Shown: positions 1 to 64,000 of the stretch, piece after piece | Layout: every line of letters begins with the position of its first letter | How positions within the stretch are numbered: position 1 is the first letter of the stretch | Assembly (NCBI GenBank): GCA_018818065.1 | Contig: JAHISV010000011.1 | Span: 248,001-312,000, forward strand | From: Bacteroidota bacterium | GTDB lineage: Bacteria; Bacteroidota; Ignavibacteria; Ignavibacteriales; Melioribacteraceae | DNA length: 64,000 bases | Reading direction: 5' to 3' | The notes under the pieces: model-generated | What the model was told of the DNA's origin: nothing | Seen by the model: the letters and a program-made list of their open reading frames with translations, nothing else | The model's database searches: none | Position numbers and translations under genes: made by a program

Positions 1-2
1 AC

Positions 3-278
3 GGAGTTGTTCAGGGATTGTCTTCAGCAATTTTTACAAATAACATGCGCGAAGCAGAAAGATTTCTTTCGGCTACTGGTTCTGACTGTGGAATAGCGAA
101 TGTTAATCTTGGAACGTCGGGTGCGGAAATTGGCGGCGCTTTTGGTGGTGAAAAGGAAACCGGGGGTGGACGTGAATCTGGTTCCGATGCATGGAAGGTT
201 TATATGCGACGTCAGACAAACACCATAAATTACGGAAGAGAACTACCCCTTGCACAGGGATTGAAATTTGAAGTTTAG
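3..278 (+). CDS. ALDH7-family aldehyde dehydrogenase, C-terminal fragment (likely L-aminoadipate-semialdehyde dehydrogenase)
   Basis: Only the last 91 codons are in the window; the frame is open from position 3 and the gene begins upstream. The residues read [19 protein letters not shown], then [20 protein letters not shown] and [15 protein letters not shown]. These are hallmark C-terminal segments of the antiquitin (ALDH7) family, whose best-known members oxidise alpha-aminoadipate semialdehyde to aminoadipate. The next two genes make and cleave saccharopine, which releases exactly that semialdehyde, so this enzyme would be step three of lysine degradation. The catalytic cysteine lies upstream and cannot be checked. 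Family assignment is firm; substrate is inferred from family and neighbours. Confidence 0.88.
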
Positions 279-285
279 TTAAACG

Positions 286-307
286 GGCCCCTTATAGGGG
301 CCATTTT
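286..307 (+). terminator. weak hairpin after the ALDH7 gene
   Basis: GGCCCC and GGGGCC arms (286-291, 297-302) flank TTATA and are followed by only ATTTT. The short T run suggests partial termination or attenuation between the dehydrogenase and the downstream lysine genes rather than a full stop. Confidence 0.5.
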
Positions 308-356
308 GCATCATATATATGAATGATTTAATTCAGAAGATTTACAGGAGCCTGGT

Positions 357-1643
357 ATGAACTATGTCGGTATACGAAAAGAAGATAAAAATATCTGGGA
401 AAAGCGTGTCCCGCTTATTCCAAATCATATAAAAACACTGGTAGAAAAAGAGAACATTAATTTTTTAGTGGAATCTTTTGTTGAACGAGCCTTCACCGAT
501 AGTGAATTCGAAAATGCAGGAGCTAAAGTAACAGACAATATTGATGATGCAAAATTCGTATTTGGAGTAAAGGAAGTTCCTATTGATAAAATACTTGAAG
601 ACAAAGTATACATGTTTTTCTCCCACACTATAAAAGGGCAGGACTATAATATGCCCCTCTTGCAAAAAATAATTGATTCAAAATCTACTCTTATCGATTA
701 TGAAGAGATTAAGGATGACGATGGTAAACGCCTGGTATTTTTTGGTAAATATGCCGGATTTGCAGGTATGATTGACACTTTGCACGGTATTGGTAAACGA
801 TGGGCCTCCTTTGGAATTAAGAATCCTTTCGAAGAAATTAAACCTGCATATTTGTACAAAGATCTGATAGAAGCTCAAAAGAAAATAAGAGAAGTTGCCG
901 AAAATATTGCCCTTAATGGATTGCCGGCTGGAATGAACGGACTTGTGATTGGGATTACAGGTTATGGGAATGTATCGCAAGGAGTCCAGGAAATTCTGGA
1001 TATTCTGCCGAATACAGAGATTTCGCCTTACCAACTTCTTGAAGATAAAACAAAATTGACTGGCATTATAAAGGTAGTATTCAAGGAAAGTGACCTGGCA
1101 ATACCAACTAATCCAAGAACCAAATTCAATTTGCAGGAATATTACGAGTCACCGGAAAGGTACAAATCAAAATTTGAACAATACCTGCCATTTATGGATG
1201 TTATCATGAACTCTATTTATTGGAATGAAAAATATCCTGTGTTGGTATCTAAAGAGTATCTGAAAAGTAAAGAGAAGCATAGACTATCAATCATAGGTGA
1301 CATAACCTGCGATATTGGCGGATCAATTGAGATTACTTATAAGTCTACTGAATCTGATAACTCGACTTTTGTTTACAATCATAAAACCGATAGTTTTAAG
1401 GATGGTTATGAGGGCGAGGGAGTCGCTGTTGTTGCTGTTGATAATCTACCGGCAGAATTGCCGACCGATGCATCTGTTGCATTTAGTGAAACGCTAAATA
1501 GATTTATACCCGGAATCGTTAATGCTGACTACAATAATTCATTTTTAGACGTCGACATGCCACCTGAAATTAAGCGTGCGGTCATAGTTTATAATGGTAA
1601 GCTTACTCCGGATTTCGAGTACCTGAATGAATATCTAAAATAA
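357..1643 (+). CDS. lysine-ketoglutarate reductase (saccharopine-forming)
   Basis: The product (428 residues) belongs to the alanine dehydrogenase/PNT-like lysine-ketoglutarate reductase family. Its start (IRKEDKNIWEKRVPL, then PNHIKTL) matches the N-terminal half of the animal and plant bifunctional LKR/SDH protein (AASS). A nucleotide-binding region GLVIGITGYGNVSQG lies near residue 200, and IIGDITCDIGGSIE sits about two thirds along. The reaction condenses lysine with 2-oxoglutarate, using NADPH in known members, to give saccharopine. The stop is 28 bases before the start of saccharopine dehydrogenase, so the two are probably one operon. Most bacteria lack this route; here the two halves of the eukaryotic fusion are separate genes. 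The ATG start is preceded by ACAGGAG. Confidence 0.88.
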   Translation: MNYVGIRKEDKNIWEKRVPLIPNHIKTLVEKENINFLVESFVERAFTDSEFENAGAKVTDNIDDAKFVFGVKEVPIDKILEDKVYMFFSHTIKGQDYNMPLLQKIIDSKSTLIDYEEIKDDDGKRLVFFGKYAGFAGMIDTLHGIGKRWASFGIKNPFEEIKPAYLYKDLIEAQKKIREVAENIALNGLPAGMNGLVIGITGYGNVSQGVQEILDILPNTEISPYQLLEDKTKLTGIIKVVFKESDLAIPTNPRTKFNLQEYYESPERYKSKFEQYLPFMDVIMNSIYWNEKYPVLVSKEYLKSKEKHRLSIIGDITCDIGGSIEITYKSTESDNSTFVYNHKTDSFKDGYEGEGVAVVAVDNLPAELPTDASVAFSETLNRFIPGIVNADYNNSFLDVDMPPEIKRAVIVYNGKLTPDFEYLNEYLK

Positions 1644-1671
1644 TCTATTATTGAAAAAACTAGAGAAAACA

Positions 1672-2994
1672 ATGACAAACATACTTTTGCTGGGTGCTGG
1701 TCTTGTTGCAAGACCACTAGTAAAATATTTACTTGAACAAAAATTTAATCTTACAATTGCCGATAAGGATTTAGCCAGAGCAACTGAAATGGTAGGCAAT
1801 AATCCAAACGGAACGATTACCGATTTAGATGTTAATGACACGAAAAGCTTAAGTGATTTGATTAAGAAACATGATTTAGTAATAAGTTTACTCCCTTACA
1901 CCTTCCATTACAAAGTAGCAGGAATTTGTCTCGAGCATAAAAAACATATGGTAACAACCTCATATGTTAGTGCAGAGATGAGAGCGCTCCATCCTATAGC
2001 CAGAGACAAAGGAATTTTGCTCTTAAATGAAATTGGTGTCGATCCTGGTACTGATCATATGTCAGCCATGAAAGTGATTGATACTGTTAAAGCGGAAGGC
2101 GGGAAAATAGTCTCGTTTGAATCAGTTACAGGCGGCTTGCCAGCTCCGGAATCAAATGATAACCCCTTTGGCTATAAGTTTTCCTGGAGCCCACGGGGTG
2201 TAATTCTTGCCGGTAGAAACAATGCCCAGTACATAAAAGATGGTAAGCACATTGAAATTGAAGGGAAGGATCTTTTTAACAACTATTGGTCAGACGAAGT
2301 TAAAGGATTAGGAACACTTGAAGTTTATCCTAACCGTGATTCAATATTGTATAGAGATTTATATGATCTTCATGACGCTAAAACCGTATTCAGAGGTACA
2401 TACAGAAATCCGGGGTGGTGCCAGACTCTTTATAATATTGCAAAACTGGGTTATCTCAATCTTGATGAAAATGAATCTTTACATGGTAAAACAATGGCTG
2501 AACTTACAGCCATGTTGATTGGTAAAAACTCCACAGAGGATATTTTAAGAAATACTGCTGCTTTTCTTGGAATTGATGCTGAATGTGAACCAATTAGCAA
2601 GATGAACTGGTTAGGTCTTTTTGACGATTTGGCTGTAAAAGCTGATTTTCCTACATACCTGGATATGCTTGCAAAACTTATGAACAATAAGATGCAATAT
2701 GCGGCTGGTGAACAGGATATGATTGTTATGAAGCATAAGTTTATTGCAGAGTATACTGATGGTAAACAGAAAGAAATCACTTCAACTATGATTAATAAAG
2801 GTATTCCAAATGGAGATAGCTCAATGGCGCGAACTGTGAGTTTACCAGCAGCCATTGGAGCCGAAATGATTGCAAAAGGTGTAATCAAGAAAGCTGGTGT
2901 GTTCATTCCCATCCAAACGGAATTTTATAATCCCATACTTAAAAAGCTGGAAACAATGGATATCAAATTCATTGAAGAGGAAAAAGTTCTCTAA
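1672..2994 (+). CDS. saccharopine dehydrogenase (glutamate- and semialdehyde-forming)
   Basis: The protein starts with a Rossmann motif (NILLLGAGLVARPL) and contains TTSYVSAEMRALHP, NEIGVDPGTDHMSA and GGLPAPESNDNPFGYKFSWS, all characteristic of the LYS9/AASS saccharopine dehydrogenase family. It oxidises saccharopine to glutamate and alpha-aminoadipate semialdehyde, NAD(P)-dependent. I chose the ATG at 1672 (440 residues) over an in-frame TTG at 1651 because it places the Rossmann strand at the normal distance from the N-terminus. It lies directly downstream of lysine-ketoglutarate reductase and is closed by a strong terminator. Confidence 0.9.
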   Translation: MTNILLLGAGLVARPLVKYLLEQKFNLTIADKDLARATEMVGNNPNGTITDLDVNDTKSLSDLIKKHDLVISLLPYTFHYKVAGICLEHKKHMVTTSYVSAEMRALHPIARDKGILLLNEIGVDPGTDHMSAMKVIDTVKAEGGKIVSFESVTGGLPAPESNDNPFGYKFSWSPRGVILAGRNNAQYIKDGKHIEIEGKDLFNNYWSDEVKGLGTLEVYPNRDSILYRDLYDLHDAKTVFRGTYRNPGWCQTLYNIAKLGYLNLDENESLHGKTMAELTAMLIGKNSTEDILRNTAAFLGIDAECEPISKMNWLGLFDDLAVKADFPTYLDMLAKLMNNKMQYAAGEQDMIVMKHKFIAEYTDGKQKEITSTMINKGIPNGDSSMARTVSLPAAIGAEMIAKGVIKKAGVFIPIQTEFYNPILKKLETMDIKFIEEEKVL

Positions 2995-3000
2995 AAAAAT

Positions 3001-3024
3001 AGCCCCGGTATCGGGGCTTTTTTA
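3001..3024 (+). terminator. Rho-independent terminator of the lysine operon
   Basis: A perfect 7-bp stem AGCCCCG / CGGGGCT with loop GTAT is followed by a T tract. It starts six bases after the saccharopine dehydrogenase stop. Confidence 0.9.
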
Positions 3025-3054
3025 TTAAATTGAATTCCAAAAAAAGTCATTTCT

Positions 3055-3834
3055 ATGAAAGAAGAACTAAAACAACTCATTAAGAAAATCAAAGAACTTG
3101 ACCGAAGGGTGGTAATAATTTTTCTTTCGGTAGGTGTTCTTCAAACCATATCTTATTATTATACCTCTCGTAGGTTTTTCCGGGATAATTTATATCATAC
3201 TTATTTTAACGGGGATGAACTTGTAAACCTCTGGGAATATCTCTATTGGTTCTGCACTGATTTTGTAACGTTTCTGGTTTTACCTCTCTTTATTATAAAG
3301 TTTTTGATAAAAGATAAAATAAGCGACTATGGACTGAAACTTGGCGATTATCGCCTGGGATTTGCACTTACTTTTGTTTTTATATTTTTTATGCTGCCAT
3401 TCTTATGGATAGTATCAGCGTCTCCACAATTTGCGGCAAAATATCCTCATCTTTTTCAGGCAAAAGTAAATTGGCTGGTTTTTATTGTTTATGAAATTGG
3501 TATGTTTTTGTACATGTTCTCGTGGGAGTTCATATGGCGCGGATTTATGCTCTTTGGATTGGAGAAGAAGTTCGGCTATTACGCTATTCTAATACAAATG
3601 ATACCATTTGTTATTCTACATAATGGTAAGCCGCCGCTTGAAACCTTTAGTGCAATACTTGGTGGTATAGTTCTTGGAATTTTAGCTCTCAGAACGAGAT
3701 CATTTATTTATGGGGTTTTTGTTCACTTTGGAATAATGGTTAGCATAGATTTTATCTCGGCGTTACGATACAGGACTAATGAAATTGGTACAGGTATTAG
3801 TGCCTTGATAAAGGTATTTTCAGAATTGTTTTAA
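3055..3834 (+). CDS. CPBP (CAAX protease/bacteriocin-processing-like) family membrane protein
   Basis: A 259-residue polytopic membrane protein with several hydrophobic segments. The second half holds SWEFIWRGFM (about residue 158) and FVILHNGKPP (about residue 189), matching motifs 1 and 2 of the CPBP/Abi intramembrane protease family. Motif 1 is normally EExxxR; here the first glutamate is tryptophan (WEFIWR), and motif 3 reads HFGIM without the usual Asn/Asp. It may therefore be inactive or use altered chemistry. Substrate unknown. It stands alone between the lysine terminator and pdxJ. Confidence 0.75.
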   Translation: MKEELKQLIKKIKELDRRVVIIFLSVGVLQTISYYYTSRRFFRDNLYHTYFNGDELVNLWEYLYWFCTDFVTFLVLPLFIIKFLIKDKISDYGLKLGDYRLGFALTFVFIFFMLPFLWIVSASPQFAAKYPHLFQAKVNWLVFIVYEIGMFLYMFSWEFIWRGFMLFGLEKKFGYYAILIQMIPFVILHNGKPPLETFSAILGGIVLGILALRTRSFIYGVFVHFGIMVSIDFISALRYRTNEIGTGISALIKVFSELF

Positions 3835-3902
3835 TTGATATATAAGTATATGTTTGGGTTCAAGAGAGATAATAATTACTAAAATAAAATATAGGTGAAG
3901 AG

Positions 3903-4619
3903 ATGAAATTTAGTCTTAATGTTGATCATGTTGCAGTACTTAGGAATGCGAGAATGGAATCGCAGCCTGACCCTGTTACTTATGCATTAATGGCAGAACA
4001 ATTTGGTGTTGACGGAATTGTTGTTCATCTTCGTGAAGATAGAAGACATATAACAGAACGGGATGTACGTTTATTAAGAGAACTTATTACTACTAAACTC
4101 GATCTTGAGATGGCTGCCGTTGACGAAATAGTAGAAATAGCCTGCGATGTTCAGCCGGAATTAATTACTCTGGTTCCTGAAAAAAGAGAGGAACTTACCA
4201 CAGAAGGCGGACTTAATGTGCTGGATAATCTGGAGCATTTAAGGGATACAATTAAGACTTTACACGCTGCAGAAATTCCCGTATCATTGTTTGTTGAACC
4301 TGATATCAATCATATTGATGCCTCGGCCGATATTGAGGCTGATTTTATCGAGATTCATACAGGTGTATATGCTAACGCTGCTTCAGATGATGAGATGTAT
4401 GATGAGTTGGAAGCCATTAGGCTGGCAGCCAGACACGCTAAGAAAATTGGACTTGGAGTAAATGCCGGACACGGACTTAATTACACAAACATAAAAGATT
4501 TTTTGACTATTACAGATATTGATGAAGTCAGTATTGGGCAGGCCGTTATTGCCAGATCAATTTTTGTTGGTGTAGAGCAGGCTGTAAAAGAAATGATGAA
4601 TCTAATTCCTTCAAAATAG
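3903..4619 (+). CDS. pdxJ: pyridoxine 5'-phosphate synthase PdxJ
   Basis: 238 residues, the usual PdxJ length. It opens with FSLNVDHVAVLRNAR and carries VVHLREDRRHI (about residues 40-50), LDLEMAA, LVPEKREELTTEGGLNV and VNAGHGLNY, all diagnostic of the family. PdxJ condenses 1-deoxyxylulose 5-phosphate with 3-amino-2-oxopropyl phosphate to form pyridoxine 5'-phosphate in the DXP-dependent vitamin B6 pathway, as a cytosolic TIM barrel. GGTGAAGAG sits just before the ATG. The next gene begins 15 bases downstream but is functionally unrelated. Confidence 0.96.
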   Translation: MKFSLNVDHVAVLRNARMESQPDPVTYALMAEQFGVDGIVVHLREDRRHITERDVRLLRELITTKLDLEMAAVDEIVEIACDVQPELITLVPEKREELTTEGGLNVLDNLEHLRDTIKTLHAAEIPVSLFVEPDINHIDASADIEADFIEIHTGVYANAASDDEMYDELEAIRLAARHAKKIGLGVNAGHGLNYTNIKDFLTITDIDEVSIGQAVIARSIFVGVEQAVKEMMNLIPSK

Positions 4620-4634
4620 GCGTCGGATATAATT

Positions 4635-6242
4635 ATGAAGAACTTATCAAAAGCAGCTTTAATTTCTTTTTTATTCTTTGTCTTGATTGCAAATGCACAG
4701 ATAAGAAATGTGCGTGTTGATACACCGGGCGGAGGAGGCAATTTCCAGCCATGCGAGGTGTCAATTACAGCGAATCCCGCGAATCCGGAAATTGTTGCAG
4801 CAGGCGCAGTATTGTCCTTTTTCTATTTGAGTACCGATGGGGGAAACACCTGGTCACAATCATTAATGGAATCTAATTTAGGTGTCTGGGGCGACCCGGC
4901 TCTTGCTTTTGATAAAGTTGGAAATCTTTACTACTCGCATCTTTCTAACCCTCCAAGCGGTGTGGGGCATTGGATAGACAGAATTGTAGTGCAAAAGTCA
5001 ACTGACAATGGTACAAATTGGGATGAAGGTGTAGGTCTGAATTACACTCCTCCAGAAAAAGAACAAGATAAAGAATGGATTACCGTTGATCTTACAAATA
5101 CTACCTCCATGAATGATGTTTATGTATCATGGACCGAGTTTGATGACTATGGAAGTAACGATCCTGAAGATAGCAGTAAAATATATTTTGCGGCTTTTGA
5201 TAAATCTTTTAATAAGTGGTCAACCCCAATTAGAATAAACGATGTTTCCGGTAATTGTCTGGACGGTGATGATACTGTTGAAGGGGCAGTCCCCGCTGCT
5301 GGTGGAAATAATACAGTATATGTAAGTTGGGCAGGACCTGAAGGAATTGTCTTTGACAGAAGCTTTGATGGGGGTGCAACATGGGGCAACGATATTTTTG
5401 TTGTGGACCAGGTGGGCGGATGGGATATGTCCGTTTCGGGTGTTGGACGTTGCAATGGTATGCCAATCACCTGCTGTGATATAAGCAATACTTCACCTTA
5501 TGGTGGCAATATATATATTAATTGGGCAGACCAGAGAAATGGTGAAGAAAATCCTGATATCTTTCTGATAAAATCTACCGATGAAGGCGATACATGGGGC
5601 GATGTGGTTAAGGTAAATAATGACAATACTACAAGAGCGCAATTTTTCCCATGGATGTCTGTTGATCCTGTGACAGGTTTTATTTACGTGGTCTTTTATG
5701 ACAGAAGAAACACTACCGGTAAAGTTACAGAAGTTTATCTTGCCCGTTCCAAAGACGGCGGCGATACTTTTGAGAATTTTCTAATAAGTGAAAGCTCATT
5801 TGATTTCCCCAATGGTTTCAGCACTTTTTTTGGCGACTACAATAATATCACTTCCTACAATGGAAAAATATTTCCCATGTGGACCAGAGTTAACGATGAT
5901 GGTAATACATTGAGTGTCTGGACTGCTCCGATTGATGATTCCGAACTGATTGTAAGTACAGAAAAAGAATATGTTGTTACTGATTATAAACTTTTGCAAA
6001 ATTACCCGAACCCTTTTAATCCATCAACAACAATAAGTTATCAACTTCCTGAAAAATCGCACGTTACCTTAAAAGTATTTGATACTATTGGTCAGGAAGT
6101 TGCAACACTTTTAAATGAAGAAGTACCTGCAGGTGTTCACGAGGTGAACTTTGATGCTACTCATTTAGCAACAGGAACATACGTTTATAAAATATATGCC
6201 GGTGATTTTCATGATACCGGCAAGATGGTACTTCTAAAATAA
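4635..6242 (+). CDS. secreted Asp-box (sialidase-like) propeller protein with T9SS sorting domain
   Basis: 535 residues. A signal peptide (residues 1 to about 22, ending IANAQ) leads to a region with several Asp-box repeats of the S-x-D-x-G-x-T-W type: STDGGNTW (about 66-73), STDNGTNW, SFDGGATW, STDEGDTW and SKDGGDTF. Such repeats build the six-bladed propeller of sialidases and other secreted proteins. The last about 85 residues are a type IX sorting domain (LLQNYPNPFNPSTTISY, ending KMVLLK). I see no clear sialidase RIP motif or catalytic triad, so enzymatic activity is uncertain. It should be exported and then secreted or surface-attached by T9SS. Confidence 0.85.
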   Translation: MKNLSKAALISFLFFVLIANAQIRNVRVDTPGGGGNFQPCEVSITANPANPEIVAAGAVLSFFYLSTDGGNTWSQSLMESNLGVWGDPALAFDKVGNLYYSHLSNPPSGVGHWIDRIVVQKSTDNGTNWDEGVGLNYTPPEKEQDKEWITVDLTNTTSMNDVYVSWTEFDDYGSNDPEDSSKIYFAAFDKSFNKWSTPIRINDVSGNCLDGDDTVEGAVPAAGGNNTVYVSWAGPEGIVFDRSFDGGATWGNDIFVVDQVGGWDMSVSGVGRCNGMPITCCDISNTSPYGGNIYINWADQRNGEENPDIFLIKSTDEGDTWGDVVKVNNDNTTRAQFFPWMSVDPVTGFIYVVFYDRRNTTGKVTEVYLARSKDGGDTFENFLISESSFDFPNGFSTFFGDYNNITSYNGKIFPMWTRVNDDGNTLSVWTAPIDDSELIVSTEKEYVVTDYKLLQNYPNPFNPSTTISYQLPEKSHVTLKVFDTIGQEVATLLNEEVPAGVHEVNFDATHLATGTYVYKIYAGDFHDTGKMVLLK

Positions 6243-6274
6243 AATACGAAGAAGGGAGCCGCATAAATATATTT

Positions 6275-7048
6275 ATGGATCTTAAAAAGAAATTAAACTA
6301 CCACTATAGATATTTTGACTTTTCAAAGATTTCCCCCGACCCTTTGGAATTTCCACATCGTTATACTGAGGCAAAAGATATCGAGATATCAGCCTTTATC
6401 TCATCTGTTTTTGCATACGGAAATGTTGCTCAGATTATAACAACACTGGAAAAAGTCCATAAAGCGATGGGTAAAAGTCCCTCAAAATTTATTGAAAAGT
6501 ATACTGTTGAAAAGGGGCAAAAGAAATTTGCGAACATAATACACAGGTTTTACACCTCTTACGATATAGTTTTGTTGTTTCTTGCCCTTCACAGGGCTTA
6601 CAAACACTACGGATCGCTTAAATACCTGTTTATTCTTTATCACTTTGATGGAGACGAATATCTAAAAGACTCCATTAAAAGGTTTTCTGAGAATATGATA
6701 AACCTTGCCGTTGGTCATGGAGAGGTGAGTAATGGACTTAAATTCATGTTCCCTGATCCTTCAAAGGGTAGTGCCTGCAAAAGGATGAATTTGTTTCTGA
6801 GGTGGATGGTAAGGAAGGATGAACTTGATTTTGGATTGTGGGAGGAGATTCGACCCTCGCAGTTGGTGATTCCTGTGGATACTCATGTTGCACAGGTTTG
6901 TAAAAAACTTAGGTTAACAAGAGTTAAAACCGTTTCCTGGAAAATGGCAGAAGACATTACAAAAAAACTGAAAAAAATTGATCCAAAAGATCCTGTTAAG
7001 TATGATTTTGCTATCTGTCATATAGGCATGAGAAAACTGAAGTTTTAA
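6275..7048 (+). CDS. TIGR02757/DUF2400 family protein
   Basis: 257 residues. Features are FPHRYTEAKDIEISAFISS, FAYGNVAQI near the N-terminus, RMNLFLRWMVRKDELDFG and VIPVDTHVAQVCKKL near the C-terminus, matching the uncharacterised TIGR02757 family common in Bacteroidota. The VDTHV segment followed by a helical end and a closing cysteine recalls helix-hairpin-helix DNA glycosylases, which would suggest a nucleic-acid role, but this is fold-level inference. No signal peptide or membrane segment. It starts 32 bases after the Asp-box gene with no terminator between them. Confidence 0.8.
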   Translation: MDLKKKLNYHYRYFDFSKISPDPLEFPHRYTEAKDIEISAFISSVFAYGNVAQIITTLEKVHKAMGKSPSKFIEKYTVEKGQKKFANIIHRFYTSYDIVLLFLALHRAYKHYGSLKYLFILYHFDGDEYLKDSIKRFSENMINLAVGHGEVSNGLKFMFPDPSKGSACKRMNLFLRWMVRKDELDFGLWEEIRPSQLVIPVDTHVAQVCKKLRLTRVKTVSWKMAEDITKKLKKIDPKDPVKYDFAICHIGMRKLKF

Positions 7049-7199
7049 GCTTTTTTTACAGGACAAAATGCCTGCACTTTTTAGGTATTATATTAGATTT
7101 TCATTATCTTAGTCGCTGACTGTTGTGACACAGATCAACAATTTGTCAAATTAACAACACTATAAAATAACGTCATTTATCGATCAATAGGAGAAGAAT

Positions 7200-9290
7200 A
7201 TGGCAGGACAAAAACCATTTGTTCCTTTTGTTTCATCCGAAACTCATATGGCTGAATTTACTGTTCGCGCCCTGATTATAGGTTTAGTATTAGCAGTTGT
7301 ACTAGGTGCTGCGAATGCTTACCTGGGGTTAAAAGCCGGTATGACAATAGCTGCAACATATCCAGCCGCAGTTATTGGAATGGCTATTATCAAGTTATTA
7401 AAAGGTACTATCTTAGAAGAAAACTTTGCCCGTACAGTTGGTTCTATTGGTGAATCAATTGCTGCAGGCGCTATTTTCACCTTGCCCGCATTCTTTATAG
7501 CTGGTATATGGGTTCCTTTTTTCACACCAGGAAACTATCTGATTTCATCTGCCATTATGTTTGCCGGCGGTGTGTTAGGTATTATGTTTGTTGCCCTACT
7601 AAGACGAGTTATGGTAGAAGATGTTGATTTACCGTTTCCGGAATCAGTTGCTGCAGCTGAAATTCACAAAGCTGGTCAAGGCGGCGGCGGAAGCTCAAAA
7701 TTCTTATTCAGAGCAATGGGTGTTGGTGCTGCAATCCAGACTTTAGGGCAATTCAAACTATTCGCTACAAGCTGGAGTGGATTAATTAAATTTGGTTCTG
7801 GCGGCGTTTTATTCCGTTCACCGGATGTTAGCCCTGCTTATATGGGTGTTGGTTACATCATTGGTCCCAGACTTGCCGCTCTTAACTTTAGTGGTGGTGT
7901 TCTTGCATGGGGACTTTTAGCTCCTATGATTGCCTACTTTATGGTTGGTGGTAATGGTGGTGGTGAAGTTACTGCTGAAATGATTGTTGAAGTTTGGGGC
8001 AAATATGTTCGCCCAATTGCTATTGGTGGTATGTTAGTTGGCGCCGCATTTACTTTGTGGAATATGAGAAAAAGTTTAATCACCGGAATTGCAAGATCCA
8101 TAAGTGATGTTAAAAAAGCTGCTACTGGTGAATCTGCAACGGAAAGAATTGAAAAAGATATTCCTTTTACATGGATTATGGTTGGTATTCTTGGTACTGC
8201 TGTAGCTACATTTTTCATTTATAACTATTTTGCCCAAGATGTATTTGCTGCATTGGTTGCTACAATAGTTATGATTATTGCAGGATTCTTCTTTGCTGCT
8301 GTTTCCGGATACCTTGTTGGTATAATCGGTTCAAGTAACAACCCAATCTCAGGTTTAACACTCTCAACACTGGTTGTGGCTGCTATATTAATGGTTGCCC
8401 TTGGTATGGAAGGTACTGAAGGCGTTGCTGCAGTTCTTGGTGTTGCTGCTGTTGTTTGTGTAGCTGCTGCTGTTGCAGGCGAAATGCTTCAGGATCTTAA
8501 AGCCGGTCATCTGCTTGGTGGTACACCCTGGAGAATGCAGATTGGTGATCTTATAGGTGTTTTTGTTTCTGCAGCAATAATGTTTATTCCTCTTTTAGTT
8601 TTACATGAGGGGGATATTTCTGAAAAAGTAAATAGCAAACTTGCTGAGTTCGAGAAATCAAATATATCTGTCATCGAATATCAAGGTTCGAATGAGCAAT
8701 TAATGGGTAAGACATACACAATGGCTGAATTCAAAGCTCTTGATAATGATTTGAAAAATGAAATTCTTGAATTAAATGCAGGTTTTGGTGGCGAAGCCTT
8801 ACCAGCTCCACAGGCTAGTTTAATGGCTATCCTTTCACAGGGAATAGTTGGTGGACAAATGGAATGGATACTCATTTTTGTTGGTATGCTGATGGGTGTA
8901 GGCTTTATTCTAATGAATGTTAAAAGTCCGATGTTAGTGTCAGTAGGAATGTATTTACCTCTTGGTACCACGTTTGCCATTTTTGTTGGTGGTTTAATTA
9001 AAGGTGTTACTGAAAAAGTAAGTGCTAAACGAGGACATAATGATGCTCAAAAATCACGTGTGGATAATATCGGGGTACTTGTTGCTGCCGGATTAATTGC
9101 AGGTGAGGCTTTGGTTGGGCTTCTATTTGCTGGAATGAAATTTTTCGAAATTGAAATGTTCGAAATTTTTGCTAATCCTACATTCGTTATAAGTTTAGCT
9201 GTATTTGCCTTTGTTGCTTACATGTTAATCAAGACTCCTGCAGATAATGCCGGTGATCCTGACGAACCTGCTGCACCATCTGTACACTAA
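7200..9290 (+). CDS. OPT family oligopeptide transporter
   Basis: 696 residues with about 14-16 hydrophobic segments. The N-terminus contains ANAYLGLKAGMTIAATYPAA and RTVGSIGESIAAGAIFTLPA, the conserved OPT signature in bacteria, and GSSNNPISGLTLST lies mid-protein. OPT proteins import oligopeptides or metal-peptide chelates across the inner membrane, proton-driven. The ATG follows AGGAGAAG at ideal spacing. Downstream lie a PqqD-like gene and a dipeptidase, and an aminopeptidase follows further on, so peptide uptake is the most likely role. A terminator separates it from the next gene. Confidence 0.9.
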   Translation: MAGQKPFVPFVSSETHMAEFTVRALIIGLVLAVVLGAANAYLGLKAGMTIAATYPAAVIGMAIIKLLKGTILEENFARTVGSIGESIAAGAIFTLPAFFIAGIWVPFFTPGNYLISSAIMFAGGVLGIMFVALLRRVMVEDVDLPFPESVAAAEIHKAGQGGGGSSKFLFRAMGVGAAIQTLGQFKLFATSWSGLIKFGSGGVLFRSPDVSPAYMGVGYIIGPRLAALNFSGGVLAWGLLAPMIAYFMVGGNGGGEVTAEMIVEVWGKYVRPIAIGGMLVGAAFTLWNMRKSLITGIARSISDVKKAATGESATERIEKDIPFTWIMVGILGTAVATFFIYNYFAQDVFAALVATIVMIIAGFFFAAVSGYLVGIIGSSNNPISGLTLSTLVVAAILMVALGMEGTEGVAAVLGVAAVVCVAAAVAGEMLQDLKAGHLLGGTPWRMQIGDLIGVFVSAAIMFIPLLVLHEGDISEKVNSKLAEFEKSNISVIEYQGSNEQLMGKTYTMAEFKALDNDLKNEILELNAGFGGEALPAPQASLMAILSQGIVGGQMEWILIFVGMLMGVGFILMNVKSPMLVSVGMYLPLGTTFAIFVGGLIKGVTEKVSAKRGHNDAQKSRVDNIGVLVAAGLIAGEALVGLLFAGMKFFEIEMFEIFANPTFVISLAVFAFVAYMLIKTPADNAGDPDEPAAPSVH

Positions 9291-9300
9291 GTTTAATAAA

Positions 9301-9334
9301 GTCCCGGTGAGAATTCATCGGGACATTTTTTTTT
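9301..9334 (+). terminator. Rho-independent terminator after OPT transporter
   Basis: A 10-bp stem GTCCCGGTGA / TCATCGGGAC (one G-T pair) with a four-base loop is followed by a run of nine T. Confidence 0.9.
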
Positions 9335-9354
9335 GAAATAATTATGAATTGAAT

Positions 9355-9726
9355 ATGCCAAAAAGTTTTACTGAACGCAGAAAACTACTGAAAGATGCAA
9401 ATTATTTAGACCTAAGACCTACCAAATCATATGATCACAAAGATTTAGAAGAGGGAACCGTTGGGGTTCTGGTACCAAAATTTGGGAATTGGTTCACAAA
9501 AACATTTTTCCTACCTTTCTCCAAGGCTGATGTTGTTGTTATTAAGCTGGACAAATTCGGCTCCGAGACTTGGAAATTGATTGATGGAAAGAGAGATGTA
9601 GGTGAAATTTGCAAAATATTGCTTGATATTTTTGGAGACGACATTAAACCTGTCGAAGAAAGAATAACAAGATTTTTAACAACGTTATATGAACAAAGAT
9701 TAATATCATTTGTAGAAATTAATTGA
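9355..9726 (+). CDS. PqqD-like (RiPP recognition element fold) protein
   Basis: 123 residues counted from the ATG at 9355; a TTG at 9349 is also in frame. The C-terminal about 80 residues (VVVIKLDKFGSETWKLIDGK, then RDVGEICKILLDIFG and LYEQRLISFVEI) fit the PqqD winged-helix fold, which in RiPP pathways binds the leader of a precursor peptide. No radical SAM enzyme, precursor or pqq gene is visible nearby. The gene ends 11 bases before the dipeptidase start and is likely co-transcribed with it. Function unknown; a peptide-binding role is suggested only by fold and neighbours. Confidence 0.7.
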   Translation: MPKSFTERRKLLKDANYLDLRPTKSYDHKDLEEGTVGVLVPKFGNWFTKTFFLPFSKADVVVIKLDKFGSETWKLIDGKRDVGEICKILLDIFGDDIKPVEERITRFLTTLYEQRLISFVEIN

Positions 9727-9737
9727 AAGGACAAACT

Positions 9738-11192
9738 ATGGGAAATGTATTAGGCTCATTGAAACCGGAACTACTTTGGAATCATTTTGAAGAAATTTGT
9801 AACAGACCTCATCCATCACGTCACGAAGGTCAGGTTGCTGAATATATATTAGAATTTGCAAAAGCAAATAACCTGGAAAGTGCTGTTGATGATTTTGGCA
9901 ATATCATTGTCAGAAAACCAGCTACAGCCGGTAAAGAAAACCTCAAAAGTGTTGTTCTTCAGGGGCATCTTGATATGGTTCCTGAAAAGAATAACGATGT
10001 AAATCATAATTTTGAAAAAGATCCTTTAAAAATTAAAATAGATAACGGCTGGGTTACAGCCGAAGGAACCACACTCGGCTCTGATAATGGAATCGGCGTT
10101 GCTGCGGCTCTTGCAGTTTTAGAAGCCACGGATATTGAACACGGTCCAATTGAAGCACTATTTACTTTGGACGAAGAAACAGGTTTGTTCGGTGCTCAGG
10201 CGCTAAAACCAGGTTTCGTTAATTCAAGAATAATGCTCAATATGGATTCAGAAGAAGATGGCGCCCTATACATTGGATGCGCAGGTGGACAAAGCACGCA
10301 TGTTAAATTTACTTTTGAAAATACTCCGGTAAAAGATTCTGAAACTACCTATAAAGTTACTGTAAAAGGTCTTAAGGGTGGTCACTCCGGATTAGACATC
10401 GACAAAGGTTATGGAAATGCTGTTAAAATGATAAGCAGAGTACTTTGGGAAGCAAATAAAAAATTTGGAATTAGTGTTAACGAAATTGAGGGTGGTAGTA
10501 AGCACAATGCTATTCCTCGTGAGAGTTTTGCCAAAATTACAGTTAAAGCCGCAAGTGAGTTTGAAGCGTTAATCAGTGAATTCAATAATATTATCAAAGC
10601 AGAATACGCTTCCATCGAAAAGAATCTTGAAATTGTTTGTGAAAAAGTTGATTCAGTTACTACCGTTATGGATGATGCAACAAAAGAGAAATTGCTTAAT
10701 GCTCTTTATGCAGCGCCTCACGGAGTAATTAGAATGCATCCTGACATTCCTGGTTTGGTACAAACTTCTACCAACCTGGCTACGATTCATTTTGAAGGCA
10801 ATAAAATTGCGTTGATCACAAGTCAAAGAAGTTCTGCTGAATCCGAAAAATTTGACGCTTCCAACAAGGTTACTTGTGTCTTCAGGTTAGCAGGCGCTGA
10901 AACTGAATACAGTGATGGATATCCTGGATGGAATCCGAATGTAAACTCAGACATTCTTACTTTGATGAAAAATGGAATCAAAGAATTGTTTGGTCATGAT
11001 CCTGAAGTTAAAGCAATTCATGCTGGTTTGGAATGCGGAATAATCATGGAGAAATATGAAGGAATGGATACCATTTCCTTTGGTCCAACAATTACCGGAG
11101 CTCATTCACCGGACGAAAGAGTGGAAATAGAAACAGTCGAAAAATTCTGGAATTTATTGTTACATACATTAAAAAATATTCCGTCAAACTAA
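9738..11192 (+). CDS. pepD: aminoacyl-histidine dipeptidase (PepD-type, M20)
   Basis: 484 residues from the ATG at 9738, which follows GAAAGGA by seven bases; the in-frame TTG at 9723 overlaps the previous gene and has no ribosome site. Metal-binding motifs of the M20C PepD family are present: QGHLDMVPEKN (His and Asp near residues 77-79), TLGSDNGIG, LDEETGLFGA, NMDSEEDG and GLKGGHSGLDI. Family members cleave Xaa-His and other dipeptides in the cytoplasm using two zinc ions. Flanking OPT and MFS transporters and two PqqD-like genes make a peptide-utilisation locus. The stop lies inside the left arm of its terminator. Confidence 0.92.
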   Translation: MGNVLGSLKPELLWNHFEEICNRPHPSRHEGQVAEYILEFAKANNLESAVDDFGNIIVRKPATAGKENLKSVVLQGHLDMVPEKNNDVNHNFEKDPLKIKIDNGWVTAEGTTLGSDNGIGVAAALAVLEATDIEHGPIEALFTLDEETGLFGAQALKPGFVNSRIMLNMDSEEDGALYIGCAGGQSTHVKFTFENTPVKDSETTYKVTVKGLKGGHSGLDIDKGYGNAVKMISRVLWEANKKFGISVNEIEGGSKHNAIPRESFAKITVKAASEFEALISEFNNIIKAEYASIEKNLEIVCEKVDSVTTVMDDATKEKLLNALYAAPHGVIRMHPDIPGLVQTSTNLATIHFEGNKIALITSQRSSAESEKFDASNKVTCVFRLAGAETEYSDGYPGWNPNVNSDILTLMKNGIKELFGHDPEVKAIHAGLECGIIMEKYEGMDTISFGPTITGAHSPDERVEIETVEKFWNLLLHTLKNIPSN

Positions 11193-11213
11193 CAGTTTGG
11201 CGGTTTTCTTTTT
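11181..11213 (+). terminator. Rho-independent terminator overlapping the pepD stop
   Basis: CCGTCAAACT / AGTTTGGCGG (one T-G pair) forms a 10-bp stem with loop AAC, followed by TTTTCTTTTT. The left arm contains the end of pepD. Confidence 0.87.
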
Positions 11214-11235
11214 CTAATTAAACTTATGGTTTTTT

Positions 11236-12513
11236 ATGACTTCTAAAACAGTAAGAACAGAGCCATCCGCTTTTTATAGATGGACAATGCTAGTCTTTGT
11301 TAGTCTTGCAATGTTTGGTAACTATTATATTTATGATAGTATTGCCCCTATAGCAGACATGCTAAAATCAGATCTGGGATTTACCGATGTTAACATCGGA
11401 CAAATGTATACAGTATACAGTATTGCTGCTGTTGTTGTTTTACTTTTCGGCGGTATTGCAATCGATAGATTCGGGACAAAAATTTCAATTCTTGTATTCG
11501 GTGCAATTTGCACTATATCTGCCTTTGTCACAGCTGTTTCACCAGATCTATCGGTTATGCTACTGGGTAGAGTTTTACTTGGTATTGGTGCAGAACCATT
11601 AATAGTAGCTGTTACTGCCGCATTAGCAAAATGGTTTAAGGGAAAAGAGCTTGGCTTTGCTTTTGGTATTAATTTAACTTTTGCCCGACTTGGCTCTTTT
11701 GCAGCCGACTGGTCTCCAACTTGGGGTGCTAACTATTATCATAACTGGCAGGACCCTCTTTTTCTTGCAACAATGATTGGATTAACTTGTGTATTTGGCG
11801 GTATAGTATATTATTTCATGGAAGGCTCTGCTGTAAAAAGATATACACTTGGCGAAGCTGGTGAAGTGGATAAATTTGTTTTTGCTGATCTATTCAAGTT
11901 TCAGAAGTCTTTCTGGTACATAGTAGTACTTTGTGTTACTTTCTATTCGGCAATATTTCCATTCAGAAGTTTTGCTATAAAATTCTATATGGAAGCTCAT
12001 GGTGCAGATCGTGAATTTGCCGGACAGTTAAACAGCGCCTTGATTTTCGCTTCCATGGTTGCAATGCCATTGTTTGGTTTGCTGGCTGATAAAATAGGTA
12101 AACGCGCTTTAATGATGATGATTGGTTCTGTTCTCATTTTGCCTGTTTATTTAATGATGGTTTATTCGGGAATAACATTGTATATCCCGATCGCTCTCAT
12201 GGGTATTGCATTCTCATTGATTCCTGCAGTAATGTGGCCATCTGTTGCATACCTTGTTGATGGTAGTAAATTAGGTACGGCTTACTCCTTAATGACTCTT
12301 ATTCAGCAGATTGGGGTTGCTCTCTTTAATGTGTTATTGGGTTGGGCTAACGATACATATATGGCTTCGGCAGAAAATCCTGCTGGATACGAAGCGGGTA
12401 TGTGGATTTTATCAATTCTTGGAATTATCGGATTTGTATTTGCTTACCTATTACGCAAGGAAGAAACCGGGCCTAATAATCACGGGTTGGAATACCCTGC
12501 AGGTACTAAATAA
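11236..12513 (+). CDS. MFS transporter
   Basis: 425 residues with about 12 transmembrane segments in two halves. The loop between segments 2 and 3 reads GGIAIDRFGTK and its repeat in the second half reads FGLLADKIGKR, the classic MFS A-like motifs. Overall it resembles MFSD1-like bacterial permeases. Substrate cannot be read from sequence; placed between a dipeptidase and a PqqD-like gene, a peptide or amino-acid substrate is plausible. The next gene starts two bases after the stop, so the pair is an operon. Confidence 0.88.
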   Translation: MTSKTVRTEPSAFYRWTMLVFVSLAMFGNYYIYDSIAPIADMLKSDLGFTDVNIGQMYTVYSIAAVVVLLFGGIAIDRFGTKISILVFGAICTISAFVTAVSPDLSVMLLGRVLLGIGAEPLIVAVTAALAKWFKGKELGFAFGINLTFARLGSFAADWSPTWGANYYHNWQDPLFLATMIGLTCVFGGIVYYFMEGSAVKRYTLGEAGEVDKFVFADLFKFQKSFWYIVVLCVTFYSAIFPFRSFAIKFYMEAHGADREFAGQLNSALIFASMVAMPLFGLLADKIGKRALMMMIGSVLILPVYLMMVYSGITLYIPIALMGIAFSLIPAVMWPSVAYLVDGSKLGTAYSLMTLIQQIGVALFNVLLGWANDTYMASAENPAGYEAGMWILSILGIIGFVFAYLLRKEETGPNNHGLEYPAGTK

Positions 12514-12515
12514 AA

Positions 12516-12842
12516 ATGGAAATTGATATTACTTATCCAGTTCGCAGTGTTGATTTTGATATAAATGAAGGTTTGGTTACACTCAAATTTAAAAATCCCA
12601 GACCTTCGTTTCTTGATAAGTATGTGTTTAAGGAAAATTTAAAAAGAGATATAAAATTAGATTTAGATGAAATCGGTTCTTTCGTCTGGAACAATTGTGA
12701 CGGTAAAATGAGTATTAAAGAAATTGCTGAAAAAACAAAAACGGAGCTAGGGGAGAATATCGAACAGGTTGAAACAAGGGTTGAACTCTTTGTTGAAAAA
12801 ATGTCTGTTAGTAAATTTGTTAAATTGTATATAAAAAGATAA
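12516..12842 (+). CDS. PqqD-like protein, second copy
   Basis: 108 residues. The core (IKLDLDEIGSFVWNNCDGK, then MSIKEIAEKTKTELGENIEQ) has the L-D-x-x-G-x-x-V/I-W pattern of PqqD-family winged helices. It is only two bases downstream of the MFS gene, so coupled translation is likely. Together with the copy at 9355-9726 this gives two PqqD-like proteins, each paired with a peptide-related gene. No RiPP biosynthetic enzyme is nearby. Confidence 0.75.
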   Translation: MEIDITYPVRSVDFDINEGLVTLKFKNPRPSFLDKYVFKENLKRDIKLDLDEIGSFVWNNCDGKMSIKEIAEKTKTELGENIEQVETRVELFVEKMSVSKFVKLYIKR

Positions 12843-12906
12843 AATCACTTATATACATTATTTTTGTTAACTTATAGAACACTTGTACAATATTCTTACA
12901 GATAAC

Positions 12907-13644
12907 ATGAAAATTAAAAATTTATACATACTTTTGATTTTTCCGTTGGTTACTCAATCGTTGCAGGCGCAAAGCTTCGGATTTGGTTGCCTGGGTTTGA
13001 GTGGAATTTATGGCGGATATTCAATTCAGCAATTTGATGCTGCTCCTATAGAGGATGCCATTGGCTTGTATAATATTTCACGTAATAATATGAATGACGG
13101 TTTAAAATTTGATCAACTGGAAGGCTACAGAATTGGTGGAAATATATTCAGAGCCAGGTTCAGTAGTCTATTTATAACTACAAAAGGATACTATCAGTTT
13201 TTAGAACAGAAGCAAAATGGATTTTCATCTGAAGTGGCATCGATTAAAAAAGATGAGTACAAACTTTCACTCAATCATTGGGGACTTGGGATTGATATTG
13301 GATTTCCGTTGTTCAGTTTTTTAGATTGGAAAATTCTTGAAGGTGGTGTTAATTTCTACGATGTTGATTTTGACTATGAATCATTGCTCGAAGCCGAAGG
13401 AGATTTGAAAGTTCATTATTCTACTGATGAAGTTACTGTTGGTTATTATGCTGGAACAGGTCTTATTTTACATATTATCCCGGACTATATTAGTGTTGAA
13501 GGAACAGCTTTTTATAACTTTGTTGGTCTTTCAAACTTTATTACCTCAGACACCGATAGACTGAATCTGATTAACACTGGAGAAAAATTAGTAGAAGGTC
13601 GATTTGGTGCTGTTGTTCAGATAAATGTTGGTTTTCCACTTTAA
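12907..13644 (+). CDS. predicted outer-membrane beta-barrel protein, unrecognised family
   Basis: 245 residues from the ATG at 12907; an in-frame TTG at 12883 would add eight residues before the signal peptide. Residues 1 to about 23 form a signal peptide ending SLQAQ. The rest alternates polar and aromatic residues as expected for amphipathic beta strands and ends in a strand closing with GFPL. I do not recognise the family. It is 14 bases upstream of the aminopeptidase, so both may share a transcript. Confidence 0.62.
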   Translation: MKIKNLYILLIFPLVTQSLQAQSFGFGCLGLSGIYGGYSIQQFDAAPIEDAIGLYNISRNNMNDGLKFDQLEGYRIGGNIFRARFSSLFITTKGYYQFLEQKQNGFSSEVASIKKDEYKLSLNHWGLGIDIGFPLFSFLDWKILEGGVNFYDVDFDYESLLEAEGDLKVHYSTDEVTVGYYAGTGLILHIIPDYISVEGTAFYNFVGLSNFITSDTDRLNLINTGEKLVEGRFGAVVQINVGFPL

Positions 13645-13658
13645 TACAGGAGTTAATT

Positions 13659-14621
13659 ATGGCAGTTACAAAACTAGATAAAGCTTGCATTATAGCAATA
13701 AAAGATTGTATGGGAGCGAAAAAGAAGGAGACCATCCTTGTTATTACTGATGAGAATAAAAAAGAAATTGGATATGCATTGTACAAGAATGCCCGTACAC
13801 TGGGCAATGAAGCGCTTTATGTTGAATTGAAGGTTGGTGAGATGCATGGTGAGGAACCACCTCAGTACATTGCGGATCTGATGCAAAAATTTGACATTAT
13901 TTTGGTTCCTACTACAAAGTCTATGACTCACACTGATGCACGAAGAAATGCTTCAGCTAATGGTGCCAGAGTTGCGACTTTCCCCGGAATCACTAATGAT
14001 GTTATGATAAGAGGACTTAGTGCTGATTACAAAAAAGTAGCTGCTCTTACCATCAAACTGCAAAAGATTTTTGAAAAAACTAGAATTATCAGAGTTACAG
14101 CTCCTGGCGGTACCGATATTACTATGGACATTACCGGCAGGAAAGCTTTCCCAAGTAAAGGCTTGTTCCACAAGAAAGGTGAAAGTGGCAATTTGCCTAC
14201 AGGCGAAACTTTTGCTGCGCCTGTAGAAGGTAAGACAAATGGTGTTTTTGTTGTGGATGGCTCAATGTCGGGTGTTGGCATGATTAAAGACAAATCCATT
14301 ACTATTGAAGTCGAGAATGGTTTTGCAACAAAGATTACCGGTGGAATTGAGGCTAAAAAACTTAATGAGATCATGAAAAAATACGGTAAATTGGCAAGAA
14401 ATATTGCCGAGTTTGGTGTTGGAACAAACGATAAAGCCAAATTAAGCGGAGAAATTCTTGAGGATGAAAAAGTTCTTGGAACTGTACATATAGCTTTGGG
14501 TGACAATAAATCGATGGGTGGCAGTGTGAATGCCCCAATCCATCTTGATGGTATTATTAAAAAGCCGACTGTTTATTTTGATGGCAAGATAATAATGAAA
14601 AGTGGAAAACTCTTAGTATAA
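13659..14621 (+). CDS. M29-like (AmpS/COG2309) aminopeptidase
   Basis: 320 residues. The C-terminal half contains NLPTGETFAAPVEGKTNGVF, NIAEFGVGTNDKAKLSG, GTVHIALGDNKSMGG and NAPIHLDGI, which carry the Glu, Glu, His and Asp metal ligands typical of M29 thermophilic aminopeptidases. The N-terminal region is shorter than in classical AmpS (about 410 residues), as in the leucyl-aminopeptidase-like subgroup. It would release N-terminal amino acids from peptides in the cytoplasm, consistent with the peptide transporter and dipeptidase upstream. An AGGAG site precedes the ATG. Confidence 0.83.
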   Translation: MAVTKLDKACIIAIKDCMGAKKKETILVITDENKKEIGYALYKNARTLGNEALYVELKVGEMHGEEPPQYIADLMQKFDIILVPTTKSMTHTDARRNASANGARVATFPGITNDVMIRGLSADYKKVAALTIKLQKIFEKTRIIRVTAPGGTDITMDITGRKAFPSKGLFHKKGESGNLPTGETFAAPVEGKTNGVFVVDGSMSGVGMIKDKSITIEVENGFATKITGGIEAKKLNEIMKKYGKLARNIAEFGVGTNDKAKLSGEILEDEKVLGTVHIALGDNKSMGGSVNAPIHLDGIIKKPTVYFDGKIIMKSGKLLV

Positions 14622-14645
14622 CCCCATTTCATTAAATTTTTATAA

Positions 14646-14680
14646 AAGCCTCCAATTTCTTTGGGGGCTTTTCTTTTTTT
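14646..14680 (+). terminator. Rho-independent terminator after aminopeptidase
   Basis: AAGCCTCCAA / TTGGGGGCTT (one mismatch or wobble) with loop TTTCT is followed by TTCTTTTTTT. Confidence 0.88.
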
Positions 14681-14758
14681 AAACTACCGGAAGTGGTAAA
14701 TATTTTGAGTTTTGTCTATATTTTCGCTACATTTGCACCTCAAAAAAAATCGGAGCTT

Positions 14759-16939
14759 ATGAAAATTCTAGATTCCCTTAATGATGCACAGAAAGTTGCC
14801 GTTGAACATAACAGCACACACCACATAATTGTTGCCGGAGCCGGATCCGGGAAAACCAAGGTTTTAACTCACAAAATTGCATATTTACTAAAAGATGACT
14901 ACGATCCTGAAAATATCCTTGCCCTGACTTTTACTAATAAAGCAGCCGGTGAAATGAAAGAAAGGATCAAAAAACTCATTGGTGCCAAGGCTGATAAACT
15001 ATGGATGGGTACTTTCCATTCATTATTCGCCAGAATTCTACGCGCAGAAGCTGATAAATTAAATTACAAACCTAACTTTTCAATATACGATCGTGAGGAT
15101 TCTGTTTCTCTCGTTAATAATATTCTTCAGGAATTTAATATCTCACTTGATAATTTTTCTGCCAGTAATATTCAGCACAAGATAAGTAATTTGAAAAATC
15201 AAATGATTAATCCTGATGAATTTATTAAACATATGGCTGAATCATTGCCTGATCAGAAAATAGGTGAAGTTTATAAAGAGTATAATAAGAGGTTGTTCGA
15301 AAATAACTCGATGGATTTTGATGACCTTTTACTTAAACCAATTGAGCTGTTTAACATTAATTCCAGGGTGCTGCAAAAATACCGTAAGCAATTTAAATAT
15401 ATTCTTGTTGATGAGTATCAGGATACTAATAAAGCTCAGTATGAAGTAGTATCACTACTTACTACTCCTAAAACAATTGTATGCGTTGTTGGTGATGATG
15501 CACAAAGTATCTATGGTTGGAGAGGCGCCGAAATTAAAAATATGCATAATTTTAGTAAAGATTTTGCAAAAGCGAAGGTTTTGAAACTTGAGCAGAATTA
15601 TAGATCTACTAAAATGATTTTAGCCGCAGCTGATTCAGTTATCCGAAAAAATCCTGATCAAATTGAAAAGACTTTATGGACAGACAATGATGAAGGAGAA
15701 TTACTAAGTTTAATTAAATGTGCCGATGAAAAAGATGAAGCATTCCAGATAGCAAAAATGATTAAGAAGGAAGTTACTTCTAAGAAACTGTCTTTTAACG
15801 ACGTTGCTATTTTATACAGAATAAATTCTCAATCAAGAGCTTTGGAAGAAGCTTTAAGAAAAGAAAAAATTCCTTATAAAATAGTTGGCGGTGTTGAGTT
15901 TTACAGAAGGAAAGAAGTTAAAGATATAATTGCTTACCTGCGTATGCTGGCTAATCAGGCAGATGAAGAAAGTTTGCTAAGGATTATGAATTTCCCTCAA
16001 CGTGGAATTGGTAATACTTCAATAAGTAAAATGATTGGCTTTGCCAGAAAACTTGAAGTAAGTTTGTTCGATACTATGTCCAGAGTTTTTGAGGTTATTG
16101 AAGTAAAAGAGAGAATTCAAAAGAATGTAAAAGGATTCAAATTACTTCTTAACAAATACATTGAGCTGAAAGATCAGTTGTCACTTTCTGAATTAACAAG
16201 TGCCCTTGTTGATGAATTAGGAATTCTAAGAATATATAAAGAAGAGAATACTCAGGAATCAAAAGCCAGATTTGAAAATGTTCAGGAATTATTACACGGA
16301 ATAAGTGAGTTCAGCAAAGAGAACCCAAAGGCTACAATTGATGACTTTTTAGCTGAAGTCTCTTTGATTGCAGGTATTGACCAGTATGACGAGCAGAATA
16401 ATGCAATTACCATGATGACCATTCACAGTGCGAAAGGCTTGGAATTCCCTGTTGTGTTTATAAGCGGACTTGAAGAAGATATCTTTCCACTTAATCCAAA
16501 GTTTGATTCTGATTCAAGGGTTGAAGAGGAAAGAAGACTATTCTATGTTGCAATTACAAGAGCAAAAATTAAGGCAATTTTAACCTATGCAAGATCCCGA
16601 TATAGATTTGGAGAAGTAGCATATCAAAGTAGATCAAGATTTTTGGACGAACTTGATGAAGCTACCTATGAAGAACTAAGCGGTGGGATTGGACGCAAAT
16701 CCAGCAGAAGGCGAAAAGCCTCAGGTTCTGATGATGAATATTATCAGGAAAGTTATGACGATTTTGATCAGGACAGAAGATCCTTGCGTGTTGGTAGTCG
16801 GGTTATCCATGAAATATTTGGCAACGGAAAAATATTAGCTTTAGCCGGAATGGGTGATACACAAAAAGTGACTATCTCATTTGAAGAGCACGGGAACAAA
16901 CAACTACTCGTTAAATTTGCCAACCTCAAATTGGTTTAA
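14759..16939 (+). CDS. UvrD/PcrA-type ATP-dependent DNA helicase
   Basis: 726 residues from the ATG at 14759; a GTG at 14693 is in frame but adds an unrelated hydrophobic stretch and lacks a ribosome site. Superfamily 1A helicase motifs are all visible: Walker A GAGSGKT (27-33), LTFTNKAAGEM, ILVDEYQDTN, VGDDAQSIYGWRGA, LEQNYRST, TIHSAKGLEFPVVF and RRLFYVAITRAK. The linker RKSSRRRKASGSDDEYYQES leads to a short C-terminal domain typical of PcrA. It unwinds DNA 3'-5' in repair and replication. Single gene with its own terminator. Confidence 0.94.
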   Translation: MKILDSLNDAQKVAVEHNSTHHIIVAGAGSGKTKVLTHKIAYLLKDDYDPENILALTFTNKAAGEMKERIKKLIGAKADKLWMGTFHSLFARILRAEADKLNYKPNFSIYDREDSVSLVNNILQEFNISLDNFSASNIQHKISNLKNQMINPDEFIKHMAESLPDQKIGEVYKEYNKRLFENNSMDFDDLLLKPIELFNINSRVLQKYRKQFKYILVDEYQDTNKAQYEVVSLLTTPKTIVCVVGDDAQSIYGWRGAEIKNMHNFSKDFAKAKVLKLEQNYRSTKMILAAADSVIRKNPDQIEKTLWTDNDEGELLSLIKCADEKDEAFQIAKMIKKEVTSKKLSFNDVAILYRINSQSRALEEALRKEKIPYKIVGGVEFYRRKEVKDIIAYLRMLANQADEESLLRIMNFPQRGIGNTSISKMIGFARKLEVSLFDTMSRVFEVIEVKERIQKNVKGFKLLLNKYIELKDQLSLSELTSALVDELGILRIYKEENTQESKARFENVQELLHGISEFSKENPKATIDDFLAEVSLIAGIDQYDEQNNAITMMTIHSAKGLEFPVVFISGLEEDIFPLNPKFDSDSRVEEERRLFYVAITRAKIKAILTYARSRYRFGEVAYQSRSRFLDELDEATYEELSGGIGRKSSRRRKASGSDDEYYQESYDDFDQDRRSLRVGSRVIHEIFGNGKILALAGMGDTQKVTISFEEHGNKQLLVKFANLKLV

Positions 16940-16944
16940 AACAA

Positions 16945-16975
16945 AAAAAGGATCGGTGAAAACCGATCCTTTTTG
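16945..16975. terminator. bidirectional terminator between helicase and symporter cluster
   Basis: AAAAAGGATCGGT and ACCGATCCTTTTT pair around a short loop, with T runs in both directions. It ends the plus-strand helicase gene and, read on the minus strand, the small membrane protein gene. Confidence 0.92.
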
Positions 16976-16981
16976 AAAACT

Positions 16982-17131
16982 CTAACTTACCGACCATTTT
17001 CTAATCAAGTCGATACCGTTTTTCTTAAGCTTTTTGAGTGGTACTATCTTGGTTGTAAAATAACCAGCAACGGCAAAAATTAAACCCCATGACAGGGAAA
17101 GAAAAACAATTCCTTCTGTACTAATCCCCAT
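16982..17131 (-). CDS. 49-residue single-span membrane protein (possible symporter accessory subunit)
   Basis: This short gene sits 98 bases downstream of the AGCS symporter on the same strand. GAGGGA lies six bases before the ATG at 17131; an upstream in-frame ATG at 17155 has no such site. The product has one hydrophobic segment (IVFLSLSWGLIFAVAGYFTT, about residues 8-27) and a lysine/arginine-rich tail (LKKLKKNG, LIRKW) that should stay in the cytoplasm. Small one-span subunits are known for some NSS symporters (MetS with MetP); this may play a similar role for the neighbouring transporter, by position only. No homologue is recognised. Confidence 0.6.
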   Translation of the reverse strand: MGISTEGIVFLSLSWGLIFAVAGYFTTKIVPLKKLKKNGIDLIRKWSVS

Positions 17132-17229
17132 GTGATTTCCCTCAGTATTACCCATAAGTTTAAAGAACTTGTTAAGTTAATTACTATTAACTGGAATGCT
17201 ATTTAACATATTTAAAACAAAATGTCCAG

Positions 17230-18822
17230 TTATTTTTTGAAAGGAACATGCTTTATTGAAAAATATTTTTTCAACTCAGATTTCAGCACTCCTGATAACA
17301 TAATAATTGCAATTAGATTTGGGAAAGTCATGAATCCAAGTGCGGCATCTCCGAATGACCAAACAGCTTCCAACTCGGCAATTGCACCAATAAAAACAAA
17401 GAATACGAATGACCATTTGTATAACAGAATTGATTTTTGACCGAATAAGTAATGAGCCGCTCTGTCACCGTAAAATGACCAGCTGATCATTGTTGAAATT
17501 GCAAAAAGTAATACAGCAAGAGTTACAATCTTATCCCCGTAATCGAAGAGCCAGCTAAGACCTTCTTTAAAAGCCAGTGAAGTAAGCAGACTTGCGTTAA
17601 GCAATTCGCCCGAGAAACCCTGGTCAATGCGTGTAACATAGAATTCCGTATGGTGCCATGCACCTGTCGTTATAATTACTAAGCCGGTTAATGTGCATAT
17701 TGTAATTGTATCAATAAATGGTTCCAGCATTGCCACCGCGCCTTCGCGCACGGAGTACTTTGTTTTGGCGGTTGAATGGGCAATGGCGGCACTACCTTGT
17801 CCGGCTTCGTTCGAATATAACCCTCTTTTTATACCCCACAGCATTGTATTCATAACAACCAGGAATGAACCGGTGCCCACACCGGCAATTTCGGCTGGTG
17901 GATTAAAAGCCATTTTGAATATCAGTCCGAAACCTGGTAATATTGATGGGAGGTTGGCGATCAGGATAAGAAGGGCGGCAACAACATAGAAAAGAGCCAT
18001 AAATGGTGAAAGGAATCCGGTAACATTACCTATTCTTTTAATCCCGCCAATAATTACTGTTCCAACAATTCCTGCTAAAACAATTCCATTAATAATCTGG
18101 GCCAGAGAAAGTTCGAACCCTTCAAAAACAATATGTTTGAGAGTGAGGAAGTGAGTTGATCCAATTACCTGTGTTACTTCAGAATAAAGCTGATCAGAAA
18201 CCGTGAATGCCTGAATAGCATTTCCAGTTGCATAGGAACATATTACGGCGAAACTGGCAAATATTACAGCCAGCCATTTCCATTTTGGTCCAAGTCCTTT
18301 TTCAATAGTATACATTGGACCGCCGGCGGTTGATCCATCAGGAAGTATATCACGGTATTTATGAGCAAGGGTACATTCGGAAAATTTAAGTGCAGTTCCG
18401 AAAAAAGCAGTTACCCACATCCAGAATATTGCCCCGGGACCACCGTAATATAGGGCTGTTGCAACACCCGCTATATTCCCAATTCCAACAGTTGCAGAAA
18501 GGGCAGTGGCCAGTGCTTTAAAGTGAGAAAGGTCTCCCTCGTCATTAGGATCATCATAAATGCCGGCAGTAACTTTTACTCCGTGCCAAAAATGTCTAAG
18601 TTGAGGTAAGCCAAATTTGATTGTTACAAAAATGCCTGCTCCAAGAAGTGCGATTACCATTAATGGGATTGATCCAATAGGCATATCTTCAGTGGGGAAA
18701 TTGCCAATAAAATCAAAGTTGCCGGGAAAAGACCAGACGGTTTCAAAGAGGGGGACTCCTCCAAAAATCAAAAAGATGAAAATAATACCCAAAGTTATAA
18801 ATCCACCAGTAGATTTTTTCAT
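17230..18822 (-). CDS. sodium:alanine (AGCS family) symporter
   Basis: 530 residues with about ten membrane segments. Family motifs are clear: GIGNIAGVATALYYGGPGAI near the N-terminus, KYRDILPDGSTAGGPMYTIE, and [20 protein letters not shown] mid-protein. AGCS proteins import alanine or glycine with Na+ across the inner membrane. It lies downstream of a second AGCS gene and an NSS gene on the same strand but behind a terminator, so it probably has its own promoter in the gap 18823-19014. The small membrane protein gene follows. Confidence 0.92.
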   Translation of the reverse strand: MKKSTGGFITLGIIFIFLIFGGVPLFETVWSFPGNFDFIGNFPTEDMPIGSIPLMVIALLGAGIFVTIKFGLPQLRHFWHGVKVTAGIYDDPNDEGDLSHFKALATALSATVGIGNIAGVATALYYGGPGAIFWMWVTAFFGTALKFSECTLAHKYRDILPDGSTAGGPMYTIEKGLGPKWKWLAVIFASFAVICSYATGNAIQAFTVSDQLYSEVTQVIGSTHFLTLKHIVFEGFELSLAQIINGIVLAGIVGTVIIGGIKRIGNVTGFLSPFMALFYVVAALLILIANLPSILPGFGLIFKMAFNPPAEIAGVGTGSFLVVMNTMLWGIKRGLYSNEAGQGSAAIAHSTAKTKYSVREGAVAMLEPFIDTITICTLTGLVIITTGAWHHTEFYVTRIDQGFSGELLNASLLTSLAFKEGLSWLFDYGDKIVTLAVLLFAISTMISWSFYGDRAAHYLFGQKSILLYKWSFVFFVFIGAIAELEAVWSFGDAALGFMTFPNLIAIIMLSGVLKSELKKYFSIKHVPFKK

Positions 18823-19014
18823 AATTTATTCTGCAATAATTAATTAGTAATTCACTGAGTTAGAATTGAGTGCATTCATTTCCAATATTCCATGTCAGCT
18901 AAATATTGTTAATAATTAATAAAATGAATTATTTTAGTAAATATTTCCATGAATCAAGATCTAATAAAAATTAGAATTTATGAATTCGCTTTCCCCAAGA
19001 GCTTTAGTATTTAT

Positions 19015-19040
19015 AAAAAACCCCCAGTATAATTGGGGGC
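19015..19040 (-). terminator. Rho-independent terminator of the upstream AGCS gene
   Basis: On the minus strand CCCCCA and TGGGGG flank a seven-base loop and are followed by TTTTTT. It lies seven bases past the stop of the AGCS gene at 19047. Confidence 0.88.
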
Positions 19041-19046
19041 TAATTT

Positions 19047-20756
19047 TTATTCTGGAATTTTTACTTCCGGATGTTCTGCCTTAAAGTCAATCCAATAATC
19101 CTTAATCGTAGATTTGATTTCCTTTCTTAGGATTAACAAACCGATAAGGTTGGGGATAGTCATAAATGCAATTGTAATTCCTGAGAGTGTCCAGATAATT
19201 GTCGTGTCAGTGAAAGCTGCCAGGAAGAAACCAACTATGTAAACAATTCTATAATATATAACTGCCTTTGTACCAAAGAGGTATGTTGTAGCTCTATCAC
19301 CGTAATAAGACCAGGAAATAACTGTGGAGAAAGCGAACAGTAATAAGCCAATAGCTACAATATATTTACCGCCTTCGCCGAAGTAACTTTTTGTAAAAGC
19401 TACGGTTGTTAATGGTGCACTATGAAGAAGTGATTTACCAGTAAAAGTAATTCCCTTTGTCTGGTCAACATCTCCGGTAGCTACGTGCAGCGAACCAGTA
19501 TAAGGAACGGCATCTTTTGTTAATTTTACAGATTCTGCAACTGATCTTGAATGGAATATTGTTACAGCATCTGTAATCTGACCATTTACTACATTCAGGT
19601 TGCCATCAAAAAAGGCTACTTCATTATCACCAATTAAATAATCCCACAATTTCTCTTTATCTTCAACTGATTGATCACTGTAAAGTCCGGTTAAAACTTT
19701 CATTTCAGCGTATTGAAATTCATTTTCCAACTTATCTTTCCAAACACCTGATGAAAGTAATACGAGTCCTGTTAGTGAGCAAATAAGAATTGTATCAATA
19801 AATGGTTCAAGAATTGCTACTAAACCTTCTGAGACAGGCTCATGAGCACGCGCAGCAGCATGTGCTATTGGAGCAGAACCCTGTCCGGCTTCATTTGAGA
19901 ATAATCCTCTGTTTACACCTCGGTTAAAAGCAAAGGCAAAAGTTGCACCTAGGAAACCACCAGCCGCGGCAGTACCGGAGAATACATCCCCAATAATTGA
20001 AGAAATGGAAGGAAGAATATTTTCAAAATTGTAAAATATTACAGCAAGTGCACCAATAAAATATATTATCGCCATGGCGGGAACCAACTTCTCGGTAACT
20101 TTAGCAATTCTTTTAATCCCGCCAATAATCACAAAACCAAGGATAACTGCCAGGATACCACCCGTTACCATTTTACCAATACCGAACGTTGAAAAAACGG
20201 CATTTGCTATACTATTTACCTGAGGCAGGTTTCCAGTTCCGAATGAGGATAAAACTGTTGCTACGGCAAAAAAAGCACCGAGCCATTTACCGGTATTGAT
20301 AACTTTACCGCTGGAGAGTTTTATATTCAGCCTTTTTTTCATAAAATACATCGGACCGCCAGCCATGGTGCCATCTTCAGTAACGTCCCGGTATTTATGT
20401 GATAATGTAACCTCAATAAATTTTGTGGTCATACCAAGCATTGCTGTAACTAACATCCAGAATAAAGCTGCCGGACCACCCAGGTGAATGGCAAAGGCAA
20501 CGCCTGCAATATTCCCGGTTCCAACAGTTCCGGAAAGTGCAGTTGTTAAAGCTTGAAAGTGAGAAGTGTCACCCTGATCACCAGCTTTGTCAAATTTCCC
20601 CTGTACAACTTTTATTGCATGTCGGAAATATCTAATTTGTGGAAACTTTAAGTAAAGAGTAAAAAAGAATCCTGTACCGAGTAATAAAAAAACAAACCAT
20701 TCTGAGCCACCAATATTTGAATCAATTATTTGTAAAAATTCATTGAGTTCCTGCAT
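19047..20756 (-). CDS. AGCS family sodium:amino-acid symporter with an enlarged loop
   Basis: 569 residues. It shares the AGCS motifs [40 protein letters not shown] and [20 protein letters not shown]. Between the segment ending [12 protein letters not shown] and the one starting [12 protein letters not shown] it has about 100 polar residues, whereas the neighbouring AGCS protein has about 22 there. This adds an extra-membrane domain of about 80 residues. The substrate is probably alanine, glycine or another small amino acid. It is 40-odd bases downstream of the NSS gene, likely the same transcript, and ends at a strong terminator. Confidence 0.92.
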
Positions 20757-20802
20757 AGTCGATTTTTCCCGAAATTTTCTTATAAATTCATTGGTAGTTC
20801 AG

Positions 20803-22197
20803 TTAGTTAAATAGATCTAATATCAGCCCAAGCACACCTATTGAGTGTAAGAATACAATTGAGATAAGAACAGGTGCAAAATATTTAATAAACATTTTCC
20901 AGGCATTTATAATAAAAGGGGATTCATCGAATACTTTTTCGGCACCCTTTTTAAGCTCTACTAAAACCTTATCAAAACCCCAAACCCATGCGACGAATAT
21001 CGAAATGAGTAACCCACCCAACGGAAGTAAAATATTTGAGGCGACAAAATCGGCTGTATCAAAAAAAGTTAATCCAAATAGTTTTACGTCTGCAAGAATA
21101 TTAAATGATAGTGCACTTGGCACTCCAATTAAAAAGGCAAAGAATCCCATTACCAAAACTGCCCTATGTCTTTTCCATTTCTTTTCATCTACAAAATAGG
21201 AGATTACTACCTCAAGTAAGGAGATTGCTGAAGTCAGGGCAGCAATTGTAAGCAGTAAAAAGAAGAGAATGGAGAAGATGAAACCGCCAGGGACTTTAGT
21301 AAATACTACCGGAAGTGTCTGAAAAATTAAGCCCGGTCCCGCGGCGGGGTTCTGACCGGTTGCGAAAACTGAGGTAAAGATTGCAATCCCGGCAATAAGT
21401 GCAATTAAAGTATCAAGGAATACAATCCATACAGATGAGCTAAGTATATTATCTTTTGAAGACATATAACTACCGTAGGTCATCATTGCACCCATACCAA
21501 GGCTTAAGGTAAAAAATGCATGTCCCAAGGCAACAAGAACTGATTGCCCTGTAAGTTTGTCCCATTCAGGATTAAAAAGAAATGCTAAACCTTCCTCCGC
21601 ACCACTAAGAGTCATTCCTCTTATCATCAATATTAGAAGAATTACTATGAGAATTGGCATCATTATTTTACTACCTCGTTCAATACCTTTTTGTACTCCG
21701 GCGTATACGATCCCCATGGTTAAAGCCATAAAAAGCATCATAAACCCGACATTCCAGTAAACATTTGAGGTAAGCGAATTAAAATAAACTTCAGAGGTAA
21801 GAGTTTCATCAAAATTAAAGAAAGATCCTCGTATTGATTCGATTATGTAACCAGTAGACCAGCCAGCAACTACGGCGTAAAAGGAGAGAATGACAAAACC
21901 GGCTATAACTCCCATTCCGCCAACTGATGCCCAAATTTTAGATTTACTTAGTGCCCTGAATGCTCCAACGGGATTTCTCTGCGTTGTTCTTCCTAAAAGT
22001 ACTTCTCCGACAACGACAGGCAAACCAATTATAGCAATACAGATAAGATAAACAAAGATAAAAGCGGCCCCGCCATTCTCTCCGGCGATATAGGGAAATT
22101 TCCAAATATTTCCCAGTCCGATGGCTGATCCTGATGCAGCAAGAACAAAACCAATTTTAGAGCCCCATTGCTCCCTTGCGTTTGAATTTTGAATCAT
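20803..22197 (-). CDS. neurotransmitter:sodium symporter (NSS) family transporter
   Basis: 464 residues from the ATG at 22197, preceded by GGGGGA; an in-frame TTG at 22221 would add eight residues. The N-terminus has REQWGSKIGFVLAASGSAIG and LGNIWKFPYIAGENGGAAF, the defining NSS signature (LeuT-like Na+ and substrate site). About 12 hydrophobic segments are visible. It would import an amino acid with Na+. First gene of a minus-strand run of three Na+ symporters, divergent from the giant-protein cluster. Confidence 0.93.
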   Translation of the reverse strand: MIQNSNAREQWGSKIGFVLAASGSAIGLGNIWKFPYIAGENGGAAFIFVYLICIAIIGLPVVVGEVLLGRTTQRNPVGAFRALSKSKIWASVGGMGVIAGFVILSFYAVVAGWSTGYIIESIRGSFFNFDETLTSEVYFNSLTSNVYWNVGFMMLFMALTMGIVYAGVQKGIERGSKIMMPILIVILLILMIRGMTLSGAEEGLAFLFNPEWDKLTGQSVLVALGHAFFTLSLGMGAMMTYGSYMSSKDNILSSSVWIVFLDTLIALIAGIAIFTSVFATGQNPAAGPGLIFQTLPVVFTKVPGGFIFSILFFLLLTIAALTSAISLLEVVISYFVDEKKWKRHRAVLVMGFFAFLIGVPSALSFNILADVKLFGLTFFDTADFVASNILLPLGGLLISIFVAWVWGFDKVLVELKKGAEKVFDESPFIINAWKMFIKYFAPVLISIVFLHSIGVLGLILDLFN

Positions 22198-22324
22198 GGA
22201 ATGATTTCCCCCGATTTTCAAGGATTATAAGAAAAACTAATATCTTAGAATATTTTTAGAAATTCAATAAAAATAATGATTCCAATAAGTTTTACATAAA
22301 TGGACAAGATATCCATAAATGTTC

Positions 22325-22353
22325 TTGACAAATCATATATATTGTCTTATTAT
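22325..22353 (+). promoter_or_regulatory. promoter of giant-protein unit A (genes 1-3)
   Basis: TTGACA (22325-22330), exactly 17 bases, then TATTAT (22348-22353). This is the best promoter match in the gap 22198-22803 and reads toward the first giant gene, giving an untranslated leader of about 440 bases. Similar TTGACA-17-TATNTT sites precede giant genes 4 and 5. Confidence 0.65.
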
Positions 22354-22524
22354 ACGTTTGCAAGAATGCTAATTACTGAATTGAGACGGTTTTTAGTTAA
22401 AAGGAAAGGGCAAGAAATTGCATGAACGACAAATCGACTATTAAAATGAATCATTCACGAGAGTGTTGAATTGATGTTTTTAATCTAACAATAAATTATG
22501 AAGCAAATTAGAACTACTTATTTA

Positions 22525-22647
22525 GCCAGCCGGTGTTCAATTTGTAAATTTGAAATGATGCAATATTTCAATGGGGAAATGAAAGCTAGTAAACTACCAG
22601 TTATATGGGTGGTTGGATTACTTTTTTATTTCAAATTTACAAATTGA
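22525..22647 (+). repeat. leader element: GCCAGCC motif plus long inverted repeat
   Basis: GCCAGCC (22525-22531) is followed by a perfect 20-bp inverted repeat with arms 22537-22556 and 22628-22647. The 71-base loop contains a smaller hairpin (AACTACC / GGTGGTT). In the transcript this would make a long stem-loop about 160 bases upstream of giant gene 1. GCCAGCC recurs at the 5' ends of the leaders of giant genes 4 and 5. An open frame for a 22-residue hydrophobic peptide (22579-22647) lies in the loop and right arm, without a convincing ribosome site. Nothing else was recognised in 22198-22803. Confidence 0.6.
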
Positions 22648-22803
22648 TAAAAATTACAAAAATAGTTTAACGTTTAGAATTAGTGAATTCATTATGATTT
22701 CGCTTTTGCTTATAAAAAAAGAATTATTGAAAAATTGGATAACATATCCGAAAGTATTGTATAACTTTGTTATTAAAAAGGAAATTTTTCTTTGGAGGAT
22801 TAC

Positions 22804-25800
22804 ATGACGTTTGTTTACAATTTTATAAATAAAATATTTGTACTCACATTATTTCTTCTGTTGACGGCTGGAATTGTTTTGGGGCAGATTAATATCACTC
22901 AGGCTTTAATAGATGGTGCCACTAACGGTCCTGCTGGTGCTCTTACAATGACAGACGGTAATGATTATATTCTTACTGAAAACGTAGCTTTAACCGGAGA
23001 CTGGACAAATAATCTGAGTGCGAATTCTTTTACTCATGGTGGATTTACTGTGACATTTAGCGGTTCATCAGATCAGGACATTCTTGGTACCAATACTACA
23101 ACGTTTTCTGGTGTTACTATTAATAATTCAACCATGATAGAAGATCTTTCCGATGAGATCATAACCGGTACACTCACAGTAGCTAATTCAGAAGGTACTA
23201 CTGGCATATATATAAGTAATCAGACGATCGGAGCTGTTATTGTCTCTGGTGGATTATTGAGAACTGGTGCTGGTTCAGGTACATATATTGGTGATGTTAC
23301 TATTTCTGGTGGTACCTTATCTACTCTTGGCGATTTACGAGTAACTGGTAATTGGACGAAAACAAGCGGTACTTTCACTCATAATAGTAAAAGTACTTCT
23401 TTTCGTGGGGCAGGTGGTACTCAGACAATTTCCGGTTCTACGACATTCTACGATCTTAATTCCTGGAATACAGGTGGAGTAATTGATGCTACAGGTGCAA
23501 CAGTAGTCGTTGCTAATCGATTACATGTTATTATAGGAAAATTTATTGGTGCACCGGATGTTAACGGCGATTTAACAATAGATGTTGGTTCAGAGTTTGA
23601 GGCAAGTGGAAACTTCACACTCGCTGGTGAATTTGAAAATAATGACACTTTCGATGCAACGACAAATAGTGCAAAAATAACTTTTGATGGAAGCAGTAAT
23701 CAGTTTATTTCCGGGACGACGACCTTTTATGATGTTGAGCTGAATAATTCAACTACGACACCTAATTTTAGCAGTCATACAATTGAAGGAACATTAACCG
23801 TAATTGCGGGAAGTGCAACTGTACCAACATCACTAGGCGGATTAAGTATCGCTGGTGGAACTGTGGTGCTATCAGGCAATACCAGTATCAGTGGTGATTT
23901 CAATCATTCTAGTGGTACATTTACTCAGGGTGGTTTTCTGGTTACAATGAATGGTACTGCCGCTCAATCGATGACTGGTGCACTCAGCTTTTCAAATTTA
24001 ACAATTAACAATACTCATGTCAGTGCCCTTGTAGACGCATCCGGTGCCTCATCATTGGCAGTTTCTGGCACTCTGACAATAACTGATGGAAATTTTAAAA
24101 GCGCCTCTGATTATACCAATGTTACAATTGCTGCAGCTGGAACTCTGACCTTAAGTGGTGACATTACAGTTAGCGGCGATTGGTCTAATAGTGGGACATT
24201 ATCAGGGAATTACGAAGTGCAATTTGACGGGACTGACACGCAGAATATTACCGGTACAACGACATTCTATAATCTTGAGATTAACAATAGTCATATCAGT
24301 AATAAGGTTGTGGCATCAAGTGCTACAGTAATTGTTTCTAATAATTTTGTGATCACTGATGGTATCTTTTCAGGTGCCCCGGATTTATTAAACAGTACGA
24401 TCAGTAGTTCAGCAGGAACACTTGAACTGACAGGTAATATAAAAGTTAGTGGAAACTGGTCTAATACCAGCGGTAATCTAACTGGCAACTATGAAGTTGA
24501 ATTTGATGGCGCCAGTTCTACAATTACTGGTGCGACCACTTTTTATAATCTGAAAATTAATAATGCGTCAAACACAATTAATATTTCAACGCATTCAGTA
24601 ACTAATTTATTGACCTTGACCGCAGGTAGTGTAACAGGTGGGACAAGTTATAAGAATGTGACTCTTAACGGTGGTACTTTTATCTTAAGTGGAAATACTG
24701 CATTAAGTGGCAATTGGATAAAAAGCAGTGGTACATTCACTCCCGGAAGTAATGAAGTCGAATTTACCGGAGCCAGTTCAACAATAACCGGGGCTACAAG
24801 TTTTTATGATTTAGAAATAAATAACGCATCCAATACAATAAATATATCAGCCCACACTGTAACAAATTTACTAACTATAACTGCCGGTAGTGTAACAGGT
24901 GGAACAAGTTATAAAAATGTAACGCTTAATGGCGGTACTTTTATATTGAGTGGAAATACCACATTGACAGGTAGTTGGACAAACAGTAGTGGTACTTTCA
25001 CACCCGGAAGTTATGAAGTTGAATTTACCGGTGCTGGCTCAACAATTACCGGAGCCACAACATTTTATAGTCTGGATATTAATAATGCATCAAATACAAT
25101 TAATATCTCTGCTCATTCGGTCTCCAATACACTAACTGTGACAGCCGGAAGCGTAACTGGTGGCACTGATTATGTAAATCTTAATATTGCAGGAGGTACA
25201 TTTGTTCTTAGTGGTAATACAACGATTAGTGGAAACTGGGTTAGAACAGGAGGTTCTTTTACGCCTGGTTCGAATAAAGTTACCTTTGACGGTAGTAGCA
25301 CACAAAATATTACCGGAACAAATTCATTTTATGATTTAACTATAGCTAACACGCATGTAAGCAACAAAGTTAATGCCTCAACCGGCTCAATAACAGTGAC
25401 TAACGATCTTGCAGTTACAGATGGTATTTTCTTAAGTGCTTCTGATTATACTAACGTAACAATATCTGTCGGTGCAACATTAGAATTAAGCGGTAATATT
25501 ACCGTAAGCGGTAGCTGGACAAACAACGGTACATTTACCTCTGGAAGTAATGCGGTTACATTTGATGGCTCATCAGATCAGAACCTATTAGGAGCAACAA
25601 CATTTTACCAATTGGTAATAAATAACCCTGCAATGACAGAAAATTTATCTGCGCACACCATTAGTAATAAACTAACCGTAACAACAAGCGAAGGAACCAC
25701 TGGAATTTTAACAGGTAGTGGAACCATTCCTACGGTACAGATTATCGCAGGAAAAGTAATTTTAGGATCTGGGAACATCACAACATTATTAGATATAGAT

Positions 25801-28800
25801 GGTGGTACAGTAACATTAGGTACAGGCACCATAGCTTCGTTGGATATTGATGGTGGAACAACCACTTCTCATGCAACATCAGGCGATTTTGGAATAGTAG
25901 ATATTGCTACAGGTAGCTTAACTCTTGGCGGACCTGTTGCAATTAGCGGTAGTTTTACTAATGCCTCTGATGCTACAACTTTTATACATAATGACAAAAC
26001 TATAACATTTGATGGAGCAACTACTGTAACCGGCCCTTCTACATTTAGCGGAGTAACAATAACCGGAACTCTGACTCTGGCTAACGCAATTGTTGTTAAA
26101 GGTGACTGGACGAATTCAACAGGAACATTCACTCACGGAAGCCAAAATGTAACCTTCAGTGGTTCAGCGGCACAGGCATTAACTGGCGGAACAAATACAT
26201 TTTATAATTTGACCATTACCAGTGGTGATGTTGTTACATCATCAGGAACACTTACAGTAACAACTAATTTGTCGGTTACAACAGGTACTTTTGTCAGTGC
26301 TTCAGATTATAATAATGTAACTCTTGCAAGTGGAACCACTTTGCAATTAGCAGGAAATATTACTGTTAGTGGAACATGGACGAATAATGGTGGTTCATTG
26401 ACTGGAAGCTTTGCAGTTGAATTTGATGGTGCCGCATCGCAGTCAATCGGCGGTACGGGATCAACAACATTTTACAACCTAACTCTAAACAACTCCAATG
26501 GAGCAGTTTTAGGTATTGGTCAGAGAGTTAACAACACATTAACTCTTACTAGTGGTATAATTACTCTTGGCAACTTTGATCTTACATTTGGCGATGCCGC
26601 AACCGCGGTTGCCGGAACTTTAAGTGCTACCAAAATGATAGCCGTTACTGGCACAGGTAGTGTAATAAAAGAATTCACCGGTGCTGATCCGGCATTGTTC
26701 TTATTTCCAATAGGTGAGACAAGCGGCACAACAGAATATTCTCCATTTTCTGTAGATCTCTCCGGTGTAACTTATGGCGGGACAGGACTTGTTGCGGTTA
26801 ACGTAACAGATGCCGCGCATGGCGATGTTACCGGCGCTGATTTTCTTACCCGATACTGGAGTGTTACACAATCGAATCTAACCAGCTTTAGCGCTGCTAT
26901 TGTTGGTACATACCTGACAGCTGATATAACAGGAACAGAAGCCAGTATTTTTGGATTAAAAAGAGATGGTGGATCGAGCTGGACAAACCTTGGACTCGTA
27001 AATGCGGGTGCGAATACTATTAACGGATCTGGTTTAACAAGCTTTTCTGACTTCACAGGCGGCGGCGTTGGTGTAACAGTAACTGCCCCAAATGGTGGAC
27101 AAAGATTTCTTGTTAATAGGGTTGAAAATATAACCTGGACTTTTTACAATGTTACTAATGTGCAAATAGATTATTCAACAAATAATGGCGGTGCCTGGAC
27201 ACCAGTTATTGCAAGCACGTCTGCTGCTGCCGGGACTTATGCCTGGACTATCCCTGCAACATTAACTACGCAAGCGCTTGTTCGTGTTTCTGACGCAACT
27301 AATGCAGCCGTAGTTAATGATGTAAGCAATGCGGTTTTTACAATCGCTGATATAACTGTTACTACTCCAAATGGAGCCGAATTCTGGGAAGTAGCTTCCT
27401 CTCATGATATTGAATGGGATCAATCTGATCTTGTCACTGAAGTGCAGATAGAATATTCAACTAATACTGGTGGTTCATGGATTGTTGTTGATCCGAGCGA
27501 AGTTTCAGCAGGGACTTCAGATACATTCTCATGGACTATTCCTAATACTCCAACTGCAACTGCTCTAGTAAGAGTAACAGCACTTACTGGTGGAACTGGG
27601 TCTGATGTAAGTGATGCTGTATTCATAATCCCGGGTGTCGTAGTAGTAGCGCCAAATGGTGGTGAAGCATGGGTTTCAGGAACGAGTGAAGATATTACTT
27701 ATACGACTCCTGGCTATACAATTGGAACGGAACAGGTTACAATAACTTATTCTACAGATAATGGTGGTTCCTGGATGCCTTTAGCTACACCAGTTACAGG
27801 CGGAACATATTCCTGGACTGTTTCTGACGAGCATACATATAATGCCCTGGTAGAAATTAAAAGAGTTGCAGGTACTTCAACTGATACCAGTAATGCTGTA
27901 TTCACTATAGTGCCTCCACCTCCACCTTATGGTTCTCCATCAGCAAATGAGGTTGCAGTAACTATCGAGCCAACGTTGACTTGGTCAGCAGTAACAAATG
28001 CAGTTACTTATGAGATGCAGGTTTATTCAACAGCTACACCTAGTGAAACCGTTATTGATACAACTGGCTTGCTTCCTGCAAATCCACTCGAAATTGACTT
28101 TGAACAACTATCATGGATGGGCGGGCAAAATTATTATACACGTATGAAAAATCTTACAGGATACTTATGGAGAATGAGGACGATTGGACTTAATTCAGTT
28201 GTTGGTAATTGGTCTTCTCCAAGAAAATTTACAACGATTCAGGGCGTTACACCAACACTAACGTATCCATTAACAGGTTCAATTCTTAGTACTCCGGTAG
28301 TTCAATATTACTGGAATGTAACTATCCCTTATAATAACCTGGTATTTGAGTTATTCTCTAATACAACCGGGGATTTTACACCAATATCCGGAGAGTCACC
28401 TCTTCTTATTAACGGAGAGTTAAATACTTCCGGAAGTGGTTATTCCCCAGGGACTCTGCATTATTGGATGGTGCGTACCAAAACTCACGCTGGACAAACA
28501 TCAAGTTATTCTGCAGTGGAAAGCTTTATAACAAATGGTTTATTATCACCAATTACACTGCTTTATCCATACGATGGTATTGAGACGTTTAACAACATGC
28601 CATACGTGTATTGGCTTAATTATTTATATAGTCCTCTTGTAAAATATCAGGTAAGATATTCAAAGAATAACAGCCTGGATATTAATGATGCCCTTGATAC
28701 GGATTTTACTGATTTACCCTTAACTTTTAACTCTTATGCACAACTCGAAGATCTTGATGATGGAGCGACATACTACTGGCAGGTTGCAGTAACTAATGAC

Positions 28801-30435
28801 GGAGGAAGTACTCTGCTTTGGTCTGATCTCTTCAGTTTTACTACACCAGCATCAACGTCATCAAATACATTTTTAGCTCCAACTCCATCTTATCCGGTGG
28901 CAGGAGTAACAATATATTCAACATCCAGTACATATTATTGGATACCACAAACTATTGATGCTACGTTGCAATACCAGGTTAGGTATGGAGCAAGTAATGC
29001 TACAACTGCTGGTCAACTTGATGCTGGCGTAAACACTGCTCTTACGAGCGATTATTATATTCAGGTTGCCGGGCTTACTGGAAATACAACTTATTATTGG
29101 CAGGTTAGAACCTACAATGGCAGTTCATACTCTCCATGGTCGGTTGTTCAGACATTTAATACTGATGCCTCAATTAATGCTATCAAAACACCAATATTGC
29201 TTTCGCCTTATGACGGTCAGATAGTAAATAATTTGCAGCCAACTCTTTATTGGTATATTGATGGAAGTGGAGCAGGTTACGATTATACAGTTGTTTATAA
29301 TACCGATGGAGCACAGAATACAAACGGTAATCTTTCAGGGACATCAAATGTCCTGGGTAGCGGAGCGACTACACATCTTCTTGCGAAATTTGCAAGCGAT
29401 CTTACAAATGGAGAGACATACTACTGGCAGGTTATTGCCTCCACAGGTGGTGCTGACTCAGCATATTCATCTATAAAAAGCTTTTCGGTAAACGCGAGCA
29501 GTACTGTTAGTATTACACTCCCTATCCCGGCTTATCCGGTTGGTGGGATTGTTGTTAACACTTCTGATCCTGTAGTACATTGGGTAGTCAACGGAGCATA
29601 TGGGCACCTTGAATTCCAAATCAGATATTCAACTGACAATACTGTGTCGGGTGGTATTCTGCAAAATGGGACAGTAGATTCTGACTGGACTTCAAACTTA
29701 TCCACAGCATTAAGTGGTCTTACACCTGGTGCTACATATTACTGGCAGGTTAGAGCAAGATTAGCTTCAACTCCGGCAACTATGTCTGACTATTCGACAG
29801 TGCAGTATTTTGTTATATCTGCGGGTGCTTCTCCTGTGATGGCAATACTTGGCAGTCCTATCGATGGTGTAGGGATTAACACTGATACCCCGACCCTTTC
29901 TTGGATATTACCTATGTCAACCGAATCAACATTATCGTATGACCTGGAAATCGCAGATAATGCCGATATGACTTCGGCGGAAAAAATTACAGGTTTGACG
30001 GAAACTCAGTTCAAACATAACCTTACAATTGGTAAAAAATATTACTGGAGAGTTCGCTCAAGAAACACTGAAGGTGAATATTCTTACTATACCGGTGTGG
30101 GTGATTTTGATATTAAGAGCAATATTACTGAAACTGAAGATGAGGAAGCACTTCCTACAGAATTCTCCATCGATCAGAATTATCCGAATCCATTCAATCC
30201 TTCAACCTCAATAAGATTTGGTTTACCTGAGGCATCGAAGGTAAGGTTAAGTATTTATAATATACTTGGCGAGGAAATAAAGACACTCGTAAATGAAGAA
30301 TTAGATGCAGGATACCATCACGTAATATGGAATGCTGATAATAATAATGGGTCCAAGGTTGTTAGTGGTGCGTATTTCTATAAAATAGTTTCAGGCAACA
30401 ATCTAATAACAAAGAAGATGTTATTTATTAAATAA
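22804..30435 (+). CDS. giant protein 1: beta-repeat passenger, Kre9-like domains, FN-like stalk, T9SS sorting domain
   Basis: 2543 residues from the ATG at 22804, seven bases after TTTGGAGG; an in-frame TTG at 22792 lies within that site. Signal peptide 1 to about 27. Residues about 35-1270 hold some thirteen repeats of the form SGN-x-x-SGNW...TTFYNLxINN, probably a beta-helix or similar solenoid. Next is a block with FLFPIGE and YWSVTQ, then three Ser/Thr-rich Kre9/KNH-like domains (about 1420-1703: APNGG, STNNGG, YAWTIP patterns). Fibronectin-like repeats with YYWQV (about 1707-2437) and a sorting domain (QNYPNPFNPSTSIRF, ending KKMLFIK) close the protein. It should be exported by Sec and T9SS to the cell surface as a long adhesin-like fibre; ligand unknown. 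A microprotein gene follows after 16 bases. Confidence 0.88.
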   Translation: MTFVYNFINKIFVLTLFLLLTAGIVLGQINITQALIDGATNGPAGALTMTDGNDYILTENVALTGDWTNNLSANSFTHGGFTVTFSGSSDQDILGTNTTTFSGVTINNSTMIEDLSDEIITGTLTVANSEGTTGIYISNQTIGAVIVSGGLLRTGAGSGTYIGDVTISGGTLSTLGDLRVTGNWTKTSGTFTHNSKSTSFRGAGGTQTISGSTTFYDLNSWNTGGVIDATGATVVVANRLHVIIGKFIGAPDVNGDLTIDVGSEFEASGNFTLAGEFENNDTFDATTNSAKITFDGSSNQFISGTTTFYDVELNNSTTTPNFSSHTIEGTLTVIAGSATVPTSLGGLSIAGGTVVLSGNTSISGDFNHSSGTFTQGGFLVTMNGTAAQSMTGALSFSNLTINNTHVSALVDASGASSLAVSGTLTITDGNFKSASDYTNVTIAAAGTLTLSGDITVSGDWSNSGTLSGNYEVQFDGTDTQNITGTTTFYNLEINNSHISNKVVASSATVIVSNNFVITDGIFSGAPDLLNSTISSSAGTLELTGNIKVSGNWSNTSGNLTGNYEVEFDGASSTITGATTFYNLKINNASNTINISTHSVTNLLTLTAGSVTGGTSYKNVTLNGGTFILSGNTALSGNWIKSSGTFTPGSNEVEFTGASSTITGATSFYDLEINNASNTINISAHTVTNLLTITAGSVTGGTSYKNVTLNGGTFILSGNTTLTGSWTNSSGTFTPGSYEVEFTGAGSTITGATTFYSLDINNASNTINISAHSVSNTLTVTAGSVTGGTDYVNLNIAGGTFVLSGNTTISGNWVRTGGSFTPGSNKVTFDGSSTQNITGTNSFYDLTIANTHVSNKVNASTGSITVTNDLAVTDGIFLSASDYTNVTISVGATLELSGNITVSGSWTNNGTFTSGSNAVTFDGSSDQNLLGATTFYQLVINNPAMTENLSAHTISNKLTVTTSEGTTGILTGSGTIPTVQIIAGKVILGSGNITTLLDIDGGTVTLGTGTIASLDIDGGTTTSHATSGDFGIVDIATGSLTLGGPVAISGSFTNASDATTFIHNDKTITFDGATTVTGPSTFSGVTITGTLTLANAIVVKGDWTNSTGTFTHGSQNVTFSGSAAQALTGGTNTFYNLTITSGDVVTSSGTLTVTTNLSVTTGTFVSASDYNNVTLASGTTLQLAGNITVSGTWTNNGGSLTGSFAVEFDGAASQSIGGTGSTTFYNLTLNNSNGAVLGIGQRVNNTLTLTSGIITLGNFDLTFGDAATAVAGTLSATKMIAVTGTGSVIKEFTGADPALFLFPIGETSGTTEYSPFSVDLSGVTYGGTGLVAVNVTDAAHGDVTGADFLTRYWSVTQSNLTSFSAAIVGTYLTADITGTEASIFGLKRDGGSSWTNLGLVNAGANTINGSGLTSFSDFTGGGVGVTVTAPNGGQRFLVNRVENITWTFYNVTNVQIDYSTNNGGAWTPVIASTSAAAGTYAWTIPATLTTQALVRVSDATNAAVVNDVSNAVFTIADITVTTPNGAEFWEVASSHDIEWDQSDLVTEVQIEYSTNTGGSWIVVDPSEVSAGTSDTFSWTIPNTPTATALVRVTALTGGTGSDVSDAVFIIPGVVVVAPNGGEAWVSGTSEDITYTTPGYTIGTEQVTITYSTDNGGSWMPLATPVTGGTYSWTVSDEHTYNALVEIKRVAGTSTDTSNAVFTIVPPPPPYGSPSANEVAVTIEPTLTWSAVTNAVTYEMQVYSTATPSETVIDTTGLLPANPLEIDFEQLSWMGGQNYYTRMKNLTGYLWRMRTIGLNSVVGNWSSPRKFTTIQGVTPTLTYPLTGSILSTPVVQYYWNVTIPYNNLVFELFSNTTGDFTPISGESPLLINGELNTSGSGYSPGTLHYWMVRTKTHAGQTSSYSAVESFITNGLLSPITLLYPYDGIETFNNMPYVYWLNYLYSPLVKYQVRYSKNNSLDINDALDTDFTDLPLTFNSYAQLEDLDDGATYYWQVAVTNDGGSTLLWSDLFSFTTPASTSSNTFLAPTPSYPVAGVTIYSTSSTYYWIPQTIDATLQYQVRYGASNATTAGQLDAGVNTALTSDYYIQVAGLTGNTTYYWQVRTYNGSSYSPWSVVQTFNTDASINAIKTPILLSPYDGQIVNNLQPTLYWYIDGSGAGYDYTVVYNTDGAQNTNGNLSGTSNVLGSGATTHLLAKFASDLTNGETYYWQVIASTGGADSAYSSIKSFSVNASSTVSITLPIPAYPVGGIVVNTSDPVVHWVVNGAYGHLEFQIRYSTDNTVSGGILQNGTVDSDWTSNLSTALSGLTPGATYYWQVRARLASTPATMSDYSTVQYFVISAGASPVMAILGSPIDGVGINTDTPTLSWILPMSTESTLSYDLEIADNADMTSAEKITGLTETQFKHNLTIGKKYYWRVRSRNTEGEYSYYTGVGDFDIKSNITETEDEEALPTEFSIDQNYPNPFNPSTSIRFGLPEASKVRLSIYNILGEEIKTLVNEELDAGYHHVIWNADNNNGSKVVSGAYFYKIVSGNNLITKKMLFIK
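24511..25293 (+). repeat. three tandem 261-bp repeats inside giant gene 1
   Basis: Copies begin at 24511, 24772 and 25033, an exact 87-codon period. Each encodes NNASNTINIS, TAGSVTGGT and FVLSGNT-like segments. The DNA differs mostly at third codon positions while the protein is kept, so the copies are old and selected for structure rather than recent slippage. Confidence 0.85.
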
Positions 30436-30451
30436 TCGATCGGAACAGATT

Positions 30452-30544
30452 ATGAACAAATTTGGCGCAGCTTTTTTTGTATTCATGTTGGCGGTGGTAA
30501 TGGCTTTGGCTTTAATCGCTTGTCAAAGTTATTTCCTTAGCTGA
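30452..30544 (+). CDS. 30-residue microprotein 1 of the giant-protein cassettes
   Basis: A complete ATG-to-TGA frame 16 bases after giant gene 1. The product starts MNKFG, has an unbroken hydrophobic core, and ends ALALIACQSYFLS. The last 12 residues are essentially those of the five other microproteins at 33936, 36764, 39842, 44470 and 48738; the N-terminal half is the most divergent of the set. L-I-A-C fits a lipobox, so it may be a lipoprotein with a seven-residue mature part, or a one-span membrane peptide. The ribosome site is weak (CGGAAC). Function unknown. Confidence 0.78.
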   Translation: MNKFGAAFFVFMLAVVMALALIACQSYFLS

Positions 30545-30650
30545 GAAATGCTGAACAGGGGAAAGCTAACAAATGAATTTATTGTGAACCATGTGGTTCT
30601 AGAAACAAAAAGACCAGCAAAAAAACATATTTATTTATTAAAGGTGCAAT

Positions 30651-33600
30651 ATGAAAAATAAGTTAACAATTTTTAATCTGCTTGTCGCGTTCATCTTTGT
30701 TGGATTAACAACAATGCAAGCGCAGACAATGGATGTTCAGAGACCAGTTTCAACGTCAATTGCTGACGGTGGATCAGATGTCGTAGGTAATCAGGCAACT
30801 GGAACTCAGTTTACTCTTACCTATACGATTCTGGAGACCGCGAGCAGTAACTTGGATATTACAGCTTTTGCCGCATCAGGCGAAAGCAATTGTACTATCG
30901 ATGCAATTACTCCTTCGGCTGCATTTACACAAACTCTGAATAATTCAAGTATGACAGTTGATGTTGATGTTACCGTCCTTACTACAGGAGCTTTCAGTTT
31001 TGATATTGATATAACAAATACAGCAGGAGATTTAAATTACGACATCGCTGTTTCGGGAACTGGAATTCCTGGTGAAATTGATATTCAAAGGCCCGTCGCT
31101 TCAACAATTGCGGATGGAGCATCTGATGCTATTGGGACTTATTATGCCGGATCGGCATTTGTTCTGACCTATACAATAGAAGAATTAATTTCATCAGATT
31201 TAATTGTGTCCAATGCAGTATCAGCTTCTCCTTCGAATTGTACAGTTAATTCAATCACACCTTCTGCGGCTTTTTCGCAAACTCTTAATGGGTCTACAAT
31301 GACATTTGATGTAAATGTAACACCAACAGCAGCAGGAGTATTTAGTTTTGAACTTGATATTACCAGCGATGATTCTGACGAGGGGAACTACGATCTGACT
31401 GTTTCAGGCACGGCAGTTGCTCTTACACCAGCTGGTGGGGCAGTGGATGTATCAATTCAACCATTATTTGAATGGGTTGATCCTGCTTCCGGTATTGCTG
31501 TTTCAAAAAATGCAAGTTATAATCCAGCAGTGGATTCACCAGGGACAAGTGAAATAGAGGACAATTCTATTTCAAGTGTTACGACTTACGATGCTTCCAC
31601 TCAACCAGTTACTCTATACAACAATACTACTTACTATTGGTGGGTTTATGATGATGGTCTAACGAGTTGGGTGTCAATGGGTTCATTTACAACAGCGCAA
31701 AATGTAACTCCTTTCTTAGCTGCGCCTGTTGGTGGATTACAGCTTAACTCAGAAACCGCTCAATTATACTGGAATACTTCTGGGCATATAGGCGATTTTT
31801 TGTTTGATATCTTTTACAGTACAACACAAAAGTTAACTTATTCGGGTGATACCCCGCAATTAATGAATCTTGATCATGAGATTGCATATATAAATAATCT
31901 TACTCCGGGTGCAACATATTATTGGCAGGTTAGAGTAAAAGATTCTAATAATAATATTCTTGGTTATTCTACAGTTGAAAGTTTTATAACATATGGGGTT
32001 TTAACAAAGCCTTTGCCAACATATCCTTTGGATGATTCTGAAACTTATACCGTAGATCCTTACCTTTACTGGACGAGTTATTTTTATAGTACTTTGATTC
32101 AATACAAAGTTAGATACAGTACTACAGCAGATGCTTCAGATTCCAGCCCAAGTGATGGTTATCTTGATAATGGAGCCAGTGAAACACCACTAGACTTTGA
32201 TTTGTATGTTCAATTAACCGGGTTAACCGGTGGAACACCATACTATTGGCAGGTAGCCGCTACAAATGATGGTGGCAGTACCTATGTATGGTCAGATATA
32301 TTTACTTTTAATACTCCTGCAACTTTATCTGGTATAGTAACATCACCCACTCCTTCATATCCGGTTGGCGGAATAACTATGTATTCTTCTTCTGTTACAT
32401 TCTACTGGCAGCCTACAAGTTATAATGCATCACTGCAATATGAAGTGAGATATGCCAAAGATGATAATACAATTGACGGAAATGGGATGTTAACAGCTGG
32501 AACATCAATGTCGCTTACCAGCAGTACATTCAGACAGATTGCAGGACTTGAAGGCGACGCGACATATTACTGGCAGGTTAGGGCATATAATGGATCTGCA
32601 TTTAGTCCATGGTCAGTAGCTGATAATTTTGTAACGGATGAATCTGTACTTAATGTACAGACTCCAATCCTGCTTACACCGGGTGACGGACAATTGGTAA
32701 CAACTCTAGAACCCACTCTTTACTGGTATGTAAATGGTAACCCCAACGGATATACATTTACTGCTTTGTACAATAGTGATGGTGCGCAGGACTTTAACGG
32801 TAATTTGAGTGGCACCACAAACGTGCTTGGCGGAGCTACTACAACAGATAGCTACTATGCTAAATTTTCAACTGCTCTTGCAGATGGAGGTACATATTAT
32901 TGGCAAATCAAAGCTGAAAAAGGACTTGTTACAAAGTACTCATCAATTAGAAGCTTCTCTGTAAATGGGGAATCAACAGCAACAACTGCTGAAATTCCAA
33001 TCCCGGCATACCCGATCGGTGGATTTACAGTTATTACATCTGATCCGGTTCTTAATTGGGTAATTAATGGTTCTTATTCTAATCTTGAATTCGAAGTTCT
33101 CTACTCAACTGATAATTCAACTTCAGGGGGAGTACTGGTAAACAGTGGTACAGCCACAACAGCATGGAATTCGAACCTATCAGTAGCATTAAGTAATTTA
33201 ACACCCGGCGCAGTTTATTATTGGCAGGTTAGATCAAGGGTTGCCTCATCTCCTGCAACTTTGTCAAATTATTCAGCGGTTGAGTATTTTATTGTATCTG
33301 CTGGCGCTGGTCCATCAATGGCAATTCTGGGTAGTCCGGTAGGAGTAGAAGTTAAAACAACTGATCCTGTTTTATCCTGGGTCATTCCTTCTCTCTCTTC
33401 TTCGGAATTAACATACGAAGTTGAAATAGCTGAAGATCCATCAATGCTTGGTGCTCAGACAATAGGTGATATTACATCAAATAATGTTCAGGTAAATGTA
33501 TCAGATGGAAAAACCTATTATTGGAGAGTAAGATCAAAAACTGATAATGGAGAATATTCATCTTATACTGGCAGTGGTTCATTTGGCGTTGATCAAAATG

Positions 33601-33911
33601 TAACAGAGGTTGAAGTAGAAAACTCAATTCCTACTGAATTTGAAGTTGCTCAGAACTATCCAAATCCATTCAATCCGGCAACGACTATCAGGTTTTCTAT
33701 TCCATCATCTGAAAATGTGACGGTGAAGATATTTGATATGCTAGGTAGTGAAATTGCTACTCTATTGAATTCGGATCTGGAAGCTGGAAATCACTCCGTT
33801 GTATGGAATGGTCAGAATCAATATGGTAGTAGTGTTAGCTCAGGCGTTTACTTTTACCGTGTTATTTCGGGAAATAACGTTGTTACAAAGAAAATGTTAT
33901 TAATGAAATAA
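30651..33911 (+). CDS. giant protein 2: choice-of-anchor-D-like domains, FN-like stalk, T9SS sorting domain
   Basis: 1086 residues. Signal peptide 1 to about 25 (ending MQAQ). Two choice-of-anchor D (HYDIN/ASPM-like Ig) domains at about 27-140 and 141-253 share the pattern IDxQRPV-x-S-x-IADG. Fibronectin-like repeats follow (about 256-980), each with a YYWQVR-type strand and a P-x-P-x-YP linker, including the unit-A module with PILLTPGDGQLVTTLEPTLY. The sorting domain has QNYPNPFNPATTIRF and ends KKMLLMK. The ATG is preceded by AAAGGTG, as in genes 3, 5 and 6. It lies 107 bases after microprotein 1 with no terminator between, so it is probably read from the promoter of gene 1. Confidence 0.88.
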   Translation: MKNKLTIFNLLVAFIFVGLTTMQAQTMDVQRPVSTSIADGGSDVVGNQATGTQFTLTYTILETASSNLDITAFAASGESNCTIDAITPSAAFTQTLNNSSMTVDVDVTVLTTGAFSFDIDITNTAGDLNYDIAVSGTGIPGEIDIQRPVASTIADGASDAIGTYYAGSAFVLTYTIEELISSDLIVSNAVSASPSNCTVNSITPSAAFSQTLNGSTMTFDVNVTPTAAGVFSFELDITSDDSDEGNYDLTVSGTAVALTPAGGAVDVSIQPLFEWVDPASGIAVSKNASYNPAVDSPGTSEIEDNSISSVTTYDASTQPVTLYNNTTYYWWVYDDGLTSWVSMGSFTTAQNVTPFLAAPVGGLQLNSETAQLYWNTSGHIGDFLFDIFYSTTQKLTYSGDTPQLMNLDHEIAYINNLTPGATYYWQVRVKDSNNNILGYSTVESFITYGVLTKPLPTYPLDDSETYTVDPYLYWTSYFYSTLIQYKVRYSTTADASDSSPSDGYLDNGASETPLDFDLYVQLTGLTGGTPYYWQVAATNDGGSTYVWSDIFTFNTPATLSGIVTSPTPSYPVGGITMYSSSVTFYWQPTSYNASLQYEVRYAKDDNTIDGNGMLTAGTSMSLTSSTFRQIAGLEGDATYYWQVRAYNGSAFSPWSVADNFVTDESVLNVQTPILLTPGDGQLVTTLEPTLYWYVNGNPNGYTFTALYNSDGAQDFNGNLSGTTNVLGGATTTDSYYAKFSTALADGGTYYWQIKAEKGLVTKYSSIRSFSVNGESTATTAEIPIPAYPIGGFTVITSDPVLNWVINGSYSNLEFEVLYSTDNSTSGGVLVNSGTATTAWNSNLSVALSNLTPGAVYYWQVRSRVASSPATLSNYSAVEYFIVSAGAGPSMAILGSPVGVEVKTTDPVLSWVIPSLSSSELTYEVEIAEDPSMLGAQTIGDITSNNVQVNVSDGKTYYWRVRSKTDNGEYSSYTGSGSFGVDQNVTEVEVENSIPTEFEVAQNYPNPFNPATTIRFSIPSSENVTVKIFDMLGSEIATLLNSDLEAGNHSVVWNGQNQYGSSVSSGVYFYRVISGNNVVTKKMLLMK

Positions 33912-33935
33912 ATGATGCTGATTGGAGATTTAACA

Positions 33936-34028
33936 ATGACGAAAGTAGGATTTACAATATATATTATTTTATTCTCAGCCATTATTATGCTTGCGTTAAT
34001 CGCTTGTCAAAGTTTTTTGCTGAGCTAA
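33936..34028 (+). CDS. 30-residue microprotein 2 of the giant-protein cassettes
   Basis: ATG at 33936 follows GGAG by eight bases and is 24 bases after giant gene 2. The product begins MTKVGFTIY and ends LALIACQSFLLS, with an all-hydrophobic middle. The only charge is Lys3. Ser26 and Ser30 are encoded by AGY codons, as in copy 1, whereas copies 3-6 use TCN. Possible lipobox L-I-A-C with mature CQSFLLS. Confidence 0.83.
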   Translation: MTKVGFTIYIILFSAIIMLALIACQSFLLS

Positions 34029-34036
34029 TTATTGTT

Positions 34037-34060
34037 CAGAGGTCTGCTAGCAGACCTCTG
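34037..34060 (+). repeat. perfect 24-bp palindrome after microprotein 2
   Basis: CAGAGGTCTGC / GCAGACCTCTG around TA is fully self-complementary. It is not followed by a T tract, so it is more likely an RNA-stability, attenuation or protein-binding site than a terminator. It lies nine bases after the microprotein stop. Confidence 0.7.
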
Positions 34061-34183
34061 ACTTATTCAAAATTCAGTATAATTTGGACGTTGCTAATGA
34101 ATGAAGAATAATCAGATTTTCATTTTTACAATAAATGCTAAGTCCAGTGATTTTAGAATTTTTAACAACATAAAAGGTGTACT

Positions 34184-36739
34184 ATGAAAAACAAATTAAC
34201 ATTTTTAAGTTTGCTTGCTGCTTTCTTTTTTATGAGCGCGTTAAGTGTTCAGGCACAAGTTACATTGACAGCTCCGGCAAACGGAGCGGTAGGGGTTTCT
34301 ATTGAACCGACCTTTACCTGGTCAACCACAACCCCAGATTACCTTTTTGAAATATCAACTGGTACTGGTGGTTCTTTTGCAGGGGGGCTTGTTTATTCAA
34401 ATACAGTAACCCCAACTACATTTGATTTTACAACAATTACTAACATTTTGTTAAATAATACAAAGTACTTTTGGAGAGTTACTGATAACAGTGGTGGTGG
34501 AACTCCATCGAGTGAGTTCAGTTTCACAACCTCTATAAATGTTACGCCATTTTTAACCTCACCAATTAGTGGGTCACAAATTAACACACCAACAGTTTCT
34601 TTGTACTGGAATGTTTCAGGTAGTGGTAATTATACCTATGATGTATTTTACAGTACCACGCAACAATCTTCATATGCAGGCACAGTGCCTGCACTACAAG
34701 GATTGACGAATTCAGTTGTTTCTGTTTCAGGCTTAGCGCCCGGTACAACTTACTACTGGCAAGTGCGTGTAAAATCATCAACTGGTGCAATTATTGGTTA
34801 TTCTGTTGTTGAAAGTTTTGTAACATATGGCGTTTTAACAGAACCTATTCCAATTTATCCTACTGATGGTTCTGAAACATATTCAAACGAACCATATCTT
34901 TATTGGACTAGCTACTATTACAGTACAGTAATTCAGTACAAAGTTCGATATTCTACAAGTGCTGCCTTAACTGGTGATATATTGACTACTGGAACCGAAA
35001 CACCTCTGGATTTTGATTTATATACTCAATTAACAGGGCTGTCTGACGGAACTCCTTACTACTGGCAGGTTGCCGCTTCAAATGATGGTGGATCAACATT
35101 TGTATGGTCAGATGTTTTTAGTTTTACAACACCAGCTGCAACAGGATCAGGCTCATTGTTACCACCAACTCCTGCATACCCAACAGCTGGAATAACAGTA
35201 TATTCCTCTTCAGTTACTTTTTACTGGCAAGTAACAAGCTTTGATGGAACAATGCAATACGAAGTCCAGTATGTTAAGGATGACAATACAACCGCAGGTG
35301 GTGTTTTGACCGGTGGTGCCTCAGTGTTAGTTACACTTCCATTAACTGGTAGCAATTTTAGACAGATTGCCGGATTAGAAGGCGACGCTACCTACTATTG
35401 GCAGGTGAGATCATACAATGGATCAACATATAGTGACTGGTCTGTTGTTGATAATTTTGTTACTGATGAATCAGTTCTTAATGTGCAGACACCTATTCTT
35501 TTAACTCCATATGATGGACAGATTGTAACAACTCTGGAACCGACAACCTATTGGTATATAAGTGGAAATCCAAACGGTTATGATTTTACAATTGTCTACA
35601 ATGATGATGGTGCACAGGATATAAGTGGAAATTTAACCGGGACTACAAATGTGCTGGGCGCTGGTACTACCAGTGGTTTTTATGCCAAATTTGCCTCTGC
35701 TCTTCTTGATGGAGGCACATATTATTGGCAGGTAATTGCATCCAAAGGTGGATTTACCAGATATTCTGAAGTGAGAAGTTTTACAATTAATGCAGCTTCA
35801 ACTGCAAGCGTTGGTCCGGAAATACCAATTCCGACTTATCCTGTTGGCGGGTTTACTGTATTAACCGATAGTCCTGTTCTTAACTGGGTTGTTAACAGTT
35901 CTTACTCAAACCTGGAGTTCCAAGTATTGTACTCAACAGACAATACAACCTTAGGTGGTGAATTACAGAATAGTTTGTCCTCAACAACATGGACTTCAAA
36001 TTTATCGGTTGCCTTATCTGGGTTAACGCCAGGAGCAACTTATTATTGGCAGGTAAGATCCAGATTTGCTTCTGCACCTGCAACAATTTCAGATTATTCT
36101 TCTGTTCAATATTTCGTGGTTTCTGCGGGAGCCGGTCCATCAATGGCTATTTTAGGTAGTCCTGTTTATGGTGAAACGATCAGTTCTTCTGCTCCGGTAT
36201 TATCATGGATCATACCATCAGAATCAACTTCTGAATTAACATATGAAGTTGAAATATCAGAAGATCAGTCAATGAATGCCGCCCAGAGGATAGATAATCT
36301 TACAACAAACAGTGTCACAACAAGCTTGCCAGCCGGAAAAACCTACTATTGGAGAGTAAGATCAAAAACATCTGAAGGTGAATATTCTTACTATACTGGA
36401 GCGGGTGAGTTCGAAATAGATGCTAATATTTCCGCTGTTGAAGAAACAGAGGAATTACCAATAGAATTTAAAGTGGATCAGAACTATCCTAATCCATTCA
36501 ATCCATCAACGACTATTAAATTTGCGATCCCAGCAACAGAAGAAGTATCTGTCAAAATATTTGATCTTCTAGGCCGTGAAGTTGTTACTTTACTTAGTGG
36601 TCAGTTAGAAGCAGGTAATCATTCGGTTGTATGGAACGGACAAAATCAATTTGGCGCAACAGCTACTACTGGTATTTACTTCTTTAGAGTAAAATCCGGT
36701 AACAATGTTGTAACAAAGAAAATGGTATTAATGAAATAA
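34184..36739 (+). CDS. giant protein 3: FN-like repeat protein with T9SS sorting domain
   Basis: 851 residues. Signal peptide 1 to about 25 (ending SVQAQ). There is no separate N-terminal module: fibronectin-like repeats start at once (VTLTAPANGAVGVSIEPTFT) and run to about 745, with seven YYWQV or YFWRV strands. The stalk closely parallels giant proteins 1 and 2 (PILLTPYDGQIVTTLEP, NPNGYDFT). The sorting domain (QNYPNPFNPSTTIKF, ending KKMVLMK) is closest to that of protein 4. AAAAGGTG precedes the ATG. Last gene of unit A. Confidence 0.88.
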   Translation: MKNKLTFLSLLAAFFFMSALSVQAQVTLTAPANGAVGVSIEPTFTWSTTTPDYLFEISTGTGGSFAGGLVYSNTVTPTTFDFTTITNILLNNTKYFWRVTDNSGGGTPSSEFSFTTSINVTPFLTSPISGSQINTPTVSLYWNVSGSGNYTYDVFYSTTQQSSYAGTVPALQGLTNSVVSVSGLAPGTTYYWQVRVKSSTGAIIGYSVVESFVTYGVLTEPIPIYPTDGSETYSNEPYLYWTSYYYSTVIQYKVRYSTSAALTGDILTTGTETPLDFDLYTQLTGLSDGTPYYWQVAASNDGGSTFVWSDVFSFTTPAATGSGSLLPPTPAYPTAGITVYSSSVTFYWQVTSFDGTMQYEVQYVKDDNTTAGGVLTGGASVLVTLPLTGSNFRQIAGLEGDATYYWQVRSYNGSTYSDWSVVDNFVTDESVLNVQTPILLTPYDGQIVTTLEPTTYWYISGNPNGYDFTIVYNDDGAQDISGNLTGTTNVLGAGTTSGFYAKFASALLDGGTYYWQVIASKGGFTRYSEVRSFTINAASTASVGPEIPIPTYPVGGFTVLTDSPVLNWVVNSSYSNLEFQVLYSTDNTTLGGELQNSLSSTTWTSNLSVALSGLTPGATYYWQVRSRFASAPATISDYSSVQYFVVSAGAGPSMAILGSPVYGETISSSAPVLSWIIPSESTSELTYEVEISEDQSMNAAQRIDNLTTNSVTTSLPAGKTYYWRVRSKTSEGEYSYYTGAGEFEIDANISAVEETEELPIEFKVDQNYPNPFNPSTTIKFAIPATEEVSVKIFDLLGREVVTLLSGQLEAGNHSVVWNGQNQFGATATTGIYFFRVKSGNNVVTKKMVLMK

Positions 36740-36763
36740 TTGACATGGAAAGGAGATAAAACC

Positions 36764-36856
36764 ATGACTAAAGTTGGAATGACAATATATATGATTTTAT
36801 TCTCTGCGATAATAATGCTGGCCCTTATGGCTTGCCAGTCATTTTTCTTATCGTAA
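36764..36856 (+). CDS. 30-residue microprotein 3 of the giant-protein cassettes
   Basis: ATG at 36764 follows AAAGGAG by eight bases, an ideal ribosome site, 24 bases after giant gene 3. The product begins MTKVGMTIYM and ends LALMACQSFFLS. It matches the other five copies in length, Lys3, Gly5 and the C-terminal motif. Ser26 is TCA and Ser30 TCG, codons shared with copy 4. An antisense open frame on the other strand here is a shadow. Confidence 0.85.
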   Translation: MTKVGMTIYMILFSAIIMLALMACQSFFLS

Positions 36857-36872
36857 GATGTCAAAAATCTTT

Positions 36873-36905
36873 AAGAAGGGCAGCGTTTAGCTGCCCTTCT
36901 TTTTA
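36873..36905 (+). terminator. Rho-independent terminator of unit A
   Basis: A perfect 12-bp stem AAGAAGGGCAGC / GCTGCCCTTCTT with loop GTTTA is followed by TTTT. It ends the run of giant genes 1-3. Confidence 0.9.
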
Positions 36906-37013
36906 GATAAAACATACTCAAAATAAATATTATTTTTGCTCATGTAATGACATATGAAGTCCTGTTTTAACTCCAATTATATTGATCTTTAAGAGAAATA
37001 ATAATTTCTTACC

Positions 37014-37042
37014 TTGACAAAAGCATTTAAATAATCTATATT
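37014..37042 (+). promoter_or_regulatory. promoter of giant gene 4
   Basis: TTGACA (37014-37019), 17 bases, TATATT (37037-37042), followed by a T run. It is the clearest signal in the 427-base gap after microprotein 3 and gives a leader of about 235 bases. The downstream sequence TTTTTTTGCCAGCC is shared with the promoter of gene 5 at 40073. Confidence 0.72.
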
Positions 37043-37047
37043 TTTTT

Positions 37048-37086
37048 GCCAGCCAAATAATCATTTTATTATTATAAAATGATTAT
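37048..37086 (+). promoter_or_regulatory. 5' leader element: GCCAGCC and 13-bp hairpin
   Basis: GCCAGCC (37048-37054) lies at the expected transcription start. It is followed by a perfect 13-bp stem (37057-37069 and 37074-37086) with loop TATT. A 5'-terminal hairpin of this kind could stabilise the mRNA. The rest of the leader to 37283 is AT-rich with a small palindrome TAACATGTTA (37221-37230); nothing else was recognised. Confidence 0.55.
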
Positions 37087-37283
37087 CCTAATATTTTTCA
37101 AAAGAGCGCGAAAATCTTACAAATAATGAATTTGAGTGTATTTACATTTGTTTTAAATACAGTTAGAAAAAATGATATAATCTGAATAATTATCAGCATG
37201 GTATTTCTTTATTGATTTATTAACATGTTACCATTAATGAAACCAGTCGAGTTTTGTGAGATAAAAAATATATTGGAGGGCGT

Positions 37284-39818
37284 ATGAATAACAAGTTTAC
37301 AATTTTTTTGGTGTCTGTTATATTTACTGTTTTTTGTAATATTAATATCCAGGCGCAATCTCCTGCAGATTTAGATGTAGGAGTTTCAATCCAACCGATC
37401 TTTACTTCTCCAGCAGAGGCATATGGGATTGCAGTTTCGATGAATCCTAACTATGATGCTGATACAGAGGATCCAGCTGATAATGAGTTGGAAGTCCTTT
37501 TTGGACAAACTACTACTTATGATGCTACTGCACAATCAACTCTTCTTCTAAATAATACAAAGTATTATTGGTGGTACCTGAATGATGTTGCAGGTACATG
37601 GGTATACGTAGGAGGATTTACAACTACTGTTGGTGCTACAATAGGATTAATTGCACCAACCGGTGGAATTGAACTTAATTCCGATATTGCTACACTTTCC
37701 TGGAATTCTACTGTTTCCGGCGGTAACGAATTATATGATGTTTTCTTCAGTGATGCTGATCCGGGAGATACATTCGCAGGGACTACTCCTAATGAAGCAG
37801 ATTTAACTGTAAAAACTTTTGAATTAAATAACCTTCCTCCAAATGCCACATATTATTGGCAGGTGAGGGTTAAAACTGCTACTGGTGCTATTGTAAGTTA
37901 TTCTGATGTTGAGACTTTTAGAACTTCGGGTGATTTAATGATACCAGTTCCTGCTGCACCAGTACAAGGTCTTGTTCTTAACAGCACATCTCCATATTTG
38001 TATTGGGGAAGTTACAATAATCATCCTGATATTGTTTATCAGGCATGTTATTCACTAACTGAAACTATTGGGGGTGTTACTTCTTTCCCATATCAATTAA
38101 ATGATGGTGTTACTACAAGTTGGACACACAACAGATATATTCAGGTTTCAGACCTAACACCTGGAGAAGTTTATTATTGGCAGGTTAGAGCATCAGATGA
38201 TGGTGGTGTTGCCTCATTTTCAGATTGGTCAGATCCAGTAAGTTTTGAGATTTATGGAACAGGTGCTGCCAGTGCACCCATACCGGTTTATCCGTCTGGA
38301 GGAATATCAATATATGCCAGTTCTGTTATGACGTATTGGTACATGTTAGGCAATAGCTCAGGTTTACAATACATCGTTCGGTATGGAACAGATTCTACAA
38401 TGGATGGCACGGACCCAACAATGTTAGAAAATGCTGATAATACAACAGCAACAAGTAGTATGTATAAGCAACTTGCACATTTAGTTGATGGAGAAACATA
38501 TTACTGGCAAGTACAGACAACTGGTGGTGCCTGGTCTGATGTTCATAGTTTTATTGTAAAAACATCAGCAGAAACACAAAGAATACCTATTCCTTATCAT
38601 CCTGTAAACAACTATGTAGAAACAACACGCAGACCTACTCTATATTATTATGTCTTTGGATACAGTTACGGTTTGGAATACGAAGTACAGTATTCTAACT
38701 TACTTAATGCTGGTGCACTTGATAACCCAACGCTTTTAGGACCAACATCAGATCTTTATATTAACATTGAAACAGATTTAGATCTTAACACAACATATTA
38801 TTGGCAGGTAAGATCAATTAGTGGAACTACCCCTTCAGACTGGTCAGAGATATCTACTTTCGAAATTGATCAGAATGCGGAAAATGTTTCTATAATTCCA
38901 ACACCTTCCTACCCTGTGGGTGGAACTGTCGTTGATTCCAAAACACCAGATTACAATTGGGTTGTTAACGGAAATTACTCCCATCTCGAATTCCAGGTAA
39001 GATATGCAACACATGATAACACCACAGATGGCGAATTAGACGCACCATTTGCAGCAGTTACTGGTTGGTCAACTGATTTGTCCGTTACACAGGATGTTAA
39101 CTTAATTCCTGGAGCTATGTATTACTGGCAGGTGAGAAGCAGATTAGCCTCTACACATGACGGCGAATCAAAATTCTCTACTCTTGCAAATTTTGTCGTT
39201 TCTGCTGGAGCAGCCCCGGTAATGGTTATCCTTGGCAGCCCTGTTGCTGCAGTTCAGATCGGTACAAGTACACCAACATTCTCGTGGATATTGCCGACTC
39301 AATCTACTTCTGAACTCTCATATGAGGTTGAGATTGCTGATAATGAACAAATGGCATCACCACAGGTAATGAATGCTGATAATCTTTCTGTTGAAGCTCA
39401 AAATCTTACTGATGGTCAGCAATATTTTTGGCGAGTTCGTTCAAAAACGGATGCAGGTGAATATTCACTCTATTCAGGTCAAGCTTCGTTTACCGTTAAC
39501 TCGAGCATTACAACTCTTGAAGAGGTTAGTGGAATACCAATAGAATTTAATGTTAGTCAAAATTATCCTAATCCTTTCAATCCTTCTACAACAATCAAAT
39601 TCTCTCTGCCGGCAGCAGAAAAAGTGAGCGTTAAAGTTTTCGATCTTTTAGGTCGTGAAATGATAACACTTCTTGATACTCAATTAGAAGCCGGTAATCA
39701 CTCTGTTGTTTGGAACGGTGAAAATCAATTTGGTAATGCAGTTAGTACCGGTATTTATTTCTACAAAGTAAAATCAGGTAGCAATGTTGTAACAAGAAAA
39801 ATGATTTTAATGAAATAG
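37284..39818 (+). CDS. giant protein 4: FN-like repeat protein with T9SS sorting domain
   Basis: 844 residues. Signal peptide 1 to about 25 (ending NIQAQ). The first domain (VGVSIQPIFTSP, TKYYWWYLND) parallels a domain of giant protein 2. The remaining fibronectin-like repeats belong to the unit-B type shared with proteins 5 and 6: IPVYPSGGISIYASSV, YGTDSTMDGTDPTML and RPTLYYYVFGYSYGLEYEVQ. The sorting domain has QNYPNPFNPSTTIKF and ends RKMILMK. TTGGAGGG precedes the ATG. It has its own promoter and its own terminator. Confidence 0.88.
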   Translation: MNNKFTIFLVSVIFTVFCNINIQAQSPADLDVGVSIQPIFTSPAEAYGIAVSMNPNYDADTEDPADNELEVLFGQTTTYDATAQSTLLLNNTKYYWWYLNDVAGTWVYVGGFTTTVGATIGLIAPTGGIELNSDIATLSWNSTVSGGNELYDVFFSDADPGDTFAGTTPNEADLTVKTFELNNLPPNATYYWQVRVKTATGAIVSYSDVETFRTSGDLMIPVPAAPVQGLVLNSTSPYLYWGSYNNHPDIVYQACYSLTETIGGVTSFPYQLNDGVTTSWTHNRYIQVSDLTPGEVYYWQVRASDDGGVASFSDWSDPVSFEIYGTGAASAPIPVYPSGGISIYASSVMTYWYMLGNSSGLQYIVRYGTDSTMDGTDPTMLENADNTTATSSMYKQLAHLVDGETYYWQVQTTGGAWSDVHSFIVKTSAETQRIPIPYHPVNNYVETTRRPTLYYYVFGYSYGLEYEVQYSNLLNAGALDNPTLLGPTSDLYINIETDLDLNTTYYWQVRSISGTTPSDWSEISTFEIDQNAENVSIIPTPSYPVGGTVVDSKTPDYNWVVNGNYSHLEFQVRYATHDNTTDGELDAPFAAVTGWSTDLSVTQDVNLIPGAMYYWQVRSRLASTHDGESKFSTLANFVVSAGAAPVMVILGSPVAAVQIGTSTPTFSWILPTQSTSELSYEVEIADNEQMASPQVMNADNLSVEAQNLTDGQQYFWRVRSKTDAGEYSLYSGQASFTVNSSITTLEEVSGIPIEFNVSQNYPNPFNPSTTIKFSLPAAEKVSVKVFDLLGREMITLLDTQLEAGNHSVVWNGENQFGNAVSTGIYFYKVKSGSNVVTRKMILMK

Positions 39819-39841
39819 ATTATCTATTAAGGAGATGGAGA

Positions 39842-39934
39842 ATGTCAAAAGTTGGTATGACAGTATTTATGATTCTTTTCTCTGCGATAATAATGTTGGC
39901 GCTTATCGCATGTCAGTCATTCTTTTTATCGTAG
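39842..39934 (+). CDS. 30-residue microprotein 4 of the giant-protein cassettes
   Basis: ATG at 39842, preceded by AAGGAGATGGAG, 23 bases after giant gene 4. The product begins MSKVGMTVFM and ends LALIACQSFFLS. Length and C-terminal motif are identical to the consensus of the set. The Ser26/Ser30 codons (TCA, TCG) match copy 3. One hydrophobic span with a possible lipobox at Cys24. Confidence 0.85.
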   Translation: MSKVGMTVFMILFSAIIMLALIACQSFFLS

Positions 39935-39945
39935 AAGTATAAATT

Positions 39946-39973
39946 AAAGGGCAGCTATTAGCTGCCTTTTTTA
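39946..39973 (+). terminator. Rho-independent terminator after cassette 4
   Basis: GGCAGC / GCTGCC stem (39950-39955, 39961-39966), extendable by A-T pairs, with loop TATTA and a following run of six T. Confidence 0.88.
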
Positions 39974-40072
39974 TTGTGCAAACGCAGGATAAAATCCATT
40001 ACATAATCATAGTTAAAGGATAAATCAAATCAGAACAGTTAAGTATTATATTATAAATAACCATTTTCAGCC

Positions 40073-40113
40073 TTGACAATAATATTAAAAAACAATATTT
40101 TTTTTTGCCAGCC
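40073..40113 (+). promoter_or_regulatory. promoter and start of leader for giant genes 5-6
   Basis: TTGACA (40073-40078), 17 bases, TATTTT (40096-40101), then TTTTTGCCAGCC (GCCAGCC at 40107-40113), the same arrangement as at gene 4. The leader would be about 350 bases. Between 40114 and 40397 I see no gene and no recognisable riboswitch. Confidence 0.7.
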
Positions 40114-40397
40114 AGATGTTCATTTCTTATATGCGGATTTATGTCTGTTCTTGAAAGGGGAAACGGAGTTAGACGTAAGATAAAATAGATAATAGCCTGT
40201 TATTATTGTGTTATCGCATTATTGAGAAATGAATTTACAATACTAGTTTACATTCGAGCGCTAAAATATTTTCTATTAATTGCACATTTATATTTATTTG
40301 TAGGTGGAAAATCACATCTATTTGTGGATATAATGTACTTATTATCTGTCAAATATTGTATTTGATGGAAGACAGTCACAATCCCTGGAGGGAGGAA

Positions 40398-40460
40398 ATG
40401 ACTAAAAAAGACCAGCCGAGCTTTAAGATTTTTATAAACAAACAATGGGTGCTTTTATGA
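40398..40460 (+). CDS. possible 20-residue leader peptide overlapping giant gene 5
   Basis: ATG at 40398 follows a very strong ribosome site (GGAGGGAGG) by two to three bases. The 20 codons (MTKKDQPSFKIF..., ending QWVLL) stop at TGA, which overlaps the ATG of giant gene 5 as ATGA. This arrangement is typical of translational coupling. The giant gene itself has only a modest AGGTG-like site. No family recognised; it could also be chance, since the spacing between ribosome site and start is short. Confidence 0.38.
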   Translation: MTKKDQPSFKIFINKQWVLL

Positions 40461-43400
40461 AAAAATTAACTACATGTTTTTCAATGGTAATACTTTTATT
40501 CTATGCAAATGTTTTTGCACAGAGTCCTGCCGTATCACCAATTGATGCGGATGTTACAGTAGCGCGAACAACTGCTACTTTTACATGGACAGATATTGGA
40601 ACGGATAACTTCGAGAATCGATACGACTTTGAGGTTTACACCGATGCCGGCTATACCATTCTGCATGAAGCTGGACAAACTGCAATTGCTGATGTTACTA
40701 CAACAATTTCGGCAGCAATGGCATTTAACACGACTTACTATTGGCAGGTAACCAATACTGATTTGAATGATGATGGAACTTATGATGATAGCGATGCGCC
40801 AGCACAATTCTCATTAACCATAGTAATGGACACACCAACACTGGACGCTGAAACCACACCGGTTGCTCTGGATGAGACCCTTACATGGTCAGCCGCTGCA
40901 GCAGCAAATGTTGAGTACGAAGTTCAGGTTGATGATGGAACTGGTTACGTTTCTGTTGTAACAGGCTTAACTGTTCTCAGTTATCAATTTCAGGCGGGTG
41001 AGTTAGATCCTAATGTTGAATATGATGTTAAGATAATAGCCAGTTCAACACTAGCTGCACCTCCCGATGATGTAGAATCAAATGTCATCACATTTATAAC
41101 GGCTTTAACCGATCCGGTCTTAACCGCTTTACCTGCAACAGCTGAAATTAACTCAACTCTAAACTGGACTGCCTCAGCAGCGGCCGATGTTGAATACGAA
41201 GTTCAGGCTGATGATGGTGGCAGTTTTGCTTCCGTGGTAACCGGACTTACCACAACCAGTTATAAATTTCAACCAGGGGATTTAACCGGAAACCAGGCTT
41301 ATGATGTGAAAATCATAGCAAGTTCTTCACTAACAGGTGTTACTATTGTTGAATCAAATGAGATAAGTTTTACAACCACCAACGTTGGTCTTGATGGAAT
41401 TACATATGATTATAATAGTGGTAGTCCTTCAGCTCTTGGTAGTGTATTAGTAGAATTTACGAATACAGTTCCACCCTTTGAAGTTTATTCAACTACATCG
41501 GATGTTACAACAGGTAGTTATCAACTTTATGTTCCTTCAGGTAATTATGATATTACTTTTAGTAAAACAGGGTATCAAACATTAAGTTATACTAATACTA
41601 ATCTCTTCTCATACTATTCCGGGACAAACATTTATTTGGGCGCCGCTGTTGTAATTACAGCTCCAACCGGTGTTACACAAACAGCATTTGATGCTAACTG
41701 GGAATCTTTCACCGGAGCTACTGAGTATCATATTTATGTCTCAACGGATCCTGCTTGTACAGGCAGCTATGTCGCCGGATATGATGGACTTGACGTAGGT
41801 AACGTTTTAACAGTTAACGTAACAGGTCTTACACCGGGAACTACTTATTATTACAGAGTTTTAGCTTACGACATCTATTCTTATTATTATTCTTCAGATG
41901 TTGAGTCGGTAAGTACTGTAGCACCCCCACCCGTTCTGGTTGCTCCTGCAGAGTATGCTACCGGTGTATCCATTGAACCGACTTTTGAGTGGGATGCCTC
42001 GGCAATTACTTCTGCAATAGAGCATTTTCAGCTTCAGGTTTCTACTGACAACGATTTTTATCCTGTTACAAGGATTGCCTATGAAAACCTGGATATAACT
42101 CCGGAAGAGTTTGATATGCGAGAGGTTTCTGAATTTCTTGAAAGCGGCACAGTTTATTACTGGAGAGTTGCAGCTGTTATAGGCTCTACTGTAGGTGAAT
42201 GGTCCGCACCATGGAGTTTTACAACAACTGCTGGATGTTATGTTTATATAATTGGACCTGGTAATGGAATCGAACTTGGTTCTGATGAAGCGCCATTGCA
42301 GTGGAATTCCAACGCACAGGGTGGAAATGAATTATACGATTTATTTTATGGTACGTCAGATCCCGGACCAGGTGGATTTGCAGGTACAACACCACAAGAA
42401 ACTGATTTAACAGATAAAACATTTTTACTAGAAAATATACCTCAGGGCACAACATATTATTGGCAGGTGCGTGTTAAAACCTCAGCAGGTGCGATTTGTG
42501 GTTATTCAGCGGTCGCTAGCTTTAAATCAAGCGGTGAATTATTAATACCGATTCCTGCAGCACCGGTTCAGGATCTGGTAATCAACACAACATCTCCTAA
42601 TTTATATTGGGTAAGTTATGCATATCATCCTGATATTGCTTATAGGGTGTGTTACGCTTTAACGGATGCAGTTGAGGCTAGTACTCCTTATCAACTGAAT
42701 GATGGTACAGAGGAGGTCACATCCTGGACGCATAATAAATATATTCAACTTACTAATCTGGTGCCCGGCGAACAATATTTTTGGCAGGTACAAGCTACAA
42801 GTGATGGTGGTACTACCATGTCAGAGTGGTCAGCTCCAGAAAGTTTTCAAATTTATGGAAGCAGCGTAGCCAGTGCGCTTATACCGATTTATCCGTCCGG
42901 GGGAATACCAATATATTCTACTTCAGTCCTTACGTACTGGTACTCAGTTAGTGGCAGTACAGGTTTACAATACGTTGTTCGTTACGGAACAGATCCTACA
43001 ATGGACGGCGGAGATCCCACAATGTTGGCAACAGCAACAGAGACTAATCCAACCAGTAGCCCATACAAACAATTGGCTCACCTGACTGATGGTGAAACCT
43101 ACTACTGGCAGGTAAAGAGAGTTGGTGGTGCATGGTCTGAGGTAAGCAGCTTTGTAGTTAAAGCATCTGCTGCCACACAAAGTATTCCAATACCACATTC
43201 ACCTATTAATGGTGATGTTGTCACTTCATTAAGACCAACATTATCATACTACTGCCTTGGCTACAGCTATGGATTTGAATATGAAGTTTGGTATTCAGAT
43301 AGTGATGATGAAAGTGGTGGTGAACTTACTGGTGTGGGTGGTACACTTACTAAATTACCGGAAACGACAGACCTATACACTTATATAATAGATGACTTGA

Positions 43401-44449
43401 CTGATGGTATACCATATTATTGGCAAGTGAGATCAATAAATGGTGGTGTACCTTCTGACTGGTCAGAAATTGTCTCTTTTGAAGTTGATCCAACAGCTAC
43501 TTATTTACCAATAGTCCCTACGCCTTCTTATCCTACAGGAGGAGTGATTGTTGATTCAAAAACTCCTGACTTCAGTGTTCTGGTTAGTGGAAATTATACA
43601 GGTCTGGAATATTTAGTACGTTATGCAACACATAATAACTTGAATGTAGATGGAGAACTTGAGGCAAATTACGAAGAGACAGAATGGTCGAGCAGTATGG
43701 ACGTTGCCTTTGATAATGGGAATGATCCAGATCTAATCCCTGGTGTTATGTATTACTGGCAGGTAAAATCAAGATTAGCAGCTAATACGCCCGAAGAATC
43801 TGATTTCTCAACTCTCGCCAACTTTGTCGTTGACGCCGGCGCTTCACCAGTTATGGTTATACTTGGCAGCCCGGTAGGTAATGTTCAGATTGGTACGAGT
43901 GCACCAACATTCTCATGGATACTACCAACTCAATCAACCTCTGAGCTCTCATTTGAAGTTGAAATTGCAAATAACGAGCAGATGCTTTCTGCCACTGTTA
44001 TTAATGCAAATGATTTGTCGGTAGAGACTCAAAATTTGCAGGATGGAGAGCAATATTTTTGGAGAGTTCGTTCAAAAACTGATGCTGGTGACTATTCATT
44101 ATATTCAATGCCGACATCATTTACAGTAAATTCAAGCATCACAGATGTTGAGGCAGTAGAAGAACTGCCTACTGACTTCAGATTAGATCAGAACTATCCT
44201 AACCCGTTTAACCCTAGTACAACAATAAAGTACTCTATACCAAATGCAGAGCATGTTTCGATTAAGGTATATGATATGCTGGGTTGTGACGTAGCTACTC
44301 TATTCAATGGGCAGTCCCAAGCCGGCATTCATACTGTTATATGGAACGGAACGGATAGTAACGGAGATATAGTAAACTCTGGTGTTTACTTTTACAGGAT
44401 AGTAAGTGGTAGCAATGTAGCAATTAAGAAAATGCTGTTATTAAAATAA
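40457..44449 (+). CDS. giant protein 5: FN3 domains, carboxypeptidase-regulatory-like domain, FN-like stalk, T9SS sorting domain
   Basis: 1330 residues from the ATG at 40457. An in-frame ATG at 40445 is rejected because the homologous upstream sequence of gene 6 reads ATGGGTGCTTAA, that is, a stop before the start. Signal peptide 1 to about 22 (ending VFAQ). Three FN3-type domains (to about 310) precede a carboxypeptidase-regulatory-like beta domain (about 313-395; GSYQLYVPSGNYDITFSKTG), another FN3, then unit-B repeats (STDNDFYP; YGTDPTMDGGDPTML; LSYYCLGYSYGFEYEV). The sorting domain has QNYPNPFNPSTTIKY and ends IKKMLLLK. Confidence 0.88.
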   Translation: MKKLTTCFSMVILLFYANVFAQSPAVSPIDADVTVARTTATFTWTDIGTDNFENRYDFEVYTDAGYTILHEAGQTAIADVTTTISAAMAFNTTYYWQVTNTDLNDDGTYDDSDAPAQFSLTIVMDTPTLDAETTPVALDETLTWSAAAAANVEYEVQVDDGTGYVSVVTGLTVLSYQFQAGELDPNVEYDVKIIASSTLAAPPDDVESNVITFITALTDPVLTALPATAEINSTLNWTASAAADVEYEVQADDGGSFASVVTGLTTTSYKFQPGDLTGNQAYDVKIIASSSLTGVTIVESNEISFTTTNVGLDGITYDYNSGSPSALGSVLVEFTNTVPPFEVYSTTSDVTTGSYQLYVPSGNYDITFSKTGYQTLSYTNTNLFSYYSGTNIYLGAAVVITAPTGVTQTAFDANWESFTGATEYHIYVSTDPACTGSYVAGYDGLDVGNVLTVNVTGLTPGTTYYYRVLAYDIYSYYYSSDVESVSTVAPPPVLVAPAEYATGVSIEPTFEWDASAITSAIEHFQLQVSTDNDFYPVTRIAYENLDITPEEFDMREVSEFLESGTVYYWRVAAVIGSTVGEWSAPWSFTTTAGCYVYIIGPGNGIELGSDEAPLQWNSNAQGGNELYDLFYGTSDPGPGGFAGTTPQETDLTDKTFLLENIPQGTTYYWQVRVKTSAGAICGYSAVASFKSSGELLIPIPAAPVQDLVINTTSPNLYWVSYAYHPDIAYRVCYALTDAVEASTPYQLNDGTEEVTSWTHNKYIQLTNLVPGEQYFWQVQATSDGGTTMSEWSAPESFQIYGSSVASALIPIYPSGGIPIYSTSVLTYWYSVSGSTGLQYVVRYGTDPTMDGGDPTMLATATETNPTSSPYKQLAHLTDGETYYWQVKRVGGAWSEVSSFVVKASAATQSIPIPHSPINGDVVTSLRPTLSYYCLGYSYGFEYEVWYSDSDDESGGELTGVGGTLTKLPETTDLYTYIIDDLTDGIPYYWQVRSINGGVPSDWSEIVSFEVDPTATYLPIVPTPSYPTGGVIVDSKTPDFSVLVSGNYTGLEYLVRYATHNNLNVDGELEANYEETEWSSSMDVAFDNGNDPDLIPGVMYYWQVKSRLAANTPEESDFSTLANFVVDAGASPVMVILGSPVGNVQIGTSAPTFSWILPTQSTSELSFEVEIANNEQMLSATVINANDLSVETQNLQDGEQYFWRVRSKTDAGDYSLYSMPTSFTVNSSITDVEAVEELPTDFRLDQNYPNPFNPSTTIKYSIPNAEHVSIKVYDMLGCDVATLFNGQSQAGIHTVIWNGTDSNGDIVNSGVYFYRIVSGSNVAIKKMLLLK

Positions 44450-44469
44450 TCTATTGGAGGAATACGACC

Positions 44470-44562
44470 ATGACAAAGGTTGGATTTACGATATACATGA
44501 TTTTATTTTCAGCGATAATAATGCTGGCGCTAATTGCTTGCCAATCATATTTCTTATCCTGA
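44470..44562 (+). CDS. 30-residue microprotein 5 of the giant-protein cassettes
   Basis: ATG at 44470, nine bases after GGAGG and 20 bases after giant gene 5. The product begins MTKVGFTIYM and ends LALIACQSYFLS. Ser26 is TCA and Ser30 TCC, as in copy 6. A longer open frame from 44454 in another frame covers it but has no ribosome site or family likeness. One hydrophobic span, possible lipobox at Cys24. Confidence 0.84.
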   Translation: MTKVGFTIYMILFSAIIMLALIACQSYFLS

Positions 44563-44575
44563 AAGTGAATTTTAA

Positions 44576-44605
44576 GGGGCGGATTAGCTCTAGGCTTAAC
44601 GCCCC
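44576..44605 (+). other. hairpin without T tract between cassettes 5 and 6
   Basis: GGGGCG (44576-44581) and CGCCCC (44600-44605) pair around an 18-base loop and are followed by ATTTG only. It resembles the terminators after cassettes 4 and 6 but lacks the T run, so read-through into gene 6 is likely. Confidence 0.55.
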
Positions 44606-44670
44606 ATTTGCTTGTTTAGGTATAACAACCGGGTTTTAAGATTTTTTATAAACAACATATGGGTGCTTAA

Positions 44671-47600
44671 ATGAAAAATAAAATAACAATTTTACTATTG
44701 CTTATTGCCTTCATGGGAATGAGCGGATTAATTCAGGCACAATCAGATATAGAAATATCAGGGAATAATGTAGCAATTCTTGATGGTGATACTACTCCTG
44801 ATACGGCCGATGATACAGATTTCGGTTATGTATCTGTATCTTCATCAGTATTTGTTGATTACACCATAACTAATCCAGGAGACGTAGTACTCAATCTAAC
44901 TGACATTGGTACAAGTAACTATGTTGCCATAAGTGGTACTCACGCTTCAGATTTTGCAGTTACAACTGAACCATCTGCTACCGTAGGAACTGGTGGAGGT
45001 ACAACTACTTTTAGAATAACTTTCACTCCATCAGCTGCCGGACTTAGAGAGGCTACAATAACTGTTAAAAGTGATGAGCAAGACTTTAGTTCAGATGGGG
45101 ACGAAACTACCTATACATTTGACATCCAGGGCACAGGCGCAGGCGAAATAGATGTTCAGCGCGTTGGATCAATCGCTAGTGGGGCGAATGACGATTTAGG
45201 TGATCGTGCAACAGGCACGGAGTTTACAATAACTTATACTGTTGAAGAGACTGCAGGTTATGAGATACAAGTTAGTGATATAGTTTCATCGAATGAAAAT
45301 AATTGTTCTATCGGAACAATTGATCCAACAAGTTTCAGCATAACCAGTACAACAGCAACATTTGATGTCCCGGTTACAGTTTCAGCCGCCGGAGCTTTCG
45401 ATTTTGATATAACCATAACAAATAATGACAGTGATGAAGGGACATATGTTCTGGACGTTACTGGTACCGGTATCCCCGGTGAAATAGATGTACAGCGTCC
45501 TGCTGCAACAAGTATTGCAGACGAGGGGACTGATGATTTAGGCAATAAGAGTGTTGGAACATTTACTGTATCATACACTATTGAAGAATTAGATGGTTCT
45601 GATTTGGTGATTACTAATATTGCTACTGCTAATCCTTCAAACTGTGCAGCGACAGTGACATCTGCTACATCAGGCACATTAAATAGTACAGGCACTGCTA
45701 CAATGACTTTGGATATTGAAGTAACTGTTTCTGCAGCAGGTGCATTCAGTTTTGAAATAGATATTACTAGTGATGATGCTGACGAAGGTAATTATGATAT
45801 CACCGCATCCGGAATTGGCGTAGACGGTGATATTTTAGTTGAATATGATGGTTCTCCAATAATTAGTAGTTCGACTAATGATATCGGTGATGTTGATGGA
45901 GGATCTGCGGTAACATTTACTTTTACAGTTACAGAAATGTTAGGTGCTGATTTTGTATTTAATGATTTTGTATCATATGCACACGGTAATGCCACTATGG
46001 TTTCATATACAGCTTCTGAAACTTTACCCCATACCTTAAACAACTCCTCCATGACATTTGATATAGTACTGGACTTATCGATTGCAGGTCCTATTACTTT
46101 TGATTGGGGTATTCAGGATGATTCTTATACTTATGTGCATTTTGCATATTTTGTAGCTAATGTTGTTGCACCTACAGCTCCACCAACCCTTGTTGCGCCA
46201 TTGGATGATGCGGTAGCTGTTTCACTCGAACCGATTTTTGAATGGGACCAGGCTTATTCGCCTCTTCAATTACAAATTGCAACAGAAGATGACTTTGATG
46301 CAAACTCTATTGTTTATGACAATGCCGTAATAAGTGGAGCTACATTCGATATGGCAACAGTTACCGATCTTCTTGATGGTAACACACTCTATTATTGGCG
46401 TGTAGCCGCTACTTTTGGCGGTGTCCAAGGTGACTGGAGTGATGTTTGGAGCTTCAGAACCATTTATGAATTTACTGTTAACTTAATTTCACCAACAGGT
46501 GGTATTGATCTAAACGCAGATGAAGCCACTCTTACATGGAATTCAAACGTAACCGGCGGCAATGAAACATACGATTTATTTTATAGTACAACAGATCCCG
46601 GTGCAGGTGGTTTTGTAGGAGATACACCACAAGAGGCTGGTTTAACTGAAAAAACATTTTTATTGGAGAATTTACCTCCGGGAGCCACATATTACTGGCA
46701 GGTACGTGTTATAACTTCAAGTGGTACTCTTTGCGGCTACTCAACAATGGAAACATTCAAGAGTTCCGGCGATCTTCAAATACCAATTCCGCTTGCTCCT
46801 GTAGCAGATATAGAAATACAATCAACTTCACCAACAGTATACTGGTTCTGTTATTTGTATCACCCTGCAATCGTATACCAGGTTCAGTACTCTACAGATG
46901 GTCATGTTGATGCCAACTTTGAACTTGATCAGGGAACAATATTACAAACTAGCTGGACGCATGACACGAATATTCAGCTAACGAATCTTACTCCAGGTCA
47001 GCCATATTACTGGCAGATAAGAACATCCGATGATGATGGTGTTTCATCATGGTCTCAATGGAGTGATCCGGTAAGTTTTCAGGTTTATGGAACGCCGGGT
47101 ACTACAGCAATTGCTCCTGAACCTACTTATCCAACTGATGGAGTTTCTATTTACTCTACCACTGCCATTACATATTGGAATATGGTTGGTAATGGTGCTG
47201 GTCTTAACTTCCAGGTACGCTATGGTACAGACCCGACTATGGACGGAACATGGCTGCTGAATGAAGAAAATATGGTTGAGACAAACGGAATGTTCAAACA
47301 GTTATCCTCACTGACAGATGGTGAAAAATATTACTGGCAGGTCAGGTCATATACTGGAGTAGCCCCAACAACAGAAATAGATGCATCTGCATCAGCATGG
47401 TCAGATGTTAATGATTTCTTTGTTCGCGCGTCAGAAGAATCTGAAAGAATACCAATTGCTTACGATCCTATTGATGAAAAGATTGTGACATCCTCCAGAC
47501 CGACATTATCATACTATACTCTTGGTTACAGTTACGGTTTGGAATATGAGGTATTGTATTCAGATAGCGATGTAACCAATGCTGGGGAACTGGATGGTAC

Positions 47601-48714
47601 TGGTGGATTTGTAGCCGCACTACCTGTTACAACAAATCTGTTCTCATACATTGATGTAGACTTAGCTCCAGGAGTATATTACTGGCAGGTAAGATCATGG
47701 AAGGATGGAGTTGAATCATCATGGTCAGAAGTTGAATCATTTGAAGTTGACCCGACTGCGGCATATACATCAATTATTCCTACTCCGGCATATCCTATTG
47801 GCGGAATAACAATAGATACAAAAACACCGGAATTCGTTATTAGTGTTAATGGTAACTATACAAATTTGGAATACGTTTTACGTTATGCTACACATAATAA
47901 TACAACAAATGGCGAACTTGATATGCCATACGTAGAATGGCCTTCCGGTTCCTGGAATGCTGATTTAGATTTCCCAGCCTTAACAACAAATCTTGTGGCG
48001 GGTGGAATTTACTACTGGCAGGTTAAATCACAAGTAGTTGGTAATGTTGATGTACTTAAGGAATCTGCATTCTCTACCCTGGCTAACTTTATAGTATCAT
48101 CCGGTGCTTCACCTGGTATGGTAATCTTAGGCAGCCCGGTTGGTGATGTTCAGATTGGTACAACAGCACCAACATTCTCATGGATAATGCCAACACAATC
48201 AACTTCTCAATTATCATATGAGGTAGAATTAGCCGATAACCAGTTTATGGCAGGGGCAAATGTAGTAAGCTCAAATAGTCTCTCTGCGCAGACTCAAAAC
48301 CTTGAGGATGGAAAGCAATATTATTGGAGAGTTCGTTCAAAAACTGCAGGCGGCGAGTATTCATTATATTCAATGACCACATCGTTTACAGTTAACTCAA
48401 GCATTACAGATGTTGAGGCAGAAGAAGAACTGCCAACAGATTTCAGATTGGATCAAAATTATCCTAACCCTTTTAATCCAAGTACTACAATTAAATTTGC
48501 TCTTCCTGAAGCTCAGCATGTATCAATAAAAATATATGATATGCTGGGAAGGGAAGTAGCAAGAGTATTGGAACAGGATATGCAGGCTGGTGTTCATACT
48601 GCAATTTGGAATGGCGAGGACAGTAATGGACGTATAGTTAATACTGGTGTATACTTCTATAGAATTGTATCCGGTAGCAATGTAGCGATTAAAAAAATGC
48701 TGTTATTGAAATAA
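44671..48714 (+). CDS. giant protein 6: four choice-of-anchor-D-like domains, FN-like stalk, T9SS sorting domain
   Basis: 1347 residues. Signal peptide 1 to about 24 (ending LIQAQ). Four choice-of-anchor-D/HYDIN-type Ig domains (about 25-155, 157-265, 267-380, 383-495) are marked by GEIDVQRV/RP and AGAFxFxI strands; the first is the most canonical (ITNPGDVVLNLTDIG). Unit-B fibronectin-like repeats follow (about 500-1240; YYWQVR, YGTDPTMDGTW, LSYYTLGYSYGLEYEV). The sorting domain has QNYPNPFNPSTTIKF and ends IKKMLLLK, nearly identical to protein 5. The start is shown by the signal peptide and GGTGC upstream. Confidence 0.88.
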   Translation: MKNKITILLLLIAFMGMSGLIQAQSDIEISGNNVAILDGDTTPDTADDTDFGYVSVSSSVFVDYTITNPGDVVLNLTDIGTSNYVAISGTHASDFAVTTEPSATVGTGGGTTTFRITFTPSAAGLREATITVKSDEQDFSSDGDETTYTFDIQGTGAGEIDVQRVGSIASGANDDLGDRATGTEFTITYTVEETAGYEIQVSDIVSSNENNCSIGTIDPTSFSITSTTATFDVPVTVSAAGAFDFDITITNNDSDEGTYVLDVTGTGIPGEIDVQRPAATSIADEGTDDLGNKSVGTFTVSYTIEELDGSDLVITNIATANPSNCAATVTSATSGTLNSTGTATMTLDIEVTVSAAGAFSFEIDITSDDADEGNYDITASGIGVDGDILVEYDGSPIISSSTNDIGDVDGGSAVTFTFTVTEMLGADFVFNDFVSYAHGNATMVSYTASETLPHTLNNSSMTFDIVLDLSIAGPITFDWGIQDDSYTYVHFAYFVANVVAPTAPPTLVAPLDDAVAVSLEPIFEWDQAYSPLQLQIATEDDFDANSIVYDNAVISGATFDMATVTDLLDGNTLYYWRVAATFGGVQGDWSDVWSFRTIYEFTVNLISPTGGIDLNADEATLTWNSNVTGGNETYDLFYSTTDPGAGGFVGDTPQEAGLTEKTFLLENLPPGATYYWQVRVITSSGTLCGYSTMETFKSSGDLQIPIPLAPVADIEIQSTSPTVYWFCYLYHPAIVYQVQYSTDGHVDANFELDQGTILQTSWTHDTNIQLTNLTPGQPYYWQIRTSDDDGVSSWSQWSDPVSFQVYGTPGTTAIAPEPTYPTDGVSIYSTTAITYWNMVGNGAGLNFQVRYGTDPTMDGTWLLNEENMVETNGMFKQLSSLTDGEKYYWQVRSYTGVAPTTEIDASASAWSDVNDFFVRASEESERIPIAYDPIDEKIVTSSRPTLSYYTLGYSYGLEYEVLYSDSDVTNAGELDGTGGFVAALPVTTNLFSYIDVDLAPGVYYWQVRSWKDGVESSWSEVESFEVDPTAAYTSIIPTPAYPIGGITIDTKTPEFVISVNGNYTNLEYVLRYATHNNTTNGELDMPYVEWPSGSWNADLDFPALTTNLVAGGIYYWQVKSQVVGNVDVLKESAFSTLANFIVSSGASPGMVILGSPVGDVQIGTTAPTFSWIMPTQSTSQLSYEVELADNQFMAGANVVSSNSLSAQTQNLEDGKQYYWRVRSKTAGGEYSLYSMTTSFTVNSSITDVEAEEELPTDFRLDQNYPNPFNPSTTIKFALPEAQHVSIKIYDMLGREVARVLEQDMQAGVHTAIWNGEDSNGRIVNTGVYFYRIVSGSNVAIKKMLLLK

Positions 48715-48737
48715 TCCATCTGGAGGAAATGACGACT

Positions 48738-48830
48738 ATGACAAAGGTTGGATATACAATATATATGATTTTATTTTCAGTGGTAGTTATGCTGGCTCTC
48801 ATTGCTTGCCAATCATTTTTCTTATCCTGA
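48738..48830 (+). CDS. 30-residue microprotein 6 of the giant-protein cassettes
   Basis: ATG at 48738, eleven bases after GGAGG and 23 bases after giant gene 6; an in-frame ATG at 48729 is too close to the site. The product begins MTKVGYTIYM, has three valines where the other copies have AII, and ends LALIACQSFFLS. Ser26 TCA and Ser30 TCC are shared with copy 5. It closes the tandem cluster and is followed by a strong terminator. Confidence 0.85.
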   Translation: MTKVGYTIYMILFSVVVMLALIACQSFFLS

Positions 48831-48842
48831 AAGTAACTTTTA

Positions 48843-48872
48843 AGGGGGCGAGTTAATTCGCCCCTTTTTTTA
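48843..48872 (+). terminator. Rho-independent terminator closing the giant-protein cluster
   Basis: GGGGCGA / TCGCCCC stem with a short AT loop, followed by seven T. Confidence 0.9.
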
Positions 48873-48989
48873 ACACAACTTCAAATGGTTTCCGAGGAAT
48901 CCAATATACAATTAATTGTTTTTGGAACCGAATTTGTCAATCTTTATGTTGAGTAACATTCCTTAAGCTATTGCATGAGTTTTTCTTAG

Positions 48990-49619
48990 ATGAACAAAAA
49001 ATTCGTATCAAATAAAGATGAATCTGCCAGATTGTTCAAAAATGATATTTTTGAAGCGTTGTCAAAGACTCATTGGACAGCTCCTTTGTATTTTTTTATT
49101 CCAATAATTATCTATTTGCTGTATTCTGGCATTATTGTTTATAGAATTGAAACAGTAAATTCTTTAATTCTTTTTTTCTTCGGGCTACTAATTTGGAGTG
49201 CTACGGAATACATATTGCACCGTTTTATTTTTCACTATAGCCCCGTAAGTGATTATGGTAAACGCCTCCATTTTTTATTCCATGGTGTTCACCACCATTA
49301 TCCCAACGATTCCGGCAGGTTGGTTATGCCGCCATCTCTAAGCATTCCTTTGGCGACCCTTTTTTATCTCGTTTTTCAGCAATTTCTTGGATACGTTAAC
49401 AATTTACTCTTTTCTGCTGGTTTTCTTACAGGATACCTTATTTACGATATACTTCATTATGCTATTCACCATTTTAAGATGAGAAATAAACTCTGGCTTT
49501 TCATAAGGAATCATCACATGAAACATCACTACCAAAACCCCGAAAAAGGATTTGGTGTGAGCCAGCCCATATGGGACTATTTTTTTGGAACCATGTTCTC
49601 AAAAAGTCAGTCCAAGTAA
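48990..49619 (+). CDS. fatty acid 2-hydroxylase-like membrane di-iron enzyme
   Basis: 209 residues with about four hydrophobic segments. Histidine clusters match the FA2H/Scs7 branch of the fatty acid hydroxylase superfamily: EYILHRFIFH (His77, His82), LHFLFHGVHHHYP (His94 to His103), YDILHYAIHH (His156-161) and RNHHMKHHYQNPEKGFGVS (His175-180). These bind two irons and use O2 to add a 2-hydroxyl to fatty acyl chains of sphingolipids. Sphingolipid or similar 2-hydroxy acyl lipids occur in some Bacteroidota, so a membrane-lipid modification role is likely. No cytochrome b5 domain is fused, unlike the fungal and animal enzymes. It stands alone, 50 bases before the GH9 gene. Confidence 0.85.
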   Translation: MNKKFVSNKDESARLFKNDIFEALSKTHWTAPLYFFIPIIIYLLYSGIIVYRIETVNSLILFFFGLLIWSATEYILHRFIFHYSPVSDYGKRLHFLFHGVHHHYPNDSGRLVMPPSLSIPLATLFYLVFQQFLGYVNNLLFSAGFLTGYLIYDILHYAIHHFKMRNKLWLFIRNHHMKHHYQNPEKGFGVSQPIWDYFFGTMFSKSQSK

Positions 49620-49669
49620 TATTTTTTTAGTATTTTTAACAACTTTTATCATTAAGCCGAGATAGTACA

Positions 49670-51337
49670 TTGCTGTATAAACTATTACGCAAAAATCGAT
49701 TTTTTCCTCTGATGTTTTTATTGATCTTAAGTGGTTCAAAATGTGAGGCTAAGGATGATATATTCATCAGGTTAAATCAACACGGATATTTACCTGGCGA
49801 TATAAAGACCGCTGTTATTATTTCTAATGAAGTGTTGTCCGGAAAGCAATTCTCTGTACTTTCTTCAGGTAAGGCAGAGAAGTCATTTACTGGCTTGGTT
49901 GGTCAATCACTGGGCACATTTGGGGAATTTAAGTATTCATACCAAATTGATTTTAGTAAGTTAAAAAAAAGAGGTAATTATAAGGTTGTTTTGGGGTCAA
50001 ATCGTACAGCAGGTTTTAGTATCTCAAATAACATTTATAATGAAGTTGTTGATACGCTAATGCAGTTTTTTAAAATTCAAAGGTGCGGTTATACAAATCC
50101 ATCTTATCACGATATTTGTCATAAATACGATGCAACGTCGTTGATAATAAATGGCAGAGAAATAGCTGAAAAATATGATGTATCCGGTGGATGGCACGAT
50201 GCGGCTGATTACGTTAAATTTATTAACACTACCGCCTATTCGGTATATACAATGCTGTTTGCTTATGATTTTGACAGGAAAAAATTTGGATTTGACAACG
50301 ATAAGAATGGAGTTCCTGATATTATTGAAGAGGCAAAGGTTGGTCTAGACTGGCTTCTAAGATGCAATTATAAAAAATACCAGTTAATTACTCAGGTACA
50401 GGATTTACGCGATCATGATGTGGGATGGAGGCTGCCTGAGGATGACCCAATGGAAGATGAGCGTCCTGCTTTTATTGGGATTGGTAAAAACCTCGTTGGT
50501 ATCTATACGGCAACAATGGCACTTGCCTACAGAATATGGAGCGAGAAATATGATAACAATAATTTTGCCAATAACTGTTTAACTGCTGCAGAAAATATTT
50601 ATTCGGTTCGTAATTCTGCACAGGATATTGATACAACAGGGACCGGTCACTATCGGGATAATGAATATAAAGGTAAACTTGCTCTTGGCGCAATTGAAAT
50701 GTATATAACTACTCAAAATGATTCTTTCCTTGAGGAAGCAATTAAATATGCCAATGAGGCTGGCTCTGATTACTGGTGGAGTTGGGGTAACATCAACAGC
50801 TATGCTCATTACAGAATAGCAAAATACAAGCCTGAGTTCGCAAATTATATTAAGAATAATCTTGATGTATTTTACGATAATTCTCGCAAAAAAACTTTTG
50901 GAGAAGGAGTCGCTCCCGCATGGGGTTCAAATAATACTATGCTTGGTGTCACGCTTCAGTCCATTTTGTATGATGATTTGAAAAATACTAATAAATATGA
51001 TTCCTTAGCTGTAACGCAGCGTGATTACGTTTTAGGTCGCAACCAGTGGGGGATTTCATTTGTTGAGGGAATTGGGAAGCGGAGTTCGCGTAATTTTCAT
51101 CATCAGATTTCATTTCTGAAAACCAAAAGATTGCCAGGTGGTTTTGCGGCAGGTCCAGTATCGAAAGAGTATCTCGATTCTCAAAATATTCCTTTCGAAA
51201 ATCCAGATGAATATAAAAGGTTTCAAACAGATGAGGCAGTTTACAGAGACGACAGAATGGACTACATAACAAACGAACCTACTATTTCTGCTAATGCAAC
51301 AGCTATATTCGTAATGGGGTATTATTCCAGTCGGTGA
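49670..51337 (+). CDS. glycoside hydrolase family 9 (endoglucanase-like) with N-terminal Ig domain
   Basis: 555 residues from a TTG start; the only nearby ATG (residue 15) would cut the signal peptide in half. A signal peptide (about 1-27) is followed by an Ig-like CelD-N domain (about 30-118; RLNQHGYLPGDIKTAVI) and the (alpha/alpha)6 GH9 catalytic domain. Catalytic signatures are intact: SGGWHDAADYVKF (Asp177, Asp180), DYVLGRNQWGISFVEGIG, and the acid Glu536 in DYITNEPTISANATAIF. GH9 enzymes cleave beta-1,4-glucans. No sorting domain is present, so it is probably periplasmic. It directly precedes a polysaccharide-synthesis cluster and may trim that polymer, or degrade plant glucans. Confidence 0.9.
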   Translation: MLYKLLRKNRFFPLMFLLILSGSKCEAKDDIFIRLNQHGYLPGDIKTAVIISNEVLSGKQFSVLSSGKAEKSFTGLVGQSLGTFGEFKYSYQIDFSKLKKRGNYKVVLGSNRTAGFSISNNIYNEVVDTLMQFFKIQRCGYTNPSYHDICHKYDATSLIINGREIAEKYDVSGGWHDAADYVKFINTTAYSVYTMLFAYDFDRKKFGFDNDKNGVPDIIEEAKVGLDWLLRCNYKKYQLITQVQDLRDHDVGWRLPEDDPMEDERPAFIGIGKNLVGIYTATMALAYRIWSEKYDNNNFANNCLTAAENIYSVRNSAQDIDTTGTGHYRDNEYKGKLALGAIEMYITTQNDSFLEEAIKYANEAGSDYWWSWGNINSYAHYRIAKYKPEFANYIKNNLDVFYDNSRKKTFGEGVAPAWGSNNTMLGVTLQSILYDDLKNTNKYDSLAVTQRDYVLGRNQWGISFVEGIGKRSSRNFHHQISFLKTKRLPGGFAAGPVSKEYLDSQNIPFENPDEYKRFQTDEAVYRDDRMDYITNEPTISANATAIFVMGYYSSR

Positions 51338-51491
51338 TTATGAACACAATTATTGTTGCATTATGATACACTTATTTTATCGGTCTCAAAAGTAGACTGT
51401 ATTGTTTTAGGAAAGTGGGAATAAGTGATGAAAAAATAATAAGTTATGGCATATTATTTGTTTAATTTAGCTGATAAGACTAGAGAAAAAA

Positions 51492-52760
51492 ATGACAAGT
51501 GGCGTAAGATTAATATCATCCGGATTTAAATTCATCGACAAGAACTGGGGCGGCGTATACCGAAGCGGCAGTTATCTTGTAATTGGTCAACGTAAAACCG
51601 GTAGAACCCTTCTTGGTTTGCAATTTGCTTTGGAGGCTGCAAAACAAAACGAGGTTTGCCTCTTTTTCACAAATATGAGACCAAAAGATTTAATGATACA
51701 GGCAGCCTCTCTTAATTTTGATATACAGTCCTACATGAATCAAAATTTGATAATTGTTGTTCGTGTAGCACCCCCGAATGATGTTTATAGCATGCAGAAC
51801 CCTGATGAATATCTGGTAGAATATCTAAATGACATTGTTACTGTAGTCAATCAATACAATCCAAGCAGAATAATTTTTGATGAACTAACACCATACATTG
51901 GTTTTAGAAATATAGATTTACTAAAAGACGCTTTTTTGCATACTCTGGAAACAATTGAAGAGAGAGAAATAACAAGTTTATTTATAATTGGTGACCCCGC
52001 CACTCCTAAATCAAAAGAATTGGTTGATGTTTTGGCCTCAAGTGTAACCGGTTTGATCTATTTGAGAAAAGGGGACGAGAATGAAGAGTACGGATTTAAC
52101 AGAGGAAAAGTAACCATTACGCCCAATGTCGGACACACCGAGGGAAGATTTTCTGCTGAGTATAGAATTGAGCCTTACAAAGGTGTAACCGTTGAGGTCT
52201 CGGAAGATAAACCAAAATCCACTAAAAACAGAACTCAGGATAATACATTATCAACTGAACATGTAACTAAAAATCTAAAACGAACAGAATCACAACCAGA
52301 ACCTTATTCATTTTCAAACGTTTATAACCATAATGATTTTTCACTTATTTTAAATAATCAAATTGCACTTTATAAAAGTACCGGACAAATTTTTAATTTA
52401 GTATCTTTCCGGTTAGATCCGGCGGCGCAAGTAAAAGGATTATTGTCAATCAATCAGTTGCAAAATGCTGTTAGATTGGCCACAACAAAACGTGATAAAA
52501 TTTGTGTTTTTGATAATAAGGTGATTATTCTGTTAGTCAGAAGTAATCAAAACAGTGCTATGGATCTGATGAGTAAACTTCAGGAACATCTACCAAGTGC
52601 TGATCAAGATTACATTACGGCGATATTGGGATATATCTCAATATTTAATGTTGAGGTTGATGAAGGAGTTAATAGCGCTGAAACAATGCTTGATTTCATT
52701 CAGACGGCAGAAGGATCTTCTACTGAAAGTTATACTCCTATTAATAATTTTCTGGGGTAA
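51492..52760 (+). CDS. KaiC/RecA-like ATPase fold fused to a degenerate GGDEF-like domain
   Basis: 422 residues. The N-terminal about 230 residues look like a KaiC/RadA-type RecA fold: GFKFIDKNWGGVYRSGSYLV, then IGQRKTGRTLLGLQFALEAA and a Walker B IIFDEL (Asp130, Glu131). The Walker A motif is abnormal: the essential lysine is arginine (GQRKTGRT, residue 38), so ATP use is doubtful. After a charged linker, residues about 285-420 follow the GGDEF layout (ALYKSTGQIFNLVSFRLDP; RDKICVFDNKVIILLVR) without the GGDEF signature. It shares one base with the next gene's start, so it is co-translated with the exporter and may be its regulator. Confidence 0.66.
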   Translation: MTSGVRLISSGFKFIDKNWGGVYRSGSYLVIGQRKTGRTLLGLQFALEAAKQNEVCLFFTNMRPKDLMIQAASLNFDIQSYMNQNLIIVVRVAPPNDVYSMQNPDEYLVEYLNDIVTVVNQYNPSRIIFDELTPYIGFRNIDLLKDAFLHTLETIEEREITSLFIIGDPATPKSKELVDVLASSVTGLIYLRKGDENEEYGFNRGKVTITPNVGHTEGRFSAEYRIEPYKGVTVEVSEDKPKSTKNRTQDNTLSTEHVTKNLKRTESQPEPYSFSNVYNHNDFSLILNNQIALYKSTGQIFNLVSFRLDPAAQVKGLLSINQLQNAVRLATTKRDKICVFDNKVIILLVRSNQNSAMDLMSKLQEHLPSADQDYITAILGYISIFNVEVDEGVNSAETMLDFIQTAEGSSTESYTPINNFLG

Positions 52761-55618
52761 TGAATAAAACTCTCTATATAATTCTAATTTTTATATTACC
52801 GTTTTCAAATCTCTTTTCTCAACAAAGAACAGAAAGTTTAAAACGAGCGGCATTGGTGCATATGCAAGCTGGTCGTTATGGCGAGGCCATTGATCAATTG
52901 CATAAATATGTAGCTGCAAATGCAAGAAGTTCAGATGGCTACAATCTCCGTGGTCTTTGTTATGAAAAAAGACATGATTACCAATACGCCGTTCTTGACT
53001 TCAGAAGAGCAGTAAGATTAACCCCCGATGATGAAGAATATCGAAACAACCTAAACAGGGTTCTTGCCATTTGGCACCAATTACTCTATGAAAAAATTGA
53101 AGGGCATAAAAGAGAAATTGCGATTGACCCTAAAAATCCAATTAACTACCTGGAGATTGGTAAGTCATATAGGTGGCTTGAAGAATGGGCGCTTGCTGAG
53201 CAATGGTACGACGAATATTTACGTAGAGATGACAATGCCTCTCCTGATGAAATTATTCGATACACTGAAATTTTATCTCATACTGGTTCGATAGTAAAGG
53301 GCGAAAAAATATTAAAGAAATATGTTGATCGTCATCCGGATGATTGGAGGTTATGGAGCAGGTATGGGTATTTTACTATGTGGCTTGGTAACTATCAAAA
53401 CGCAAAGGATGCTTTTACTAAAGCTTTAGGATTCAAACCCTTTTTTAAAGAGGCTCAGGATGGACTTGATCAGGCCAATAATGAAGGTTACCTTACACAG
53501 CAAACACCTCGCTCTTTTGAACGTGAATATCCTATCGATAGGTACTATAGGTTATTAAGAAAAAGACCTGAAGATGATGATGCTCGATTTAAATTGGTAG
53601 AAGAACTTATTGCTACAAAAAGATATGAAGAAGCAAATCAGCAGTTGGTAATATTGGCCTATACTCAAGCGGATAACGAACGATTTATCAAAATGAATGA
53701 TTTTATTTCAACTCTTCGGGATAGTCTTTATGAGTCGAACATTCAAGAGTACAGTGCCGCAGTTAAAATAGATCCAAAAGATAAAAATGCTGTTATCCGA
53801 CTTGCAGATGCCTATGGGAAATTGTACGCATTTGAAGATGGCATTGAAATTTTAGACGAATACCTTGAGGATGTTCCCAGAGATCAAGAGCTGGATATGA
53901 GATATAAACTGGCACAATTTTCCGCCTGGAACTACGAGTGGGAGAAAGCGATTGAGCAATCAGATATACTTATTTCTCTTGAACCTGACAACATTGATTA
54001 CATGCTGCTTAGAGGGCAGATTTCTGTCTGGACTGTTCTTGGTCTTGATGAGGCAGAAGTAATGTTGAATAAAGTACTAGAAGCAAGACCAAGGGATATA
54101 AACGCGGTGCTTTCACTTGCATCATTAAATTCCTGGCAAAGAGATTTTGAAAAAGCAGGTTATTACGTTAAACTGGCGAAAGAAATTGATCCGAATAGCA
54201 GGGATGTTGAGGAGGCAGAAAGTAACTACCAATTGCATTTATCTGCTTTCGAAGAGGTTCAGTTATTCAAATTAAAAGGTGATGCATTTGAACTTGCTGG
54301 ACAAGGCGAATGTGGAGAAGCCTTAGAAAAGTTTGATGAATATCTATCAAAAATTACGGGACCTAATAGAGACGAACTGAAGCAATATGCTTCGATTAAT
54401 CTATGCGCCGGAGAATATAGTAATGCTGTCTCAATCTATGATGATTTGCTTGATAATGAATATGATTTTGATTTAGCATTGCAGAGAGCAAAGGCAAATT
54501 TATGGGGTGGCGATACAACCAGGGCCGTGGAAGAATTTGAAAATCTCACTCGGGAGCAACCCGATCACTATCTTGCTCATCTTCTCCTGGGGGATTCATA
54601 CACCATGGCTCAAAAATACCCGGAAGCATATGATACATTTGAGAAGATGCTTGACGGGGATTTGGATGAAGAGCAGGAAATTGAAATTAAACAGAGACTT
54701 GAATACTTGCCTCCAATAGGACTCCATGCCGGATTTATTGGGCTTATAGATATCCTTACACCTCAATATATAGGATTATCACCAACATACACTTACTTTG
54801 CAGATAATCAGAATCTTAAATTTCACAGCTACGGCGGTAGGCTGGATTTTGGTTTTACTGGCTTTCTAACATTAGGCGGTTCGTTTTACAGAACGATTAT
54901 CAATGATGGTTCATCAACAATTTATATGAATCGTCTCTTGGGCAACGCTACCATTCGATTTAGTGAATTCTTTTCCTTAGATGGCGGTTATGGTAGCTTT
55001 AATACATTAAATGAAACCAAGAAAAATATTTATTATCTCACAGCTCAATATGTGGTGAAAGAGAAAAATAAATTAAACATTTCAGCCGGAATAGAGCATA
55101 CTGATGCCCGAATAATACTTTATTCTCCTGGTCTGATGAATGTAAATTTGAATATTGATGTTTTCCGATTTAATTCTGAATATGTACATAAAGACTTGGT
55201 CAAAATTGCATTAAGATATAATTATTATTCTATTACCGATGGAAACAGGGGAAATGATTTAAACCTACGAATAGGTAAACGATTTCTCGATCAGGGCTTT
55301 TTTGGTTACGAATACTACTTTGTTGATTACTCAACTCGACAAACCAATTACTACTCACCGCAAAATGTTGAATCGCATAGTCTTTGGGGTGATTGGGAAC
55401 TAGAAGATAAAGATAAACTAAAAATTACTCTCGGGGGCAAACTGGGTTATTACCCTTCGTTTGATAATATCTTAAATGAAATTTATGCGCAGGCTCAGTA
55501 TATTCCATATAAATCGCTTACAATTAATGGGAGGGTATCAATGGGGAGTTCATACAGATTTGATTCAAGTTATAATTCGTATTCAATTTCTTTATCTGCT
55601 TACTGGAACATCTATTAG
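52760..55618 (+). CDS. TPR-repeat protein with C-terminal outer-membrane beta-barrel (PgaA/BcsC-like exporter)
   Basis: 952 residues. Signal peptide 1 to about 20 (ending LFSQ), then many tetratricopeptide repeats (about 25-645; for example GEAIDQLHKYVAANARSSDG, NYQNAKDAFTKALGFKP). The last about 300 residues alternate as amphipathic beta strands and end in YSISLSAYWNIY, an outer-membrane barrel ending in an aromatic. This layout is that of PgaA and BcsC, which pass exopolysaccharide through the outer membrane. ATG overlaps the previous stop by one base. Downstream genes encode a GT2 synthase, so polymer export is a well-supported inference. Confidence 0.8.
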   Translation: MNKTLYIILIFILPFSNLFSQQRTESLKRAALVHMQAGRYGEAIDQLHKYVAANARSSDGYNLRGLCYEKRHDYQYAVLDFRRAVRLTPDDEEYRNNLNRVLAIWHQLLYEKIEGHKREIAIDPKNPINYLEIGKSYRWLEEWALAEQWYDEYLRRDDNASPDEIIRYTEILSHTGSIVKGEKILKKYVDRHPDDWRLWSRYGYFTMWLGNYQNAKDAFTKALGFKPFFKEAQDGLDQANNEGYLTQQTPRSFEREYPIDRYYRLLRKRPEDDDARFKLVEELIATKRYEEANQQLVILAYTQADNERFIKMNDFISTLRDSLYESNIQEYSAAVKIDPKDKNAVIRLADAYGKLYAFEDGIEILDEYLEDVPRDQELDMRYKLAQFSAWNYEWEKAIEQSDILISLEPDNIDYMLLRGQISVWTVLGLDEAEVMLNKVLEARPRDINAVLSLASLNSWQRDFEKAGYYVKLAKEIDPNSRDVEEAESNYQLHLSAFEEVQLFKLKGDAFELAGQGECGEALEKFDEYLSKITGPNRDELKQYASINLCAGEYSNAVSIYDDLLDNEYDFDLALQRAKANLWGGDTTRAVEEFENLTREQPDHYLAHLLLGDSYTMAQKYPEAYDTFEKMLDGDLDEEQEIEIKQRLEYLPPIGLHAGFIGLIDILTPQYIGLSPTYTYFADNQNLKFHSYGGRLDFGFTGFLTLGGSFYRTIINDGSSTIYMNRLLGNATIRFSEFFSLDGGYGSFNTLNETKKNIYYLTAQYVVKEKNKLNISAGIEHTDARIILYSPGLMNVNLNIDVFRFNSEYVHKDLVKIALRYNYYSITDGNRGNDLNLRIGKRFLDQGFFGYEYYFVDYSTRQTNYYSPQNVESHSLWGDWELEDKDKLKITLGGKLGYYPSFDNILNEIYAQAQYIPYKSLTINGRVSMGSSYRFDSSYNSYSISLSAYWNIY

Positions 55619-55669
55619 AAAACAACTATTTTGATTATGAGTAATGAATTAATGATGAGGTTGCAGCAC

Positions 55670-56890
55670 ATGCTTATACAAAGATCAAACATATTGAATG
55701 CTAAACAATTAGTTTTAATGCTATTTTTAATTTTAAACATGATTCCATCTAACTATTATTGCCAATCAAGGACTTTACTTTTCCAAACAAATAAAGTTTC
55801 TATTGTTGGTAATAAAGATCAGTTAAAAGAATTTTCAAAGGCCCTGGACAACTCAAAAAATCAAGTTGTTAGAATTGCGCACTATGGCGATTCTAGTTTG
55901 TTGGGCGATGTTATAAGTGAGGCTTTAAGGTACGAATTTCAAACTAGGTTCGGCGGACAAGGTGCTGGATTTATGTCACTTTGTTCGAGTGATGTTACGA
56001 TGCGAAAATCCTCCATTCAGCAATTTTCTGACGATTGGAAATATACATCAATTTTCCTCAGAAATCCCGACCAATTACCGCTTGGTATTAGTGGTTATGT
56101 TGCCTCTCCACAGGAGGGAAGTACTCTTAAATTCAATACTACACATCATATTAAGAATTTGTATGATTACTATCATGCTGACGTGTACTATAGCCATGCA
56201 CAAGATAATTCTACAATAGACGTAATTATTGACGATGGTGACCGTAAATCTATTAATCTAATACCCGGGAAAGAGCTTAATAAATCTGTTTTGTTAGATT
56301 CTAAAACAAAATCGTTGGATCTTACTTTTAAGAATTGTAGCAATGCTTATTTTTATGGAATTAGCTTTGAGAATGGAAATGGTGTTTATCTTGATAATTT
56401 TCCCGTTACTGGCAACACAGGTGTATCACTCTTAGATATTTCAAGTAATATGCTTACTGCTTTTAAAAAATATATAGATTATAATCTTATAATCCTTCAT
56501 TATGGAATGAATTTACCTACGCCTAAAGGTGGTACATTAAAAATTTACAAAGACAAAATGCTAAAGGTGATTAAACATTATCAAGATACTTTTCCTAATG
56601 CTGGAATATTGATGGTCGGGATTTCGGATAGAATAATGAAGAAGGGGAATAAAATAATTACTTCTCGAGAGACTTATGAAATTTTGGAAGCGCAAAAGGA
56701 TATCGCAAAGGAAGCAAAAGTTGCTTACTGGAGTTTGTTTGATGCAATGGGCGGGAAAGACTCAATGGGCAAATGGGTCGATTCTGCTCCACCAATGGCT
56801 TTGAAGGATTACAGGCACTTTACTCATGAAGGCGGAGAAATAGTTGCTAAATTATTTTTCGATGCAATTATGGAAGCAACTGGTAGATAA
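55670..56890 (+). CDS. SGNH/GDSL-like hydrolase or O-acetyl-modifying protein
   Basis: About 406 residues from the ATG at 55670 (GAGG nine bases before it); in-frame ATGs at 55637 and 55652 are possible. An N-terminal hydrophobic segment (LVLMLFLILNMIPSN) acts as signal or anchor. SGNH blocks are visible: RIAHYGDSSLLGD (catalytic-type Ser), LIILHYGMN (block III) and a C-terminal DYRHFTHEGG (Asp-x-x-His). Such proteins add or remove acetyl groups on polysaccharides in EPS loci. It sits between the exporter and the GT2 synthase. Exact reaction unknown. Confidence 0.7.
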   Translation: MLIQRSNILNAKQLVLMLFLILNMIPSNYYCQSRTLLFQTNKVSIVGNKDQLKEFSKALDNSKNQVVRIAHYGDSSLLGDVISEALRYEFQTRFGGQGAGFMSLCSSDVTMRKSSIQQFSDDWKYTSIFLRNPDQLPLGISGYVASPQEGSTLKFNTTHHIKNLYDYYHADVYYSHAQDNSTIDVIIDDGDRKSINLIPGKELNKSVLLDSKTKSLDLTFKNCSNAYFYGISFENGNGVYLDNFPVTGNTGVSLLDISSNMLTAFKKYIDYNLIILHYGMNLPTPKGGTLKIYKDKMLKVIKHYQDTFPNAGILMVGISDRIMKKGNKIITSRETYEILEAQKDIAKEAKVAYWSLFDAMGGKDSMGKWVDSAPPMALKDYRHFTHEGGEIVAKLFFDAIMEATGR

Positions 56891-57133
56891 AATAGTTGCC
56901 TCTTTCTAATTGTATTAGGTGCTTATTCTTATCAAAACACTTTAGAAAAAATCGGCAACTTTCTTATTTCAAAAGACTTAGTTGAATAACAATAGTGTCT
57001 CATTATGAATCAGATGCTATTTTTATTATATTTTGGGATAGAAAGTTGTTGAAAATGAGCAAATAGCGGCAATTTTTAATTCTTAACATGGCATCTTTTT
57101 TGTTTATTTATAATTGTTAATTATAGAAGATTT

Positions 57134-58558
57134 ATGTCAAAAGACCCTAAAATACAAAAACTGCAAATTGCTCTTGACAATAGAGAAGTTCAGCCTCCTA
57201 AAAGGAATGAAAAAGCCGAAAAGATAAGAGCTATGTTCGTTTCTGGTATTATCTCGATTATCATGCTACTGACAATCTTTATTACTCTTCCGCTTACTGT
57301 GCTTTCGTGGAGTGGTCTGTTTGTATATTCTTCAATTGTTTCTCTTGTTATATTTCTCTTTATCCTCCTTTTCCGTTATTTTTCAACTCTTGTAATGGCA
57401 TATCTTTACATAACAAAATATACTGTTGAAGAAAAAGAAGGTTATTATCCTTTTGTTTCAATACTAGTACCTGTCTTTAATGAATCGATGGTTGTTGCTG
57501 ATTCTGTTAATTCTCTTCTTGAAATAGATTATCCAAACTTTGAAATAATAGTAATAAATGATGGCTCAACAGATGACACAGCCCTGGTTGCTGAATCTAT
57601 GGTTGGTTATAAAAAGGGTATTAGTTCGATGGTAAAAATATCCCTCATTAACAAACCAAACGGTGGAAAAGCAAAAGCATTAAACGCTGGAATACAATAC
57701 TCTGAGGCAGATTTTGTTGTTTGCATGGATGGTGACTCACAATTAAGCTCAAATTCCCTTAAAGTTGGAATGCGCCATTTTATTGATCCTTATGTTGGCG
57801 CTGTTGCGGGAAATGTGAAAGTTTGGAATAGAAGAAAACTCTTTACGGATTTACAAGCTTTGGAATATCTTGAAGGATTAAACTTAGCTAGAAGTGCACA
57901 GGGATTCCTGAGAATGGTGAATATTATTCCAGGACCAATGGGATTCTTCAGGAAAAGTTGTTTAAGGGATGCAGGTTTTTACTCGAGTGACACATATGCA
58001 GAAGATGCTGATATTACTCTTAAAATTCTTGCAAAAGGGTGGAAAATAAATTACGAACCGAATGCTATCTCATACACAGAAGCTCCAACGACTCTTTTCC
58101 AGTTACTAAAGCAAAGATACAGATGGACGCGGGGAATACTTCAAGCTATTCGGAAGCACAGAAAATTTATTTTTAACCCTACATTGAACTTTAATAATAC
58201 ACTTATTCTTTGGTCTATGTTTTACGAAGCGCTTTTATGGCCAGCCATGAACATTTTTGCGAATTTATTCTTTATTGTAGTAGCTCTTTTTTATGGAATG
58301 TCCAGCCTTATATTTTTCTGGTGGCTGGGAATTATGATTTTGGATATGATGGCGGCTATTTATTGTATTGCCGCTGAAAGAGAAGAATTCAGACTGGTTC
58401 TTTATGCAATTGTTTACCGACTTGTATTCATTTTAGTTATTGATATTACCAAAGCCATGGCCACTGTCGAAGAATTCCTGGGCATTAAAATGACCTGGGG
58501 AAAGCTTGAAAGATCTGGCATGGGAAGTGCATCTGGTGGCACAGCTGCCAAGAAATAA
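57134..58558 (+). CDS. processive family 2 glycosyltransferase (PgaC/BcsA-like polysaccharide synthase)
   Basis: 474 residues. Two N-terminal membrane segments (about 36-90) are followed by a GT-A domain with all processive GT2 motifs: LVPVFNE, INDGSTDD (Asp143), CMDGDSQ (199-201), YAEDADITL (Glu290-Asp291) and QRYRW (327-331). Three or four C-terminal membrane segments follow. Such synthases polymerise UDP-GlcNAc, UDP-glucose or related donors at the inner membrane while extruding the chain. No PilZ domain is fused, which favours a PgaC/IcaA-like over a BcsA-like enzyme. The 243-base gap before it may hold a promoter. Confidence 0.9.
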   Translation: MSKDPKIQKLQIALDNREVQPPKRNEKAEKIRAMFVSGIISIIMLLTIFITLPLTVLSWSGLFVYSSIVSLVIFLFILLFRYFSTLVMAYLYITKYTVEEKEGYYPFVSILVPVFNESMVVADSVNSLLEIDYPNFEIIVINDGSTDDTALVAESMVGYKKGISSMVKISLINKPNGGKAKALNAGIQYSEADFVVCMDGDSQLSSNSLKVGMRHFIDPYVGAVAGNVKVWNRRKLFTDLQALEYLEGLNLARSAQGFLRMVNIIPGPMGFFRKSCLRDAGFYSSDTYAEDADITLKILAKGWKINYEPNAISYTEAPTTLFQLLKQRYRWTRGILQAIRKHRKFIFNPTLNFNNTLILWSMFYEALLWPAMNIFANLFFIVVALFYGMSSLIFFWWLGIMILDMMAAIYCIAAEREEFRLVLYAIVYRLVFILVIDITKAMATVEEFLGIKMTWGKLERSGMGSASGGTAAKK

Positions 58559-58584
58559 AAAAATAATTTTATTGAGGATAAATA

Positions 58585-59091
58585 ATGGAACTGATACCAA
58601 TACTATCGCTAATCATCCTGGTTGCAACCATTTCGACCTTTATGTTGGCAGTTGGCGCATATATACTTTACAAGGTTAGAGAAAGAAAGGGGAATGTTGC
58701 TCAGGCGCCACAACCGGCTGCAATACCTGCTGAACTTGTGACTCCAACTTCTCTAATGGCTGATCAGAGAACCACGCATGCTGGTACCAGGCGTACCTAC
58801 ACTGGTGAACAATACATAACACGTGATGGTACTGGCGAGTATCAAAGATTTTCAACTAATGTTCAGGATAATGTTCCGGGTCCCGATCTTAGACCAACTT
58901 ATGTTGGTGAACAACAGGGGCAGGGTTCTGCTTATTCTGAAGCAAGATATACTAAGTCGGGAGCAACCGAAGATGAAAAATACCAACCGAAAAAGAAATT
59001 TATGAGATATACTCAGGAAGGCTATTCCGAACCATTAAAAGATAAGATAGAAAAAAAGAAAAAAGACGAGGACGGTCTTAGGTGGAGATAA
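58585..59091 (+). CDS. small membrane protein with disordered charged tail, unrecognised
   Basis: 168 residues. One membrane segment (about 6-29; LSLIILVATISTFMLAVGAY) leads to a low-complexity cytoplasmic tail. The tail repeats a loose pattern RxTYxGEQ (RRTYTGEQYITRDG, RPTYVGEQQGQG) and RYTxxGxxE, and ends in a lysine-rich stretch. It lies 26 bases after the GT2 synthase and overlaps the next gene by ten bases. Position recalls PgaD, the small partner of PgaC, but there is no sequence likeness I can see. Function unknown. Confidence 0.7.
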   Translation: MELIPILSLIILVATISTFMLAVGAYILYKVRERKGNVAQAPQPAAIPAELVTPTSLMADQRTTHAGTRRTYTGEQYITRDGTGEYQRFSTNVQDNVPGPDLRPTYVGEQQGQGSAYSEARYTKSGATEDEKYQPKKKFMRYTQEGYSEPLKDKIEKKKKDEDGLRWR

Positions 59092-60986
59092 AAGAACCTA
59101 AAGGGCTAAGAGTTAACTATCTCATAATTTTTCTGAGTGGTTTTGTATTACTGCTAATGGGAATTCTTGTATTTCTCATGGTAATAAAAAACGTATATGG
59201 AAATTATGAAATGAAGGAGATTGTTCCGAGTAAGGAAAATTTTAAAACTCTTTCATGGGATATTAATAATAATGCCGCTATTCTTTTTTCTAATTATACT
59301 CAAAACTGGATGCCGGAAGGTTCAACATGGCTTAGTGATAATGTTGATACCTGGGAACAATTTATTAAAACCACCAAAATGAATTATACCATAATTGACG
59401 ATCAGGACATTGAAAATGGAGAACACTTCAAATATTCTCTGCTAATTCTGCCAGGCTCCAAATCCTTAAGCGACCGTGAGATAATCCAAATTAAGAAGTT
59501 CTTAGAAGAAGGCGGAAGCGTATTTTCCACTGGAGGTACTGCATCTTACTCGGACGAAGGTAAATGGCGCGGATGGGAGTTCTTTACAGAAGTTTATGGT
59601 TTACAATTTACCAAGGAGATTGAACCTGAGGAAACCTATAAAATCCACACACTAAGAGGTAATCTTCCACTTACAGCCGGAATCCCAACCGGATATACCC
59701 TAAAAATTGCAACATGGGATAGACCAATTTATGCCGAGATATTGGAACCACGGACAACTCAAGTAAGTTTTTGGTACAACTTCCGGGAAGAAGATGGTTT
59801 AGTAAAAGAGCAGATTGAGAATAGTGCCGGTATAGCATATGGGTTTTATGGAAAAGGAAGATTTGTTTGGTACGGATTCGAAATAAATTCTATTATTGGT
59901 CAGCAAGAAGATTACATTAATTTTGATAAATTATTTAAAAATTCCATCAATTGGTTAAGATATAATCCAACGGCATTTGTTAAAGATTGGCCTGGTGATA
60001 AAGCCGGCGCTGCTATTATTATTCCAACAATTTCAAATCAGGCTTATAATGTAAAAAATATTTTAGGAATATTAAAAGGCGGTAGTGATCCAATCTCTCC
60101 TACTTTTTTCATAGATCCCTATTCAAAGGGGAATACTAAGGATTTAATGGCAACTCTAGGTAGGAGTGGTGAATTAGGGGCTATCATTGATGTTGGATAT
60201 AAAGAGTCCGCTGATGATTCAATAAACAAGTTGTTTCCAAAAGATGACCAGATTGAAGCGATAAAGTGGGGACTTGATACTTTAAGTAAAAATTCAGGTA
60301 AGAAGCTGCGAACAATAATGCCTCTTTACGGTTTTTATGATGAAAACACTTTACAGGCCGGGTCAGCCCTGGGAGTAGAGTTTATTGTTACAGATTCACT
60401 AACTGACAGATCCGTCCCTAAAGTGGAAATAAGAGATGGGAAGCCGATTCTTATTATTACAAAAACTGCCAGGGACGATATTCAGGTAATTAAAAACTAC
60501 GGTTTGACAGAAAAGAATTTTCAGGAATTTACTTATTACGAGGATATTTTTAGACTGGGATTTGAGGGCGGTCTGTACGTTTTAAAATTACACTCTGATT
60601 ATCAGCTGCAACCTGCTTACGTTAGTGTTGTTTCAAATATAGTAAAAAAATTAAGAGAAGATAACTTTTGGATTACCAATCTGGACGAAGTCAAAGATTG
60701 GTGGTTGAAAAGAGTCGGTGTTGAAATCAGATTTGAGACCAGGAGCAAACGACGTATTGCGCTTGAGGTCAGTAATCCAAGAAAAAAAACATCTGAAGAT
60801 TTTGTAGTTGAAATAAATCTGAACAAAGCCGTGAAAGATATTGAAGTATCATCAGACATTATTAATACAAAAATTCCGGAGTTTAGGTTTATCAATTCAA
60901 CAAATACTCTCAATCTATATATTGAAGAACTTCAGCCTAATGAGACAAGATCTTTACTAGTCGATTTTGAAAATGTAGATGATTAA
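59082..60986 (+). CDS. membrane-anchored protein with GATase-like and degenerate polysaccharide-deacetylase-like domains
   Basis: 634 residues from a GTG that overlaps the previous gene by ten bases; no ATG lies before the membrane segment. One N-terminal membrane anchor (about 14-36). Residues about 60-290 resemble a glutamine-amidotransferase/beta-galactosidase trimerisation-like fold (LLILPGSKSLSDREIIQIKK; FLEEGGSVFSTGG). Residues about 305-545 look like a NodB-type deacetylase barrel, but the metal motif expected as T-F-D-D is replaced by IIPTISNQ, so it is probably a non-catalytic binder. A beta domain ends the protein. The combination recalls PelA/PgaB-like periplasmic modification proteins. 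Domain calls are moderate. Confidence 0.6.
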   Translation: MEIKEPKGLRVNYLIIFLSGFVLLLMGILVFLMVIKNVYGNYEMKEIVPSKENFKTLSWDINNNAAILFSNYTQNWMPEGSTWLSDNVDTWEQFIKTTKMNYTIIDDQDIENGEHFKYSLLILPGSKSLSDREIIQIKKFLEEGGSVFSTGGTASYSDEGKWRGWEFFTEVYGLQFTKEIEPEETYKIHTLRGNLPLTAGIPTGYTLKIATWDRPIYAEILEPRTTQVSFWYNFREEDGLVKEQIENSAGIAYGFYGKGRFVWYGFEINSIIGQQEDYINFDKLFKNSINWLRYNPTAFVKDWPGDKAGAAIIIPTISNQAYNVKNILGILKGGSDPISPTFFIDPYSKGNTKDLMATLGRSGELGAIIDVGYKESADDSINKLFPKDDQIEAIKWGLDTLSKNSGKKLRTIMPLYGFYDENTLQAGSALGVEFIVTDSLTDRSVPKVEIRDGKPILIITKTARDDIQVIKNYGLTEKNFQEFTYYEDIFRLGFEGGLYVLKLHSDYQLQPAYVSVVSNIVKKLREDNFWITNLDEVKDWWLKRVGVEIRFETRSKRRIALEVSNPRKKTSEDFVVEINLNKAVKDIEVSSDIINTKIPEFRFINSTNTLNLYIEELQPNETRSLLVDFENVDD

Positions 60987-61020
60987 ATTTGGTATTCTAC
61001 CAAACGAAGGTAAATTATTT

Positions 61021-62298
61021 ATGAAGTTAAGATCTAAAATATTCTTTTTAATATCAGCCGCCTTATCATTTTCAATGTTTGGTTGTGTTGATTCTATAAT
61101 TGATAATACGGCAGGCTCTCCATCAATCAATATTTCTAGTCCTTTATCAAACGGACGTGTTGTAGTTGGTGAGAACAATATCAGCTATGAAGCAGCCGAC
61201 CATGCCAACGGACAAGGTCTGTCACATTTTGATATCTATATTTATGATACATTTCTTTCAACTACCGCTATGAACGATGATGGAACTCTACCAACTTTGA
61301 CGATGATATTGTCTGAAGCGCTAATCGATAGCCGTATCAGCTATTATGTTATTGTTTATAATAAAGATGGGCAGTCTAAGAAAAGTACGGTTCAGGACAA
61401 TATATTAGTATTGGAGAATATTCCTGAAGCTCCGTCCGATATAATTATAACCTTGTTGACTGAACACTCTGTTAATCTATTGTGGACTGACAATTCTGAC
61501 AATGAAACGAATTTTGAATTGTGGAGAAAAGTTAGTAGCAGTGGCACTTATGGCGAAAACCCATACAGAATATTACCCATGAATACAATTAGTACTGATG
61601 ATATAGGACTTTCACCAACAATAGAATATTATTACAAGGTTCGTGCTATTAACGAGACCGGTGCTTCTGCTTTCAGCGCAGAAGCTAGTACTAGTGGAAC
61701 GTCCTCAACTCTTTGGAATTTGAAAGCTTACGCTATTGGCTCTAGTGCAGTTCACTTAACCTGGACTGATTTTTATCCTAACGAGCTTGGATTTTTGCTC
61801 GAACGCGTAAACCCATTGTCGGGCACATGGGAACGAGTTGATCCATTGCCTTTAAGAAACACAACTGAATACATAGATACAGATGTTACAGCTAATACAA
61901 CGTACACATATAGAATAACTTATTATACGAATACAACTGTCGGACCCTGGTCTAATAAGGCTATAATCACTACTTACTACACTGATGATGCACCGCCTAA
62001 GAATTTTATGGTTCTTCCTTCAACTATTCAGATTTCTGCCTCAGCTGTACCATTTGTTACCTGGGAAGATAACAGCAATTTAGAAAACGGCACACAAGTT
62101 GAATATAGATTTGGATCAGAAGGGCGATATGAACTATTCGGTACATATGTAGAAGATTATGATCACACGGCAAAAATTTATTTTACTCCAACTGGCGGAC
62201 TTAGAGTTGGAACGTATTATTTAAGAGCAAGACACATTTTAGCAGAGAATGTATATACTCATTACACAAATGAAGTTATACTAACTGTTATCCCATAG
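61021..62298 (+). CDS. FN3-domain lipoprotein of the polysaccharide cluster
   Basis: 425 residues from the ATG at 61021, preceded by GAAGG; the in-frame ATG at 60979 overlaps the previous gene and would bury the signal peptide. The lipoprotein signal ends SFSMFGC. After it come four Ig/FN3-like domains (about 40-425) with LLWTDNSDNETNFELWRK and HLTWTDFYPNELGFLLERV motifs. No sorting domain. It is probably an outer-membrane or periplasmic lipoprotein that binds the polymer or the exporter. It overlaps the cluster closely: 34 bases after the deacetylase-like gene and 14 before the sensor. Confidence 0.75.
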   Translation: MKLRSKIFFLISAALSFSMFGCVDSIIDNTAGSPSINISSPLSNGRVVVGENNISYEAADHANGQGLSHFDIYIYDTFLSTTAMNDDGTLPTLTMILSEALIDSRISYYVIVYNKDGQSKKSTVQDNILVLENIPEAPSDIIITLLTEHSVNLLWTDNSDNETNFELWRKVSSSGTYGENPYRILPMNTISTDDIGLSPTIEYYYKVRAINETGASAFSAEASTSGTSSTLWNLKAYAIGSSAVHLTWTDFYPNELGFLLERVNPLSGTWERVDPLPLRNTTEYIDTDVTANTTYTYRITYYTNTTVGPWSNKAIITTYYTDDAPPKNFMVLPSTIQISASAVPFVTWEDNSNLENGTQVEYRFGSEGRYELFGTYVEDYDHTAKIYFTPTGGLRVGTYYLRARHILAENVYTHYTNEVILTVIP

Positions 62299-62312
62299 TG
62301 AAGGATTGATAA

Positions 62313-64000
62313 ATGAAAGTTGAAAATAACCTGCAAGTATTATTGAGTGAGCATATCTCAAAACCTGCTTACATTATTGATGCAGAAAATAAACTGTTGG
62401 CATTTAATGAAGCTGGCGAAAATTATGTGCCGGAAATAAGTGAAGGATCAGATATATTTTCACTTATTGAAGAAGAAGCCGCTTCTCAAATAAAAGAAGT
62501 TTTTCAGGAATGTGTGAAGACTGGAACCTCATTTAATAAAGAAATCCAGGTGAAAGCTACCAATCTGACGGCGAAATACGAAATATCCTGCCTGCCACTC
62601 TCAACTGAAAACAATGGCATTTATCTCTTAACAATTGGAAAGATTCGAGATGATGTTGCAAGGGATGGAAATAAGAAATTTCTTTTCTATACAAGCGAAA
62701 TAGAATCCTTCGTAAAGGATAGTGAAATATTAAAGGTTATTTCTTCAATAAAGTCATCATACCCATTTACTTTTATTGGGAAAACGAAATTTCAAAAGGA
62801 TATTGATAATCTTGATGTATCTTTTTGGATAAAGGATAAAGAAAGCAAGTTTAGCGTTGTAAATAAAAGATATGCAAGTTCACTTGGCTTAAGAGTATCT
62901 CAGATAGAGGGACAATATGAAAAAGACCTTTTGCCAAAGTTCATGCTAAAACTTAATAAAACAATTGACGACTATATTCTGGAAACATCCAATTCTGTTG
63001 TTGTTGAAAGAGAAAACCCTGCTTCCATGAAAGGGCAGAAGGAAACGATTGAAGTTATCGAATATCCAATTTGCGATATAGATAATAACGTTGTTGCCAT
63101 AGTTGGGTTTTCCAGGGCGAAGTTAGAAAATGTTATTGATCCGAATGCAATTCAGAAAATGTTCGCGAAGATTGTAGAAAATCTAAGTGAACGTTGTATT
63201 GTATATGATGAAAATGAAATAATAAGAGCCTCCAGTAATGAACTTTTAAAGTATTTTAATTTGCCGGATAAATCGTATCTTATTGAAAAACGAGTAGACC
63301 ATGTATTTGGGTTAGAACTGTATGATAAGTTGAAAGCATTTAAAAATAATACCAGTAAGAATGAATTAGTAATACCTGAATTTAATGTAAGACTTAACGA
63401 GAGAAATGAAACTCTGACAGTTAGTTTACGAAAAGTTAAAGAAAGCGAAAACTTACTATCAGCAACATTTATTTCATTTAGCTCCTCAGAAGAAAAACAA
63501 TCAAAAGACTTTAGTGATAAAATGTATGATGCAATAATGGAAAACAGCCCGGAGGCAATGTTTATTTATGATATTGAAAACCTCCGATTCCTTGAGGCAA
63601 ATAATGCCGCTCTTAAATTATATGGGTATACAAGGGATGAATTTTTAAGTATGGATTTAACCGATCTTTATGCTCCGGAAGATATCCAAACTCTTTTAGG
63701 ATCATCTGGCGCGCGCACCATGTCAGGAGATTTTACTGGTCCATGGCGCCACAAAAAGAAGAACGGAGATTCAATACTTGTTGAACTCAGCAAAACTTCT
63801 CTGGAATACAGAGGCAGAAAGTCGCATCTCAATTTAGTAAGGGATGTTGGTACAATTCTTGATAAAGAGAAAGAACTAAAAGTATTGCAGGCTTCATTTG
63901 ATAATTCCAGTGATATGATTTTTAACACGGATTCTACTGGTTTTATTAAATACACTAATCAGCAGGCTCTTAGTAAACTTGGTTTAACAAAGACTGATCT
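62313..64000 (+). CDS. multi-PAS sensory protein, N-terminal part (runs off window)
   Basis: An open frame of 562 codons from the ATG at 62313 to the window end. Several PAS folds can be seen: about 1-115 (KPAYIIDAENKLLAFNEAGE), about 150-290 (VSFWIKDKESKFSVVNKRYA), about 290-400 (ERCIVYDENEIIRASSNELL) and a canonical one at about 410-525 (NSPEAMFIYDIENLRFLEAN, LKLYGYTRDEF, WRHKKKNGDSILVE). A further PAS begins at about 535 (SFDNSSDMIFNTDSTGF). The output domain lies beyond the window: a histidine kinase or a GGDEF/EAL enzyme are the usual partners. No signal peptide or membrane span, so it is cytosolic. Start 14 bases after the lipoprotein suggests it regulates the EPS cluster. Confidence 0.87.
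   Translation, partial: MKVENNLQVLLSEHISKPAYIIDAENKLLAFNEAGENYVPEISEGSDIFSLIEEEAASQIKEVFQECVKTGTSFNKEIQVKATNLTAKYEISCLPLSTENNGIYLLTIGKIRDDVARDGNKKFLFYTSEIESFVKDSEILKVISSIKSSYPFTFIGKTKFQKDIDNLDVSFWIKDKESKFSVVNKRYASSLGLRVSQIEGQYEKDLLPKFMLKLNKTIDDYILETSNSVVVERENPASMKGQKETIEVIEYPICDIDNNVVAIVGFSRAKLENVIDPNAIQKMFAKIVENLSERCIVYDENEIIRASSNELLKYFNLPDKSYLIEKRVDHVFGLELYDKLKAFKNNTSKNELVIPEFNVRLNERNETLTVSLRKVKESENLLSATFISFSSSEEKQSKDFSDKMYDAIMENSPEAMFIYDIENLRFLEANNAALKLYGYTRDEFLSMDLTDLYAPEDIQTLLGSSGARTMSGDFTGPWRHKKKNGDSILVELSKTSLEYRGRKSHLNLVRDVGTILDKEKELKVLQASFDNSSDMIFNTDSTGFIKYTNQQALSKLGLTKTD

Follow-up and report, generated by a model that had tools for sequence, protein, structure and literature searches.

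Directly behind each of six tandem genes for giant secreted proteins in a Melioribacteraceae genome lies a frame of 30 codons. We were particularly interested in whether these small frames are genes, how firmly they are tied to the large ones, and what their products may do. The window, which is the whole stretch of DNA analyzed, comprises 64,000 nt of contig JAHISV010000011.1.

Six giant genes and their microprotein genes

The array has the following layout.

22804..30435, + strand: giant 1, 2543 aa; fn3/Ig-like domains; T9SS type A sorting domain at residues 2460-2539
30452..30544, + strand: predicted micro-lipoprotein 1, 30 aa; lipobox Cys24; the most divergent among the six
30651..33911, + strand: giant 2, 1086 aa; fn3/Ig-like domains; sorting domain at residues 1003-1083
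33936..34028, + strand: predicted micro-lipoprotein 2, 30 aa
34184..36739, + strand: giant 3, 851 aa; fn3/Ig-like domains and sorting domain
36764..36856, + strand: predicted micro-lipoprotein 3, 30 aa
36873..36901, no strand assigned: hairpin 3′ of microprotein gene 3; terminator-like on the - strand, with a T run also after it on the + strand
37284..39818, + strand: giant 4, 844 aa; fn3/Ig-like domains and sorting domain
39842..39934, + strand: predicted micro-lipoprotein 4, 30 aa
39946..39970, + strand: terminator-like hairpin 3′ of microprotein gene 4
40445..44449, + strand: giant 5, 1334 aa; fn3/Ig-like domains and sorting domain
44470..44562, + strand: predicted micro-lipoprotein 5, 30 aa
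44671..48714, + strand: giant 6, 1347 aa; N-terminal choice-of-anchor D domain at residues 26-137; fn3/Ig-like domains and sorting domain
48738..48830, + strand: predicted micro-lipoprotein 6, 30 aa
48844..48864, + strand: G+C-rich hairpin and T run 3′ of microprotein gene 6; seen by eye, absent from the computed hairpin list

The frame of giant 1 has an alternative opening at TTG 22792. All six giants scored above the cut-offs of TIGR04183 (NCBIfam, T9SS type A sorting domain) and PF18962 (Pfam), giant 1 barely so for the latter (27.2 against 27). The word giant, which a sequence-only reading of this DNA had used for all of them, describes proteins of up to 2543 aa, but the span starts at 844 aa. 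That reading had placed the small frames at 30452, 33936, 36764, 39842, 44470 and 48738, and their positions, their length of 30 residues and their spacing of 16-24 nt were confirmed. Each consists of an ATG, 30 codons in total and a stop, and the gaps from giant stop to microprotein start are 16, 24, 24, 23, 20 and 23 nt in units 1-6. The pairs duplicate as a cassette, so finding six of them side by side does not amount to six independent events.

The small frames evolve as proteins

Length alone proves nothing, because the two strands of the window contain 24 frames that open with ATG and are exactly 30 codons long. When the own genome was searched with a profile, the six microproteins were recovered at E <= 4e-16, followed by only two matches, with E > 1. 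Residues M1, K3, G5, L19, A20, L21, A23, C24, Q25, S26, L29 and S30 are invariant in all six. The description of the set as near-identical holds for five copies, which are 83-90% identical to the one at 44470; the first, at 30452, shares only 50% with it.

Among the 15 pairs of window microproteins pS was 0.69 and pN 0.20, a contrast absent from the other two frames (pS/pN 0.25/0.31 and 0.14/0.35). Divergence at the three codon positions was 0.29, 0.11 and 0.53 over 533 pairs from 71 copies, a set made of those among the 76 profile matches that were taken at 29-30 aa and E < 1e-4. The small frames thus evolve as proteins. Chance frames are ruled out by the own-genome profile search and the codon-level selection together. 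The same selection rules out an RNA element in place of a protein, and no Rfam match reached its gathering score within 22000-49500.

Pfam and NCBIfam models gave no significant match to the family; in Pfam, ten families matched below threshold only (best E 0.013). Seven unknown PHROGs families were each matched by one or two of 30 members (best E 1.8e-4), which we take as likeness of hydrophobic stretches. The earlier remark that no described system of this form was known agrees with these searches and with searches of openly licensed papers, in which no title or abstract opening that came up described such a protein.

A lipobox at the conserved ending

The conserved ending, which had been pointed out before, is real, but the lipobox L-A-x-A-C within it had been overlooked. 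With a lipobox at this place most of the 30 residues are probably signal peptide, and the product is predicted to be a lipoprotein of which 6-7 residues would remain after maturation. It would be smaller than any conserved lipoprotein known to us.

Sixty-six distinct microproteins were compared (without L108 and the 22-residue copy of L104, with L227 added). A PS51257-like pattern, written for this analysis, fitted 62 of them, including the window's six; of the four sequences that it missed, three have no Cys and one has a poorly delimited start. Cys is present in 63/66 and Ala at -1 in 64/66, and the tail after the Cys position has five residues in 26 sequences and six in 40. The positions from -5 to 0 around the Cys, except -2, are among the best conserved, while the core from -20 to -9 varies among hydrophobic residues; an aromatic tail is the other conserved part. 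In three microproteins linked to giants, Ser or Ala replaces the Cys. A strict lipoprotein role would not allow such copies, and each of the genomes concerned also has a Cys copy. A function as amine acceptor for the T9SS sortase was rejected: Lys follows the Cys in only one of the 66 sequences, at +1, and the N terminus of a lipoprotein should be acylated, which also counts against it.

Linkage of microprotein genes to T9SS cargo genes

By profile search the family is present in 47 of 79 genomes of the Melioribacteraceae, in about 20 genera. In the same order it was found in one genome outside the family, and evenly drawn genome samples of the class and the phylum yielded no credible match among the best 20 candidates per genome. 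Plasmid DNA searched with window positions 30300-30700 gave no match. Fifty-three neighborhoods, defined by profile matches at E <= 0.003 in short frames with G173 added, held 76 matches or 75 copies, the two halves of the broken L108 copy being counted once. Besides this split frame, decayed copies carry a TGA (G391:C41:13043) or a TAG (G395:C4:10720).

Of the 75 copies, 72 lie directly 3′ of a gene ending in a T9SS sorting domain; the microprotein gene accompanies T9SS cargo genes of a certain class. In the own genome none of the 74 other sorting-domain genes has one. The sequence-only reading had set the absence of the microprotein beside such genes in close relatives against its own proposal; this was checked, and the pairing held. 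It is real and recurs in relatives, but to call it constant was an overstatement, since 20 of 88 evaluable homologous giants lack the microprotein, and the sorting domains of some of these are of the same kind. The tally was made by hand and reads 68/20/6, one of the 68 having a microprotein with an internal stop. For the 20, the DNA was read over up to 330 nt behind 16 giants and over some 57 nt behind two; L242 shows no sorting-domain end by pattern, and G161:C19:97501 was judged by genome search alone.

Across the 79 genomes, in hand-entered counts, microprotein and giant module occurred together in 44, the giant module alone in five, the microprotein alone in three and neither in 27 (Fisher p 6e-13, a value that ignores kinship and partly reflects shared descent). 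The five genomes with a giant module and no detected microprotein (G073, G303, G332, G049 and G230, the giants of the last two lying at contig ends) suggest that the giant can do without it. Identities of microproteins and sorting domains were correlated (Mantel r 0.45, 0/999 permutations), again with kinship ignored and shared descent contributing.

In the smaller tree of sorting domains, in which few forks are resolved, linked and unlinked rows cluster apart (four changes, 75 unlinked rows); the unlinked rows all come from the own genome, so this clustering is partly one of genomes. In the larger tree, likewise with few resolved forks, 12 changes suffice for the 69 linked rows, where shuffling gives a mean of 52, and 16 unlinked giants are scattered (14 changes; mean after shuffling 15.5). 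Linked sorting domains cluster, yet form no single clade.

Transcription and translation signals

An SD-like site was found at 62 of 74 microprotein genes, against 23% in shuffles. Terminator-like hairpins lie within 140 nt 3′ of 54 out of 70, and in nine of the 70 gaps 5′ of them (2/350 in shuffles). Within the window a hairpin with a T run stands behind the microprotein gene in only three of six units. From these signals, the two genes of each unit are most likely transcribed together, giant first and microprotein second. That the microprotein is a leader for the next gene is ruled out by the hairpins behind the 54.

Possible role of the microprotein

The own genome has a T9SS (SprA_N match), three signal peptidase II family matches and eight PorV-family matches above cut-off. 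PF11751 had no match there, but control genomes gave none either, so this negative does not establish absence.

Judging from these sequences, we give about an even chance to the reading that the product is a micro-lipoprotein dedicated to its cargo, the giant co-transcribed with it, and that it helps this giant to be exported or retained. The signal would take it through Sec, its Cys would be lipidated and signal peptidase II would remove the signal, so that the peptide C-[QH]-x-x-[YF]-[FL]-(x) would remain, anchored by its lipid. At the outer membrane this lipopeptide would act as an accessory dedicated to the giant made together with it. Its aromatic tail would most likely dock on the sorting domain of the cargo or on a PorV-type shuttle barrel, and docking may help release, retention or surface anchoring. 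A giant without its own microprotein may be served by a neighbor's copy, much as orphan type B cargos use a shared shuttle. The microprotein may also be a chaperone, an anchor or an assembly factor. More tentatively, a class of type A T9SS cargo may come with a lipid cofactor of its own. This lipidated peptide, 6-7 residues long, would decide hand-over or holding of the cargo at the outer membrane, and the route would run in parallel to the general one through PorV and the sortase; the paper excerpts consulted contain no description of such a route for type A cargo.

It is rather unlikely that the product stays uncleaved in the inner membrane as a single helix, N terminus inside and short tail outside, monitoring or regulating export of the giant. 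AlphaFold2 gave one helix over residues 3-29 (mean pLDDT 86.8, pTM 0.36), which says little for so short a peptide, and the three natural Cys-less copies keep the helix-forming core and the tail; however, conservation around the Cys with a variable hydrophobic core resembles a lipoprotein signal peptide. It is improbable that the product is a lysis lipoprotein patterned on those for colicins and serving release or the induction of vesicles. The gene layout is similar to that of colicin operons, where a tiny lipoprotein gene also lies 3′ of the gene of a large exported protein, but the T9SS already exports the cargo, and a tail of 5-6 residues after the Cys is much shorter than in lysis proteins. 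Nine of 30 members matched Pfam Lysis_col (PF02402) below threshold (best E 0.09), matches that are not significant and that a lipobox alone could yield, and the family is not assigned to it. Less probable still is a peptide signal, either the lipopeptide or a fragment of the signal peptide, released and sensed: enterococcal pheromones derive from lipoprotein signals, and conservation both around the Cys and in the aromatic tail would suit such a use, but a signal has no need of a tie to a cargo gene, and no receptor gene was noticed beside the array within the window. A functionless hitchhiker duplicated with the giant is very improbable, for although cassette duplication accounts for six pairs in one array and decayed copies exist, purifying selection, a near-fixed length and the spread over genera of the family speak against it.

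Comparison with known systems

For a dedicated accessory, SprF-like partner genes directly 3′ of T9SS cargo are a precedent, as described in excerpts of PMC12618676. In Flavobacterium johnsoniae sprB-sprF, one accessory gene likewise lies directly 3′ of the cargo gene, SprB resembles the giants as a very large repetitive surface protein, and some cargos of SprF/PorP-like systems are orphans that share another's partner (excerpts of PMC12618676 and PMC9143113). In those systems an outer-membrane barrel of 14 strands is the partner of type B cargo, whereas here a lipoprotein-like peptide of 29-30 aa goes with type A cargo; the 30 aa product and its cargo type place the family outside that system. 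As far as these excerpts go, type A cargo is handled by a single common route, through PorV; partner genes dedicated to a cargo and placed immediately 3′ of its gene are described for type B.

LptM (YifL) is comparable as a small lipoprotein: it binds the large LPS translocon of the outer membrane, aids the maturation of that complex and so illustrates what a lipoprotein of small size may do. Its mature tri-acylated form of 5888 Da, however, is many times a peptide of 6-7 residues (excerpts of PMC10567701). Five of 30 members matched the LptM model NF047847 without significance (best E 0.047), and the family is not assigned to it. In the excerpted Melioribacter roseus genome paper, Por and FN3 domains appear in a legend on sugar-cleaving enzymes, and no small partner appears there (PMC3534657).

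As a conserved companion of type A giants, a micro-lipoprotein would represent a partner of a new kind; the genes, for 29-30 residues, form a family outside the coverage of Pfam and NCBIfam. In this little-studied group of bacteria, genes for giant secreted proteins often have such a microprotein gene directly behind them.

Array, coding evidence and transcript layout

The array in the window comprises the following features.

22804-48714, + strand: six tandem giant genes (giants 1-6); the products measure 844 to 2543 aa, contain fn3/Ig-like domains and all have a T9SS type A sorting domain
16-24 nt behind each giant: six putative micro-lipoprotein frames (micros), each starting at ATG and exactly 30 codons long

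The 30-codon frames described in the sequence-only reading at 16-24 nt behind the six giants were found behind each of them. They share M1, K3, G5, L19, A20, L21, A23, C24, Q25, S26, L29 and S30. Inspected by eye, the N termini of the six giants resemble Sec signals. Because 24 ATG frames of just this length occur in the window (both strands counted), the length by itself says little, and the case for the micros rests on likeness and selection. For the six micros, pS was 0.69 and pN 0.20 in the coding frame, and pS/pN was 0.25/0.31 and 0.14/0.35 in the other two frames. Over 533 pairs from 71 micro copies, pS was 0.67 and pN 0.20, with divergences of 0.29, 0.11 and 0.53 at codon positions 1, 2 and 3. 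A Shine-Dalgarno-like site was present upstream of 62 of 74 copies (shuffles, 23%), and no Rfam family matched 22000-49500 of the window.

Of 70 micros, 54 have a terminator-like hairpin no more than 140 nt downstream and 9 have one in the preceding gap, indicating that the micro probably belongs to the transcript of its giant. With the same detector, a hairpin followed the stop of 26/74 sorting-domain genes without a micro in the window's own genome and appeared in 2/350 shuffles. Three of the six window micros are followed by a hairpin and T run.

Three consecutive sodium-coupled transporter genes (two Na/Ala symporters, one SNF family) lie beside the array at 17230-22221 on the - strand. 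Genes for a fatty acid hydroxylase and a glycosyl hydrolase of family 9 lie directly behind it (48990-51337).

Distribution of the micros and their pairing with giants

A profile search of the own genome returned the six window micros and no more, although this genome has 81 matches to the sorting domain. A 30-copy profile (E <= 0.1) matched 53 of 79 genomes of the window's family, noise included. The 40-copy profile, run on 164 genomes at E <= 0.005, matched 47 of the 79, one of them (G327) by a broken copy, and three other genomes of the order, of which G173 was credible and two were long-frame matches. In samples of the class (391 genomes) and the phylum (395), other matches were weak and, with few exceptions, lay in long frames; the strongest outside the family and order set (genome G167, E 1.4e-4) was in a 151-residue frame resembling an ordinary lipoprotein. 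Decaying copies were also seen, with an internal TGA (G391:C41:13043, neighbourhood L107), an internal TAG (G395:C4:10720, L104) or a split frame (L108).

The sequence-only reading had named absence of the micro next to such genes in close relatives as evidence against it. In 53 fetched neighbourhoods plus the window, 70 of 75 micros lay 6-152 nt downstream of a same-strand gene with a sorting-domain-like end, and two more were likewise placed on reading (L099, and an L081 copy that follows a broken frame). One lay at a contig end (L111), and two were placed otherwise: in L100 the sorting-domain gene is downstream of the micro, and the L108 micro is broken. An additional copy found later, outside the 75 (L227), was also linked, that is, directly behind a sorting-domain gene. 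No micro-like frame followed any of the own genome's 74 sorting-domain genes outside the window; behind two, a stray short frame contained a lipobox-like stretch but was unlike the micro family.

The claim of constant pairing held only in part. By a gene-by-gene hand tally, 68 giants had a micro, but 20 had none, and 6 were not judgeable. Some arrays contain one giant lacking a micro (G106:C109, G324:C214, G241:C1 and G418:C91), and none was detected in the giant-bearing genomes G073, G303 and G332. The micro is therefore either an accessory rather than a strict need, or able to act in trans.

When giant 6 was used as query against 70 linked proteins, 67 aligned over about 315 or more residues, to the C terminus, and many over about 850 residues; their N-terminal parts differ. 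The other three (L093, L094 and L115, the last cut by a contig end) aligned over only 97-127 residues. A FlgD-like loop, defined by a pattern that we wrote, occurred in 64 of 69 distinct linked sorting domains, in 9/75 unlinked domains of the own genome and in 5/16 unlinked giants. The fn3 module of the giants was found in 49 of the 79 family genomes (E <= 1e-30): 44 had module and micro, 5 the module without micro, 3 the micro alone and 27 neither. The micros form a real, conserved gene family that has no Pfam or NCBIfam match and is linked to one class of giants among the type A T9SS cargo.

In two giants of L109 and a 787-residue frame of L081, the last strand of the sorting domain is preceded by a short insert rich in Ser and Gly, which most homologues seen lack.

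Predicted lipoprotein character

Residue statistics were taken from 66 distinct micro sequences. The third position is Lys in most, and the hydrophobic core varies among hydrophobic residues. Judged from its residues, the conserved end is a lipobox: relative to the Cys (63/66; Ser in 2, Ala in 1), position -4 is A or S in all 66, -3 is L in 59, and -1 is A in 64 and S in 2. The tail is exactly 5 residues in 26 and 6 in 40, beginning with H or Q in 56 and carrying Y or F at +4 in 58. A PS51257-like pattern fitted 62 of the 66. Together with three matches to the signal peptidase II family that exceed the cut-off in the own genome (C1:149359, C15:188691, C15:176339), these features make a mature lipidated peptide of 6-7 residues likely. 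An AlphaFold2 model gave one helix (residues 3-29), which would fit a signal peptide and a membrane anchor alike.

Three copies whose lipobox Cys is replaced by Ala or Ser (G029:C56:181999, L069; G079:C31:441002, L097; G343:C30:92596, L227) are a fair objection to the lipoprotein reading. They still sit behind a sorting-domain giant, and each of the three genomes also has a Cys copy. The lipoprotein nature of the micro is strongly predicted.

Possible role

A SprF-like shuttle gene sits directly downstream of type B T9SS cargo (PMC12618676; see also PMC9143113); in F. johnsoniae, 9 of 12 type B genes adjoin one and three orphans use one common shuttle (PMC12618676). This is the nearest precedent in layout for a micro behind a type A giant. 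For type A domains, PorV is reported to recognise every one (PMC12618676). Compared with the SprF, LptM and colicin lysis families, the micro qualified as a member of none. In the own genome, eight matches to the PorV family exceed the curated cut-off and SprA is present, so it may have several T9SS shuttles, by cargo class. The tiny lipoprotein could then tune one of these shuttles to its giants, a role somewhat like that of LptM, which helps the LPS translocon (PMC10567701). Our best guess, with belief and doubt about evenly balanced, is that the micro is an export or anchoring partner of the giants.
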